From assembly GCA_020152595.1 (NCBI GenBank), contig JAIGNY010004273.1, positions 78,501 to 142,500 of the forward strand: DNA of 64,000 nucleotides, in the 5' to 3' direction. Made by a program: the position numbers and the translations under genes. This document shows, piece after piece, positions 1 through 64,000 of the stretch. This stretch comes from Chiridota heheva (taxonomy: Eukaryota; Echinodermata; Holothuroidea; Apodida; Chiridotidae). The stretch's first letter is position 1. Every line of letters starts with the position of its first letter. A model generated the notes under the pieces. That model was not told where the DNA came from, ran no database searches, and saw only the letters and a program-made list of their open reading frames with translations.

Positions 1-124
1 TCAATAATATCCAAATATTAAACATAACTCACTCCACCAAATACAACTTTTTACTTTCCTTCATTTCCAAATCCTCATAACAACAAAAAAAAAGATCATA
101 AATATTAGAGCTGAGTCGGGCTAT

Positions 125-290
125 TTGGTTTATACTTCAACAAGCCATGATGACCACATCAGGCCGGTGCTAATCCAAATTTCGGTGGTGCAAGCAAATG
201 AGACACGACTCCCTCTGGATAGGACGTCAGTCCATCGCCCTCAACTCCCCACCCACATTACAGCTGAGAAGATTAGAGCTAAGCTAAATG
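125..290 (-). mobile_element. SINE family A, 3' part
   Basis: Read on the minus strand, this matches the second half of the neighbouring SINE: ctcagctgta, then gcgatggactg-cgtcc, then a CTC-CTTGC stretch, then gattagcaccggcc. It is a partial copy lying directly behind the 312-555 copy. Confidence 0.6.
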
Positions 291-311
291 CATTCCAGCC
301 ATTATTCTCAT

Positions 312-555
312 AGAGCCAGTGCTTATCCCCAGTTTCAATGGTGCAAGCGGCTGAGAGTACCCAACTTTCCCTCAACGGGATGCCAGTCCATCGCATATTA
401 ACTCCCTAGCAGTGCTGGTACTAATTTTACAGCCGAGTGGACTGAAGCAAGTAGAGTGTCTTGCTCAAGGACATAAAGGCAGGGTCGCGGAGGGAATTAA
501 ACTTGGTACCTTTGGAATACAAGCATGACTTCTTAACCACTACACCTCTTGAGAA
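312..555 (-). mobile_element. SINE family A, near-complete, with tRNA-like head
   Basis: On the minus strand it begins with a tRNA-like head: A-box-like GGTGTAGTGGTTAAG and B-box-like GTTTAATTCCC. The body follows: ccttgagcaagacac, gtccactcggctgta, taccagcactgc, gatggactggcatcccg, actctcagccgctt, ggggataagcactgg, ending gctctatgag. Related copies occur at 25495-25735, 55514-55735, 56393-56480, 56486-56615 and 59690-59895. Confidence 0.75.
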
Positions 556-1299
556 GACTGGCGCCAGTAAAAAAGTACTGTGTTCAACCATAAGGGTACC
601 TCAATCTAAATTGTTGAAGCCAGAAATTCTAGAAGTTCTTTTTCTCCGAATATTCAGGGTTTATTCACTTTTATAGTACCCATGGTTCTGGGTACCCATT
701 ATCTAAGTGGGTATTCATTTTGGAAATTCATTTTTTGACTGCATAAGAATAGGGGTGACTGATTATAATGGGTACCAGTTGTCCAATTAGGTATTATTTT
801 GGGTACATATTATCCAACTGGTTAATGATTTTGATAACAATCTTATGATTTTGATACCAGTTATCTTGACTTGGTATTATTTTGGGTACCCTTTACTAAC
901 CCACTTCATCTTTTAGGGTATGGATTATTCAACTGGGTAATATTTTGTGTACACGTTATCAAATTGTGTATGACTTTGGGTGCATGTTATCCCACTGAGT
1001 ATAACAAATATTCATGACCCCCCCCCCCCCCTCCTCCCCCAACTTAGCCCTAATAAACTCTGACAAACCAATCCACCGATCAGACGAGACAACCTTATTC
1101 AATCTGTCCATTTATACTTATCTTGTTTAATACAACAGCTATGCAAAAATATCTTGTGTATGGAAAAGTCTGTTCCATATGCCAATTCAGAATGTCAGGA
1201 GAATTATCTAGACACCCCCCCCCCCCTTCCCCCTCCCTCATCAATGACAACTTATAACCTTTAGTATGTAAACCATGCATGGAGGGGCAGTATGTCTCT

Positions 1300-1615
1300 C
1301 CTCCTCTCCCAGCTGTAGCATGCAAGCTTTCCATAACTTGGAAGAAAGGAGAATTAGGTTGATATTTTTCAACAATATTGTTTCCGGCCGAAGAAGGCCC
1401 CTCTCCCCCTTTCCCCAACTGTAGTATGCAAGTTTTCCATAACTTGGGAGAAAGGAGAATTAGGTTGATATTTTTCTACAATCTTGTTTCTGGCCCAAGA
1501 TTGCCCCCCCCCCCTTTCCACCCCCACACCCCTCCCAGCTGTAGCATGCAAGCTTTCGTAGCTTGGGAGAAAGGACAATTGGGTTGATATTCTTCAACAA
1601 TCTTGTTTCCGGCCT
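1300..1615. repeat. About 115-125 bp tandem repeat, about 3 copies, with poly-C spacers
   Basis: Units share ctgtagcatgcaagctttcc, then aacttgggagaaaggagaat, then ttgatatttttcaacaatcttgtttc. The spacers are C-rich runs of 8 to 10 C. A related C-rich block lies at 1019-1040 and another at 1215-1226. Confidence 0.75.
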
Positions 1616-2116
1616 AATGGCCTCATGCCAAATTAAAAATCAGAAATAAGTTGTACCGTCAATTCCTAATAAAAAGGTTTACCAGCTTAATGAATGCTGC
1701 AAAGACTACAAGCAGACCTGACGTGAAAGATGGCCAGCTCCCCTACCACCACCCCCATTGAGTGGACAATATCCCCTGCATACACTGAGCAAATAAAATA
1801 AAAAATCCTTAGTATACAAGCTGTATACAAATTCTAATACACAAAAAAAAACGCATAATGGCCAAAGTTTTGAGGTGGGCTATACCAAATCTGTTATCAT
1901 GCAGTCCAATGCGAGATTTCAAATGTACAGACACCCAACTGCATAAGGATCCACATATCATACACAAGATAATGTACAGACACCCAACTGCATAAGGATC
2001 CACTTACATACACAAGATATTTTCATATATAAAAGCTTCACTTTAAAAGCTGCACTTTAAAAGCTTCACATGTTCCTTCCTTGTCTGTTCTTAACCTTCT
2101 TCTTCACCCCTTCTGC

Positions 2117-2698
2117 TACTCTCCCATTACCATTCTCTTTGCACCACCCCTCAGCTACTCTCCCTTTCCCATTCTCTTCGCACCACCCCTCACCTACTCT
2201 CCCTTTCCAATTCTCTTCGCACCACCCCTCACCTACTCTCCCTTTCCCATTCTCTTTGCACCACCCCTCACCTACTCTCCCTTTCTCATTCTCTTTGCAC
2301 CACCCCTCACCTACTCTCCCTTTCCCCATTCTCTTCGCACCACCCCTCACCTACTCTCCTTTCCAATTCTCTTCGCACCACCCCTCACCTACTCTCCCTT
2401 TCCCATTCTCTTTGCACCACCCCTCACCTACTCTCCCTTTCTCATTCTCTTCGCACCACCCCTCACCTACTCTCCCTTTCCCCATTCTCTTCGCACCACC
2501 CCTCATCTACTCTCCCTTTCCAATTCTCTTCGCACCACCCCTCACCTACTCTCCCTTTCCAATTCTCTTCGCACCACCCCTCACCTACTCTCCCTTTCCA
2601 CATTCTCTACGCACCACTCCTCACCTACTCTCCCTTCCAATTCTCTTCGCACCACCCCTCACCTACTCTCCCTTTCCAATTCTCTTCACACCACTCCT
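2117..2698. repeat. About 39-bp minisatellite, about 15 copies
   Basis: The consensus runs caccacccctcacctactc then tccctttccaattctcttcg, with 38-39 bp spacing. The strand is strongly pyrimidine-biased. Overlapping open frames are proline/serine/leucine-rich products of the repeat. Confidence 0.93.
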
Positions 2699-3239
2699 CT
2701 ACTCTCAAAAAACTATCACTTAATAAATTCTTAACAAAAGCTTACTTGCCTTGAACACTTGTGTCAGGCTTCTATAGTGTACAAATCATCTTGTATTAAA
2801 CCTATGCAACCTAATAATGCATATCAAACCATATACCGATCCTGACACACTTGAAAAAAAATCCTTTAAATCAGGAATCAGTTTCCTTAAAGGAAAACCA
2901 CAAATCCTTATCCTGGCTAACAAACTCACCATCAGCACCCTCCAGAAACCTTAATGAACATGGGGGTTTGACGATGAATTTTGATGTCACCATCAAAAGG
3001 AAGGGGGTCCAAACGACTAAATAACTTTATTTCTAATATGGGATCACTGCCCACCCCCATCACTGACCGAGTTTTCTACTGCATGATGAGGAAATGTGTG
3101 CATACCTCTAATCTAATGGGATTTTTGGAGTTCGTGCATGGTTGTAAACATCACTAACAAAAACGTTCTAGTTTTCAATATAATCCATATCTGATTAAAC
3201 TTATGATAGTATTGATAATGTCCAGGGTGCCTGTGCCTG

Positions 3240-3775
3240 AGATGGCTTGGGTGGGGGAGGTAATGGGGGAGGGGAAGAAATCCAAAGGTGGACACCTTTG
3301 CAATATGATATATCTATCATCCATAGATGTAAGGGGGTACAATGAGCATTACAACTCGTATATGGGTTGGTTGAGGAGGTATAACGACACAACGCCAGCG
3401 ATTGCGCCAGTGAGATGACACTCCTGTGCCTAATATGGGCTGGGATACATCTATCATCTATAACTGTAAGGGACTTTGTAAAGTGCATTATAAGTGGTAT
3501 ACGTACGTGTCAGTTGGTGAGGTTCAACGACACAACGCCAGTGATTGCACCAGTGAGATTAGATTCATGTGCCTGATAAGGGCTGGGGTGGGGGAGGAGA
3601 CTTATGAACAAGGGGGTAGGGTGGGGAATCCAAAGGTGGATATCATCTTTGAGATATGATATATCCATCATCCATAGATGTAAGGGAGTTTGTAATGAGC
3701 ATTACAACTGGTATCTGTATTGGTTGGTGACGTTTAACGACACAATGACAGTGATTAAGCAAGCGAGATTAGATG
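3240..3775. repeat. About 190-bp degenerate tandem repeat, 3 copies
   Basis: Three copies share tatcatccatagatgtaagg, gcattacaact-gtat, ttggttga-g, acgacacaac-ccagtgat and cagtgagatt. The copies have diverged and carry G-rich insertions (gggtgggggagg). Confidence 0.75.
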
Positions 3776-3825
3776 AATGGTATGCACCAGTATCCCAGGG
3801 GTCTTCAATCCCATGCCCTTATTGG

Positions 3826-4256
3826 TAAGAGCGCTTTCCCTCATTGGTGAGAGCGGTTCCCCTCATTGGTGAGAGCGGTTCCCCTCATTGGTGAGAGCGG
3901 TTCCCCTCATTGGTGAGAGCGGTTTTCCTCTATGGTGAGAGCGGTTCCCCTCATTGGTGAGAGAGGTTCCCCTCATTGGTGAGAGCAATTCCCCTCACTG
4001 GTGAGAGCGGTTCCCCTTATTAATGAGAGCGGTTCCCCTCATTGGTGAGAGCGGTTCCCCTCTTTGGTGAGAGCGGTTCCCCTCATTGGTGAGAGTGGTT
4101 CCCCTCATTAATGAGAGCGGTTTCCCTCATTGGTGAGAGCGGTTCCCCTCATTGGTGAGAGCGATTCCCCTCCTTGGTGAGAGCGGTTCCTCTCATTAAT
4201 GAGAGCAGTTTCCCTCATTGGTGAGAGCAGTTCCCCTCATTAATGAGAGCGGTTCC
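3826..4256. repeat. 22-bp minisatellite, about 20 copies
   Basis: The unit is gagagcggttcccctcattg then gt, with variants cattaatgagagc and ccttggtgagagc. The TCATTGGTGAGAGC core resembles the D-arm/A-box of a tRNA. No B-box in the proper order was found beside it. Confidence 0.93.
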
Positions 4257-5134
4257 CACATACCCTGTAGCACAGACACCCCAATCATGTTTCTATGAAA
4301 TTCACTCAAAAAAACAAAAAAACGAGAAATTTAACTGACAAATAAATAAATTGTGCATACATCTACTTAGCCCCCTCAAACACATTCTTGACAATACACA
4401 TTCAAAAATTACATTCAATTGAAAAACTTACATTATATAACTACTTCTGTAAATATAGCTGAAAGAGATGTCTGTATTCTGATATTGTTGACAATTGTCA
4501 CCAATAGTAACATATACTGAAGGCTTATATTCCAAAAGGAGTGAAACTTGTGTTCAAAAGATAGTATTAGCATACGCCCTTTGACCCAGATTGTTTAATA
4601 GGATGCATTTCGATGTAAAGCTTCTTTGTTCCCTTTTCAAATATTTTGAAATTTAACCTCGGAATGATGTCTATGATCTTTAAAGAAAAAAAAAAAAGAA
4701 GGGAGGATAAAAATCATACCCCTCAGGATATTTTCATTTTTCAATCCCTGGGGGTTGGGTATCAAATTCTTACAGGAAATAAAGTGCACCGTTTGTTTTG
4801 TCTAGTGTAACTGCACCATGACATCCATGGTCAATTTGTGCCAGAGAGGATTATGTCAGAGCTAGGTGTGAAAGTAGTTGAAGAAGACGGACAAAGTGCA
4901 GTAGGTAAGTATAAGGGTGGACAAGGTTAAGATAAGACAACTTTAAGAAAACCTCTAATGTAATTCAAGTTAACAGTGTCATTGTTCAGTAAAATAATAA
5001 TGAAAATTGCAACAACAAAGATCTAAGCAGTTGTTTTTATCTGTACATAACGCTCAAGTAAATTAGATTTACAATGAATTTCACATCAGTAAATGCTAAA
5101 CTAACTTGCATTGATATTTAAAGAAAATTGTGTG

Positions 5135-5359
5135 ACTCAACCAGTTATATTGTTCATCCAGTTGTTACAGTGCATTCGGACTCAACCATTTATATTGTTC
5201 ACCCAGTTGTTACAATGCATTTGGACTCAACCAGTTATATTGTTCATCCAGTTGTTACAGTGCATTCGGACTCAACCAGTTATATTGTTCATCCAGTTTG
5301 TTACAGTGCATTCGGACTCAACCAGTTATATTGTTCACCCAGTTGTTACAGTGCATTCA
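5135..5359. repeat. 45-bp minisatellite, 5 copies
   Basis: The unit is actcaaccagttatattgtt, catccagttgttacagtgca, ttcgg. One unit carries a single-base insertion (46 bp), which switches the reading frame and explains the two overlapping repeat-derived open frames. Confidence 0.93.
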
Positions 5360-7846
5360 TTATTGTTATGAAATGAAGTCATGTCCATACTATGACAAAT
5401 ATTAGTGTACTAGGACACATATCTATAAAAAAAATGAAGGCTTGAAAAGTTCCAGCTGCAATTACAACCAAGACACACTTTGTATTATATGAAGACTCGT
5501 CTGGAAGTTAAGAAGATATCTTATGGGAGGGTCGAAACCACTCCCCTTTCCTGCTATTTTCTAAATTCAAGGTGGGCTATACCTTATCGTCTCATGTATT
5601 CTTCAAGGAGAAAACATTTTTTCTTTGTGTATTCCTGAAATGCAACTCGGTCAATGCAGGAGCACAGATCTTTCAGTGTAGAGATCAATATCCAGATGAT
5701 GTGTAAATGGTCCCAAAGGTAGGTTCTCAAGCTCAACTATAATCAATTTATTGATTTATAACCAATAAATCAATAAATATTTATATAAAATCAATCAATC
5801 TATGTTTAGCTATAAAGTTTAGATAACAGGGTCTTAGTTCCACTCAGTATGGGCATTATATGGGTGTTATACCTACTGAACACGTCCATGAAAGGATACA
5901 GGAGTTCCCCCAACCAAGAGGTGGGAAGGGGGGGGGGTGCTTTTGACATAATGCTTGAAATGTACCCAAATCATTCTTGTGTTAGGAGAAATACATGTTT
6001 TCATCATGAAAAGCGCTGTTGATCTATTTACTTGCCTCAACCATTTTCAAGTGCATGCGTGAGATCTGAATGGCTCTCACCTCGCAATGACTCCAGTGAC
6101 ATCACAGTAAGACCTCTGATGTTTGACCTAAATTGCCTTTTGTACATGCAGGCATCCCTATCTAAATACACTCCTAACAAACTCCAAAGAATTCATTTAC
6201 TACAGGCATTTTTTACATTTTTCTTAATTAATCAATTATCAATTATGCGTAATTATCGGGAAAGGACATATAACGCCACACTGTGGTCGACATTAGCCAC
6301 ACAAAAACACATAAGAGATCACATACCTTATAATGCTAAATGACAAAAAAATTCCCAAATCCTTACATTTAACGGTAAATTTAAAGCTTTCATTAAAACG
6401 GTTTTGCCTACCCGATGCCTCCGTTAGGAGAAAAGGGTACTAAAGCGGGCTTTCCTACCCAATTCCTCCATTGGGAGAAACGGGTACCTAAAGGGGCGTC
6501 GCTAGACCAAGGGGGCATGGGTGTACCAAAACACATTTGACCAAACACTATTAACAAATAACACACAATTTATCAATGGCCGAAAAATACTTAGTAAAAA
6601 GAGAAAAGGTTCCCGCCAATTTCACCTGTTAACTGCCCCTCACCCTTTTCATTACCCCTTCCCTTTTCCCATAGAATCAAAACCATTTGACTTTTACTCA
6701 AATATTTTTACCAATGTCATTCAAATCTTTAAAATAGCATCCAAGTCTTGAAATATAATACTACAAAATCAGGGAGTGTGTGACGCCTCACCCCACCCTC
6801 CCCCTCACCCCACCCTCCACCCACCCTGCAGAGGGTACATGTCACCAACACGATATCATATAAAACATTTATAAGAAATTGAAGAACGTAAGCAACTAGT
6901 AAAAAGCTAAACATTCAATTGTTATTCACGACACTTGTGTGTATGCGTACAAAGCATAATACTGATTAGTTAAAAATTTCCGATATATATATCTCCTCTC
7001 ATTTTTAATATTATCTTTCGAAGAAAAAAAAAAGAAAGAAAAGCTGAGCCCCTGTATTAAAACTGCGTCAACCCTTATGTGCATATAAGTACGATTAACA
7101 TGAGGCCAAATGAAAACTGAAATTTATACCGCCAAAATATTTTGTGTACAAAAAAATAAAGCACCTCAATAAAGAAGAAAACAGTTTTAGCTCCCAAGAA
7201 TGAAGCAAGCAAATCATATTTTTTTCTTTTGAAGTCGATTATATTTGCTTTGTATCAGTGGTGAAGCTAGAAGTAAATAAAGCCAAGAGGGGGTGGGGCG
7301 GGGAGAGGGGAATTGAGCCTGCATATTCCTGCCCCCCAATAATCACTCAAGAGAGATTTTGTAAGCATTCAGGAGAGAATGCATTCTTTTAGTCTTACTG
7401 TCAATTCCATAAATATAAAAAAAATGCCACCAAGTATGCACATCACTTAACCATGTCCCCCCACAATTAAAAAAAAAAACTTGGTACATTTTTCAGGAAA
7501 TTTGTCTCTTGCCCACCACTCCCAACTTTTTGGATAAAAGGCCATGTCCCCCAATTTCCAAATAAGAATAACTGCCGTGGTCACAAGGAATTGGTACCCT
7601 CACCTTCTGTAGCAGGTTATTTCAGCCCATATGGTAAGCTAGGTTCTATGATCAATTATTTAGTGAATACCTCTTCGTAGATAATATCTTTATATATCCA
7701 ACATCAATGTGGTTTTTGAAACCCGTCATATTAGGACTTTCTATGATTCTGAAGTGAGCAACGGGCACTTAATTGAATCACCCCCCACCCAACCCCTTGC
7801 TACTTCCCCACATTATGCGATGCAAGTGCTGTTATTACAATGATTG

Positions 7847-8311
7847 AAAGCTAGACCCCAATCGAGGGCCTGTGACCTATCTGGCAGATTCTACTTCAAC
7901 CCTCTATGTAATCAAAGTGCTTTAATAATGACTGGTAGGTAAGCTAGACCCCAATCGAGGGCCTATGACCTATCTGGCAGATTCTACTTCAATCCTCTAT
8001 GCAATCAAAGTGCTTTAATAATGACTGGTAGGTAAGCTAGACCCCAATCGAGGGCCTGTGACCTATCTGGCAGACTCTACTTTAACCCTCTATGCAATCA
8101 AAGTGCTTTAATAATGACTGGTAGGTAAGCTAGACCCAAATCGAGGGCCTGTGACCTATCTGGCAGATTCTACTTCAACCCTCTATGCAATCAAAGTGCT
8201 TTAATAATGACTGGTAGGTAAGCTAGACCCCAATCGAGGGCCTGTGACCTATCTGGCAGCTTCTACTTCAACCTTCCATGTAATCAAAGTGCTTTAATAA
8301 TGACTGGTAGG
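7847..8311. repeat. 93-bp tandem repeat, 5 copies
   Basis: The units are nearly identical and carry aagctagaccccaatcgagg, cctgtgacctatctggcaga and caaagtgctttaataatgac. 465 bp equals 5 x 93. The low divergence suggests recent expansion or homogenisation. Confidence 0.95.
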
Positions 8312-9481
8312 TATGCAGTCTATCTATCTAAAGTTTTCAACAATTTTGTAAAATGTACTTATTTTCTTTGAAATAAGGGCAATCTTAAAGATTGATGGGT
8401 AGATAATTCTTACTGGCATGTAGAAGAGTGCAGGTCCTCACATCGTCCAGAGTTAACGTGATATAATTTCTGTCCTTGTGTTAAAAGTAAAGGTCGTATT
8501 TATGCCGGAGAGCTAATAATTTTGTGAGCAAAAACTTTCCCTTCCAAAAAGTGTAATTCAAATAAACGTTTCGAACCCAATGTATGATACCATTTTCAAG
8601 ACCACATACAGCAAACTAACAGAGCACCATTAATGCAATGGCTCAACATGTGAGGTGACAAAATGAAACGAGAACAGATCAATTAAATGTCAATTTAGTG
8701 GGAAATGTGATATTGGAATGCAATAAAAAATAAAAATAAAAATAAAAATGGGTAACAGCCCTCGAAAAGAAAAACATTTCCTTTTTCAATCAAATCGCAA
8801 AAATAAAGCCGACGATTTTCATTGGTTGGTGTCAGTGACAAGTCTGATATAGATCTATATTTCTAAAATATCATATAGCTTTGCAGGGCACCACGCACCA
8901 CTCCATACAAACTTAACAGAAGTGCAATCTACTAAATCTCCTACCACTTTAAAACATCTTTTTCCTTAACGCACAAACAAACCCATGTTAACTCCTGGTC
9001 TGGTCACTCCCTAAATAATACCACCATATTTTACTTGACTTACTTTTAAACAACATAAAAGTTCAAATTAGCATGACCAATCTCATTCTCCTCTATTCAG
9101 AAATAAAAACAAACTCGATTTAAAAACGCTTTTGCGTCCGCAAGCTCTAATCTGCATTACATCTCCCCTCTCACAAAAAAAATTCATGACCTCAAAAAAA
9201 AAAAAATTCTCCAATATATATCAGACAACGCAATGTAACAAAAGACGCCCCAATCTGCAAAAACTTGTACCTCGAGCCCTCAAAAAAAATACCTCAATAT
9301 TTTTTTCTCCATTATTTTTACATCTATAATCGTGCCTACAATTTTTTCCCCAGTGAATGAAAAGTGTGTCGTTCCGAGAAACACTGGTGAATACAAAGAA
9401 GATAGAAAAGGCCTCGCATACACTTTATCCCCCGTCATATTAACGATCGTTTTTTTTTTTTGCGTTTTTTTTCCGAGTTTC

Positions 9482-9685
9482 TCAATCCGCATCGTCCCCC
9501 GTGCCTTCTTCTTCCGCATCGACGCTCCTCCTGTTGTCTCCCCCACCGGCGGCGATGGCGCCTGATCCGTCGGGTTGGGTCTTTTTTATTTCTTCCATCT
9601 TGCTGCAGTAGTCGGTGAAGACATCTCGAAATCGCGACCACGATTTCTCCGGTATGGTGATTGAGGTCCTGTATTGAGTTCTGGG
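9482..9685 (-). CDS. PURA: Pur-alpha terminal exon d: PUR repeat III C-half, acidic tail, stop
   Basis: Codes for 67 residues plus TGA (stop at 9484-9482), phase 0 at entry. The acceptor is attctcctttccag before CCCAGA. PRTQYRTSITIPEKSWSRF and then RDVFTDYCSKMEEI is the second half of PUR repeat III (strand, IPEKSWSRF turn, terminal helix). The tail after KKTQPDG is Gly/Ala-rich and then acidic (DAEEEGTGDDAD) and differs from the Gln/Glu-rich end of vertebrate Pur-alpha. The exon is GC-richer than its surroundings. No canonical AATAAA was seen on the sense strand within the next few hundred bases, so the 3' UTR end is not called. Confidence 0.93.
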   Translation of the reverse strand, partial: PRTQYRTSITIPEKSWSRFRDVFTDYCSKMEEIKKTQPDGSGAIAAGGGDNRRSVDAEEEGTGDDAD

Positions 9686-11071
9686 CTGGAAAGGAGAATA
9701 CAAAAATATATTTAAATGTCAGCAAAAACAAAAATTTAATGAAAATTGAAGAAGAAAAAATAATATTCTAAAATTTTAGGGGTTCCAAAACGTGACTGAA
9801 ATTTTTCTGAACTTTCTTTTCATTTTTATCACTACAAGTTTGGTTTATATGAATGCTAAGACACAAAACTTCACAATAAAAAAGTCAAAATAAAGAAAAT
9901 ATCGACATAAATATGCAAAAAAATTCTTGTCATTATAAAAATGGAGGATTTTTTTTACATATTTAGATTGTTTGTGAAATTTCCTTTTAAATGATACCAG
10001 TATAATTGTTTTTTTTCTCAAAGCAAAACCTGCAAAAACAATGAAAATGAACACACACAAAAAAAATTGCCACCGTAATTACTCGCGAAAATTAATGCCG
10101 CACATCTGGTGCAGTACTCGAATCCTGGCCATCTGCGTGATCTTCCCGAACACCAACTGCTGTACTAGACTGGCATGTACTAATGTGTGGGTTTGTTTTC
10201 ATAATTAAATATCGAGAAGAATACGGACGGAGGGGTTAAACCTATTGATTGTTTTTAATCCAAAGTACGTGGATTGGCCTTCATGACGGCATATTTCACA
10301 TAAGGGAGTTGTATCGCAATCAGAAACTTCAAATTTTGCCAAATTTTGGTCTCAAAAGGCTACAAATCATAATATGTTTCATAACTTTTGCCAAAAAATG
10401 ATATTGATGATAGGGGAAGTCAAAATTTGACCGAAACTAGATGCATTGATGTTTTTGTGTAAGTTCCTCATGGGTTTTCAGGCAAAAGCAAGGTCTGGAA
10501 GTTTTAAAGTCTTTGAGAAAGAAAAAAATAATCAATTTTCGTTAAATTTTGTGCATTTTTTTTTCATTTCAACCCATCTTTTTTTTCAAAATCTTCATCA
10601 TAAATAAGCCTCATCAAAACATTACATTTGCTGTAAAACTATTCCAGCTTTTCAAACGATACCAGGATCACTCTGTGGGCCCATTTGACAAAGTAAAATC
10701 ATTTTTGAAAAGTGCATATCCAATCAGTCGTGTCACGACCGAATGGTAATTTAAGGGCATTCAAAAATACTTTTTAAATATTATGAGATTTTAAATGCCT
10801 TCCTAAAGCTCCCCATTTCAATTTGTACCAAACTTGACATCAAATTTCCTTGGAAAATTCTAATAAACTTGAAGCCTTATTATACACTTTCCTTCCAAAA
10901 AATATTTGTTTTAAATTTAAGTTTGTCAAATTTTACATTGAAAGGTGCGATAACAGCATAACGACAGTCAGTTTTAATTTTTTGATTGGTCGAAATTTCA
11001 ACCAATTGCTATAGGTGTCTCTTCCGATCATATTTGCGCTATACTGATAATACATCCACCATTTTAAATCA

Positions 11072-11150
11072 GCAGTGTTGTGGCCGAGGCAGTGGGTTTC
11101 GCAATTGCTTTTGTGAAAAACGTAACGAGTTTGAATCTCGTCAAGGCAAC
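11072..11150 (+). mobile_element. tRNA-like sequence, probable SINE head or tRNA pseudogene
   Basis: GTTGTGGCCGAGGCAGTGG resembles a Leu/Ser-type A-box arm, and ACGAGTTTGAATCTCG a B-box stem-loop. The ends GTTG and CAAC can pair, giving a 4-5 bp partial acceptor stem. The middle does not form a clean anticodon arm, so a functional tRNA is unlikely. Confidence 0.5.
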
Positions 11151-11399
11151 TCTGTTCAACTCGGCCGTGTCATGTTGTCACCACACAGACATACCGTATG
11201 TACGTGATCTTCATACACACAATGTATATATTATACACTTCTTTGAATCTCTGAACAATTGTAATATGTTGATGACGTGTGTAAGTACATGCTATGTACT
11301 CACTGATGACATCAGACAGTTTTTCATGAAATACCCGCGCGCCGCACAATTACACTCCTAATTCCTTAACATTACACACCAGCAGGGCTTCCTTCCTAA

Positions 11400-12155
11400 C
11401 ATACCACCTAATTCTAAGTCCAAAACACCCCCTCTAATGATCTGACCTATTTCCAGAGACCTGATGGTATGTCTGCTCAACACAGACACACTATATACAC
11501 CAGATATTATTAACCCAGAGAGAGCGGAAAAATAACTCTTGACCTTTTTTTGTTTAATGTCACTTAGACCAAAAGTATTCAAGTCTTTAACCATACCGCC
11601 CCCACCCCCTCTAAACAATATAGACCTTCCTATCATTGTCAGTAACTGAGATATAGGAAAGAAATCATATACAGATTTTGAGCTGTCCACCGTCATAACA
11701 AATTCAGCATTAATTGAAAAAATAGATCAAACCTTGATTATGTACTCAAAAATTTTATTCTGAAAATATAAAACTGTTCAGATTGATTCATTTAACCAAT
11801 TATAGAAATGGCTAATTGTCCAAAGACCTTTAGTTTCTTTCCACAATTTTTCAGGCTATATTTAACTCCCATCCAAGTCTTTTTTAAAAAACAAATCTGA
11901 CATTTTTTCATGAAACAAACACCTCTTACAATCCAGAGCATACTCTCCAATTGCCCAAAATAACATAAGCTTTTCTTCCCAACAGTGCAATTTATATTCC
12001 ACTTAATTTCAATTCCAGAATACCCCCCTCTATTGATTTGACCTATTTCCAGAGATCTGATGCTATGTCTGCTCAACCCAGACACAACAAACGATCTGAG
12101 AAATTAAGGGAAAAAAATCCAGATATTAACCAGGAGAAGCCGAAAAAAAATTAAC
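11400..12155. repeat. Direct duplication of an unrecognised segment, about 600 bp apart
   Basis: Blocks at about 11400-11545 and 12000-12155 share ctgacctatttccagagacc, tgatg-tatgtctgctcaac, ccagatatta and the final aaaaataact-like end. On the minus strand both fall in open frames of about 100 codons that share the peptide LSRH-IRSLEIGQI-RGG. No family was recognised. Confidence 0.6.
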
Positions 12156-12539
12156 TCCGAGAGAAGAATTCCAATCTCATCACACTAAGAGTATAGGCAC
12201 TTGTGTTGGACGCAGTGAGCATTAGTGCAATAGGGCAGTAACGGCCATAGTGTGTGTGTATTGAGCATTCATTTCTTTTACTGTGTGTAAGTGATGCATG
12301 TACTGTGAGGAGCAAGTATCACATGGCATTCTCTCAGCTTGAGATCATTTTCTCGATATCTTGATAAATAATGTGTTGGAAGGTTCGTTAAGTGAGTGGT
12401 TGAAAGATACACAGACACTCCTAATTTGTTAAAAAAAAAAAAAAGGAAGACATTTTCAGAATATAAATTTGCATTTTCTTATAAATATTTAACTACAAAA
12501 ATTACAGTAAAGACAAAGAAAAATCGTTCTTTGAGCGTT

Positions 12540-14443
12540 AGATCATTTTCTTTTCATTCTTGGTTAATACCGTGTTGGAACATTGGTTGCAAGAATGGCT
12601 TCAAGATAAATGGGTGAAATCATTTTCTTCTTATTCTTGGTTATTACCGTGTTGGAAGATTGGTTGCAACAATGGCTTAAAGATGAATGGGTGAAATCAC
12701 TTTCTTCTTATTCTTGGTTAATACTGTGTTGGAACATTGGTTCCAACACTGGCTTGAAGATGAATGGGTGAAATCATTTTCCTATTATTCTTGGTTAATA
12801 CTGTGTTGGAACATTGGTTGCAACAATGGCTTAAAGATAAATGGGTGAAATCATTTTCTCTTATTCTTGGTTATTACCGTGTTGGAACATTGGTTGCAAC
12901 AATGGCTTAAAGATAAATGGGTGAAATCATTTTCTTCTTATTCTTGGTTATTACCGTGTTGGAAGATTGGTTGCAACAATGGCTTAAAGATGAATGGGTG
13001 AAATCACTTTCTTCTTATTCTTGGTTATTACTGTGTTGGAACATTGGTTCCAACACTGGCTTGAAGATGAATGGGTGAAATCATTTTCCTATTATTCTTG
13101 GTTAATACTGTGTTGGAACATTGGTTGCAACAATGGCTTAAAGATAAATGGGTGAAATCATTTTCTCTTATTCTTGGTTATTACCGTGTTGGAACATTGG
13201 TTGCAACAATGGCTTAAAGATAAATGGGTGAAATCATTTTCTTCTTATTCTTGGTTATTACCGTGTTGGAACATTGGTTCCAACACTGGCTTGAAGATGA
13301 ATGGGTGAAATCATTTTCCTATTATTCTTGGTTAATACTGTGTTGGAACATTGCTTGCAACAATGGCTTAAAGATAAATGGGTGAAATCATTTTCTTCTT
13401 ATTCTTGGTTAATACTGTGTTGGAACATTGGTTGCAACAATGGCTTAAAGATAAAAGGGTGAAATCATTTTCTTCTTATTCTTGGTTATTACCGTGTTGG
13501 AAGATTGGGTGCAACAATGGCTTAAAGATAAAAGGGTGAAATCATTTTCTCTTATTCTTGGTTATTACCGTGTTGGAACATTGGTTGCAACAATGGCTTA
13601 AAGATAAAAGGGTGAAATCATTTTCTTCTTATTCTTGGTTATTACCGTGTTGGAACATTGGTTGCAACAATGGCTTAAAGATAAAAGGGTGAAATCATTT
13701 TCTCTTATTCTTGGTTATTACCGTGTTGGAACATTGGTTGCAACAATGGCTTAAAGATAAAAGGGTGAAATCATTTTCTTCTTATTCTTGGTTATTACCG
13801 TGTTGGAAGATTGGGTGCAACAATGGCTTAAAGATGAATGGGTGAAATCATTTTCCTCTTATTCTTGGTTATTACCGTGTTGGAACATTGGTTCCAACAC
13901 TGGCTTGAAGATGAATGGGTGAAATCATTTTCCTATTATTCTTGGTTAATACTGTGTTGGAACATTGGTTGCAACAATGGCTTAAAGATAAATGGGTGAA
14001 ATCATTTTCTTCTTATTCTTGGTTATTACCGTGTTGGAACATTGGTTGCAACAATGGCTTAAAGATAAATGGGTGAAATCATTTTCTTCTTATTCTTGGT
14101 TATTACCGTGTTGGAACATTGGTTGCAACAATGGCTTAAAGATAAATGGGTGAAATCATTTTCTTCTTATTCTTGGTTATTACCGTGTTGGAAGATTGGT
14201 TGCAACAATGGCTTAAAGATGAATGGGTGAAAACATTTTCTTCTTATTCTTGGTTAATACTGTGTTGGAACATTGGTTGCAACAATGGCTTAAAGATGAA
14301 TGGGTGAAATCATTTTCTTCTTATTCTTGGTTAATACTGTGTTGGAACATTGGTTGCAACAATGGCTTAAAGATGAATGAGTGAAATCATTTTCTTCTTA
14401 TTCTTGGTTAATACCGTGTTGGAACATTGGTTGCAACAATGGC
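12540..14443. repeat. 77-bp satellite, about 24 copies with higher-order structure
   Basis: The unit carries attggttgcaacaatggctt, aaagataaatgggtgaaatc, attttcttcttattcttggt and tattaccgtgttggaac. Variant units (ggttccaacactggcttg; cctattattcttgg; 75-bp units with tctcttattc) recur in a fixed order every 4 units, about 307 bp (compare 12612-12919 with 12919-13226). The array ends abruptly at the LINE fragment. Confidence 0.93.
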
Positions 14444-15735
14444 TGTCTTGTCTTTGGAGAATTTAAAACCGTTGTTGTTGCACCAGGCTTGCAGCCGGTT
14501 AAGGTTGAGTTGAAGCCTATTTTCGACAAGAGGAAAGTTTGGGAAGGAGTAGAAGATGGCGAAGTCGTCCACGTAGAAGGCATGTTTGATGTTGGGGCCA
14601 AGGTTGTCCACAATGTGTTTAACGCTCAGGTTGAAGAGAGTGGCAGAGAGGATGCTGCCTTGGGGGACGCCCTCTTCTTGGGGATAGGGGTTGGAGAGAG
14701 TGTGGCCAATACGAACTTAGAACTGCCTGGGTGAGAGGAAGTTTTGAATAAAGGTGGGGAGGTGGCCTCTGAGGCCTATGGTGTGAAGTTTGCAGATAAT
14801 GCCATATTTTCAAGTAGTGTCAAAAGCTTTCTCGAGGTCGAAAAAGATGGCAATGAGGTGTTCCTTTTTTGCAAAAGATTCCCGGATAACAGTGTCGAGT
14901 GTAATTAACTGGTCTAGGGTATTGCGAAGTTTCCGAAAGCCGCTTTGCTAAGGGAAGAGGATTCTATTGGTCTCAAGGAACCAGTTTAGTCTCTGGTTAA
15001 TGATCCTTTCCATAATTTTACAGAGACAGCAGGTAAGGGCGATGGTGCGGTAGCTGGAGGGGTCGGTACTGTCCTTTTCCGGTTTGAGGACAGGGGTGAT
15101 GATAGCTGTCCTCCAGATAGGGGAAGGAGTGTGAGGACCAAATGTGGTTGAGGATGGCGAGTAGGGTAGTGGTGGCCTTGTTGGAGAGGTGTTTCAGAAA
15201 TTGGTAGGGAATGTTATCTGGGCCCTTGGAGGTGCAGCCAGCATCATAGATGGCTTGATTTAATTCAGAAAGGGTGAGAGTGGTGTTATAGCTCTCGGTG
15301 TTGTCAGAGGGAAAGGTGACACTACGGGTTTCATCGTGAGCTTTTTTGGCTTTAAAAGCATTGGAATAGTTGGCTGAGGACGAGATGTTGCTGAAAGAGG
15401 CAGCGAGGTGGTTAACGATGTCTTTTTTTGTGGTGAGATGGTTACCATTCCGGGAGAGATGGGAGACTTGCTCACCCTGCCATTGAAGCTGTTAACCATT
15501 CTCCAAATCTTCTTAGTGGGGGTGTTGGTGGTGAGAGAAGAGATGGAAGTTGTTGCAAGTGTTGGTTTTACTGTCCTTGATAGTGCGCCTGGCTTTGGCT
15601 CGGCTGATGCGAAAGAGGTTGAGGTTGTGGGTGGTTGGGTTAGTTTTGAAGTTCCTGGGGACCCTTTTCCTGTTCTTGATGGCAGTTTTGCAGTCATCAG
15701 TGAAACCAGGGGTTCACCTTTCAAGTATGAATTCA
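14407..15735 (-). pseudogene. Degenerate non-LTR (LINE) reverse transcriptase
   Basis: Minus-strand translation reads, in order: TPTKKIWRMVNSFNG (upstream RT linker); DAGCTSKGPDNIPYQFLKHL; RTAIITPVLKPEKD; YRTIALTCCLCKIMERIINQ; QSGFRKLRNTLDQL; AIFFDLEKAFDTT (RT motif A region); KYGIICKLHTIGLRG; EEGVPQGSILSATLFNL (motif B); HAFYVDDFAIFY (catalytic YxDD box as YVDD); and RLQAWCNNNGFKFSKDKT. This is the palm of an I/Jockey-like LINE RT; the clade is a guess. It is dead: at least two frameshifts (near 15520 and 15110) and in-frame stops, including one in place of the Trp expected after FDTT and one just before QSGF. Neither the endonuclease nor the 3' UTR is seen, and the 3' side breaks off at the 77-bp satellite. 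Confidence 0.9.
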
Positions 15736-16156
15736 ACTTGAAATTACAAATACTTTAGGCACTCATATCAAGAGTACTACTGTACTACATTGCTGTCATT
15801 TTTATTGTTACATTGTGGAAGCTGGCATGCAAACCCCACTTTGCCAAACGTATGGCTTATCCAATCTACCCTCCACCCAAACTGGTTCAGATAAACGAGG
15901 CATAACTGTAATAATGATAATACTGTGTTCTTATATACCACTATATCCATGCAAGTGCATACTCAATGCACTTACAATAGAATGGCAGCAGCCTTCAAAG
16001 GTGTCCACGCCTGTACTATTATTACCCTATCCCTTACGCTAAGTGCACCAAGCGAGAGCGCAGCAGGGGCCATTTTTTTAAGTCGTCGGTATGATTGGAT
16101 CCACAACTTTCCAGCTGGAAAGAGTTTTAGAATAAGAAAGCAAGCATTGCAATTAC

Positions 16157-16275
16157 CTGTACTTCGCTGATACGCATGTAGATTCCCCTATAGTTGTTTC
16201 CGATGTCAAAATAGAAATGTTTATTTTCTACCCAGAATGCCGAGTTCTCTGGAAGAACTGGTTGACTTTCCTCAG
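16157..16275 (-). CDS. PURA: Pur-alpha exon c: PUR repeat III N-half
   Basis: Starts with the last two bases of the split alanine codon and then codes for 39 residues, leaving in phase 0. The acceptor is tatctttccatag before CTGAGG and the donor is GTACAG|gtaatt. The peptide [19 protein letters not shown] and then [20 protein letters not shown] is the first half of PUR repeat III, the repeat used for dimerisation in Pur-alpha. FYFD-G-N--G--MR-SEV is the signature strand pair. The extension [12 protein letters not shown] of the raw open frame comes from a GATTGATT-type repeat in the intron and is not coding. Confidence 0.95.
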
Positions 16276-16289
16276 CTATGGAAAGATAC

Positions 16290-16760
16290 AAAATAGATTG
16301 ATTGAATGATTGATTAAATGATTGGTTGATTTTTGTAATAATTTGTTGATCAATTGAATGATTGGTCGATCTCTTAAATGATTGATCAATCAATCACATG
16401 ATTGAATGACTGAATAAATGGTCGATCTCTTGAATGATTGATCGATCCCTTTAATGATAGGTACATTGCTTACATGATTAATTGGTTGATTGATTGATTG
16501 ATCACTCTATTAATTGGTCGATGTTTTAAATGACTGATCGATCAATTAAATAATTGAGAGTGAATAGTCGATCTCTTCAATGATTGATTGGTCAATTACA
16601 TAATTAAGAATGATTTGTCTATCTCACAAAGGATTGATTGAATGATTGGTCAATCTAAATATGATTGGCGAACTAAATATGATCAATTGAATAGTTGGTC
16701 AATCCATTGAATGGTTGGTCAATCCACTGAATGATTGATCAATTGAATGAGTGGATTTGA
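16290..16760. repeat. Degenerate GATTGATT / TCGATC low-complexity repeat
   Basis: Imperfect units such as gattgattgaatgattggtc and gatctcttaaatgattgatc run for about 470 bp right up to the exon c acceptor. A short related patch lies at 16895-16915 and another at 17575-17605. Confidence 0.8.
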
Positions 16761-17119
16761 TGAAACTTTTAATCATGCAGTACCTTTCAGAGATAATGTA
16801 ATCAGCTTTTTTTAGACCCCCACCCCAACCCTGTTTGGGCATTGACTTCACCACTGTTGAAGAAATGAAAGGTTGAGGTTCACTTTGCTAATGAATAATT
16901 GATTGATTGATCTATCAAATTAAAATGAAATTTGTCCAAATGCAGTTTCTTTCCTAAATAATATTTCAGTGGCATATTCAGTGGGGGACATGGGGGAATC
17001 CCCCCCCCCCGGGAAAAATTCCGTAAGTAAAAGGTATTAGAAGGATATACTAGTACACAATATATTATAGCACATATCAGTAAATTAACTGTAATAAAGC
17101 CCAATTTTCTTCATTTTCC

Positions 17120-17360
17120 TAAATTTCATTCATTATCGGACATTTTTTCAATGTTCAGGAAATTTTCTTCAATTTTCGGTAAATTTCATTCATTTTCGGG
17201 AAATGTTTCCAGATTTTACCAAACTTTCCAATAATTTTACGAAACTTTTCAATACTTTTAACAAAATTTCCAATACATTTAACAAAATTTCCAATACTCT
17301 TATCAAAATTTCCCCCCAATTTGCAATGATTTTACCAAAATTTAACCAAATTTACCAAAA
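17120..17360. repeat. Degenerate short A/T-rich tandem repeat
   Basis: Two themes: ttcattcattttcggaaatt-like units (17120-17210), then aattttaccaaaatttccaa-like units (17210-17360). Both have periods near 20-35 bp and are strongly diverged. Confidence 0.6.
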
Positions 17361-18004
17361 AAAATTGAATCTTATATTAATAATTATCAACAAATTTTAC
17401 CTCCCAACCAAGGAGAAAGCATGCCCGGAAAGGTGAAATCTTATCAGGGGCAATTTTCTCCTCTCGATTTAGCCTATTTTCCCTGGCACCAAAAAGCTGA
17501 ATATGCCCCACTCTCTTTGGATGCTAGCTTCACCACTGTGGAAGAAATGAATGGTTGAGCTTCACTTTGCTTATGACTAATTGATTGATCGATTGATTGA
17601 ATGATTAATGAAACTTGTTAGTATGGATTACCTTAATTTCATATTAATGTTACAAAAATTCCTTTACCCCCCAATTTCAAATTAATGTTACAAAAATTCC
17701 TTTACACCCTCCCCTCCCCACACTTTTTGGATTTTGGCTTCACCATTGATGGCACAAGTTTGTTATAGTTAGGACACAAAACCCTTGAAGAAACATCTGA
17801 TATTTGCGATGGATTAATTGCTTCAATGACCGATGAGACTTCCTGGCGCATTGAAGTTACCAGACTAAATGTGATACATGTGATACCACCACTCACTGGT
17901 GGAAGAACAAAATGGGAAAATAACCACCGTTTTTCAACAAAAAATATGATTTCCTACAAGTTTGAAACTGTAATTTCTAAATCAACAAACAAGAACTACA
18001 TGTG

Positions 18005-18233
18005 CTCTATGAACTATAGATCCTATTTTAAACAACAGACTGATATCAAATATACTAGATACCTCTATGAACTACAGATCCTGTTAAACAACAAACTGAT
18101 ATCAAATATACTAGATACCTCTATGACCTACAGATCCTACGTTAAACAACAAACTGATATCAAATATACTAGATACCTCTATGAACTACAGATCCTATGT
18201 TAAACAACAAACTGATATCAAATATACTAGATA
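18005..18233. repeat. 58-bp satellite, left part (4 copies)
   Basis: The unit is ctctatgaactacagatcct, atgttaaacaacaaactgat, atcaaatatactagatac. The array is cut at a TA dinucleotide by the transposon and resumes at 23146 in the same unit phase. Confidence 0.95.
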
Positions 18234-18254
18234 CAGTACAGTCGGGAATAACCG

Positions 18255-18400
18255 ACACGCTAAGTGCGGGCGTTAGTGCACTTACCACCATGATGAATGG
18301 AGCTGCCCAAGCGCAAAATCGCGCTAACGTGGGTTACCGCTAACATCACCGAGCTTGCAGCCCTGCAGCTTCTATTCACCTGTGACTTAACGCGCTAAAA
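18255..18400. promoter_or_regulatory. Left subterminal GCGCTAA motif cluster of the TIR element
   Basis: Copies of (GC)GCTAA or its complement occur as acacgctaagtg, gggcgttagtgc, atcgcgctaacgtg, taccgctaacatc and aacgcgctaaaaat within 150 bp of the terminus. A matching cluster lies at the right end (22860-23110). Confidence 0.6.
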
Positions 18401-19818
18401 ATCGATACACACTGTATGCATTATGTCAATCAAGATCGAAGTGCCTGTGCTTTGTAAAGGACTCCTAACGTTGCACAGTTATAATAATCTGCTTATCGGA
18501 TTAGGCCTGGCAGACTTTTTCTTTAGCAAAATGTTTTAACGCGAGGCCTAGAGGAATTAAAAACTTTCGTAAAATATTATTTTGTTTTTATTCAGTTTCA
18601 CGTTGAACTCTGGGATATAAATATGTTTTTAATTCAGTCAGCATCGCAACGTTCAGAATCACAGTACACAGTACATAGGCCCTACTTGCAATATTCGCTA
18701 CGAAATGAGGCAATGTCTTCATTTGCATTGCATTTTTTCGGACGGAATTTTCAATAAAAATACTTATTAAATCCTTTGGGAAAAAAATTGATGTGAAAAT
18801 TGAATCAATTCTTGATTGAATTTAATTTTTTACAGTTTTGGACAAACAAAATGAATTTCAGGCAAACAAAAACTGATTCTGGCGATGTTTTTGATTGAAT
18901 TTAGCTATCCTATCACACAGTCACATTAAAAGCCTAGCGTTAGGCTACATGCTTTAATCGATGTGTAATGGTGTTCTGCTTTTGTTATACAATTAGAATT
19001 AGGACATAAGAGCTAATATTTCTAAGCTTTGCTGATATTGGTAGGAGGGTTCTGTTAAATATTAATGACTAAATATTTCGTTTGATATTTTCACGATTAT
19101 AGATCTACTGTTAGGCCAAATGTTGAGGATGGGAAATGAATAATTTTAAACTGATGTTGACATGTTTGTCTTATATTTTTCCACAGCTTCCGAACTTCTG
19201 AGCCTTTGTCAGTTTTGCAGATTAGACAAGATACATTGAAAAATCCTGGGCCAGTATGGATGCTTATTAATTGCTTTGTCAGTCTAAGTCAACAAGAATT
19301 TACAAAAAACTTTAAAGAGCTTTTTTTTCCCTTTTGCATGAATAATTATTTTTATAGTAACATTTCTACGCCATTCTGTCAGCAATCCAATATCAAGGAC
19401 ATCCGGCTTCAGCCTGTATGAAGAAAAAAACAGCTACAGCATTTGGCCGTGAAAAAGAGGCAGAAGTCAGAGGGTCTATAAACTCGTGTCGCGTTGAACC
19501 TTTCTTTCTTACTATTAGGCCTACTTGATACAGTAAATAAAAAAATTCCTGTGCATGTGTCAAGTAATGTTGGGCGTAATGAAATGCTGTTACTGCTTTT
19601 TTTCTTCCACTTGTGTAGAGTACTTTTTTATATTCCAGTTTATGTACAAAACAGAGTGAGTGATATTAGAAAAAGTGTAGGCCTAAATTAACTAAGCTCA
19701 ATTGGGTAAAAAAAGAAGTGAAATTTAGTGCTGTCAAAACTGCACATAAAATAGGTAAGCCTGCATTGCTTCATTCCATGAAAATTGCAATATCAGGGTG
19801 GTAGAAGGCATTGAATAT

Positions 19819-20143
19819 CAGGGCCTCCGACATGGGGAAGGGCATAGCCCCCATTCCGAATAATGTTCCCCCTTCCCGAATAATGTTCCCCCTTCTCGAA
19901 TAATGTTCCCCCTTCCCGAATAATGTTCCCCCTTCCGAATAATGTTTCTCCTTCGAATGTTTCCCCCTTCCCGAATAATGTTCAAAGCAATGGTTTTCAA
20001 ATTGGTCTTGTGTTAATTATAAAAGCAATGGTTTTCAAATTGGTCTTGTGTTATTTATCCACAACAAAATTAATTGACAACATTAATCTCCCCCTTCCCC
20101 CTCCTCCTCTCACCTGCCATATGAAACCTGTGTCAGGGCCCTG
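19819..20143. mobile_element. Nested MITE with CAGGGCC ends
   Basis: Left end CAGGGCCTCCGACATGGG; right end reads inward CAGGGCCCTGACACAGG. A 5-bp AATAT flanks both sides. It contains a 20-bp array (19851-19983, unit ccttcccgaataatgttccc, about 6 copies). It lies inside the 18234-23145 transposon and is related to 56989-57128. Confidence 0.65.
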
Positions 20144-20699
20144 AATATTGGTTTGATCATATTTATGTAGATCCTATTTTTAAAATATGATACAGGACTT
20201 AGGTTTTTGATAGGATTTTCTCCACAGATGACCGATGGTGGTTAAAGGTGAAGTGAAGCCTGGTCCAATTCTTAATTATCATTTTACCTGCTTCCTTTTT
20301 TTTTTACCCAATGTCTTGTTTTTAAAATAATTATATTCCATAAAGTTATTTTCTGTCGGAACTTACCTCCACTCTTGACTAACTGACTTGGTTTTACTTC
20401 ACTTCATTTCAAATGTTTGATCCATGCTTCTTTGTGAAGTGGTACGAGAAAATTTAAACGAATATTTTCCCTGCCATCGGGTAATATACAGTACAACATC
20501 CCGTCACAGACCTGGTTATAACAGAGTTTACCTCAGCAGGTACAAGTGTTGCTACCGCATAAGACTTCACATTTCCAGGAATCAAAAACAGAAGATTTCC
20601 ATCATGCCTAATTGAGCATCTTAACATTTTCTTAAAAATTTGGCAGATATATTCTATCATTATTAACTAGCATGCTTGTTTGGCATAACGACACATTAA

Positions 20700-21292
20700 A
20701 GGAGGCATAAAGTCTGATACAATCATTATTTCATATGATAGAGAATACAAGATCTTAACCAACTGCCAAAAACAGAGTCAAATTCCTATCTCAAGTTATT
20801 CATGTTTGAAATGGACACAGGGGGGCTGCCATTTTGTTCAATTCTGTATTGAAATATTGTGCATGATGACAGATTCCCCAATAGGGACATAAAGATTATA
20901 ATGTAATTCTTTACATATGTGATTAAAGTCTTTTATTTCAAAATGATGTGACACAAAGTTATATCAGCATGTTTTGATTTTTCAATTTCATGAATACACA
21001 AAATTTTCCTTCACCCTTACAAAATAAAAACACTTGTTCATAAGCTAGAAAACTTGAGGTACATTTTAAAGAAATACAAAGCATTCCAAGATCCTGCTGG
21101 GCGATGACATAATCTGCATGTTTTGCAATCAAAATGGCAGCTACCATGGTACTATAAAGTAGTAGCATTAAAGTTTTTAACAATTAAACAAAAATATGTT
21201 AGATTGCTTCGAAGTTATGGAACTTGGTCAGAAAATTAGTTATTTTCAATTCTATTATATGAAATAAAGAATTATGTCAGACTGTGCCTCCT
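20700..21292. mobile_element. Nested MITE with TTAA target site
   Basis: TTAA at 20696-20699 and 21293-21296 flanks inverted ends AGGAGGCATAAAGTCTGATA and AGGAGGCACAGTCTGACATA, alike apart from a 2-bp indel and a few mismatches. It is 593 bp with no coding potential seen. TTAA preference is typical of piggyBac-mobilised elements. Confidence 0.68.
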
Positions 21293-22859
21293 TTAACAGT
21301 GAAGTCATTTGTGCCAAAAGAGGTTATATATGAATGATTATTGCTTTAGATTGACTAACATTTAACATTATGTAATGTTTTAATCAGCAAACTATATATT
21401 CCAGCTTATAAATACCTCTGCTTTTAAATGCAATCGATGGTGAAACTCATATTGAGAATAGTTCAAAGAAACGACCATTTTTAACAGCTGTGGTTATGAT
21501 ACACATCCTCAGTATGGTTGACATTGAGATTGTGGAAGCAAGTTGTTAAGAACAAATAAACTAATAGTCGTTAAGAACAAATGGGACTCACCACGAAATA
21601 CAATCATTATTTCCATAAAATTCCCTCAAGGAAGGGGATCCCCTTCCTGCAGTAATTTTAATGATGAAGTAAGGAATTGTAAATGAAGGCCCAAGCAGTA
21701 CTCAGGCATGTGAGAGACACTTGATAAAAAAAAGCTGAAAGTAGCTTATTAAAAATAAATGTTGAAAAATTAAAAGCAGTTTATTGCTGGCGCGAGAGGC
21801 GCTTGGCGAATCAATGCGCTGAAACACTTTTGGCGTGGGGCCAGGGGCCCACTTAAGGGTTCCTGGTGGGGTCAAGGAAACAGAAAATTTGATTTTCTGT
21901 GACTAGGAAAAAGGTCTCCTGAAAGAATTTTTTATTTTAAAGAAGCTGATTTTCTTAATAAATCACCCCCTCCCCCTTCAAAAAAAAAAAGAAGGAATTT
22001 CTATCAACTTTTCATTCAGAGCAGAATATAGTTCAGGCATGTCAGCAGCATTGAAAAAAAGTCATTAATGACGTGATCTGACGTCATGTTTTGATGTTTA
22101 TAAATCAGTGGAAAATGAAAATAACTGCATCACAATTGCCACAAACCCCATTAGCAATATCATGGCACCCTTAAGGGTAGAGTTGGTTCTCTATTCCTTC
22201 TACCATAGCACCACAGTGGACATAGGTTGGGCCAAGTCCGGGTGACATAATGGCGGGCCACTCCATAAATGTTGCCAATAAGGGTTTAAGGAACCATTAA
22301 CTGACATCCATGTACCAATATTCCATTTTCACAAGTACATAGTCGGGCGAAGCCAACAGTCGGGAAATGGCAGTGACAAGTTAAATGCTTTTAACGATTA
22401 TCTTAACTTTTTTATTCTTATTGTGAGTTAAAGTCTTCACTTCTCTCAAAAATTTCCAGTAAATTCTTGCATTTGCATTTCCAAAAGGGGCTGAAATTTA
22501 CTTAAAATCAATGATTCATCTGATTGATACATCTCAAAGACAGCAATTAACGTTTTTAAAACTATTTTCGATCAAATTTAACCTCTGGGCTGTCTCTCTA
22601 TAAATTATCACGGTTAGGCCTAACATTAGGCCTTTCACCCAGTTTTACTATAAGATGGCAACTAGCCTAACATACTGTACGTTCAAACTTCGAAGGAATA
22701 AAGAAAAGTCTGGCGAAATCGTATTAACGTTAGACTTGTCTAATAAATTACAGTCTCAAAGTATGTAAGAAATCTACGCTACACACAGGTTTTACGGCAG
22801 AATTTTTTTGTTTATCTCGCAAAAGAAGACAAAAGTTTCGCTGAAATAAATTTATAAAA

Positions 22860-23115
22860 CACGTGCTAAGTGCAGTGATGCATGTACACAGATTGGGATT
22901 ACACTCGGTGCAGTTACGTTAGGTATGCGCTAACAAGCTTAGCGCAATGAGACGTAATACTATTACGCGCTAACCTCTTTGAGGAGGAGCAGATTAAAAT
23001 GGGATTATCGGACGCCGCTTTAGCAGAGTTGGGGCAAGTGCCGTCGGTGCATGAAAGACACGAATACAATGGCGGTAAGGGCATTAATCGCGGTAAATAA
23101 TCCGCGCTAACTGCG
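22860..23115. promoter_or_regulatory. Right subterminal GCGCTAA motif cluster of the TIR element
   Basis: The motifs cacgtgctaagtg, tatgcgctaacaag, cttagcgcaatg, acgcgctaacctc and tccgcgctaactg mirror the left-end cluster. This zone is CpG-rich compared with the AT-rich interior. Confidence 0.6.
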
Positions 23116-23147
23116 ATATCGGTACGCTTATTCCCGACTGTACTGTA

Positions 23148-23785
23148 CCTCTATAAACTACATATCCTATGTTAAACAACAAACTGATATCAAACATACT
23201 AGATACCTCTATGAACTACAGATCCTATGTTAAACAACAGACTGATATCAAATATACTAGATACCTCTATGACCTACAGATCCAATGTTAAAGAACAAAC
23301 TGATATCAAATATACTAGATACCTCTATGAACTACAGATCCTATGTTAAACAACAAACTGATATCAAATATACTAGATACCTCTACGAACTACAGATCCT
23401 ATGTTAAATAACAAACTGATATCAAATATACTAGATACCTCTATGAACTACAGATCCTACGTTAATCAACAAACTGATATCAAATATACTAGATACCTCT
23501 ATGACCTACAGATCCTATGTTAAACAACAAACTGATATCAAATATACTAGATACCTCTATGACCTACAGATCCTATGTTAAACAACAAACTGATATCAAA
23601 TATACTTGATACCTCTATGAACTACAGATCTTACGTTAAACAACAAACTGATATCAAATATACTAGATACCTCTATGAACTACAGATCCTATGTTAAACA
23701 ACAAACTGATATCAAATATACTAGATACCTCTATGACCTACAGATCCTATGTTAAACAACAAACTGATATCAAATATACATGAAC
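23148..23785. repeat. 58-bp satellite, right part (about 11 copies)
   Basis: Continues the same unit as 18005-18233, with gaactacag/gacctacag variants. Together with the left part it made a single array of about 15 copies before the insertion. Confidence 0.95.
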
Positions 23786-23799
23786 AAACTAAACTCACT

Positions 23800-24240
23800 G
23801 TAAAAGATTTCCTTAAAAACATTACAAAAATTCCCCTTGGAAATCCCCTTATTTAATGTTTAGATTTCCCCTTTATACCACCAATTCTACCATTCACCTA
23901 AAAATCTCCTTTGTAATTATAATGCTTCTACAAATTCACCTACAATTAATACTGTGAATCCCTTTAAAATAAAGCCAGATTCCCTTTTTAATTAATTCAA
24001 AAATTCACCTTTAATTAATGCCAAAGTTCCCTAATATTTAATGCAAAAATTCACCTTTTAAATTAACACCTAAATCCCATTTCAATTAATCCCAAATTTC
24101 CCTTTTAATTAATGCAAAAAAAAAACACCTTTTATTCGATGGAAAATTCCCCCTTTCAACTTAATGCCAAAATTCCCCTTTCACTTGAAATATTTTTTTG
24201 CTTTCTTTAATTCCCCTTTCGGTCGTCTTTGAAGGAATGA
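23800..24240. repeat. Degenerate about 30-bp A/T-rich repeat
   Basis: Recurring ttaattaatgccaaaattcc and aaattcaccttttaattaa themes with irregular spacing and high divergence. Confidence 0.6.
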
Positions 24241-24811
24241 ACTTGACTCTTAACATTAATTCCCTCGGCACACCTTACCCAAAATTTCCCTAGATGTTCC
24301 CATAATGTCACACCTGTATTTACACTGTAGCTTGGCTTCTCTTTCATTTTTGAATGGGTAATTCCCCAATTTTACATCTGAATCTATTAACGACCTTGAC
24401 TATTAAATCTATACATCACTTTCATTTTATTGGTACAATATGAAATGATCATTGCTATGTTTAACGGGAATTAAATCAAAGCGTTAATGTTTTATATTTT
24501 TGGGAAACCTTTCACTCTCTAATACTTTTCAAAAGAGAATTTCTGCTTTTATATGTTTCTTAGAGCTTTTCAAAACTATGAAATTTGTTTATCAGTTAAA
24601 AAAAAAGAAATATTTACTGATATTTATGTGGCTGGTACTGTTTGTTGTAGTAGGGTTTAGGTCTTTGATGCTGAGAATTGGGTTTGCCTAAAAAAAAAAA
24701 AAAAAAAAGGTCAGGATGGGTCTTAATTTTTTTTGGAAATTCTGTAAAGTGACGAGGTCATGACCCCTTGTTCCCAACCCTCTGAATGACATACAGAAAA
24801 CTCCCCCTTAC

Positions 24812-24932
24812 CTGCAGTTTCGTCCGTTCCGTATTCTGCTAGAAGTTCTGTAAGGGCATCTTTGAACTCTACAAGTCCTTGGGCAGGCACAGCTATTTGA
24901 ATTCGAGGACCCCGGTCTCCCGTTTGCGAAAC
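24812..24932 (-). CDS. PURA: Pur-alpha exon b: PUR repeat II C-half
   Basis: Codes for 40 residues plus one base of a split alanine codon (entry phase 0, exit phase 1). The acceptor is ttctttggcag before GTTTCG and the donor is GCAG|gtaaggg. The peptide starts [19 protein letters not shown] and continues [15 protein letters not shown], which is the conserved second half of PUR repeat II (strand I-x-I-A-V-P-A-Q-G, then the amphipathic helix). It ends in the TDETA linker before repeat III. The open frame runs past both splice sites on the raw strand, but those extensions have no Pur similarity, so the splice-bounded form is preferred. A degenerate LINE fragment sits about 100 bp upstream in the sense direction (25033-25405). 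Confidence 0.95.
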
Positions 24933-25032
24933 CTGCCAAAGAAATAGATCAGGTTTGTTGAGGTTAAATGGCACCACGACAGTCAGAGTCAAACGTGCAA
25001 AGAAATAGATCAAAAGTAGATTGAGTTATTTA

Positions 25033-25405
25033 TTACCAGGAATTTACCAAATTACCACTCATTTCTGGGTTTCTGCGTCCAAGGGTAAGCCTTCCACACC
25101 CCATATTATACCCTTTAAGATCCTTGTTGGCGTTGAAACAGTCGTATTTCATTTTAAACTGCAAGAGAGATTTTGCGTCCAGAACATAATCAGGAAGAGC
25201 GTTCCAATATTAACAACTTAATGACTGAAGAAATGTTTACGTATGACCAAGCTTGTGTGCTCTTTGTAAATTTTAACTAATGTCCTCTGGTGATAGTGCT
25301 TGGTGGAAGCTTAACAAATTTGCAGAACTCCACATCATCCAAACCTTGAATACCTGCATCATATCACCTCTTAACCTCCTGTCCTCTAAAGTTGACAGAC
25401 TAAGT
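25033..25405 (-). pseudogene. LINE ORF2 C-terminal remnant (CR1/L2-like)
   Basis: One minus-strand frame reads LSTLEDRRLRGDMMQVFKVW, then HQALSPEDIS, NLQRAHKLGHT, YWNALPDYVLDAKSLLQFK, and GYNMGCGRLTLGRRNPEM followed by a stop at 25033-25035. RRLRGD-----FK and WNALPD-V--A-S---FK are the typical tail of CR1/L2-type LINE polyproteins found in many marine invertebrates. Three in-frame stops inside the fragment show it is dead. It lies only about 100 bp from Pur exon b, and the RT core is absent. Confidence 0.85.
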
Positions 25406-25494
25406 AACCAGAGGCACACTGGGTAGCTTAAAGAACATAATCCCTTAATCAGCTTTTTGCTTTATGACTTTTGTCTGCATACAACAAGCTAATT

Positions 25495-25735
25495 CCGTCA
25501 AACCATTAGGCTCATAGAGCCAGTGCTTATCCCTGGTTTCCATGGCCCAAGCGGATGAGAGTACATTACTCCCCTTAAAAGGACGCCAGTCCATTGCAGA
25601 TTAACTCCCCTGCAGTGCTGGCACTCATTGTACAGCTGAGTGGACTGAAGTAAGTACAGTGTCTTACTCAAAGACACAATGCAGCGCTCGCAATGGAAAT
25701 CGAACCCGGTACCTTTCTGCATACAAACTCAACAT
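25495..25735 (-). mobile_element. SINE family A, 5'-truncated
   Basis: Minus-strand order: taccgggttcgatttcc (B-box), tgtctttgagtaagacac, cttcagtccactcagctgta, gtgccagcactgc, caatggactggcgtcc, actctcatccgcttgg, gggataagcactggctc, gagcctaatgg. It abuts the TTAA MITE at 25739. Confidence 0.78.
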
Positions 25736-25738
25736 TAA

Positions 25739-25993
25739 AGAAAAGTTATCGTCCCATAAAATACATTCAAAATTGAACGCCGTCACGTTGGTAACATTTC
25801 CAATTTTCCCTATTGATTGCAATAAATATTTGATGTTATCGATCATAAATCCGTCAGATTGGGCTTAAGGGTCTACATGTGTTATCGATAACATCACAGA
25901 TTTCTTGCAATATGGAAAATTAGAAATCGGAAGTGACGTTACCAGCACGGCGGCATTCACTTCTGAATTTATTAATGAAGCGATACCTTTTCT
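25739..25993. mobile_element. Palindromic TTAA MITE, family M1, copy 1
   Basis: TTAA at 25735-25738 and 25994-25997. Long inverted ends: AGAAAAGTTATCGTCCCAT inward from the left and AGAAAAGGTATCGCTTCAT from the right, with mirrored internal blocks (gaacgccgtcacgttgg / ccagcacggcggcattcac; ttccctattgattgc / ttgcaatatggaaaa). Copies at 27548 and 44005. Confidence 0.82.
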
Positions 25994-26079
25994 TTAACTT
26001 ATACCTGCAAGCTCATTACAACTTCAAACAAGGTCATTTGTAATCTGAAAGCTCCTTTGATCATCAAGGTTTCAAAAGC

Positions 26080-26738
26080 ATTAGTCCAGTGGTCAAGCAA
26101 GTTAAACTCGTATGAAAGAAGACTTGCATAGAAACAAAATGGTGAAGAAACTACGTCAGTAGTTTATTCCTTTAAGAAGATATTTATGTTGTAAGTTCTG
26201 TATTATCTGCGTAGAAATGACTGGGTAGTAAGTCTAAGGTTGGCGCCCTTTTTTAACAATTGGTAATATATTTTAAAGAAAATTTATTAAACTTGTTTTT
26301 GTTTTTCTCAAACTATCTTCAGGTGGTAAATTATAATTACCCATACTACAAGATTGTTTTACTTCTTTCCTGACATACATGTATCCAATGGTTTTTAAAC
26401 AACAAAAAAAGTAGTATAAAATATGACTTCTAGAATACATACAAACTGAGGAATCTGAGGATGTGACATCACAACTAGTCTTGATTTCAGTCATTTCTAC
26501 AACAAATGATACCAAACTTGGATATCTCCGTAACAAAATATGATTCTGAATGCTTTCTTCACTATTTTGTTTCTTTTTATGTCCGATTTCAGTTGTTTCT
26601 ACATGATTGATCCAGAACTTTCAAAGCTAAATATCTCCTTAACATGAATAAGATTTTTGAATACTTTTTTCGATATTTTGTCTTTCAGAGTTCTCTTTCA
26701 TATTTAGATGAGCTTTGCTTGACCACTGAACAAATTAT
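26080..26738. mobile_element. TTAA MITE family M2, copy 1
   Basis: The left end ttagtccagtggtcaagca mirrors the right end tgcttgaccactgaacaaa, followed by TTAA at 26739. Internal mirrored blocks include gacatcacaactagtcttga and ctgaaatcag-type arms seen in the 34954 and 39562 copies. The left TTAA is not preserved. Confidence 0.65.
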
Positions 26739-27264
26739 TTAACTTACAACTGCTGAATTGCAGCGAAGTCGTTCAAGCTCATTTTTGTTCTGCTAACTTG
26801 TAAAGGTTCCAACTGTGAGCTTCTTTCAAAATGATGACCTCATAAAGTTAAAATTGTTGTAAACTTGCGGCCAGCACTTACTTGGCAAGCTTAAAATGAG
26901 GGTGCCATTTGCATATATCACCAACTTCGCTTGGTGAGGGGATAAAGAGGAACACTCCGCCAAAATATGAAGGCATTCCCAGTCAAATCCTTCAGGCTGC
27001 AGCTAGAGATGACGCCCTTAGCTTGACTGGACCGGGATGGGGAGTGGATGAACACCACGTTTTCATGCTTCTCTTTTCAAATAGCATTCAGAGAACCACG
27101 TAGTTACTGTCCTACCATCAGGACCGACAGCTTAACGTCCCCTTCAAAAGACGGTGTGCACCATACAACCATTGTTACTTCTCTCAACAGCTGAATGGGG
27201 AGTAGGAGCTGCAGACAACATACTTTGATGCTCAGCGTATCCGTCTGCATAGCTGTGAAAAACC

Positions 27265-27345
27265 GAGTTACATCTGACCGACCTTTAACCCAGGACTTCA
27301 GGAAACTCAGTTCTATGCTCTGCCAGCTGAGCGACCTGTTCTCCT
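27265..27345 (-). mobile_element. tRNA-derived SINE head
   Basis: Minus-strand GGTCGCTCAGCTGGCAGAGC is a good tRNA D-arm/A-box, and CCTGGGTTAAAGGTC about 30 bases later resembles a B-box, so the spacing suits a type-2 Pol III promoter. The continuation towards 27110 may be SINE body. No cognate full tRNA fold was found. Confidence 0.6.
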
Positions 27346-27547
27346 GCATGTAATAATCCAGTCTCTAGAATATTTTGATACAGGTTTTGTGCACATGATG
27401 GTAATATTGATAATCTTGTACACAAATGTTTAAATCAATTGTGATTATTTTTAATGAATACTTAGTCACTTTAATGAATACCAAAGTAATTTTTCAAAGA
27501 CAGGAGTATCAAAAGTTAAACAGAATTCAACATTCCCATGACTTTAA

Positions 27548-27798
27548 AGGAAAGATATCGTCCCATAAATACATTCAGAAATAAACGCCGCTGTGCTGGA
27601 AACGACACTTCCTGTTGTCAACTTCCCCTATTGATTACAATAATAAACATGCGATGTTATCATTCACACATCCACCGGACCGAACATAGAAGCCACATGT
27701 GTTATCCATAACAACACAATAAGGAAAATTGATATCCAAAGTGATATTCGCAGTACGGCAGCGTTCACTTATTCATGGGATGATACCTTCCCTCTCCT
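27548..27798. mobile_element. Palindromic TTAA MITE, family M1, copy 2
   Basis: TTAA at 27544-27547 and 27799-27802. Shares aggaaagatatcgtcccata, cattcagaaataaacgccg and the mirrored cagtacggcagcgttcact with copy 1. 251 bp. Confidence 0.82.
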
Positions 27799-27952
27799 TT
27801 AAAACAATGCCTGAATACTTTTTGATGGAGAGTACCTCTAAACAAGAACACTGCAAAGGGATTTTAAACACCTGGGTGGGAATCAATTTCCAACCATAAT
27901 TTTACTTTTCAAATCAAGATTAAATACAAAATGTATTCCATCCCAGTATTAA

Positions 27953-28321
27953 AGAATTAGTTCAGTGGTCAAACATGTTTATCTTATATGAAAGACTCAA
28001 ACTTTAAAGTTGAATATCATCTTAACAAAATAAGATTTTGCAATTCTTTCTTCACCATTTTCTTTCTTTTAAAGTCCTCTCTTTCATATAAGATGGACAT
28101 GCTTGACCACTGAACTAATCCTTTAACAAAATAAGATTTTGAAATGCTTTCTTCACCATTTTGTTTCTTTTGAAGTCCTCTTTCATATAAGATGGACATG
28201 CTTGACCACTGAACTAATCCTTTAACAGAATAAGGATAAGATTTTGTAATGCTTTCTTCACCAATTTGTTTCTTTTGAATCCTCTTTCATATAAGATGGA
28301 CATGTTTGACCACTGAATCCT
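27953..28321. mobile_element. TTAA MITE family M2 with tandemly repeated right end
   Basis: TTAA at 27949 and 28322. Left end agaattagttcagtggtca; right end catgtttgaccactgaatcc. The right-end block (taagattttg--atgctttc, ttcaccattttgtttctttt, atataagatggacatgcttg, accactgaactaatccttta) is repeated about 3 times at roughly 105-115 bp spacing, each copy ending near TTTAAC. Confidence 0.72.
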
Positions 28322-28444
28322 TTAACGATGAATGGAAAAAAATATTTATAATCCATTTATCTTTATGACACAATGCTCTTGTATAATGCAGGTCTCATAC
28401 ATCTTTGATGGGCTCTCAATACACCAAAATGAGGGCGTATTAAT

Positions 28445-29052
28445 TAGTGCTGTCATGATACAGTACGTCGATTATTGCGATATCGCGACATCTCTTCTCC
28501 CAGGACATGAAATATGCCTCCCAACACATATCACAATACCAAAAATTAATACAGAACTAAAATTTTTGCACAACTAGGCTAGGCAACTTGTACGTTATGG
28601 TACTAACATTATGGTACTAACATTATGATAGTAAATCTAAAAGTCAAGTTTAGGCCATTAAAAACATGCAAAAATACCGTGAAACAAAACAAATATTAAA
28701 AAAACTAATTAAAAATCGTGCTCCTTTACCCCACACTGGCACGCTTTAATTTAAGCAGGCATAAAGAACAAACAATTGGCCAGAACATGCCTCTCACTTC
28801 AATGATTCATGGTCACGTTGGCTAAATTACCAAACATGTGTGTGATGTGTGATGAACGTAATAGTCACGCAATCGTGTCGTCTGCTAGATCTGAAAATCA
28901 TTTTGGCTTGTGTTCATCATACAGTCATAAAAGAAGTAACGTTATTGTCGTGGGTCAGTTTCTTGAAAATATCGCCATATACCATTCATTATATCGCAAT
29001 ATTTTTCTCCACGATAATCAATACATAATAGAGCCATGTCGTGACAGCACTA
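28445..29052. mobile_element. hAT-like TIR element, 608 bp
   Basis: Ends TAGTGCTGTCATGA and, inward from the right, TAGTGCTGTCACGA (13 of 14 match). The internal segment just inside each end is rich in cgatat/atatcg. No convincing 8-bp target duplication was seen, so the superfamily is tentative. Confidence 0.6.
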
Positions 29053-31331
29053 AGCTTAGGCCCTATTGGTTGTTGCGCAATACTGGTATATCGGCGGAAA
29101 AATACCGAAATACTGGTATGCAAATGAGCTTTTAAGTAAAAATATGTTGTGTTCAATTTATATATGCAAATGTACCAAAAAATGTTGAATTAATTTTGTT
29201 AAATATCAATGTAGTATTTCTGTAATATTTTAAAGAAGCATGCAATTGAGAATAGCACAAAATTGGGTTCATTTACACAGTACAGTACCGATGGGAGCAG
29301 TTTGACAATTGTGGCGGTAATTTTAACGCCGGTAAAGCGCCGAAAAAAAGAAAGAAAGAAAAGAAGGAAAAAAACATTCTCAAAGCCAAAAATGTGGTAT
29401 TGGTTTTCATGGAACTGGCAATTTGATTTTTAAATAAGGATACTATCACGACATTATTTTCCAATCACAACTCTCATTTCTTTTAGCAAGAAAAGTCCTC
29501 GACAGACCTCAGGTCTACTGTGTGTCTTAACGTCTGCACAGTCCTACCGAACCTGCAAATTTCACTCAATCATCTTTAGTTCAGATAATACTTTTAAACT
29601 CATGCAAATTGCTGTTTTAAGCAAAATTAAGTATTTCATTTCCAGTGTCTTTCCAAAGAAAACAGTTCAGCCCACAATAAATTGGTAGCAATAGTGTAGA
29701 GTGTACCACAGAGATTTATGATCATTATTTATTTTCAATAGGTTTTACAAAAATTTACAACCTGAAAAGTAAGGAACCATGGCCTCAACGTAACTTTCTT
29801 CACCACAATCGGGGTGGGCACGGTTATTTTTATCAATCATCAATTAAAAATTGAATAAATAAATATAAACTAAAACTAAAATGATAAGCAAAATAAAAAG
29901 GATCGACAAAATAAAAATAAATAAGACTAACTTAGAGAAATTTCCATGTTTTATTCTGAAATATATAGTATTCCAAACAGTTGGATGAAATTTTGACTCC
30001 TGAATTATGTCCACAAAAATATTGAGAAATGTTGTCAAAAACTTTGTAATATGCAGTTCCATATACAGTAATAGTGAAGTACAACAGAAAAGTATAGAAA
30101 AAAATAATAAAATGAGAACAAATACAATTCTGAACTAAGCACTCTTTGCACAGTGTTTGTAACATGGACTTCCATTGTTGAAAAGAATGTATCAAAATCT
30201 ATTCCCGAAAGTTTGAAGAAATCAGCGACGTAAGTAAACAGAAACATACATGTTGCTCCCAGTCCCACTACAAGACGAGGTGCAGAGGAATTATTTCTCT
30301 ATAAATTAGATCGTGCGAAAATGTCTTTCCTTCCAACAATTTTTTTTATAAATTTTACCAGAAACTTGCGACATTAAACTCTATACATTAATCTCTATGA
30401 AACATGTACCGCAAAAACACGACAAACTTCTAAAGAATCATATAATAATGCCTCTGCCCCATTCCCAGGCACCTTTGAAAGATTTGTTTACAAATTGCAC
30501 CAGCTGCATCTGGACTTTGGGCTAGTGCCGTCCAATTAATTACAATTGGCACATTTAAAGGGAAATACTTACAAAGGTATGTGCCCCCTCCCGATTTTCA
30601 TGCATTTTGTCCTCCACATTTTAAAGGAAATCTCAGGAAAAACTGTGGATGGCTGGAATCGCCATTACATATGTTGGGGTTATGCTTCATATGCTCATCA
30701 AAAGTTAGACTGGTCAGTCAGTGTCAGTCACTGGTCAGTGTTATTTCAAAATTCACATGCCCTTACTTTTTAACAGAGAGGTTCCTTTAAACATAAACAT
30801 TGCAGGAACCAATTTGCCATTTATTTTCAAACATAGAAGGGTTTTTAATTCAAAGGTATATAAAATATTTATTCCATCCCAGTATTAACGACCAATGGAG
30901 TAAAAAATATAATCTAATTCATTTCCTAAATTCCTTGTTCCCACTGAGCTCACAAAAGTTCAAAACGGCTTTTTGTAGCAAAAAGCACAGCAGGCCTCGT
31001 GCCAAAGAACAATACAAAAATATACCCTTTACTTTCCATTTAATAGTCATATATTACATTCAATTCACCAAGCTCCATAATTCATTTTTCACATATAAAT
31101 ACAAGAAAAAATAAAGTACATGTAAAACAATAAGGGATAATCTTGATGACCAACCTAGCACAACCAATTCATGTGTGACTTAATTGCATTCATCAATCTT
31201 TATGACCCTCTATTGTACACTGCACATGTAGGCACCATCAATTCTTGGCAGGCTCTAAATAAAGAACATTTTTTAGTTAAAGGTGTATGTACACAAACAG
31301 CTCTACGTCCTAAGTACGTTATGTGTGACCT

Positions 31332-31711
31332 CAGTGGATCCCTGGGAGACCCTAGTGGATCCCTGGGAGACCCCAGTGGATCCCTGGGAGACCCCAGTGG
31401 ATCCCTGGGAGACCCCAGTGGATTCTGGGAGTCCCCAGTGGATCCCTAGGAGACCCTAGTGGATCTCTGGGAGACCCTAGTGGATCCCTGGGAGACCCCA
31501 GTGGATCCCTGGGAGACCCCAGTGGATCCCTGGGAGACCCCAGTGGATCCCTGGTAGACCCTAGTGGATCCCTGGGAGACCCCAGTGGATCCCTGGGAGA
31601 CCCCAGTGGATCCCTGGGAGACCCCAGTGGATCCCTGGGAGACCCCAGTGGATCCCTGGGAGACCCCAGTGGATCCCTGGGAGACCCCAGTGGATCCCTG
31701 GGAGACCCCAA
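31332..31711. repeat. 21-bp minisatellite, about 18 copies
   Basis: The unit is gtggatccctgggagacccc then a, containing a BamHI-type GGATCC in most copies. The period of 21 keeps frames open on both strands (GSLGDPS; GSPRDPL), which is not evidence of coding. Confidence 0.95.
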
Positions 31712-31775
31712 GGGGTCTTCCTGTTACGTTATGTGTGTGACCATCTACACCATACAAGTAAGAGCTACTGTATAA

Positions 31776-31911
31776 TCATTACTATAAATGTAAGGACAAA
31801 AAGCTGACAAATTTAATATTTGTTGTAGCTTACCCCCCACTATAAATGTCAGGACAAAAAGCTGAACAATCTAATATTTGTTGTAGCTTACCCCCACACA
31901 CACACACACAC
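31776..31911. repeat. About 60-bp duplication plus (CA)n
   Basis: Two copies of ctataaatgtaaggacaaaa, agctgacaaatttaatattt, gttgtagcttaccccc, followed by a short CA microsatellite (31892-31911). Confidence 0.8.
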
Positions 31912-32295
31912 AGTGCTTTTGCCATGAAGTGCAATATGTTGATTCCTGCTTCATCCCAATTTCAGTGTTATAGGGGTTTTTCTTACAACAATGTACATGT
32001 ATGTATACATTGTTAACTGTTCCTAAATCAACACAAACTGTGTTTTTAAGATATAATTCTTTATACAGTGCTTCTTTAAAAAGTTTCCTAAATTTACACC
32101 GAGAGAGAGTTATTACCCACAAATCATCATAATTTACTCTAGGCATCAAACCACAACTTTCCTAGATGTATTGCACATGTACTGTACATCCAATCATAAT
32201 GGTGGAATGTGTGTGTCTAACTTGAAAATAACTCAGTCCATTCAGCTATTCAGGGTTCAGTGTCTGCTATTAGATCAATACAGCATGTTACCACA

Positions 32296-32950
32296 AAAAT
32301 GTGCCCATTCATTTACAGTAGCTTTTTTGTGAATGAATGTACAACTTCACTTTCACATAGTGTGTCTAATAGAGTACAATTGTCAGGCTTAAAAACCCTC
32401 AAAGCAATTAAAGTAAAAGTAAAGCAAAGTAAAAAACAAAAACATTAAAAAAATAATTTAAGCTGGTAAATTATTTGGCATAATTCCATCAATTTTCAGG
32501 CAAAGAGACAAACACAGGCCACATCTAAAATCACAAAATCCAACCTTTCTGTCATTTATTTCTGGTCTTGGCTTTCAAATTCTAATGCAAACATTTAATG
32601 CAAGAAAATGACAACTGCTCATTTTACTTCAAAAACATGGGCAATGTGCCCTGCAATGCTCCGCAATGCGCCCGGCAATGCGCCCGGCAATGCGCCCGGC
32701 AATGCGCCCGGCAATGCGCCCGGCAATGCGCCCGGCAATGCGCCCGGCAATGCGCCCGGCAATGCGCCCGGCAATGCGCCCGGCAATGCGCCCGGCAATG
32801 TGCCCATGCATTCAGCTTTTTTGTGAATGAATGTAAAATGGTCCCTACCATATGGTGTCAAATAGACACATCATTCAGGCTTAGAATCCCACAAAGTAAT
32901 ACAAAAAAAGCAGTACAGTGAAGTTAAAAAAATAAGTTACACTTTTAAGC
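32296..32950. repeat. Direct duplication (about 170 bp) with a 12-bp GC-rich array before its second copy
   Basis: The blocks starting near 32296 and 32795 share aatgtgcccat-cattca, agcttttttgtgaatgaatg, tcaggctta-aa-ccc-caaa and a-gtaa-acaaaa. The 12-bp array is placed immediately before the second block. Confidence 0.7.
32665..32798. repeat. 12-bp GC-rich minisatellite, 11 near-perfect copies
   Basis: The unit is aatgcgcccggc, with two CpG per unit. It is flanked by degenerate starts (ccctgcaatgctccgc) and an end unit (aatgtgcccatg). The period of 12 keeps several frames open (APGN, ARQC and GALP repeats); none is taken as coding. Confidence 0.95.
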
Positions 32951-33261
32951 TGGGAATTTTATTGAAGAGGTGGACTCGTCCGTCCGATAAATAAATTCAT
33001 AAGTGACAGCGGCCGAGATCATGACATCACTTCCGATTGTGGAACACAGATTTTCAATACTTGTCTGTACATGCACTGCATTTGTGTGAAAGTTCCATGC
33101 ATAGTACATAACGTTATAACGACATGAGAACTTTTCTCAATGTTTTCTCTCGTGATTATCAGAATTTAAAAGTAAAAGAGAAAAATCAGTAAGATAATAC
33201 TATAATAATAGTCCCTAGTGGAATATTACTACGAGATCAAAGAGAAAAATAAAAATTCAAG

Positions 33262-33360
33262 AAAAATGGTTCTGGTGGGATCCAAACCTGCAACTGTTGG
33301 TTCCAAAAAGATCCGGAGTCCATCGCCTTACCAATTGGGCCACCGAGATCGTCATGTAAG
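33262..33360 (-). mobile_element. tRNA-like SINE head (A- and B-box) at the end of the 48-bp array
   Basis: On the minus strand, GGTGGCCCAATTGGTAAGGC (A-box region, about 33326-33345) is followed about 45 bases later by CAGGTTTGGATCCC (B-box, about 33276-33289). A TTTTT run between the boxes would tend to stop Pol III. No SINE body was identified beyond 33262. Confidence 0.6.
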
Positions 33361-34206
33361 AGCGAGTCCATCGCCTTACCAATTGGGCCACCGAGATCGT
33401 TATGTAAGAGCGAGTTCATCGCCTTACCAATTGGGCCACCGAGATCGTTATGTAAAAGCGAGTCCATCGCCTTACCAACTAGGCCACCGAGATCGTCATG
33501 TAAGAGCGAGTTCATCGCCTTACCAATTGGGCCACCGAGATCGTTATGTAAAAGCGAGTTCATCGCCTTACCAATTGGGCCACCAAGATCGTTATGTAAA
33601 AGCGAGTCCATCGCCTTACCAACTAGGCCACCGAGATCGTTATGTAAAAGCGAGTCCATCGCCTTACCAATTGGGCCACCGAGATCGTATGTAAAAGCGA
33701 GTCCATCGCCTTACCAATTGGGCCACCGAGATCGTTATGTAAAAGCGAGTCCAACGCCTTACCAACTAGGCCACCGAGATCGTTATGTAAAAGCTAGTCC
33801 ATGGCCTTACCAATTGGGCCACCGAGATCATTATGTAAAAGCGAGTCCATCGCCTTACCAATTGGGCCACCGAGATCGTTATGTAAAAGCGAGTCCAACG
33901 CCTTACCAACTAGGCCACTGAGATCGTTATGTAAGAGCAAGTCCATCGCCTCACTAATTGGGCCACCGAGATTGTTATGTGAAAGCGAGGTCCATCGCCT
34001 TACCAATTGGGCCACCGAGATCGTTATGTAAAAGCGAGTCCATCGCCTTACCAATTGGGCCACCGAGATCGTTATGTAAAAGCGAGTCCAATGTCTTGCC
34101 AACTAGGCCACCGAGATCGTTTTTTAAGAGGGAGTCTATCGCCTTACCAATTGGGCCACCGAGATCGTTATGTAAAAGCGAGTCCATCGCCTTACCAATT
34201 GGGCCA
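33314..34206. repeat. 48-bp minisatellite, about 18-19 copies, derived from a tRNA-like head
   Basis: The unit is gagtccatcgccttaccaat, tgggccaccgagatcgttat, gtaaaagc; recurring variants are accaactagg and gtaagagc. The reverse complement of each unit contains the A-box-like TGGCCCAATTGGTAAGG. The period of 48 keeps frames open on both strands. Confidence 0.93.
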
Positions 34207-34953
34207 TTTTTATATAAATATCATGAAATAAGGGCCAACGAGTCGTACAGCAATTGGTTGAAATTTCCAAAAAATTTGAATCGAGTTCCAAACACTAGTG
34301 TCCATATGACTATTTCGCCTCTTTAAGTGGCCTAAGACTGTTTACATCTTTAAAAAAACACATTTTACTGGACAGAACATATTTCATTCAAGAAACTATT
34401 ATCAACCATATAGATTTCTATTAAAAAAGTAACCACAAGTAATAACATAAATTACTGTGCAATTCTACAATTGTTATAATGTTCCCAGTTAGAAATTCTT
34501 CCTAACACTTAATTTACATATTCACTATCCTTTGTCCATGACAAACTGCCCAGTTCAACGACCTTACCCACATCTTTTATTGGAAATGCTTACACCTTAT
34601 CTCTTCAAAACCTGTATCTGGAAAATGTTTTGCTTTTATGGTTTAACCACAGTTGATTATACTTATATTACATTATCTGCCATGTGTCAGATGCATAATG
34701 GGGTTAGCCTCTTCTAATGTCACAATTTGAATGTAATTTGCATATGATTAGCATATGATCAGGCCAGAAAACTAAAGAAGCTGTAACGTAGCCAATTTCC
34801 AATACTTTTTTAATGGATTTTGCTGAAATTGCAATTGTCTTCACTGATTTTAAAATAATTTTCAAAACCTTTTACCTTGGAAATTTTCTGCCGAGATTTA
34901 ACCACAAGTGATTACTTATATTACATATACCTGCCACCTGTCAGATGCATTAA

Positions 34954-36826
34954 AGGGTTAGTTTAGTGGTCAAGCATGTCCATCCAAAATAGTGAAGAAA
35001 GCATTCAAAAATCTTATTCCATTAAGGAGATATTGAAGTTTAAAGTTTGGTATCATTTCTGTAGGAACGTCTGAAATCAGACTAGTTGTGATGTCACAGC
35101 CTCATATTCCTCAAAAGTCTTTATGTATTCTATCATATTCTGTCCTGCGATTTTGTGGCTTAAAAAACATGGGGAACTGTCAAAAAAGTAATAAAACTGA
35201 ATCTAGGAAAGATATTTATAATCTACCACCTGAAGAAAGTTTGAGGGAAAATAATTTAAAGTGAAAAAATTGAATAAATTTTCTTTAAAATGCATAAAGA
35301 CTTTGAGGAATCTGAGGCTGTGACATCACAACTAGTCTGATTTCAGTCGTTTCTACAGAAATGATACCAAACTTCAAACTTGAATATCTCCTTAATGGAA
35401 TAAGATTTGGGAATGCTTCCTTCTAGGCTTGTTCAGACAACAAAAATCATAAGATGTTGAATCCTCAAACATCGTGTTAAGTTTTCTCAAAGGAATACTG
35501 AATCTGGCGATATATCGATATTTTGATATATTTCGATATTGACCTATATGAAGCAGACTAGAAATTGAGAATATGCATTATATATATATTTCTCATATGG
35601 CGATATTGAGTTCAAGGGTCATATCGATATATCGATATATGTTTTTCAATAATACACAATACATGAACTATTAAAAAGCTAAACATGACTATCAAACATC
35701 CAAGTATTTTTCTATTAAACAGCCACAAAAAGTTAATGAATTTCATTTATATCAAAGTTTCAGGCACTCAGTTATGATCAAACTTATTAAAACATTAATA
35801 TTGTGATAACAATTACCCAAAAATCCTTCCATGAACAAAAAATCACTTGACTCGCGGAGTACAGAGGCATTGCGCAATACTTCAATTTTATACCTAATGG
35901 CTTACGATGTTCAGACAACAAAAATCATAAAATGTTGAATCCTCAAACATCGTCTTAAGTTTCCTGAAAAGGAATACTGAATCTGAATTTTTATATCAAA
36001 CAATCATTAATTGACAAATTACTGACAAAACTATGAGGTTTTTCTCACTATTTTGTTCGTTCAGAAAGTCTAAAGTAAAAGTGACAGACTGGTCTTGCCA
36101 GATCGATCAGATGATGTACAGTGCAGTAACTACATACACTTAGTATCACTGTACAGTACTTTACTATGTACACACATACCATCTAGGCTATCACTGTTTC
36201 TTCTGAGTGACAACACTCATGCGATGATTGAAGCAGACTAGAAATTGGATAATACGCATCATATATGGACTTCTGAATGTCTAGAAGTCCATATAATGCT
36301 ACCAAAATAATGCCTTTTCAGTACAACTTTTATAAGAAGTAAGTGAGTTATAAAATTTTAAGAAGAATTGGAGCCGATTTTTGTAAGGCATACAGTGTGG
36401 GCCTAATACCAGTTCCACAACATTTTTTTTTTTTAAAGAATTTGCTGAGGTCTAAACTTTTTCAATGTTTCTGTGATTGATCTTTTGAGATGGAAACCAT
36501 GTAAAGAACATTTTAAAACACAATGGGTGTTTATTTGAAGATGATATGTATATATTTTGCAGTGATTTCTGTAAATTTGTACAAAAAGTTTTACTTAACT
36601 TTTTTTGAGCCGAGGCGAGATTACCTTGCCCAGAACAGTACATACGACTTACGTATGACGTCCCATAATTTGCATATCGATATTCCGATATTATCGATAT
36701 TTTCCAGGCGATATATCGATATTGCATAATGTTTAATATCGCCCAAGCCTACTTCCTTCACCATTTTGTTTCTTTTGAAGTCCTGTATCATAGCAAATGA
36801 ACATGCTTGACCACTGAACTAATCCT
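34954..36826. mobile_element. TTAA MITE family M2, copy interrupted by a hAT-like element
   Basis: TTAA at 34950-34953 and 36827-36830. Left end agggttagtttagtggtcaa; right end, inward, aggattagttcagtggtcaa. The original element is about 540 bp once the insertion at 35424-36751 is removed. Mirrored inner arms: ctgaaatcagactagttgtg / cacaactagtctgatttcag. Confidence 0.82.
35424..36751. mobile_element. hAT-like non-autonomous element, 8-bp target duplication
   Basis: Flanked by CTTCCTTC at 35416-35423 and 36752-36759. Both ends begin TAGGCTTG. Inner sequence is rich in cgatatatcgat. It contains an internal direct duplication (ttcagacaacaaaaatcata and following at about 35432 and 35912; gaagcagactagaaattg at about 35551 and 36230). 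No transposase was found. Confidence 0.82.
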
Positions 36827-37348
36827 TTAAAGTCAAATTATTGTGCAATACCACTTATACTCATTTTCCCCCCTAACATGAATCTTTCAAATAATCACTG
36901 CTTTATATAGATATTTTTTGCCCATGCCAAACTGCCCAGTGCAATGACATCACTGCTGCCTTTCATTAAATATACTTATCTTGGAAAAATGTATGCTTGT
37001 TGAGATATAACCATGGAGCTATCAGGTAATCCCTCCATGATCAAACCACAACAAGTTACTAATTCACACTTGAACTTGCACATACTGTGCTGCATATTGG
37101 ACACTTTCTGCTTGTAACCTCAACTGACTTAATATTTAATTACACATGTCAGAGTCATGATTTGGTTTGCCATTACCAATGTCACCAGGGTTAATTAATC
37201 TAATTTGCATGATAATAGGCCTGAATATTGAATAAGCTCTTAGATTTGCAACCATTTTAATTTCTTTCTAATATTTACCTTTTCCCTACATGATCTGCTT
37301 TTAAAATAAATTTAGTGTATAATTCTAATTTACAACAAAATATTTCAT

Positions 37349-37845
37349 TCCAGAATTCTATACAAGAAGTATTGACAACATATTTCATTCCAGATTTATA
37401 TACAAAAGTATTGACCAAATATTTCATTCTAGAATTCTATACAAGAAGTATTAACAAAATATTTTATTCTAGAATTCTATACAAAAAGTATTGACAAAAC
37501 ATTTCATTCTAGAAATCTATACAAGTATTGACAAAATATTTCATTCTAGAATTCTATACAAGTATTGACAAAATATTTAATTCCAGATTTCTATACAAAA
37601 GTATTGACAAAATATTTCATTCTCTTATTCTATACAAAAATATTGACAAAATATTTCATTCTAGAATTCTATACAAGGAAGTATTGACAAAATATTTCAT
37701 TCCAGATTTCTATACAAAAAGGATTGACAAAATATTTCATTCCAGAATTCTATACAAGAAGTATTGACAAAATATTTCATTCCAGAATTCTATACAAGAA
37801 GTATTGACAAAATTTCAATCCAGATTTCTATACAAAAAGTATTGT
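37349..37845. repeat. About 36-43 bp minisatellite, about 12 copies
   Basis: The unit is gaattctatacaagaagtat then tgacaaaatatttcattcca, with length variants lacking aagaa. A repeat-derived open frame of 79 codons lies in it. Confidence 0.9.
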
Positions 37846-39292
37846 AATTCTAAGCCACCATTAATAACAGAAATTATTGCCTAATACCACCAATCAAATC
37901 AATTTTAATTTTTCCTATTACAAATTTTATCAAACAGTTTGACATTTACTATTCTTTGTCCATGCCAAACTGCCCAGGTCACTGACATCTCCAGCGCCTT
38001 TCATCAAATATACTTATTTCATCAGTGCATCTCCGAAAAATTTCTGCCTATTAAGATCTAACCACAATGTATATTATTAATTTACATTTCCACTTTCTGA
38101 ACTTGCACATACTGAATTGTATATAGAATTTACTCAAAGTTGGATGTCAACCGAAGTTCTTTATGTTCTGTTTGAGCAAAAGAGTTGGTAGATTATCCCA
38201 AGCGCAAGAAACCAAATCAGTTTGAAAGAGGAAAAAACAGCCAAATGTAAAGCACTTGTCAATTGTGTGTATTTCACCCCTACACCCACGGATATGGTGA
38301 GTCATTGCACTAATGTAGGTGGACAGAACATGTACATTGACGCACCCCTCAGTTACTTAGGGGACTGACATTTTTTGCGAAATGACTCACCCCAAATCAA
38401 TCACCTCTGTACAAAGTCAATGGGTCTGAAGTAAATTCAACCACCCAGAGTCACTCTGGTGACTGACAATTTGCTACAATGACACACATGTGAGTCACTA
38501 TTTCATTTCAATGACTCACCTTTGACATTGCCAGGGGTAGTAGGGGTGAGTCATACAAATGACAAGTGCATAAGTTCAAATCAAATCAAAACTGTAATCA
38601 AGTGAAGAAAGGGTCCAGGGGATTTTATGGAAGGGGTAAAATGTACTGAAAAGCACAAAAATATGTTATTATAATTTCAGGGGAGCACAAGCAAAACATC
38701 ACGTGGTCCGAACACCACCAGACAATTCTTTTTATTCGCCATCAAAGCCTTAGAGAAAAGGCCAAAATTAAGCCTTATAAGATATTTTACAGCCAAACAA
38801 GTCTACAAAAGACATATATAAAGTCAAATTATCAAATTCAACTGGCCTATTAAAAAAGCCAAATAATATCAATGTTGTGGCCAAACAATGCCACATTTTT
38901 TAATTGTTTTTTTAGATGCCAAATAGCATTTTTTTGGCCAGAACAAGCAATTTCTTTTTCCTTTTCAAATTTGGCTTCAAACAAACCAATTATACCAACC
39001 CTGTATGAGCAACACTTGAGGTTACATAAAGTTCAGTCCTTCCCATTAACATTACTTGGAAAAATTGGCAGAAAAACCGCAAAAAGCCAAGCAGTGACAT
39101 TTCATTAGAGGAAAATGATTTAAACCCAGGTGGTCCCCTATATTCTAATCATTTGTGGTTTTTAAAGCTGTTCATTTGTTTGTGAACTATCTGTTCTTTT
39201 TGCTTTGTTTGTTGTTTCACTTTTGTCCACTTTGTGCTTCCAACAAATTGGGATTAGTTCAGGCATCAAGTCAGTCCATAGAGAGAGAGAGA

Positions 39293-39556
39293 GAGTTGAA
39301 CACACAATTACAATAACGGGGTCGTCGCCTGCGTATTCGGTTATGATAGTACAAATACTATCACGAAACGCTTAATACGACCCGGACGAGAAGACAGGTA
39401 CGACATACGGACAGACATAACATCGACAACCAAGTCAATGTCCACGGCCTTTGATAACCAGTTGTGGTGCACTGGCGTGTCTACCCACCCCAGGATTGAA
39501 CCCGGGGCCTCATGGTCTGTAGACAGGTATGATAACCGCTACACCACAGTAGGTAG
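39293..39556 (-). mobile_element. SINE family B, full-length with tRNA-Val-like head
   Basis: The minus-strand head (39554-39481) folds tRNA-like: CTACCTA pairs with TGGGTAG as a 7-bp acceptor stem (one G-T). GGTGTAGCGGTTATCA is an A-box close to tRNA-Val, and CCGGGTTCAATCC a clean B-box. The anticodon stem is mismatched, so it is not a functional tRNA. The body continues tccacggccttt in reverse, through gtacctgtcttctcgtccgg, gtcgtattaagcgtttcg and gacgaccccgttattgtaat, and ends near a GA-repeat (39281-39294). A headless copy lies at 47319-47475. Confidence 0.8.
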
Positions 39557-39561
39557 ATTAA

Positions 39562-40108
39562 AGTCAGTCCATAGTATATGAAAGAGGACTTCAAAAGAAT
39601 CAATAGTGTAGCAGTCAAAAATCTTATCTTTGTTAAGGAGACATCTTAGTTTAAAATTTGGTATCATTTGTGTAGAAACACTGAAATCAGACTAGTTGTG
39701 ATGTCATAGCCTCAGATTCCTCAAGTCTAATCTATCATATTTTGTCCTGCAATTTTGTAGCTTAAAAACCATTGGATATGTCAAAAAAGTAGTAAAAATG
39801 AGTCTGGGAAGGGTATTTATAATATACCACCTGAAGAACATTCGAAAAATAATTTTAAAAGAGGAAAAATTAAATAAACTTTCTTTAAAATACATACACA
39901 ATTATTAAGAATGTGAGGATGAAAACACCAACTTTTCATAGTAGATTTACTACACCAGTCATTTCTACACAGATACAGTACAAAGCTTCAAACTTGAATA
40001 TCTTCTTAACGGAATGAGATTTTATTGGTTTTTTCAACATTTTGTTTCTTTTTGAAGTCCTCTTTCATATAAGATGGACATACTTGACCACTGCCACTGA
40101 TCCTATAA
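39562..40108. mobile_element. TTAA MITE family M2, diverged copy
   Basis: TTAA at 39558-39561 abuts the SINE family B 5' end. Shares gagacatcttagtttaaaat, tggtatcatttgtgtagaaa, ctgaaatcagactagttgtg, taccacctgaagaacatt and the right end atggacatacttgaccactg with the 34954 copy. The right TTAA is lost. Confidence 0.65.
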
Positions 40109-40316
40109 TAATGATGACCTGATCGCTGCTGTGACACTGTAACCTTGTATTCTTAGATACTTGGTTGCAGCACATTAAAATCTGCTTTAATATGAAATTT
40201 CTTCTTGCAGTTATGACTATGCACTATGGTTTATTCCATTTTAACAACAGGGGATCTTTTTTTAATTAATATGAAGAAGAACAAAATCAACTAATCCATA
40301 AAGTTAATGACTGTTA

Positions 40317-42262
40317 AACTCTCACATCAGAGCCAAGGACCACCTTCAGAAGTGTTGTCCGATGATGAACAGGACCAGGGAACAAGGAGGGGCACAGGAG
40401 GTGGAATAGCTTTTCAAGGATTATCCGATGTTGAAATAAAGGAAAGGGTTTAAGGGAAACGTTTCAGAGAAGGGTAGGAGGTGGAATAATTTTCCCTCTG
40501 CAACTTTCTCCGTCTTGCTAATATGAATCTTTCAAACAAAATAACTTTTCTATGCACCTTTAACTTCACGACTGTTGCTTTGTAACTACATATCAACATC
40601 CTGTCAGCTCTCACATATAAGCAAGGATTACCACAGCTTTGAGATTTGTCCACCGTTGAAATGAGTGCAGTGGACAAAAACTATCCTGTACGCATCTCTA
40701 ACTTCACAACTGTTGCTTTGTAACTGCCAGCATCCTGTCAACTCTCACATATGAAGCAAGGACCACCTTCAGAAGTTTTCATTGTTTGTCCCATGTTAAA
40801 ACGAGAGTCCATGGGACAAGGAGGGGCACAGGGGGAGGAATAGCTTTTAAAGGATTATCCGATGTTGAAATAAGGGAAAGGGTTAAAAGGGAGTATTTCA
40901 GGGAAGGGGTAGGAGGAATAATTTTCCCTCTGCAACTTTCTGTCGTGTTAATTTGAATCTTTCAAACAAAATAACTTTGCTATGCATCTTTAACTTCACG
41001 ACTGTTGCTTTGTAACTATGTATCAGCATCCTGTCAGCTCTCACATATGAGCAAGAATTACCACAGCTTTGAGGGTTTGTCCATGGCTGAAATGAGTGCA
41101 GTGGACAAAAACTATCCTGTACGTATTAACTTAACGATTGTTGCTTTGTAACTGCCAGCATTCTGTCAACTCTTACATATGAAGCAAGGGCCACCTTCAG
41201 AAGTTTTGATTGTTTGTCCCATGTTGAAACGGGACCAGGGGACAAGGAGGGCACAGGGGGGATAAGGGGGGGGGGGATAAGGGGGGATAGCTTTTAAAGG
41301 ATTATCTAATGTTGAAATAAGGGAAGGGGTTAAAGGGAAGCATTTCAGGGAAGGGGTAGGAGAAATAATTTTCCCTCTGCAACTTTCTGTCGTGTTAATA
41401 TGAATCCTTCAAACAAACAAAACTTTTCTATGCATCTTTAACTTTACCACTGTCCCTTTGTAGCTGCCAGCATCCTGTCAACTCTCACATATGATGCAAG
41501 GACCACCTTCAGAAGTTTTCATTGTTTGTCCCATGTTGAAACGGGACCAGGGGACAAGGAGGGGCACAGGGGAGGAATAGCTTTTGAAGGATTATTTGAT
41601 GTTGAAATAAGGGAAGGGGTTAAAAGAAAAGCAGTTCAGGGAGGGGTAAAGGAGGAATAATTTTCCCTCTGCAACTTTCTCCGTCTTGCTAATATGAATC
41701 TTTCAAACAAAATAACTTTGCCATGCATCTTTAACTTCACGACTGTTGCTTTGTAACTATGTATCAGCATCCTGTCAGCTCTCACATATGAGCAAGGATT
41801 ACCACAGCTTTGAAGGTTTGTCCACGGTTGAAATGAGTGCAGTGGACAAGAACTATTCTGTATGCATCTTTAACTTAATGATTGTTGCTTTGTGACCATC
41901 AGCATCCTGTCAACTCTTACATATGAAGCAAGGGCCACCTTTAGAAGCTTTGATTGTTTGTCCCATGTTGAAACGGAACCAGGGGACAAGGAGGGGCACA
42001 GGGGGAGGAATAGCTTTTGAAGGATTATCCGATGTTGAAATAAGGGAAGGGGTTAAAGGGAAGCATTTCAGGGAAGGGGTAGGAGGAATAATTTTCCCTC
42101 TGTAACTTTCTGTCGTGTTAATATGAATCTTTCAAACAAAATAACTTTTCTATGCATCTTTAACTTCACAACTGTTGCTTTGTAAATGCCAGCATCCTGT
42201 CAACTTCACATATGATGCAAGGACCACCTTCAGAAGTTTTCATTGTTTGTCCCATGTTGAAA
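40317..42262. repeat. Complex long tandem repeat (about 300 and 430 bp units)
   Basis: A core unit (actctcacatatgaagcaag, gaccaccttcagaagttttc, ttgtttgtcccatgttgaaa, gaggggcacagggggaggaa, gttgaaataagggaaggggt, ttttccctctgcaactttct, gactgttgctttgtaactg) occurs about 5-6 times. Some copies insert an extra block of about 130 bp (tgagcaaggattaccacagc, ttgaaatgagtgcagtggac). The mixture gives an alternating unit length. Confidence 0.85.
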
Positions 42263-42395
42263 TGGGAAATATTTGTGTGGGTGAAATCTGTTTTGTGTTA
42301 GTTTAAGTGGGTGGAAATGTGTGTTGTGTTTAATGAGTCCATGACTGGTTTTTGTTTCTGTTATGCAAGAATACATGTGTTTACATAGATCCTGT

Positions 42396-42479
42396 ATATA
42401 TATATATATATATATACTTTATATATATATTTTTTTTTTTTTTTATATATATACACTTTATGAATATATACATATATAT

Positions 42480-42516
<37 letters not shown>

Positions 42517-42578
42517 TTTATATACATTCATATATATATATATATATATATACTTTTTATATATATATATATATATAT
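42396..42578. repeat. (TA)n microsatellite with ACTTTA interruptions
   Basis: Long alternating TA broken by ctttatat and a T-run (42429-42444). It produces a spurious Ile/Tyr-rich open frame. Confidence 0.95.
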
Positions 42579-43469
42579 TCTGATTAAAGGAATACAGACA
42601 GGTAGCAACAACAGAGTATGTGCAGTGTCCTAGCTTTAATATCTCATAGGGGTGGCCCGCCTGCCCCTCGGTGGCCTGCCCCGCCCGCCTTTTGGTTCGC
42701 TCTACCCCTCATCAGAAAAAAATGTATACAACAAATATTTTTTACAATTTAAAAAAGATTCTTTAAAAATCATAATCAAAATTCATAAATGAAATACCCT
42801 ACATGAATGGATTCAGAACACCGAATAATAGCAGTGAGAAAATGTTTTGCTCACAAATGCTTCATATAGGCACGATTATAGCAAAAATACCAGACCTTCA
42901 CCACAAGCTCAAGCCTTAAGGGAGGCCCCTGGAATTCACACCTCAAAGGAGCAGCTCTTCGAGTATGCATTGATGTGCCCCTTAACCATTCTAGCATCCT
43001 GCCCCTTTTTAAAACAAGTTAGGGGTCTAAATTGTTCCCCGACGTCATCCGCGCAGTGCAGGAAATCATCAAATCACTGGTCAAGGATTTGTAAACAAAC
43101 AAAGAGCGCACAGCATAATAGGTTCTTGTTTTTCCTACATGTTTTCGCATCTTTCATATCAAAAATGAACATTGAAAAACATTGAAAACCATTCATTTCT
43201 GGTTATTTTGCATTTATAAAGGTCAATTTTGCATTTTTGATTTGATTACTAGAAGTGTGTGTCTGCTTTTCATATTGTACCTATGCATACTTTGTGTAAA
43301 ATGGGTAATACATAAAATAAATAAATTACTTCTGGTACCCAAGAGGTACCCAGCTGAGTGTGTGTGATCACATACACATATAAGCTATAAATATGGTTTC
43401 AAATATACTAAAAAATATGCAAACAGCAAAACGTCACGTCAAAATCGATTGAAATTGTCAACTTTACAG

Positions 43470-43526
43470 AAAAATCAAATTGAGATACCTAATTAGCATA
43501 AATTGAGATACCTAATTAGCATAAAT
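43470..43526. repeat. 26-bp duplication
   Basis: aattgagatacctaattagc then ataaat, twice in tandem, followed by a third partial aattg. Confidence 0.8.
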
Positions 43527-43733
43527 TGTGCACTAATTGGTGACAACGAGAAATTTTTGAATGTAAATTTACTATTTTTTGGTCCTTCTCCCAAATATTT
43601 CAATGGGTGAAGTTGGCCATTGAGTGAACAGGAAATTAGATAATACCATAACCTTCACCAAAATTTAGCAGTAGAATGTTATTTAAGAACTTTGATATTT
43701 GAAAATTGGGGGAGAAAAATATATAAATTAACA

Positions 43734-43828
43734 TTAAAGAGTTTTATCTGTATTCCTTTTCATATGCTGTTATCTTTTTCATTAAAGAGTTTTATCTGTA
43801 TTCCTTTTCATATGCTGTTATCTTTTAA
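43734..43828. repeat. 48-49 bp perfect tandem duplication
   Basis: attaaagagttttatctgta, ttccttttcatatgctgtta and tctttt occur twice with no visible mismatch, suggesting a recent event. A C-rich diverged duplication follows (43853-43945: ttcaaaactaattatattct). Confidence 0.85.
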
Positions 43829-44004
43829 AAACTTGTGATTTGTCAGTATTTCAAAACTAATTATATTCTCCCCCTCCTCCTCAATCAGGTTCAAAACTAA
43901 TTATATTCTCTCCCCTCCCCCTCCCTCTCCCTTCTCAATCAGGCTTCACCCACTAACACATCACAAAAGAATCTAATACTTTAGGTACCTACAATAAAGG
44001 TTAA

Positions 44005-44257
44005 AGGAAAGGTATTATCCCTTACATGAACGCTGCCATGCTGGTTAACGTCACTTGTGGTTTTCAATTTTCCTTATTGATTGCGAGAATCTGTGATGTT
44101 ATCAATAACAAATGTAGGCCCTTATGTTCGATCCAGCGGATGTGTGATCGATAACATGGTAGATTTCTCGCCATAGGGAAAACTGAAAACCTAAAGTGAT
44201 GTTGCAAGCACGACAGCGTTCACTTTTGAATGTATTTATGGAAACGATACCTTACCT
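44005..44257. mobile_element. Palindromic TTAA MITE, family M1, copy 3
   Basis: TTAA at 44001-44004 and 44258-44261. Shares aggaaaggtattatccctt, tgaacgctgccatgctgg, the mirrored agcacgacagcgttcactt and the central gatgttatc / gataacat blocks. 253 bp. Confidence 0.82.
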
Positions 44258-44628
44258 TTAATATGGCAAAAATGCAAATTCCCTTATATTCCCAAAAATG
44301 TCCTCATTGGAAAATCCTGAAAATGGCTTTATGTTTTTTCAGGTATCAGACTAATATGTAAGTCAGACAAAAAAGTATTCGGATAGTGGAGCAATTGACA
44401 TATTATTATTACATCAGCAGCGTGCACCATTACTTTTACCTTAACACTCAAACAAAACAAAAAAATTGGTTTGAAAGTGCATGGGAAATATCCCACAATT
44501 TAGAGGATGTTTAAATTTTCCATTCTATCAACCGTCCCATATTAATAATTGTTAAACAAAAATGGTTCAGAAAGTATTCGATAAAATTATTATTAATTGA
44601 TGTTAGTGTGATGTCAGTGAATATCCAA

Positions 44629-44798
44629 CAGAAAGGGAAGGGGGAGAAGGGAAGGGGGAGAAGGGAAGGGGGAGAAGGGAAGGGGGAAGGGAAGGGGGGG
44701 AAAGGAAGGGAAGGGAAGGGGGGAAGGGAAGGGGAGAAGGGAAGGGGGAAGGGAAGGGGGAGGAGGGAAGGGGGGGAGGGGAGGGGGAGGAGGGGGGA
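44629..44798. repeat. Polypurine GGGAAGGGGGAGAA-type tract
   Basis: About 170 bp of almost pure purine on the plus strand, with unit gaagggaagggggagaaggg. Such DNA can form triplex (H-DNA) or G-quadruplex structures. The sense strand of the Pur gene carries the pyrimidine version. A related G-rich block precedes the repeats at 47690-47715 and 47885-47905. Confidence 0.93.
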
Positions 44799-45394
44799 GC
44801 AAACTTAACTGGAAGCTAAAAGATTCCTTTTTTAACCATCTCCATATCAAATAATAAAACTATCTGGATACAATTGTAACAGTATACTATGGAAGCTTAG
44901 AAGAGCCATCTAACATACCCAGATGTCCAGATAATTATCTCTCTATGCCAACTTATGAACCCATCGTCCACACTTATTTCTGGTATCAAGATGTCTTACT
45001 AAAATATTTATTGTCATCATAATCACTTCCTGTGATCAACAAGTCGACATATTGTGAACCAATAGGATAACAAGTTCACTTGTCATTTCACTAAGTTGTC
45101 TTGACCACATAATTTGCAAAGTCGGGAAGTCAACTTGTTATAATAATGTTTGTCATCAAGTCTGACTCTCAGCTCTTTCAAGTCGATTTCATATTAAACA
45201 AGAATATCATAATTCACAAATTGTCTGGACCACATATGCCGGTAAGTCAACTTGTTACAATAATTTTGTCGTCAAGTCTGATTCTCAGCTTTTCAAGTCA
45301 ATTTAATATTAAAACAAGAACACTGATCATACTTCAAGTTGTTTTGTTGTTATCCAATGTCGACATCAAGTTACATCATCTCATTGTAATGTAA

Positions 45395-45470
45395 TGTAAT
45401 TGCAATGTCATCTCATTGTAATGTAGAACGAAGACCGAAGATGGAAGACCAAAGATGGAAGACCAAAAGA
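45395..45470. repeat. Short direct repeats (tgtaatgtaat; agatggaagaccaa)
   Basis: catctcattgtaatgta occurs twice and gaagaccgaagatgg / gaagaccaaagatgg in tandem, a small local duplication. Confidence 0.65.
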
Positions 45471-46149
45471 TATTCATTTTTCACTTGTTATTACTTATTC
45501 AGATACAGAATTTTCACAGGACCTTATTCATTATTTCGCATTTTTACAGAATGATTGAAATTTGTAATAACATTCAAAAAATGTATATTTTTCATCATTT
45601 TTTCACCCCCGAAAAATATCCAAAACACGTCATTTTTAAACTGTTTTCGAACATTTTCGTAATTAGTTTACAAGTATGTGTCAACTCCTAAAAATTTTCC
45701 GTTGTTATTTTAGGAAGAAAAAAAAACAACAGCAAATTTTTCATATTTTCCCGACTTTTTCGTATTTAGTTTTAGAGATTTGCAATATATGAAAATCTCT
45801 ACAACGAAGACCTCCGAAATAAAAAGGAAGAACTTTGGAAAAATTAGAAGGAAAAAAACAATCAAAAAACTATTCCTTGTTAATTTTAATCCTTCAGAGA
45901 GTATCGCATAAGGTTTATTTTCAACAAAATAGATTAAGATATAACTAATTACAAAAATGTTGGAATACACTTGAAAAATGTGTTTTGGCTATTTGCTCAG
46001 GAGGTGAAAAAATGGGGAAAACTACTTGTTGTTTTTTCTCCCAAATTTCAATCTTTAGGTAACTAGAATGGTACATAACGTCCTGGTTTGTATGCCCATG
46101 CAAATTGACACCCATATCATATGACCCAGTTAATTATAAAAATGCCATC

Positions 46150-46985
46150 TCACACTAAATCCCACATGGCATCCCATCCCATCTCCCACATGGCATTCCA
46201 CCATATCTCCAACATGGCATCCCACCCCATGTCCCACATGGCATTCCACCATATGTCCCACATGGATCACATCCTACCTCATGTCCCAAATGACATCCCA
46301 CCTCATGTCCCACATGACATTCCATGCCTTGTCCCTGATGACATCCCATGCCTTGTCTCACATGGCATTCCACCATATCTCCCACATGGCATTCCACCAT
46401 ACAATGTCTCACATGACATTCCACCATGTCCCACATGGCATTCCACCATGGCATCCCACGCTATGACCCACATGGATAACATCCTACATGTATGTCCCAC
46501 ATTAATCCAACCAAATGCACCGCATGGCATCCCTCCCTATGTCACACATGGCATCCCTCCCTATGTCACACATGGCATCCTACCTTATGTCACACATGGC
46601 ATCCTACCTTATGTCACACATGGCATCCTACCTTATGTCACACATGGCATCCTACCTTATGTCACACATGGCATCCTACCTTATGTCACACAGGGCATCC
46701 CAACCTATGTCACACTGTGTTACTTGTGGCATCCCATGATGTCCCACATAGCATTCTACCCTGTTCCACATGGCATCCCACCCCATGTCCCACATGGCAT
46801 CCCACCCAATGTCCCACATGACATCAGGCTCCATAAAAAGTCTCATCCTAGCTATTCTAGCTCAAAAAATTATGCCCGTTATAGCCCTTGGTGTATACAA
46901 CATGATAAATATTATATCATATGTCCCTCATGGCCCCCATCTATGTCCCACATGGCATCTCTCCCTATGTCCATATGCAACCACA
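46150..46985. repeat. CATGGCATCCCA minisatellite, 18-24 bp units
   Basis: The left part is irregular (cccacatggcattccaccat). The central part is a regular 24-bp array (46530-46705, unit tatgtcacacatggcatcct then acct). The right part is again irregular and interrupted at 46830-46915. The 327-codon open frame over it is His/Pro/Ile repeat translation. Confidence 0.9.
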
Positions 46986-47318
46986 TCCTGTCACACTCCC
47001 TGACTAAGCATACTAAAGAAAAGAAGTCTGGTCGGGTCATATACTGTAGCAACTTTATGCAAATGACCACAATAATAAAGGTGGACTTCAATAATCATGC
47101 CTGATACAACTGTTGGTGCCCAAATATTTAGAAGAATTTTAAGGATTTTAAATCTCAAGTGCTACAAGAGAGACTTGAGGATCTCTGAAGAATATTGGCA
47201 AATTATATCATTTTACAGTTATCTTCTAAGAAAATATCAAATGTTTTGTAGACTTTTTACAGAAACTAGTCTTCAATCCTGTCTTAAATATCTCTAAATT
47301 CTTCTTTACATTGTATCA

Positions 47319-47475
47319 AAGGCCGTGGACATTGACTTGCTTGTCGATGTTATGTCTGTCCGTACGTCGTACCTGTGTTCTCGTCCGGGTCGTATTAAGC
47401 GTTTCATGATAGCATTGTTACTATCATAACCGTTTACGCAGGTGACGACCCCGTCATTGTAATTGTGTGTTCACT
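47319..47475 (+). mobile_element. SINE family B, 5'-truncated copy
   Basis: Starts aaaggccgtggacattgact and follows the same body as 39293-39456 in opposite orientation: gtcgatgttatgtctgtccg, gtacgtcgtacctgt, ctcgtccgggtcgtattaag, gacgaccccgtcattgtaat, tgtgtgttca. It lacks the tRNA head. Confidence 0.8.
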
Positions 47476-47499
47476 CGTTGTCGTTTTACATTAAAAGGA

Positions 47500-47625
47500 A
47501 AATCTAACCTTCCATAAGGATATCTAAAGAAACTTTAACTTTTTCTGAGGAAGTCTGAAGAAACTTTAACATTTTCTGAGGAATTTTCAAAAAACGTTAA
47601 CATTTCTGAGAAAATCTCAGGACAA
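47500..47625. repeat. About 40-bp degenerate tandem repeat, 3 copies
   Basis: Units share aaagaaactttaac, ttttctgaggaa-tct and gaa. It lies directly after the truncated SINE B. Confidence 0.65.
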
Positions 47626-47689
47626 ATCTGTGGACGGCCGGACGGACGTAATCGCCATTACATAGGTTTGTTTATGCTTCTCATGCAAA

Positions 47690-48480
47690 GGGTGGGGAGG
47701 GAGGGGGAAACCTCAGGTTTCAGAGGAAGCTAACATTTCTTTACTTCTTTGTTTTAACCATTGCCAAATCAAATTCTCACTATCTGATGTATAACAGTCA
47801 ACCCACACATTCCAATTAATCTCACTAACAAAACCCCATACACCAACATACAGATCAATTTCAATGCTAAAAAGAATTTTTTCCAGGAAGGGGGTGGGGG
47901 GTGGGAATGGGGACTTTTAGATTGAAGAGAAAGCAAAAGATATTACTAATGTTATCAATTGTACAATTACGATCTCCCAGAAGTAGTCACTTGACCACTG
48001 TTGCAGCTTACTGCACTTTCATTAGAGCAGTAACATGCTAACTTTCTGGAGATACTGTTATGAAGTGCTGGCCTTGGAAGCGGCAGCAGTATAGAAACTT
48101 CTAAATAAAAATCGCATCGTCGTCCATGCTTGGGGAGTTTTCTGAGGGGGAGGCAAACCGCTTGGATCGAGGAGGAAGCTTAACTTTTCCTTTCGACCAT
48201 CCCCACATCACATGATCACTTTTAACAGACAACAGTAATCCAGCCACATACACAAATTCCACCTACACAAATTCCACCTACTATCTAGAAATTAAGTTTC
48301 AATTAACAACCATCTGAAACAGAATTAATACAAAAAAATACTACTTCTGTTATCTTATACAATTACAGGTCTCCCAGAAGTAGTGATTAACCTACAAAAC
48401 AAACATAACACCCACTGGACAGCTAAACCCAAAAATCACCTTAAACTAACAAAAGCCTCTGCCTCTTGTAATTGGCTTCA
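47690..48480. repeat. Diverged long duplications with G-rich fronts
   Basis: Blocks near 47690, 47885 and 48145 (and a relative at 44780) begin with a G-rich tract, then agaggaagcttaacttt, ttaaccat-cccacatca, acagtaatccaccacacatt and gtctcccagaagtagt. Divergence is high. Confidence 0.5.
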
Positions 48481-48807
48481 CTTTCTCTTCTTTGTTTCAG
48501 TTTCAATCAATTAATCCAAAGTAGTCAGAAGGTGACACATGACACAATTCTAGTGACCACTCCAAGCAAGCAGACTTACTTATTGTCTACCTTCACCTTT
48601 CTGTTTCTTTTGAAGCCATGAACTGGCATGACCACTGAAATAATCCTTTAAAATGCAATTATCGAATGGCATTTTGAACATGGGATAATGTTACTTTCCT
48701 GCAACGATATATAGATCTAGATTAAACCATTGAGATTTTCCATGATTTGTTACAATCATTAACATGGGACTTCCCCTAAATCTGTAATACACAGTGTGTT
48801 CTAATGA

Positions 48808-49715
48808 TGAATGAGCCCCAGAATGAATGAACCCCAGAATGAATGAAGCCCTGAATGAATGAACCCCAGAATGAATGGACCCCTGAATGAATGAACCCCA
48901 GAAAAAACGAATGAACCCCAGAAAAAATAAATGGACCCAGAATGAATGAACCCCAGAATAAAATGAACCTCAGAATGAATGAACCCCAGAGTGAATAAAC
49001 CCTAGAGTGAATAAACCCCAGAGTGAATGAACCCCAGAGTGAATGAACCCCTGAATGAATAAAGCCCAGAATAAAATGAACCTCAGAATGAATGAACCCC
49101 AGAATTAATGAACCCCAGAATTAATGAACCCCAGAACGAATGAACCCCAGAAAAAACGAATGAACCCCAGAAAAAATAAATGGACCCAGAATGAATGAAC
49201 CCCAAAATAAAATGAACCCCAGAATGAATGAACCCCAGAGTGAATAAACCCCAGAGTGAATAAACCCCTGAATGAATGAACCCCAGAATAAAATGAACCC
49301 CAGAATGAATGAACCCCAGAGTGAATAAACCCCAGAGTGAATAAACCCCAGAGTGAATGAACCCCAGAGTGAATGAACCCCTGAATGAATGAACCCCAGA
49401 ATTAATGAACCCCAGAATAAAATGAACCCCAGAATGAATGAACCCCAGAGTGAATAAACCCCAGAGTGAATAAACCCCAGAGTGAATAAACCTCTGAATG
49501 AATGAACCCCAGAATAAAATGAACCCCAGAATTAAGAATGAATAAACCCCAGAGTGAATAAACCCCAGAGTGAATAAACCCTCTGAATGAATGAGAATAA
49601 AATGAACCCTGAATGAATGAATAAACCCCAGAATAAAATGAACCCCTGAATGAATGAACCCCAGAATAAAATGAACCCCAGAATGAATGAACCCCAGAAT
49701 TAATGAACCCTATCA
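48808..49715. repeat. About 16-bp minisatellite, about 55 copies
   Basis: The consensus is gaatgaatgaaccccag with variants gagtgaataaacccca, aataaaatgaacccc and aaaaaacgaatgaacc. Variants recur in blocks (48890-49020 resembles 49140-49260), which indicates duplication of multi-unit segments. Confidence 0.92.
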
Positions 49716-49729
49716 CTCTTCTGTGAATC

Positions 49730-50660
49730 CATACCCACTTCTGCTTATCAAGCAATCATACGGTAGTTGTTCCCTGCCCAGGAAATCAAAATAAAAAATA
49801 ATCCAATGAACTGCATTACATTGAATGATCTAAAGATCTCATTTTGTTTCAATCTTTTGAAAGTCACTCTCCCCTATAACCCATGTACATTCTTATGTCT
49901 AAAGTTTCATTGACATACAGTATGCTATTGCCAGATGAATTTCATAGAAAGAATGAACCTAAGCACTTTATTGCGTGACCATATATCAACTTTTGCTTAT
50001 CAAGCAGACACACATGTTTTTGTTGTTTGTCATAGTAGCTGTTCCCTACCCAGGAAATCCAACTGGAAAATAATCCTAATAAGAAATAGCATAACATTGA
50101 ACAATATTTCCATTGCTCTAGAAGGTAATCTAGATTAAACCATTAGGATTTTTCATTTGTTCCAATCATATCAATGGGAATTCCCCTAAATCTGTCAAAA
50201 GTTCACTGTATGCGATTGTGTGAGGAAAGTCACAGAATAAATAAGTAATGTAACTTGTGCACGACCCCATCCCAACATCTGTTTATCAAGCAATCATACT
50301 ATTCTAATAAATAGCATTACACATTAAAAGATATTTCCATTGCCCGAGATTTGTGAGCTCTTCATAGACGAGATTAAACCATTAGGATTGTCCATGATTT
50401 GTTCCAATCATATCAATGAGAATTCCCCTAAATCTGTCAAACGTTTACTGTATGCGATTGTGTGAGGAAAGTCACAGAATAAATAAGTACCGTAACTTTT
50501 CCACGACCCCGTCCCAACTAATACCAATGATCATACAACTATTTCAATAAATAGCATATTTCCGTTGCCACAGATTTGTGAGCTATTTATAGACGAGATT
50601 AAAACATTGGGATTTTCCATGATTTGCTTCAATCCTTAAAGGGGACTTCCCCCAAACCTC
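49730..50660. repeat. About 245-bp tandem repeat, about 4 diverged copies
   Basis: Shared blocks: tatcaagcaatcatac, aaatagcattacat, gatatttccattgcc, gattaaaccattaggatt, caatcatatcaatgggaatt, cccctaaatctgtcaaa, tgtgaggaaagtcacagaat. A partial relative precedes the previous array at 48720-48790, so the 16-bp array may have expanded inside this repeat. Confidence 0.75.
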
Positions 50661-51179
50661 TGTATGAACGTTCGTATTTCCGAAGTTTGATCAGACACGT
50701 GATAGGTTGAATAAATTCATATCATCTTTTATTGTACATGGGTGGGGTCAAAATAATCTCTGTAATCAACGTTAACCTTCGACCTCCGCTTCTAAGAATG
50801 ACACAAAAGCATAAATTTAAGCCAAAGTCAAACCACAACTGACACCAGCATTTATAATTCACACTGTCGCTATGGATACCCGGAAGTTGTTACCTCACTT
50901 CTTACAATTCAAAAACATTTACGAAATCACTTTCGTTCAATCTGCAGAATTCATTGAACTCGGAACCTTCAATTAATTGCAGTACGTGAGAACCGAAAAC
51001 TGCAGCAGGATATCCGATCCCCGTTTCACATTTAAACATTATCTACGTCAATATAAAATAAGATTTGAGACATTTATTTAAAGGTTTACAAGCTTTATTG
51101 TTTGAAACAGGGTTAGGCATTAAACGAAATGGAATGAACTTTTACTTTGTCGCAGTTCACAGATTCATTTGAGGTCATT

Positions 51180-52120
51180 TAAAAGGATTTCCTCAAACAT
51201 TTAGTCACAACAACCATGTGAATGACCGACATATGCTGTAAAAGTCACATACGAAGAGTCAATGTAGTTTCAATTATATATGCGTAGAGTAATAGCATAA
51301 AAGGTTTTAAAAGCAAGAATTTCATCATAAACTGCAGAAAAATGTAGAAAGTAACTTAATTTCAATATCAGGTTGTATATTGATCCATTGGGTCCTGTAT
51401 AATATGGTACATGATTGTCAAAATTGGTAAGATCTTTGACTTGCAGGACAATAGATTGGCATCATACCAATGATTGATTGTTTTATGAGGGCTTAACGGC
51501 ACCACGATAACAAGGGTCAAATTGTGCCCGAAAAGTAGGATTATTCTAGAGGTAGAAAGGAAAGAAAACAGGGGGAGATTGAGAGAAATACAAGAACTAC
51601 AAAGTCAGAAAGCTGGGACCGAGAGAGGAGGTGAAAAATGGGTAAAGAAAAATAAAGAAAAACAAAAGTAGAGAGGGGGGGTTAGGAGAGGGGGACCAAT
51701 TATGGTTGTAGAGGGAAGCATGGTGAAGGAAGGAGATAATTTTATCCAGAGGGTTTTTCTGGAAGAAGTGGGCAATTGAGTTATGGGGAGCGAGGGAAAC
51801 TCTGGGAGGGTTGTACAGGGGGCAAGCAAGGAGAATCATACCAAGATAACATCATACTAAGATATATTTCTGATAAACACTAGGGGGCAGAGCTACAAAG
51901 GACAAAAGGGAGGAGTAACAGAGAGTGAAATATGATTACTGATTTGTATTTAAACCATCTTTGAAGACGTTGAAACTATTTCAGTGGGAAAAATTGCTGT
52001 TACTAATGCTACAAGGAAAGCTTAATTCTTTTGACATCCATTCCATGTTGCACTTGCCCTGACAATGACTACAAATGGGTTTTCCCCAAACATTTATAGA
52101 CAAAACAAGTGTGTGAATGA
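51180..52120. repeat. Segmental duplication, left copy
   Basis: Shares with 53980-54540, in the same order: gaatgaccgacat, a tataaa-gttttaa-agcaagaatt block, aggttgtatat, tcctgtataatatggtacat, tagggggcag-gctaca, gaggagtaacagagagtgaa, gaagacgttgaaa and cttaattcttttgaca, then one 51-bp-type unit. The interval 51440-51840 is unique to the left copy (probable insertion). Confidence 0.75.
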
Positions 52121-53684
52121 CGGACATCGTGTTTCCCTAAACACTTATAGCCACAACAAGTGTGTGAATGGCAGACATCGTGTTTATCCGAGCACTTATA
52201 GCCACAACAAGTGTGTGAATGGCAGACATCGTGTTTATCCGAGCACTTATGGCCACAACAAGTGTGTGAATGGCAGACATCGTGTTTATCCGAGCACTTA
52301 TAGCCACAACAAGTGTGTGAATGGCAGACATCGTGTTTATCCGAGCACTTATAGCCACAACAAGTGTGTAAATGGCAGACATCGTGTTTCCCCAAACACT
52401 TATAGCCACAACAAGTGTGTGAATGACGGACATCGTGTTTCCCCAAACACTTATAGCCACAACAAGTGTTTGAATGGCAGACATCGTGTTTCCCCGAACA
52501 CTTATAGCCACAACAAGTGTATGAATGACGGACATCGTGTTTCCCCGAACACTTATAGCCACAACAAGTGTGTGAATGACGGACATCGTGTTTCCCCGAA
52601 CACTTATAGCCACAACAAGTGTATGAATGACGGACATCGTGTTTCCCCAAACACTTATAGCCACAACAAGTGTGTGAATGACGGACATCATGTTTCCCCA
52701 AACACTTATAGCCACAACAAGTGTGTGAATGACGGACATCGTGTTTCCCCGAACACTTATAGCCACAACAAGTGTGTGAATGACGGACATCGTGTTTCCC
52801 CAAACACTTATAGCCACAACAAGTGTATGAATGACGGACATCGTGTTTCCCCGAACACTTATAGCCAAAACAAGTGTGTGAATGACGGACATCGTGTTTC
52901 CCCAAACACTTATAGCCACAACAAGTGTATGAATAATGGACATCGTGTTTCCCCAAACACTTATAGCCACAACAAGTGTATGAATAACGGACATCGTGTT
53001 TCCCCAAACACTTATAGCCACAACAAGTGTGTGAATGACGGACATCGTGTTTCCCCGAACACTTATAGCCACAACAAGTGTGTGAATGACGGACATCGTG
53101 TTTCCCCAAACACTTATAGCCACAACAAGTTTCCCAAACACTTATAGCCACAACAAGTGTGTGAATGACGGACATCGTGTTTCCCCAAACACTTATAGCC
53201 ACAACAAGTGTATGAATAACGGACATCGTGTTTCCCCAAACACTTATAGCCACAACAAGTGTGTGAATGACGGACATCGTGTTTCCCCGAATACTTATAG
53301 CCACAACAAGTGTGTGAATGACGGACATCGTGTTTCCCCAAACACTTATAGCCACAACAAGTGTGTGAATGACGGACATCGTGTTTCCCCGAACACTTAT
53401 AGACACAAGTGTGTGAATGACGGACACCGTGTTTCCCCAAACACTTATCGACACAAGTGTGTGAATGACAGACATCGTGTTTCCCAAACACTTATAGCCA
53501 CAACAAGTGTATGAATAATGGACATCGTGTTTCCCCAAACACTTATAGACACAACAAGTGTGTGAATGACGGACATCGTGTTTCCCCAAACACTTATAGC
53601 CACAACAAGTGTGTGAATGACGGACATCGTGTTTCCCCAAACACTTATAGCCACAACAAGTGTGTAAATGACGGACATCGTGTG
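52083..53684. repeat. 51-bp minisatellite, about 31 copies
   Basis: The unit is aacacttatagccacaacaa, gtgtgtgaatgacggacatc, gtgtttcccca. Variants: ggcagacatcgtgtttatccgagc in the first copies, gtatgaat, and 48-bp units lacking caa. The period of 51 (17 codons) leaves long open frames on both strands, the longest 523 codons on the minus strand (52069-53640). Confidence 0.96.
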
Positions 53685-53979
53685 ATTAAAGGAATATTTC
53701 CATGTTTTTTGTAACCTTTCTTAAAAAAAGAAAACAATTTTAGAAACAATTAAGTACAAAAATCATGTTGATATGTTATTCCTACCAGGAAATATTCAAA
53801 TTTTAAGATTCACAAAAAATGCCAATAAACGATTAGGAAAAGGCTCAGTATGACATCACAGCAACACATTCTCCTACAAAGTTTTTGTATTTCATTAAAA
53901 TCTATCATCCTTTTTTTTATTATTGGTAAAACCTGCTAGAAAAATAGATTGATAAAAGATAGGTATTTATATACTTTGA

Positions 53980-54545
53980 ATGACCAGCATCATGTTGTTA
54001 AAGACAGTTAAATAAGTTTTAATGGCAAGAATTTTATCAGAAATTGCAGGAAAAATGCAAAAAGAAACTTAAATTTCATAATTAGGTTGTATATGTTGTT
54101 CCTTGGGTACTGTATAATATGGTACATGTATATGATTGTCAAAATTGAAATACACAGAAGGATAGATTAGGCATAGTAACAGGATATATTACTGGAGAAC
54201 AGTAGGGGGCAGCGCTACAATATATTACTGATGAACTGTAGGGGGCAGCGCTACAATATATTACTGATGAACTGTAGGGGCCAGCGCTACAACAGACAAG
54301 GAAGAGGAGTAACAGAGAGTGAAATATGGTTACTGGTTTGTATTTGAACCATTTTCGAAGACATTAAAACGATTGCAGCAGGAAAAAATTCTGAAAGTAA
54401 AGCTGAATTCTTTTGACAGTCATTCCGCATTACACAAACTGGACTGAGAGCTTGCCTTGACAAAGTTCAATGAGTAGGCCTACCATTGGGATTTTCCCAT
54501 GCACTTATGGACACACCAATTGTGTGAACAACTGAGCGAACGTTG
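53980..54545. repeat. Segmental duplication, right copy, with unexpanded 51-bp unit
   Basis: Matches 51220-52120 in order. At the place where the left copy enters the 51-bp array, this copy has one degenerate unit only: attttcccatgcacttatgg, acacaccaattgtgtgaa, caactgag. A local 44-45 bp triplication (54180-54296) is specific to this copy. Confidence 0.75.
54180..54296. repeat. About 44-bp triplication carrying CTCF-like motifs
   Basis: Three copies of actg-tgaactgtaggggg, cagcgctacaatatatt. Each contains AGTAGGGGGCAGCGC (one copy GGGGCCAGC), close to the CTCF core consensus. The homologous site in the left segment (about 51881) has a single ACTAGGGGGCAGAGC. Confidence 0.6.
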
Positions 54546-55104
54546 TTGAACGACATTATTGACATAGTTAAAGTAGTTTTAATCATACTGTATGTGGCGA
54601 AACAAGTTTGAAAGGCATTTAACCATAATTGGGAAAATTGTGACAACTCTGCATAATGTAAACGACTATACCAAAAAAATAGTATGTACTGCGAGTATTT
54701 TCAATCGTAGCTGTATGTGTTGTGGCAGGATAAGTTATGGCAAAAATTTCATCAATTGAGCAACAGGGGCTTTCTACCAAAGCTCAAAATTAGCGTATGA
54801 CCACTAGCCTGGGGCTAGTTTATTTTGCGTAGAAGCTAGCATAATTTCAAACATTCAAGGCCATCTGGCTAGTCCTGTAATCAGAATTTCTTTAATATGT
54901 TTATATGTGACTTGTAGAAGCAGGCTTGTGGAAAATTCAGTCCGGCTAGTAAAATGAAGCTAATTTTGAGTCGTAAGTCCTACAAGCTCATTTGTACAAC
55001 AGATTGTAACTTGTTTGCATGCTTGTACATGTCGCAGGTAAAGCTACTATGAAATCTTCCAAGTGCCATCTATACCTCTTTTAGCTTAGATTCAAGCTCC
55101 ATGG

Positions 55105-55563
55105 TCATATGTCTATTGCAAAGTATGGCCAAGTCGTAAGGCAGTGCAGTAGCCCAGTGGTTCTATTGCAAAGTATGGCTGAGTCGTATGGCAGTGCAGT
55201 AGCCCAGTGGTTCTATTGCAAAGTACGGCCGAGTCGTAAGGCAGTGCAGTAGCCCAGTGGTTCTATTGCAAAGTATGGCCGAGTCGTAAGGCAGTGCAGT
55301 AGCCTAGTGGTTCTATTGCAAAGTATGGCCGAGTCGTAAGGCAGTGCAGTAGCCTAGTGGTTCTATTGCAAAGTGGGGCTGAGTCGTAAGGCAGTGCAGT
55401 AGCCCAGTGGTTCTATTGCAAAGTATGGCCGAGTCATAAGGTAGTGCGGTAGCCCAGTGGTTCTATTGCAAAGTATGGCCGAGTCGTAAGGTAGTGCGGT
55501 AGCCCAGTGGTTCTATTGCAAAGTATGGCCGAGTCGTAAGGCAGTGCAGTAGCCCAGTGGTTA
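55105..55563. repeat. 50-bp minisatellite, 9 copies, derived from a SINE tRNA-like head
   Basis: The unit is ctattgcaaagtatggccga, gtcgtaaggcagtgcagtag, cccagtggtt. Each unit holds the A-box-like TAGCCCAGTGG. The last unit runs directly into a complete SINE family A copy. Confidence 0.95.
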
Positions 55564-55735
55564 GGGTGTTGGTCTCGTAAGGTACTGGATCAAATCTCAG
55601 CCAGGGTGCTATGGTGTGTCCTTGAGCAAGACACTTATATCCCATTTGCTCCAGACCCCTCAGATGAAAAGAGTACCAGCTTCGGCTGAAATTTTAATCT
55701 GCTATGGACAGGCATCCCAAACAAGACACTCACAT
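55514..55735 (+). mobile_element. SINE family A copy at the end of the 50-bp array
   Basis: Head GCAGTAGCCCAGTGGTTAGG (A-box) and ACTGGATCAAATCTC (degenerate B-box), then the body tgtccttgagcaagacactt, atttgctccagacccctca, gagtaccagcttcgg, ctatggacaggcatccca. It ends at the inverted-repeat element that starts near 55739. Confidence 0.8.
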
Positions 55736-55738
55736 TTA

Positions 55739-55853
55739 CCATTATACTCTTTTTTAGTACTTAATAAACTCTGTACCAGAATAGCTAACAAACATTTGGT
55801 TTACTATTCTGGTACAGAGTTTATTAAGCACCCCAAAAGAGTATAATGGTAAA
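55739..55853. repeat. Near-perfect inverted repeat (about 47-bp arms)
   Basis: accattatactcttttttag, tacttaataaactctgtacc, agaatag pairs with ctattctggtacagagttta, ttaagcaccccaaaagagta, taatggt across a loop of about 20 bases. Related arms recur inverted at 56690-56790 and again at 56805-56950, so this is part of a TIR/MITE cluster. Confidence 0.8.
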
Positions 55854-55904
55854 TGTGAAGGCTTTATTCCAGTCCATTTTAAAAATAGAAATCCATTTTG
55901 AAAA

Positions 55905-55962
55905 TAGAAGTTGTATAAAGCGCTTTGATCCACAGGAAAGGCGCTATACAAATAAGTGCAAT
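55905..55962 (+). mobile_element. LINE-type 3' tail before the AAT microsatellite
   Basis: gtataaagcgctttgatcc and ggcgctatacaaataagtgc resemble the GCGCT-rich 3' tail of L2-type LINEs and SINEs that use them. It ends in the AAT repeat, as such tails often do. Confidence 0.5.
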
Positions 55963-56391
<429 letters not shown>

Positions 56392-56392
56392 C

Positions 56393-56480
56393 CCATCCAA
56401 GGAGAGTCATTTGCTCTCACCCACTTGTGCCATGGAAATTAAGCCCCGCCTTTATAAGCCTTTAAGGCTTGATGGTATTT
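56393..56480 (+). mobile_element. SINE family A, 3' end fragment
   Basis: cccatccaaggagagtcatt, gctctcacccacttgtgcca, tggaaattaagccccgcc, aagccttaaggcttgatgg. This is the tail half of family A, followed at once by another copy. Confidence 0.65.
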
Positions 56481-56485
56481 AACTT

Positions 56486-56615
56486 AACTAACTAAATCTG
56501 CAATGGACATGGCGTCCCGTCCAGGAGAGTCATGTACTCTCGCCCGCTTAGCGCCATGGAAACCGGGGATAAGCACCAGCCCTATGAGCCTAATGGCTCA
56601 GAAGGATTCAACTTT
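56486..56615 (+). mobile_element. SINE family A, 3' part
   Basis: ctgcaatggacatggcgtcc, ccaggagagtcatgtactct, cgcccgcttagcgccatgga, ccggggataagcaccagccc, tatgagcctaatggctca. It has a clean family A tail. Confidence 0.75.
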
Positions 56616-56689
56616 TTTTGAACTACAATAATACGTCCCTTTAAGACAGAGCTAACATCAGGAAGAGGAAGCACAATTGTTTACACTGA

Positions 56690-56950
56690 ACAGCTTCTAT
56701 TTTCAAAATGGACTGGAATAAAGCCTTCACATTTACCATTATACTCTTTTTGGGTGCTTAATAAACCAAAAACTCTGTATCAGAGTAGTAAACAAAAAAA
56801 AATTCTTGAAGGCTTTATTCCAGTTCTTTATTAAAAATCATTTTGCATGACTTGTTTATTTTTAAGTACCAAAAAAAAGTATAATGGTAAATGTGAAGAC
56901 TTTATTCCAGTTCATTTAAAAAAATTAAAAAAATCTATTTTGAAAATAGC
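56690..56950. mobile_element. Inverted copies of the 55804-55912 arm (MITE cluster)
   Basis: 56690-56790 is the inverse of 55804-55912 (attttcaaaatggactggaa, taaagccttcacatttacca, ttatactctttttgggtgct). 56805-56950 repeats the arm in the plus orientation with changes. Exact element ends are not resolved. Confidence 0.6.
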
Positions 56951-56988
56951 TGTTACTGATGCAACATTAATGAATTGAGGATGCTGCA

Positions 56989-57128
56989 CAGGGCCCCCGA
57001 CACTGTGGGGGAATCATGCCCCCAAATAATTTTGAAACAGGCCTTATTTGCTTGAATTGTTTAACAAACAAATGACATCGGTCTTTCCCCCGCCCCCTCC
57101 CAATATGAAACCTGTGTCGGGGGCCCCG
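56989..57128. mobile_element. Small MITE with GGGCCCCCGACAC ends
   Basis: GGGCCCCCGACAC at 56991-57003 and its exact inverse at 57114-57126. Internal cccccgccccctcccaatat and gaaacctgtgtc match the right part of 19819-20143, so both belong to one family. Confidence 0.65.
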
Positions 57129-57409
57129 TGACAAATGAGCTATTAGAGTGACATGAAGTCTGCACGTAGGAGAACCAGTATGCTACCATCAAGCTCAGAA
57201 AACTTCTATCGATCTCAAGAATTTTTGCAAAACAAAATGTCATCTTGTAAAATGAAAATAAAATTTTATCAAGTTTCAATAAAATAATTAGAAAAATGAT
57301 CCATGAGTAAATCTGAGAACTATGTTTAACTACAACTGAGGCTTAGAGACACAAAAAAAACACTACTTTATCTGAACCCAAACCACAGCAGCTGTGCCAC
57401 CTTGCCAAT

Positions 57410-58005
57410 AAGAATGTAAAGTAGGTAAGAAAGGACACATATATGATGTAGTGGACTTACAAAACCCTTTCACTTCTTTCACAAAAAAATATGAAATACA
57501 AACAAAACTGCATGGTGCACATTCCTTGAAACCACAAACAAAGACTCTACCAAGACCAGTGGAAGGAAACCTCTTTGTCAGATCAAATTCCAGGCAGTTA
57601 CCAGAATAAATGATTCACCTAATGTTGCTCTAATTTTTTTTAATGAATATCACAAAGGAGTGTTTTAATTTTAGGTTAAAAACCTTTAAATGTGTTTTCT
57701 TTTTTTGATCAAAAACTTGTTTGGCACCGTTACCTGGCAAGGGTTGGCACGTTGGCCACAAAACCACTTCTGTAGTAGAACGACAGCTGTGCAATGCCGT
57801 TAGTAGTCTTCACATATAAGAAAGGACACGTTTGTGACTTACCCAACATGTCACTTCTTTCACAAAAAATAAAATACATGTACAAACAAAAATGCATGGT
57901 GCACATTCTCTGAAACCACAAACAAAGGCTATATCAAGACCAGTGGAAACCCCACTAAATACCAGGCAGTTACCATCATAAATTATTCACAACTGTGCGT
58001 CTCAT
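57410..58005. repeat. Direct duplication of about 200 bp
   Basis: 57410-57620 and 57805-58000 share aagaaaggacaca, tcacttctttcacaaaaaat, gcatggtgcacattc, tgaaaccacaaacaaagact, aagaccagtggaa and ccaggcagttacca. Confidence 0.7.
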
Positions 58006-58274
58006 TTTTTCCCACAAAGGATTGTTCTTTGAGCATACAAACCCCTGCCAATCCAACAACCACATTTTTAGCAGAGTTTGTATTAAGGTTGAATTCATAC
58101 CAAAATATCAGGTATGGGTACCCCAAAAATAATGGGATCTATACAAAATAAAAAAAAAATCTAGCTCTACAAAATTTGCGAAACTGCTATGTTATTAGGC
58201 TTACACTAAAATTACGATAATTTCACAAACTCAACACCAAAAATAAGCTGAAGAATGTCACTCAATTTTTTTGG

Positions 58275-58490
58275 AGTTAGTGTAGTTACCGTGATTTTGG
58301 TGTTCGCCTTATAATAAACCAGTTCCGCGAAAATAGAAGAGCTAAAGGGGGAAAAAATAGAATTGTTTTTTTGTTTTCCTTTTTTTTTGGGGGTTATCCG
58401 TTACCATGATTTAAGTGTTCGCCTAATAATAAACCAGTTCCGCAAAAATAGTAGAACTGAAAGGGGAAAAAATGGATCCTTTTTTGTTTT
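58275..58490. repeat. About 115-bp duplication
   Basis: Two copies share gttaccgtgatttt-gtgttc, gcctaataataaaccagttc, cgc-aaaatag-agaactga and aaggggaaaaaat, with T-rich spacers. Confidence 0.75.
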
Positions 58491-59689
58491 TCTTCTTCGG
58501 ATATTCGTATTGGAACAGGGTAGCAGTAACGGGTGCCTAGTTCCAATTTTTTGCTATCCGACTCAGGCCTAGTTTGTATTAAAAAATGTGCATATGAAAT
58601 TCTTGGTAATCAGTTAGGAAATTGGAATACTGCTGATCATGGCTGATTCAAAGCACAATCAGGATCAGTAAATTGCCCGTCTGAGCTCAACCATTTATTA
58701 ATATTTCATCTTTTTTATGAATTTTATTATTTCAAATGTTAAAACTTAAAAATTGAAGGAGAAATTCTATTAATTTTGATGGATTGAGTTTTTCTATAGA
58801 AAAAAAGTTTACAACAGCAATGATTTAATGTTAAATCTCTCTGAGAAGCAAAGAAATTCTTTTAAGGAATATTTTTTATCTTTTTTGAATGTAATCTTTT
58901 CATATTTTCTTCTTACTTTTTGCTTTGAACAATAATATTACAATTAGTAGTCAAAAAAATAATAGTAATCGGAATCAAGTTTCGGATCAGACCGAATATG
59001 ACAAAGTCTGATCGGTAATCGGCAGAACCGATTACAGTGTAATCTTTGGGCAGATCAAATTATTTTGATGATCTAGTGTTTGGGAAAAATTTATGGTATA
59101 ACACAATATTGCATAAATGTATGTGGATATACGGATATACAAAGAAATACAGAGATCTGTTTTAAGTAAAAATTTTGAAATAGATGCTTGACGGACAAGT
59201 ACTTCAGCAATTCATCAAACCCTGTCCACCAGAAGAGCACTGCAGTCTTGATCGTATAAGAAAGGTTTGATTTCCGCAGTGCATTTCATAATGAACTTCC
59301 AAAGCTATTAAAAACTGGTCTTCCAACCCCTTCTAATGAAACCACAATTAAAAATGAACACCCTTCAAATCTATTTAAGTCTTAGTTGCAAATCATCTGC
59401 ATGGATAGGCCTCATTCAGCACAATCTCATCCTCACTTTGCTTGAGTGTACTTTTACACAAAAGTTCCATGTATGCAGTAGGATCAGTTGATAAGTGGTC
59501 AACTCACATAACACTGTGGCTTTGTGTATAGTCAGTCAGTCAGTCAGTCACTGGAGCAGTTGTGGTTTTGTATCACTGATTTAAGAAAAGATTATCATAT
59601 ATCGGGGAAGGGGAAGGGGGGGGGAATATAACCTCCTGATCAAAATGTAGAAAACAGCTGGGACATGTGGGGTAAAAACAATAGCATGA

Positions 59690-59895
59690 GAAGTTTGTAA
59701 TGCGAGTGCTGCATTGTGTCATTGAGCAAGACACGTCACTCTGCTTGCTCCAGTCCACTCAGCTGATAGTTTGTGTACCAGCACCATTGGGGAATTAACC
59801 TATGATGGACTGGCATCCCATTCAGTCATATGCTGTTTTCTATAAACAGAGGTAAGCACACATGGGCCTTCATGGCTTATGGTGGATTTAACATT
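59690..59895 (+). mobile_element. SINE family A copy beside Pur exon a
   Basis: tgcgagtgctgcattgtgtc, attgagcaagacac, ttgctccagtccactcagct, tgtaccagcaccattgggg, gatggactggcatcccatt, taagcacacatgggccttca, tggctta. It lies only about 40 bp downstream of the exon a donor. Confidence 0.75.
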
Positions 59896-59932
59896 TAACT
59901 ATCATCATCATCAATTCTTCTCAACGACTCAC

Positions 59933-60154
59933 CTTTAAAAAGCGTCCTCTGGCATTTTCTTTGAGGTCTAGGTAGTATCGTCTATTGTCGGACATAATCT
60001 GTTCACTTTTTATCCGGCCATCTTCGGGAATATTGTCTGGGTTGGCAGGCCCCAGTTGAGCATAATGCTCGCTGAATTCTGTAAGATAATCTCTCAGCTC
60101 TGCGGCAGCTGGCATTCGCAGAGTTAACCTCCTCTTAGGACCCCTGCCGGGAAC
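59933..60154 (-). CDS. PURA: Pur-alpha exon a: PUR repeat I C-half and repeat II N-half
   Basis: Codes for 74 residues, phase 0 at both ends. The acceptor is tttttaacag before GTTCCC and the donor is AAG|gtgagt. The first part, [17 protein letters not shown] followed by [10 protein letters not shown], is the beta-helix second half of PUR repeat I. After a variable linker (about residues 34-48), [19 protein letters not shown] and GRFLK form the first half of repeat II, including the aromatic and basic strand that contacts nucleic acid in Pur proteins. The exon starts in mid-repeat with no upstream methionine in frame, so it is internal; the preceding exon is outside the window. Two degenerate copies of its 5' edge and acceptor lie just upstream (see 60190-60340). 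Confidence is high because the motif order, frame and both splice sites agree. Confidence 0.95.
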
Positions 60155-60189
60155 CTGTTAAAAAGATAAATATATATAAATCTTTTAAA

Positions 60190-60340
60190 TTTTGCAGGAT
60201 AACCACCTTTAAGGACCTCTGCCAGATACCTATTAAAAAATATAAATATAAAAAATGTTGCCACAAATAAATTTGTTTAAATTTCGCCAGAGTTAACCTC
60301 CTCTTACAGGACCTTTACCAGGAACCAGTTCAGAAAAAAT
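60190..60340 (-). repeat. Two degenerate duplicates of the exon a 5' edge
   Basis: The exon edge and acceptor at 60118-60170 (gagttaacctcctcttagga, cccctgccgggaacctgtta, aaaagataaata) are echoed at about 60196-60250 (gataaccacctttaaggacc, tctgccagatacctatta) and at about 60289-60335 (agagttaacctcctcttaca, ggacctttaccaggaacc). The period is about 85-90 bp. Neither duplicate keeps an aligned AG acceptor with a good tract. Confidence 0.75.
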
Positions 60341-60934
60341 ATTACACTTAATTTTCTTGTTTCGGTAGGGTTAAACCTAAAAAATAAAATATTAAAAATT
60401 ATTAGCTCATCACTCAAAACCAGTTGAAAAAGTGACGCGGGAGGGCATTTTTTCTGCCATATGCTTTTGTCATCAAGGTCAATCACGTCAGTCTGAATAT
60501 CTATTGAAAACTATGTATCTCTTTTGTCCAAACAGCTTTTAAGGACCTTATATAACACAGTAAAACATTAGTTGACTGAACCGAGAGAAACAAATCTGGG
60601 ATTCCCTCAAAACTTATGGATGCTGAGGTTGATAAGAGATAATAATTTTCTTATGGGGGCCTTTACAAGCTCTTTCATGGCCCCTGTGAAGAATATGGTT
60701 AAAAATAACAGAAAATCATCAATGATGGTAGCAACCTTAAGTTTTCTGAATTATGCTTTTGTTCCCATTTTAACAAATCAATCTGCATTTGGATTGGGTT
60801 TATCTACTTTTCCCGATTCGATTGTTCCTCAGGAATATAAAAATATCAGTTTAATGGTTGAGACTTTAAAGAACAATTTTGCTTAGGATCCTTTTGACTT
60901 TACCACTTTTATTATACTATTATTCCACCCTCTC

Positions 60935-63900
60935 CATTCCCCCCAGGCCAAAACAATAACACAGCCCCTCTGCACTCCCCAGGCCAAAACAATAACACAG
61001 CCCCTCTCCACTCCCCAGGCCAAAACAATAATACAGCCCCTCTCCACTCCCCAGACCAAAACAATAATACAACCCCTCTCCACTAGCCAGACCAAAACAA
61101 TAACACAGCCCCTCTCCACTCCACAGGCCCAAACAATAACACAGCCCCTCTCCACTCCCCAGGCCAAAACAATAACACAGCCCCTCTCCACTAGCCAGAC
61201 CAAAACAATAACACCACCCCTCTCCACTCCCCAGGCCAAAACAATAATACAGCCCCTCTCCACTAGCCAGACCAAAACAATAATACAGCCCCTCTCCACT
61301 CCTCAGGCCAAAACAATAACACAGCCCCTCTCCACTCCCCAGACCAAAACAATAACACAGCCCCTCTCCACTCCCCAGACCAAAACAATAACACAGCCCC
61401 TCTCCACTAGCCAGACCAAAACAATAACACAGCCCCTCTCCACTAGCCAGACCAAAACAATAACACGGCCTCTCCACTCCCCAGGCCAAACAATAACACA
61501 GCCCCTCTCCACTCCCCAGACCAAAACAATAATACAGCCCCTCTCCACTCCCCAGACCAAAACAATAATACAGCCCCTCTCCACTAGCCAGACCAAAACA
61601 ATAACACAGCCCCTCTCCACTCCCCAGGCCAAAACAATAACACAGCCTCTCTCCACTCCCCAGGCCAAAACAATAACACAGCCCCTCTCCACTCCCCAGG
61701 CCAAAACAATAACACAGCCTCTCTCCACTTCCCAGGCCAAAACAATAACACAGCCTCTCTCCACTCCCCAGGCCAAAACAATAACACAGCCTCTCTCCAC
61801 TCCCCAGACCAAAACAATAACACAGCCTCTCTCCACTCCCCAGGCCAAAACAATAACACAGCCCCTCTCCACTCCCCAGACCAAAACAATAACACAGCCC
61901 CTCTCCACTCCCCAGGCCAAAACAATAACACAGCCCCTCTCCACTCCCCAGACCAAAACAATAACACAGCCTCTCTCCACTCCCCAGACCAAAACAATAA
62001 TACAGCCCCTCTCCACTTCCCAGGCCGAAACAATAACACAGACCCTCTCCACTCCCCAAGCCAAAACAATAACACAGCCTCTCTCCACTCCCCAGACCAA
62101 AACAATAACACAGCCTCTCTCCACTTCCCAGACCAAAACAATAATACAGCCCCTCTCCACTCCCCAGGCCAAAACAATAACACAGCCTCTCTCCACTCCC
62201 CAGACCAAAACAATAACACAGCCTCTCTCCACTCCCCAGACCAAAACAATAATACAGCCCCTCTCCACTAGCCAGACCAAAACAATAACACAGCCCCTCT
62301 CCACTCCCCAGGCCAAAACAATAACACAGCCTCTCTCCACTCCCCAGGCCAAAACAATAACACAGCCCCTCTCCACTCCCCAGGCCAAAACAATAACACA
62401 GCCCCTCTCCACTCCCCAGGCCAAAACAATAACACAGCCTCTCTCCACTTCCCAGGCCAAAACAATAACATAGCCCCTCTCCACTAGCCAGACCAAAACA
62501 ATAACACAGCCTCTCTCCACTTCCCAGGCCGAAACAATAACACAGACCCTCTCCACTCCCCAAGCCAAAACAATTACACAGCCCCTCTCCACTAGCCAAA
62601 CCAAAACAATAACACAGCCTCTCTCCGCCCCTGGCCAAAACAATTACACAGCCCCCTCCACTCCCCAGGCCAAAACAATAACACAGCCTCTCTCCACTCC
62701 CCAGGCCAAAACAATAACACAGCCCCTCTCCACTCCCCAGGCCAAAACAATAACACAGCCCCTCTCCACTCCCCAGGACAAAACAATAATACAGCCCCTC
62801 TCCACTCCCCAGACCAAAACAATAATACAGCCCCTCTCCACTCCCCAGACCAAAACAATAACACAGCCTCTCTCCACTCCCCAGGCCAAAACAATAACAC
62901 AGCCTCTCTCCACTCCCCAGACCAAAACAATAACACAGCCTCTCTCCACTCCCCAGACCAAAACAATAATACAGCCCCTCTCCACTAGCCAGACCAAAAC
63001 AATAACACAGCCCCCTCTCCACTCCCCAGGCCAAAACAATAACACAGCCTCTCTCCACTCCCCAGGCCAAGCCAAAACAATAACACAGCCCCTCTCCACT
63101 CCCAGGCCAAAACAATAACACAGCCCCTCTCCACTCCCAGGCCAAAACAATAACACAGCCTCTCTCCACTTCCCAGGCCAAAACAATAACATAGCCTCTC
63201 TCCACTTCCCAGGCCGAAACAATAACACAGACCCTCTCCACTTCCCAGGCCGAAACAATAACACAGACCCTCTCCACTCCCCAGGCCGAAACAATAACAC
63301 AGACCCTCTCCACTCCCCAGGCCAAAACAATAACACAGACCCTCTCCACTCCCCAGGCCAAAACAATAACACAGACCCTCTCCACTCCCCAGGCCAAAAC
63401 AATAACACAGCCCCTCTCCACTCCCCAGGCCAAAACAATAACACAGCCTCTCTCCACTTCCCAGGCCAAAACAATAACATAGCCTCTCTCCACTTCCCAG
63501 GCCGAAACAATAACACAGCCCCTCTCCACTCCCCAGACCAAAACAATAATACAGCCCCTCTCCAGTCCCCAGACCAAAACAATAACACAGCCTCTCTCCA
63601 CTCCCCAGGCCAAAACAATAACACAGCCTCTCTCCACTCCCCAGACCAAAACAATAACACAGCCTCTCTCCACTCCCCAGACCAAAACAATAATACAGCC
63701 CCTCTCCACTAGCCAGACCAAAACAATAACACAGCCCCTCCACTCCCAGGCCAAAACAATAACACAGCCTCTCCACTCCCCAGGCCAAAACAATAACACA
63801 GCCCCTCTCCACTCCCCAGGCCAAAACAATAACACAGCCCCTCTCCACTTCCCAGGCCAAAACAATAACATAGCCTCTCTCCACTTCCCAGGCCGAAACA

Positions 63901-64000
63901 ATAACACAGACCCTCTCCACTCCCCAGGCCAAAACAATAACACAGCCCCTCTCCACTAGCCAGACCAAAACAATAACACAGCCTCTCTCCACTTCCCAGG
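60935..64000. repeat. 36-bp minisatellite, about 85 copies, runs off the window
   Basis: The unit is ccaggccaaaacaataacac, agcccctctccactcc. Variants: cagacc, cactagcc, agcctctctc, aataatac, ggccgaaac, cagaccctc. Combinations of variants recur as multi-unit blocks. The period of 36 leaves minus-strand frames of up to 1007 codons; single-base indels shift between three repeat peptides. Not taken as coding. Confidence 0.97.

Follow-up and report, generated by a model that had tools for sequence, protein, structure and literature searches.

The stretch of DNA analysed in this work, hereafter the window, comprises 64,000 nt of the genome of Chiridota heheva and corresponds to positions 78501-142500 of a contig in an assembly of 1.1 Gb and 3,744 contigs. 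Its minus strand carries four exons of a predicted Pur-alpha gene, here designated exons A to D from 5' to 3'. Exon A (59933-60154) encodes the second half of PUR repeat I, a linker and the first half of PUR repeat II, and exon B (24812-24932) the second half of PUR repeat II. Exon C (16157-16275) encodes a linker and the first half of PUR repeat III, and exon D (9482-9685) the second half of PUR repeat III and, as read off the sequence, an acidic C-terminal tail, ending in a TGA stop codon. Joining of these blocks by a script showed that they fit together in phase via GT-AG sites. The lengths of the exons are 222, 121, 119 and 204 nt, respectively, and the joined frame of 666 nt consists of 221 codons followed by TGA, without stop or frameshift.

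The entry phases of exons A to D are 0, 0, 1 and 0, respectively, and exon A, with its 74 codons, is in phase 0 on both sides. The acceptors of the four exons are AACAG/G, GGCAG/G, CATAG/C and TCCAG/C (exon boundary marked by a slash), and the donors of exons A to C are AAAG/GTGAGT, GCAG/GTAAGG and ACAG/GTAATT. The 5' edge of exon A is thus an AG acceptor as well, in addition to the three GT-AG introns. Exons A and C each have a single open frame. A second stop-free frame is present in both exons B and D; these second frames are not PUR-like, and it is the joined frame only that resembles PUR.

Subtraction of the exon coordinates gave sizes of 35,000 nt for the intron between exons A and B (24933-59932), which contains many tandem-repeat arrays, 8,536 nt for that between exons B and C (16276-24811), and 6,471 nt for that between exons C and D (9686-16156), which contains a 77-bp array and a reverse-transcriptase fragment. 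The first-pass annotation had described four minus-strand blocks with agreeing splice sites and phases, separated by repeat-rich introns of 35, 8.5 and 6.5 kb and spread over more than 50 kb of coding part; its coordinates turned out to be exact to the base, and the intron sizes and the overall extent (9482-60154) agree with our computation. Its picture of a four-exon gene holds for the window, which does contain four exons, but not for the gene as a whole, as the N-terminal exon or exons lie outside this count and only part of the gene is present. No AATAAA hexamer was found at 6501-9481 on the sense strand. ATTAAA occurs there six times: once at 7009 and five times inside the tandem array at 8298-7926.

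Family identity of the joined product

The joined protein matched the Pfam family PurA (PF04845) with 229.8 bits and an E-value of 3.1e-68, covering profile positions 38-219 of 219. The exons were also trimmed to whole codons and scored singly. The scores of exons A to D were 89.4 (E 2.8e-25), 38.9 (8.1e-10), 43.6 (2.8e-11) and 27.2 bits (2.9e-6), all four above the curated cut-off of 25 bits, and the profile stretches covered were successive (38-109, 119-151, 156-191 and 191-219). The PUR repeats are arranged in the order I-II-III; repeats II and III are complete, and repeat I is represented in the window by its second half only.

A search against solved structures gave Drosophila Pur-alpha as the best match (5fgp, 1.7e-47; 3k44, 2.9e-47), followed by human 8chu (2e-38), and repeat III matched the Drosophila structure 5fgo (3.8e-23) and the human structure 8chw (1.6e-15). 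Seven of the ten structure matches listed are Pur-alpha, and the other three have E-values of 0.28 or higher. When stretches of Drosophila and human Pur-alpha were compared with the window by tblastn, the exons were matched with a best E-value of 1.2e-27; the identical queries gave no match below E 0.14 in the reversed window. These results bear out the assignment of the 221-residue product to the C-terminal part of Pur-alpha, and the alignment of the joined residues to Pur-alpha proteins, a check proposed by the first-pass annotation, placed it in the Pur-alpha family and not in a non-Pur family.

Short exons lying among long repeats, in a window with 67 stop-to-stop frames of 100 aa or more, many of them spurious, might be mimicked by open frames that resemble a split gene merely by chance. 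The PurA profile scores of the joined frame and of the single exons rule this out, the reversed control having done no better than 0.14, and the probability that remains for such a coincidence is negligible. Judged by its sequence, the gene is a Pur-alpha orthologue of the invertebrate type and an ordinary copy of the gene of a well-known protein that binds DNA and RNA.

The N-terminal part and the copy number of the gene

PurA profile positions 1-37, which correspond to the first half of PUR repeat I and the N-terminal region, were not found in the window by tblastn, nor was the start codon; therefore, at least one further coding exon is needed if the gene is whole. At E < 1, the N-terminal queries matched nothing in the window but repeats II and III of the Pur-alpha gene itself. 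The upstream end of the window with respect to this minus-strand gene (60928-64000) is occupied by a 36-bp tandem array. We extended the search with Drosophila and human queries to 248,558 contig bases past the window end and found no convincing N-terminal exon there; three 5-kb stretches (15,000 bases) read N, one of which (5,000 bases) adjoins the window, so that the readable upstream DNA searched amounted to 233.6 kb. A candidate at 147695-147630 had an E-value of 0.11 (0.035 in a smaller search of 80,000 bases) and two internal stops, and it was not accepted. When the Drosophila N-terminal query was run against the whole assembly, two weak matches were obtained, neither of which is the missing exon: one is repeat II of the Pur-alpha gene (E 0.08), and the other (E 1.46) has an internal stop and was taken as a chance match. 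Either the initial exon or exons are very short, or they fall in unread sequence or are lacking from the assembly. The start codon and the first half of repeat I would be encoded outside the window, by at least one exon further upstream.

Local alignment of the sequence just upstream of exon A (60155-60325, 171 bases) revealed that the acceptor region of this exon, together with its first 30-40 nt, is present there in two further, decayed copies arranged in tandem. The copied exon starts are at 60325 and 60229, and the alignment scores of the copies are 75 and 69; the highest scores among 300 mononucleotide shuffles for each copy were 45 and 40. Only the copy at 60229 retains the AG acceptor (TTTTTTAATAG); its use would extend exon A by 75 nt and bring in in-frame stops. 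A search of the assembly with the 321 bases at 60100-60420, in which simple repeats and highly frequent words are passed over, returned no place but their own; this suggests that the copies are a local duplication rather than a dispersed repeat.

A search of the assembly for the PurA family yielded three matches at E <= 0.001, all on the contig that contains the window and all of them exons of the Pur-alpha gene; only four candidates were scored in this search, and exon D was missed. The same family search gave matches in none of 14 control genomes. All three matches being in the Pur-alpha gene, a single copy is favoured and is probably present, although this does not amount to proof.

The N-terminal part is missing from the window, from the readable contig and from the genome-wide search, and decayed acceptor copies adjoin exon A; these observations could indicate that the locus is a pseudogene or part of a gene duplicate, in which exons persist while a complete functional gene is absent. 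On the contrary, a single consistent frame with GT-AG sites runs open through all four exons, which cover successive stretches of the PurA profile, the family search detected no other PUR locus in the assembly, and the 5,000 N bases directly past the window could contain the missing exon. We consider it very unlikely that the locus is such a remnant. With high probability, it is the 3' portion of a Pur-alpha gene that is ordinary and probably intact and single-copy. The repeat-rich genome of 1.1 Gb is most likely that of an invertebrate animal, as indicated by the coding introns and by a match to Drosophila Pur-alpha closer than that to the human protein.

Repeats and other content of the window

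Besides the exons, the window contains several tandem arrays. A 77-bp unit is repeated about 25 times at 12542-14444, and the array runs into the end of a reverse-transcriptase frame at 14408-14716 (RVT_1, 1.9e-15). Inspection by eye indicated that the 77-bp unit, on the minus strand, appears to contain the last residues of this frame, as if the minisatellite may have grown from a retroelement gene. The 36-bp array at 60928-64000 consists of about 85 copies with 92% matches, reaches the window end and shows an extreme strand skew, with a GC skew of -0.59 in the bin 60001-64000. A 58-bp unit forms two arrays (18005-18234 and 23146-23779) about 5 kb apart in the intron between exons B and C, and an AAT-type microsatellite of 432 bp with 95% matches is located at 55960-56391.

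Ten frames without obvious repeats were picked by eye from the 67 frames in the window and examined for nested genes; a reverse transcriptase was the only one above the Pfam cut-off. No Rfam match at gathering level was obtained in the window. The bacterial and archaeal genome contigs gave 81 pattern matches, none of which was confirmed, and the plasmids gave no match to window positions 10000-16000.

The idea that the introns act as a sponge by offering Pur-alpha motifs on the sense strand was not supported by motif counts at 9482-60927. Triple GGN occurs 22 times on the sense strand versus 23 on the antisense strand, double GGN 142 versus 135 times, and 12-base purine windows 89 versus 274 times. 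GGGG, with 224 versus 175 occurrences, is the sole sense-leaning motif (331 versus 175 when the 36-bp array at 60928-64000 is included).

Intron positions within the PUR repeats

Alignment of the PUR repeats, in which the hairpin is uncertain by a few columns, placed the intron of repeat II at column -3 and that of repeat III at column +2 when the intron of repeat I is taken as column 0; each of the three is in phase 0. The fourth intron is in phase 1 and lies between repeats II and III. The three introns may sit in the same hairpin, after the GRFLK strand, an assignment inferred from the fold described in PMC7990775. In 400,000 random draws of four introns, one intron per repeat within five columns occurred with a frequency of 0.011, and with equal phase too of 0.0019; both values are to be read with the pattern and the five-column limit having been set post hoc, and with repeat and linker lengths and phase frequencies that are approximate assumptions.

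The positions are not identical, and a shared origin would therefore require later shifts; separate insertions are the simpler reading of the three phase-0 introns. It is improbable, in our estimation, that these introns go back to the intron of a single-repeat gene that became triplicated, with vertebrate PURA losing its coding introns later, and that the acceptor at 60229 is a poison splice site tuning Pur-alpha levels. Among the literature matches listed, judged by titles and abstract openings, there was no paper on intron positions within PUR repeats.

Proposed working and comparison with Drosophila and human Pur-alpha

The splice sites and phases suggest that the primary RNA would be spliced across the 35, 8.5 and 6.5 kb introns to give the joined frame. 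According to the review PMC7990775, repeats I and II make up one PUR domain, repeat III dimerises, and single-stranded DNA and RNA are bound. By analogy with this family, repeats I and II of the Chiridota heheva protein would pair into one intramolecular nucleic-acid-binding PUR domain, and repeat III would be used for dimerisation. The protein is likewise predicted to bind purine-rich single-stranded DNA and RNA and to take part in transcription and mRNA handling. By itself the gene is of small import, being one more Pur-alpha orthologue; it shows that the Pur-alpha coding part can extend over more than 50 kb.

Pur-alpha of Drosophila melanogaster (CG1507; 5fgp, 3k44, 5fgo) is the best match among solved structures, has the same order of PUR repeats and shares the linker residues around PEDG; it differs in sequence, the two longest stretches aligned by tblastn being 56% and 64% identical. 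Human PURA (8cht, 8chu, 8chv, 8chw) has the same PUR repeats I-III, but the alignments show that the human protein carries insertions in the I-II linker as well as inside repeat II. The coding introns of the Chiridota heheva gene, which the human gene lacks, are the main difference. Coding introns in invertebrate Pur-alpha genes are not surprising.

In human PURA, as reported in PMC2992531, the coding sequence is intronless and the 5' leader contains two introns, of 5,939 and 830 nt. The contrast with vertebrates drawn by the first-pass annotation is thus valid for the coding part and does not extend to the whole gene, since introns are present in the human 5' leader (PMC2992531). In PMC7990775, the lack of introns in human PURA is read as a sign of selection against gene rearrangement. 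The interrupted orthologue in Chiridota heheva suggests that such a constraint on rearrangement, if real, is not common to the whole Pur family.
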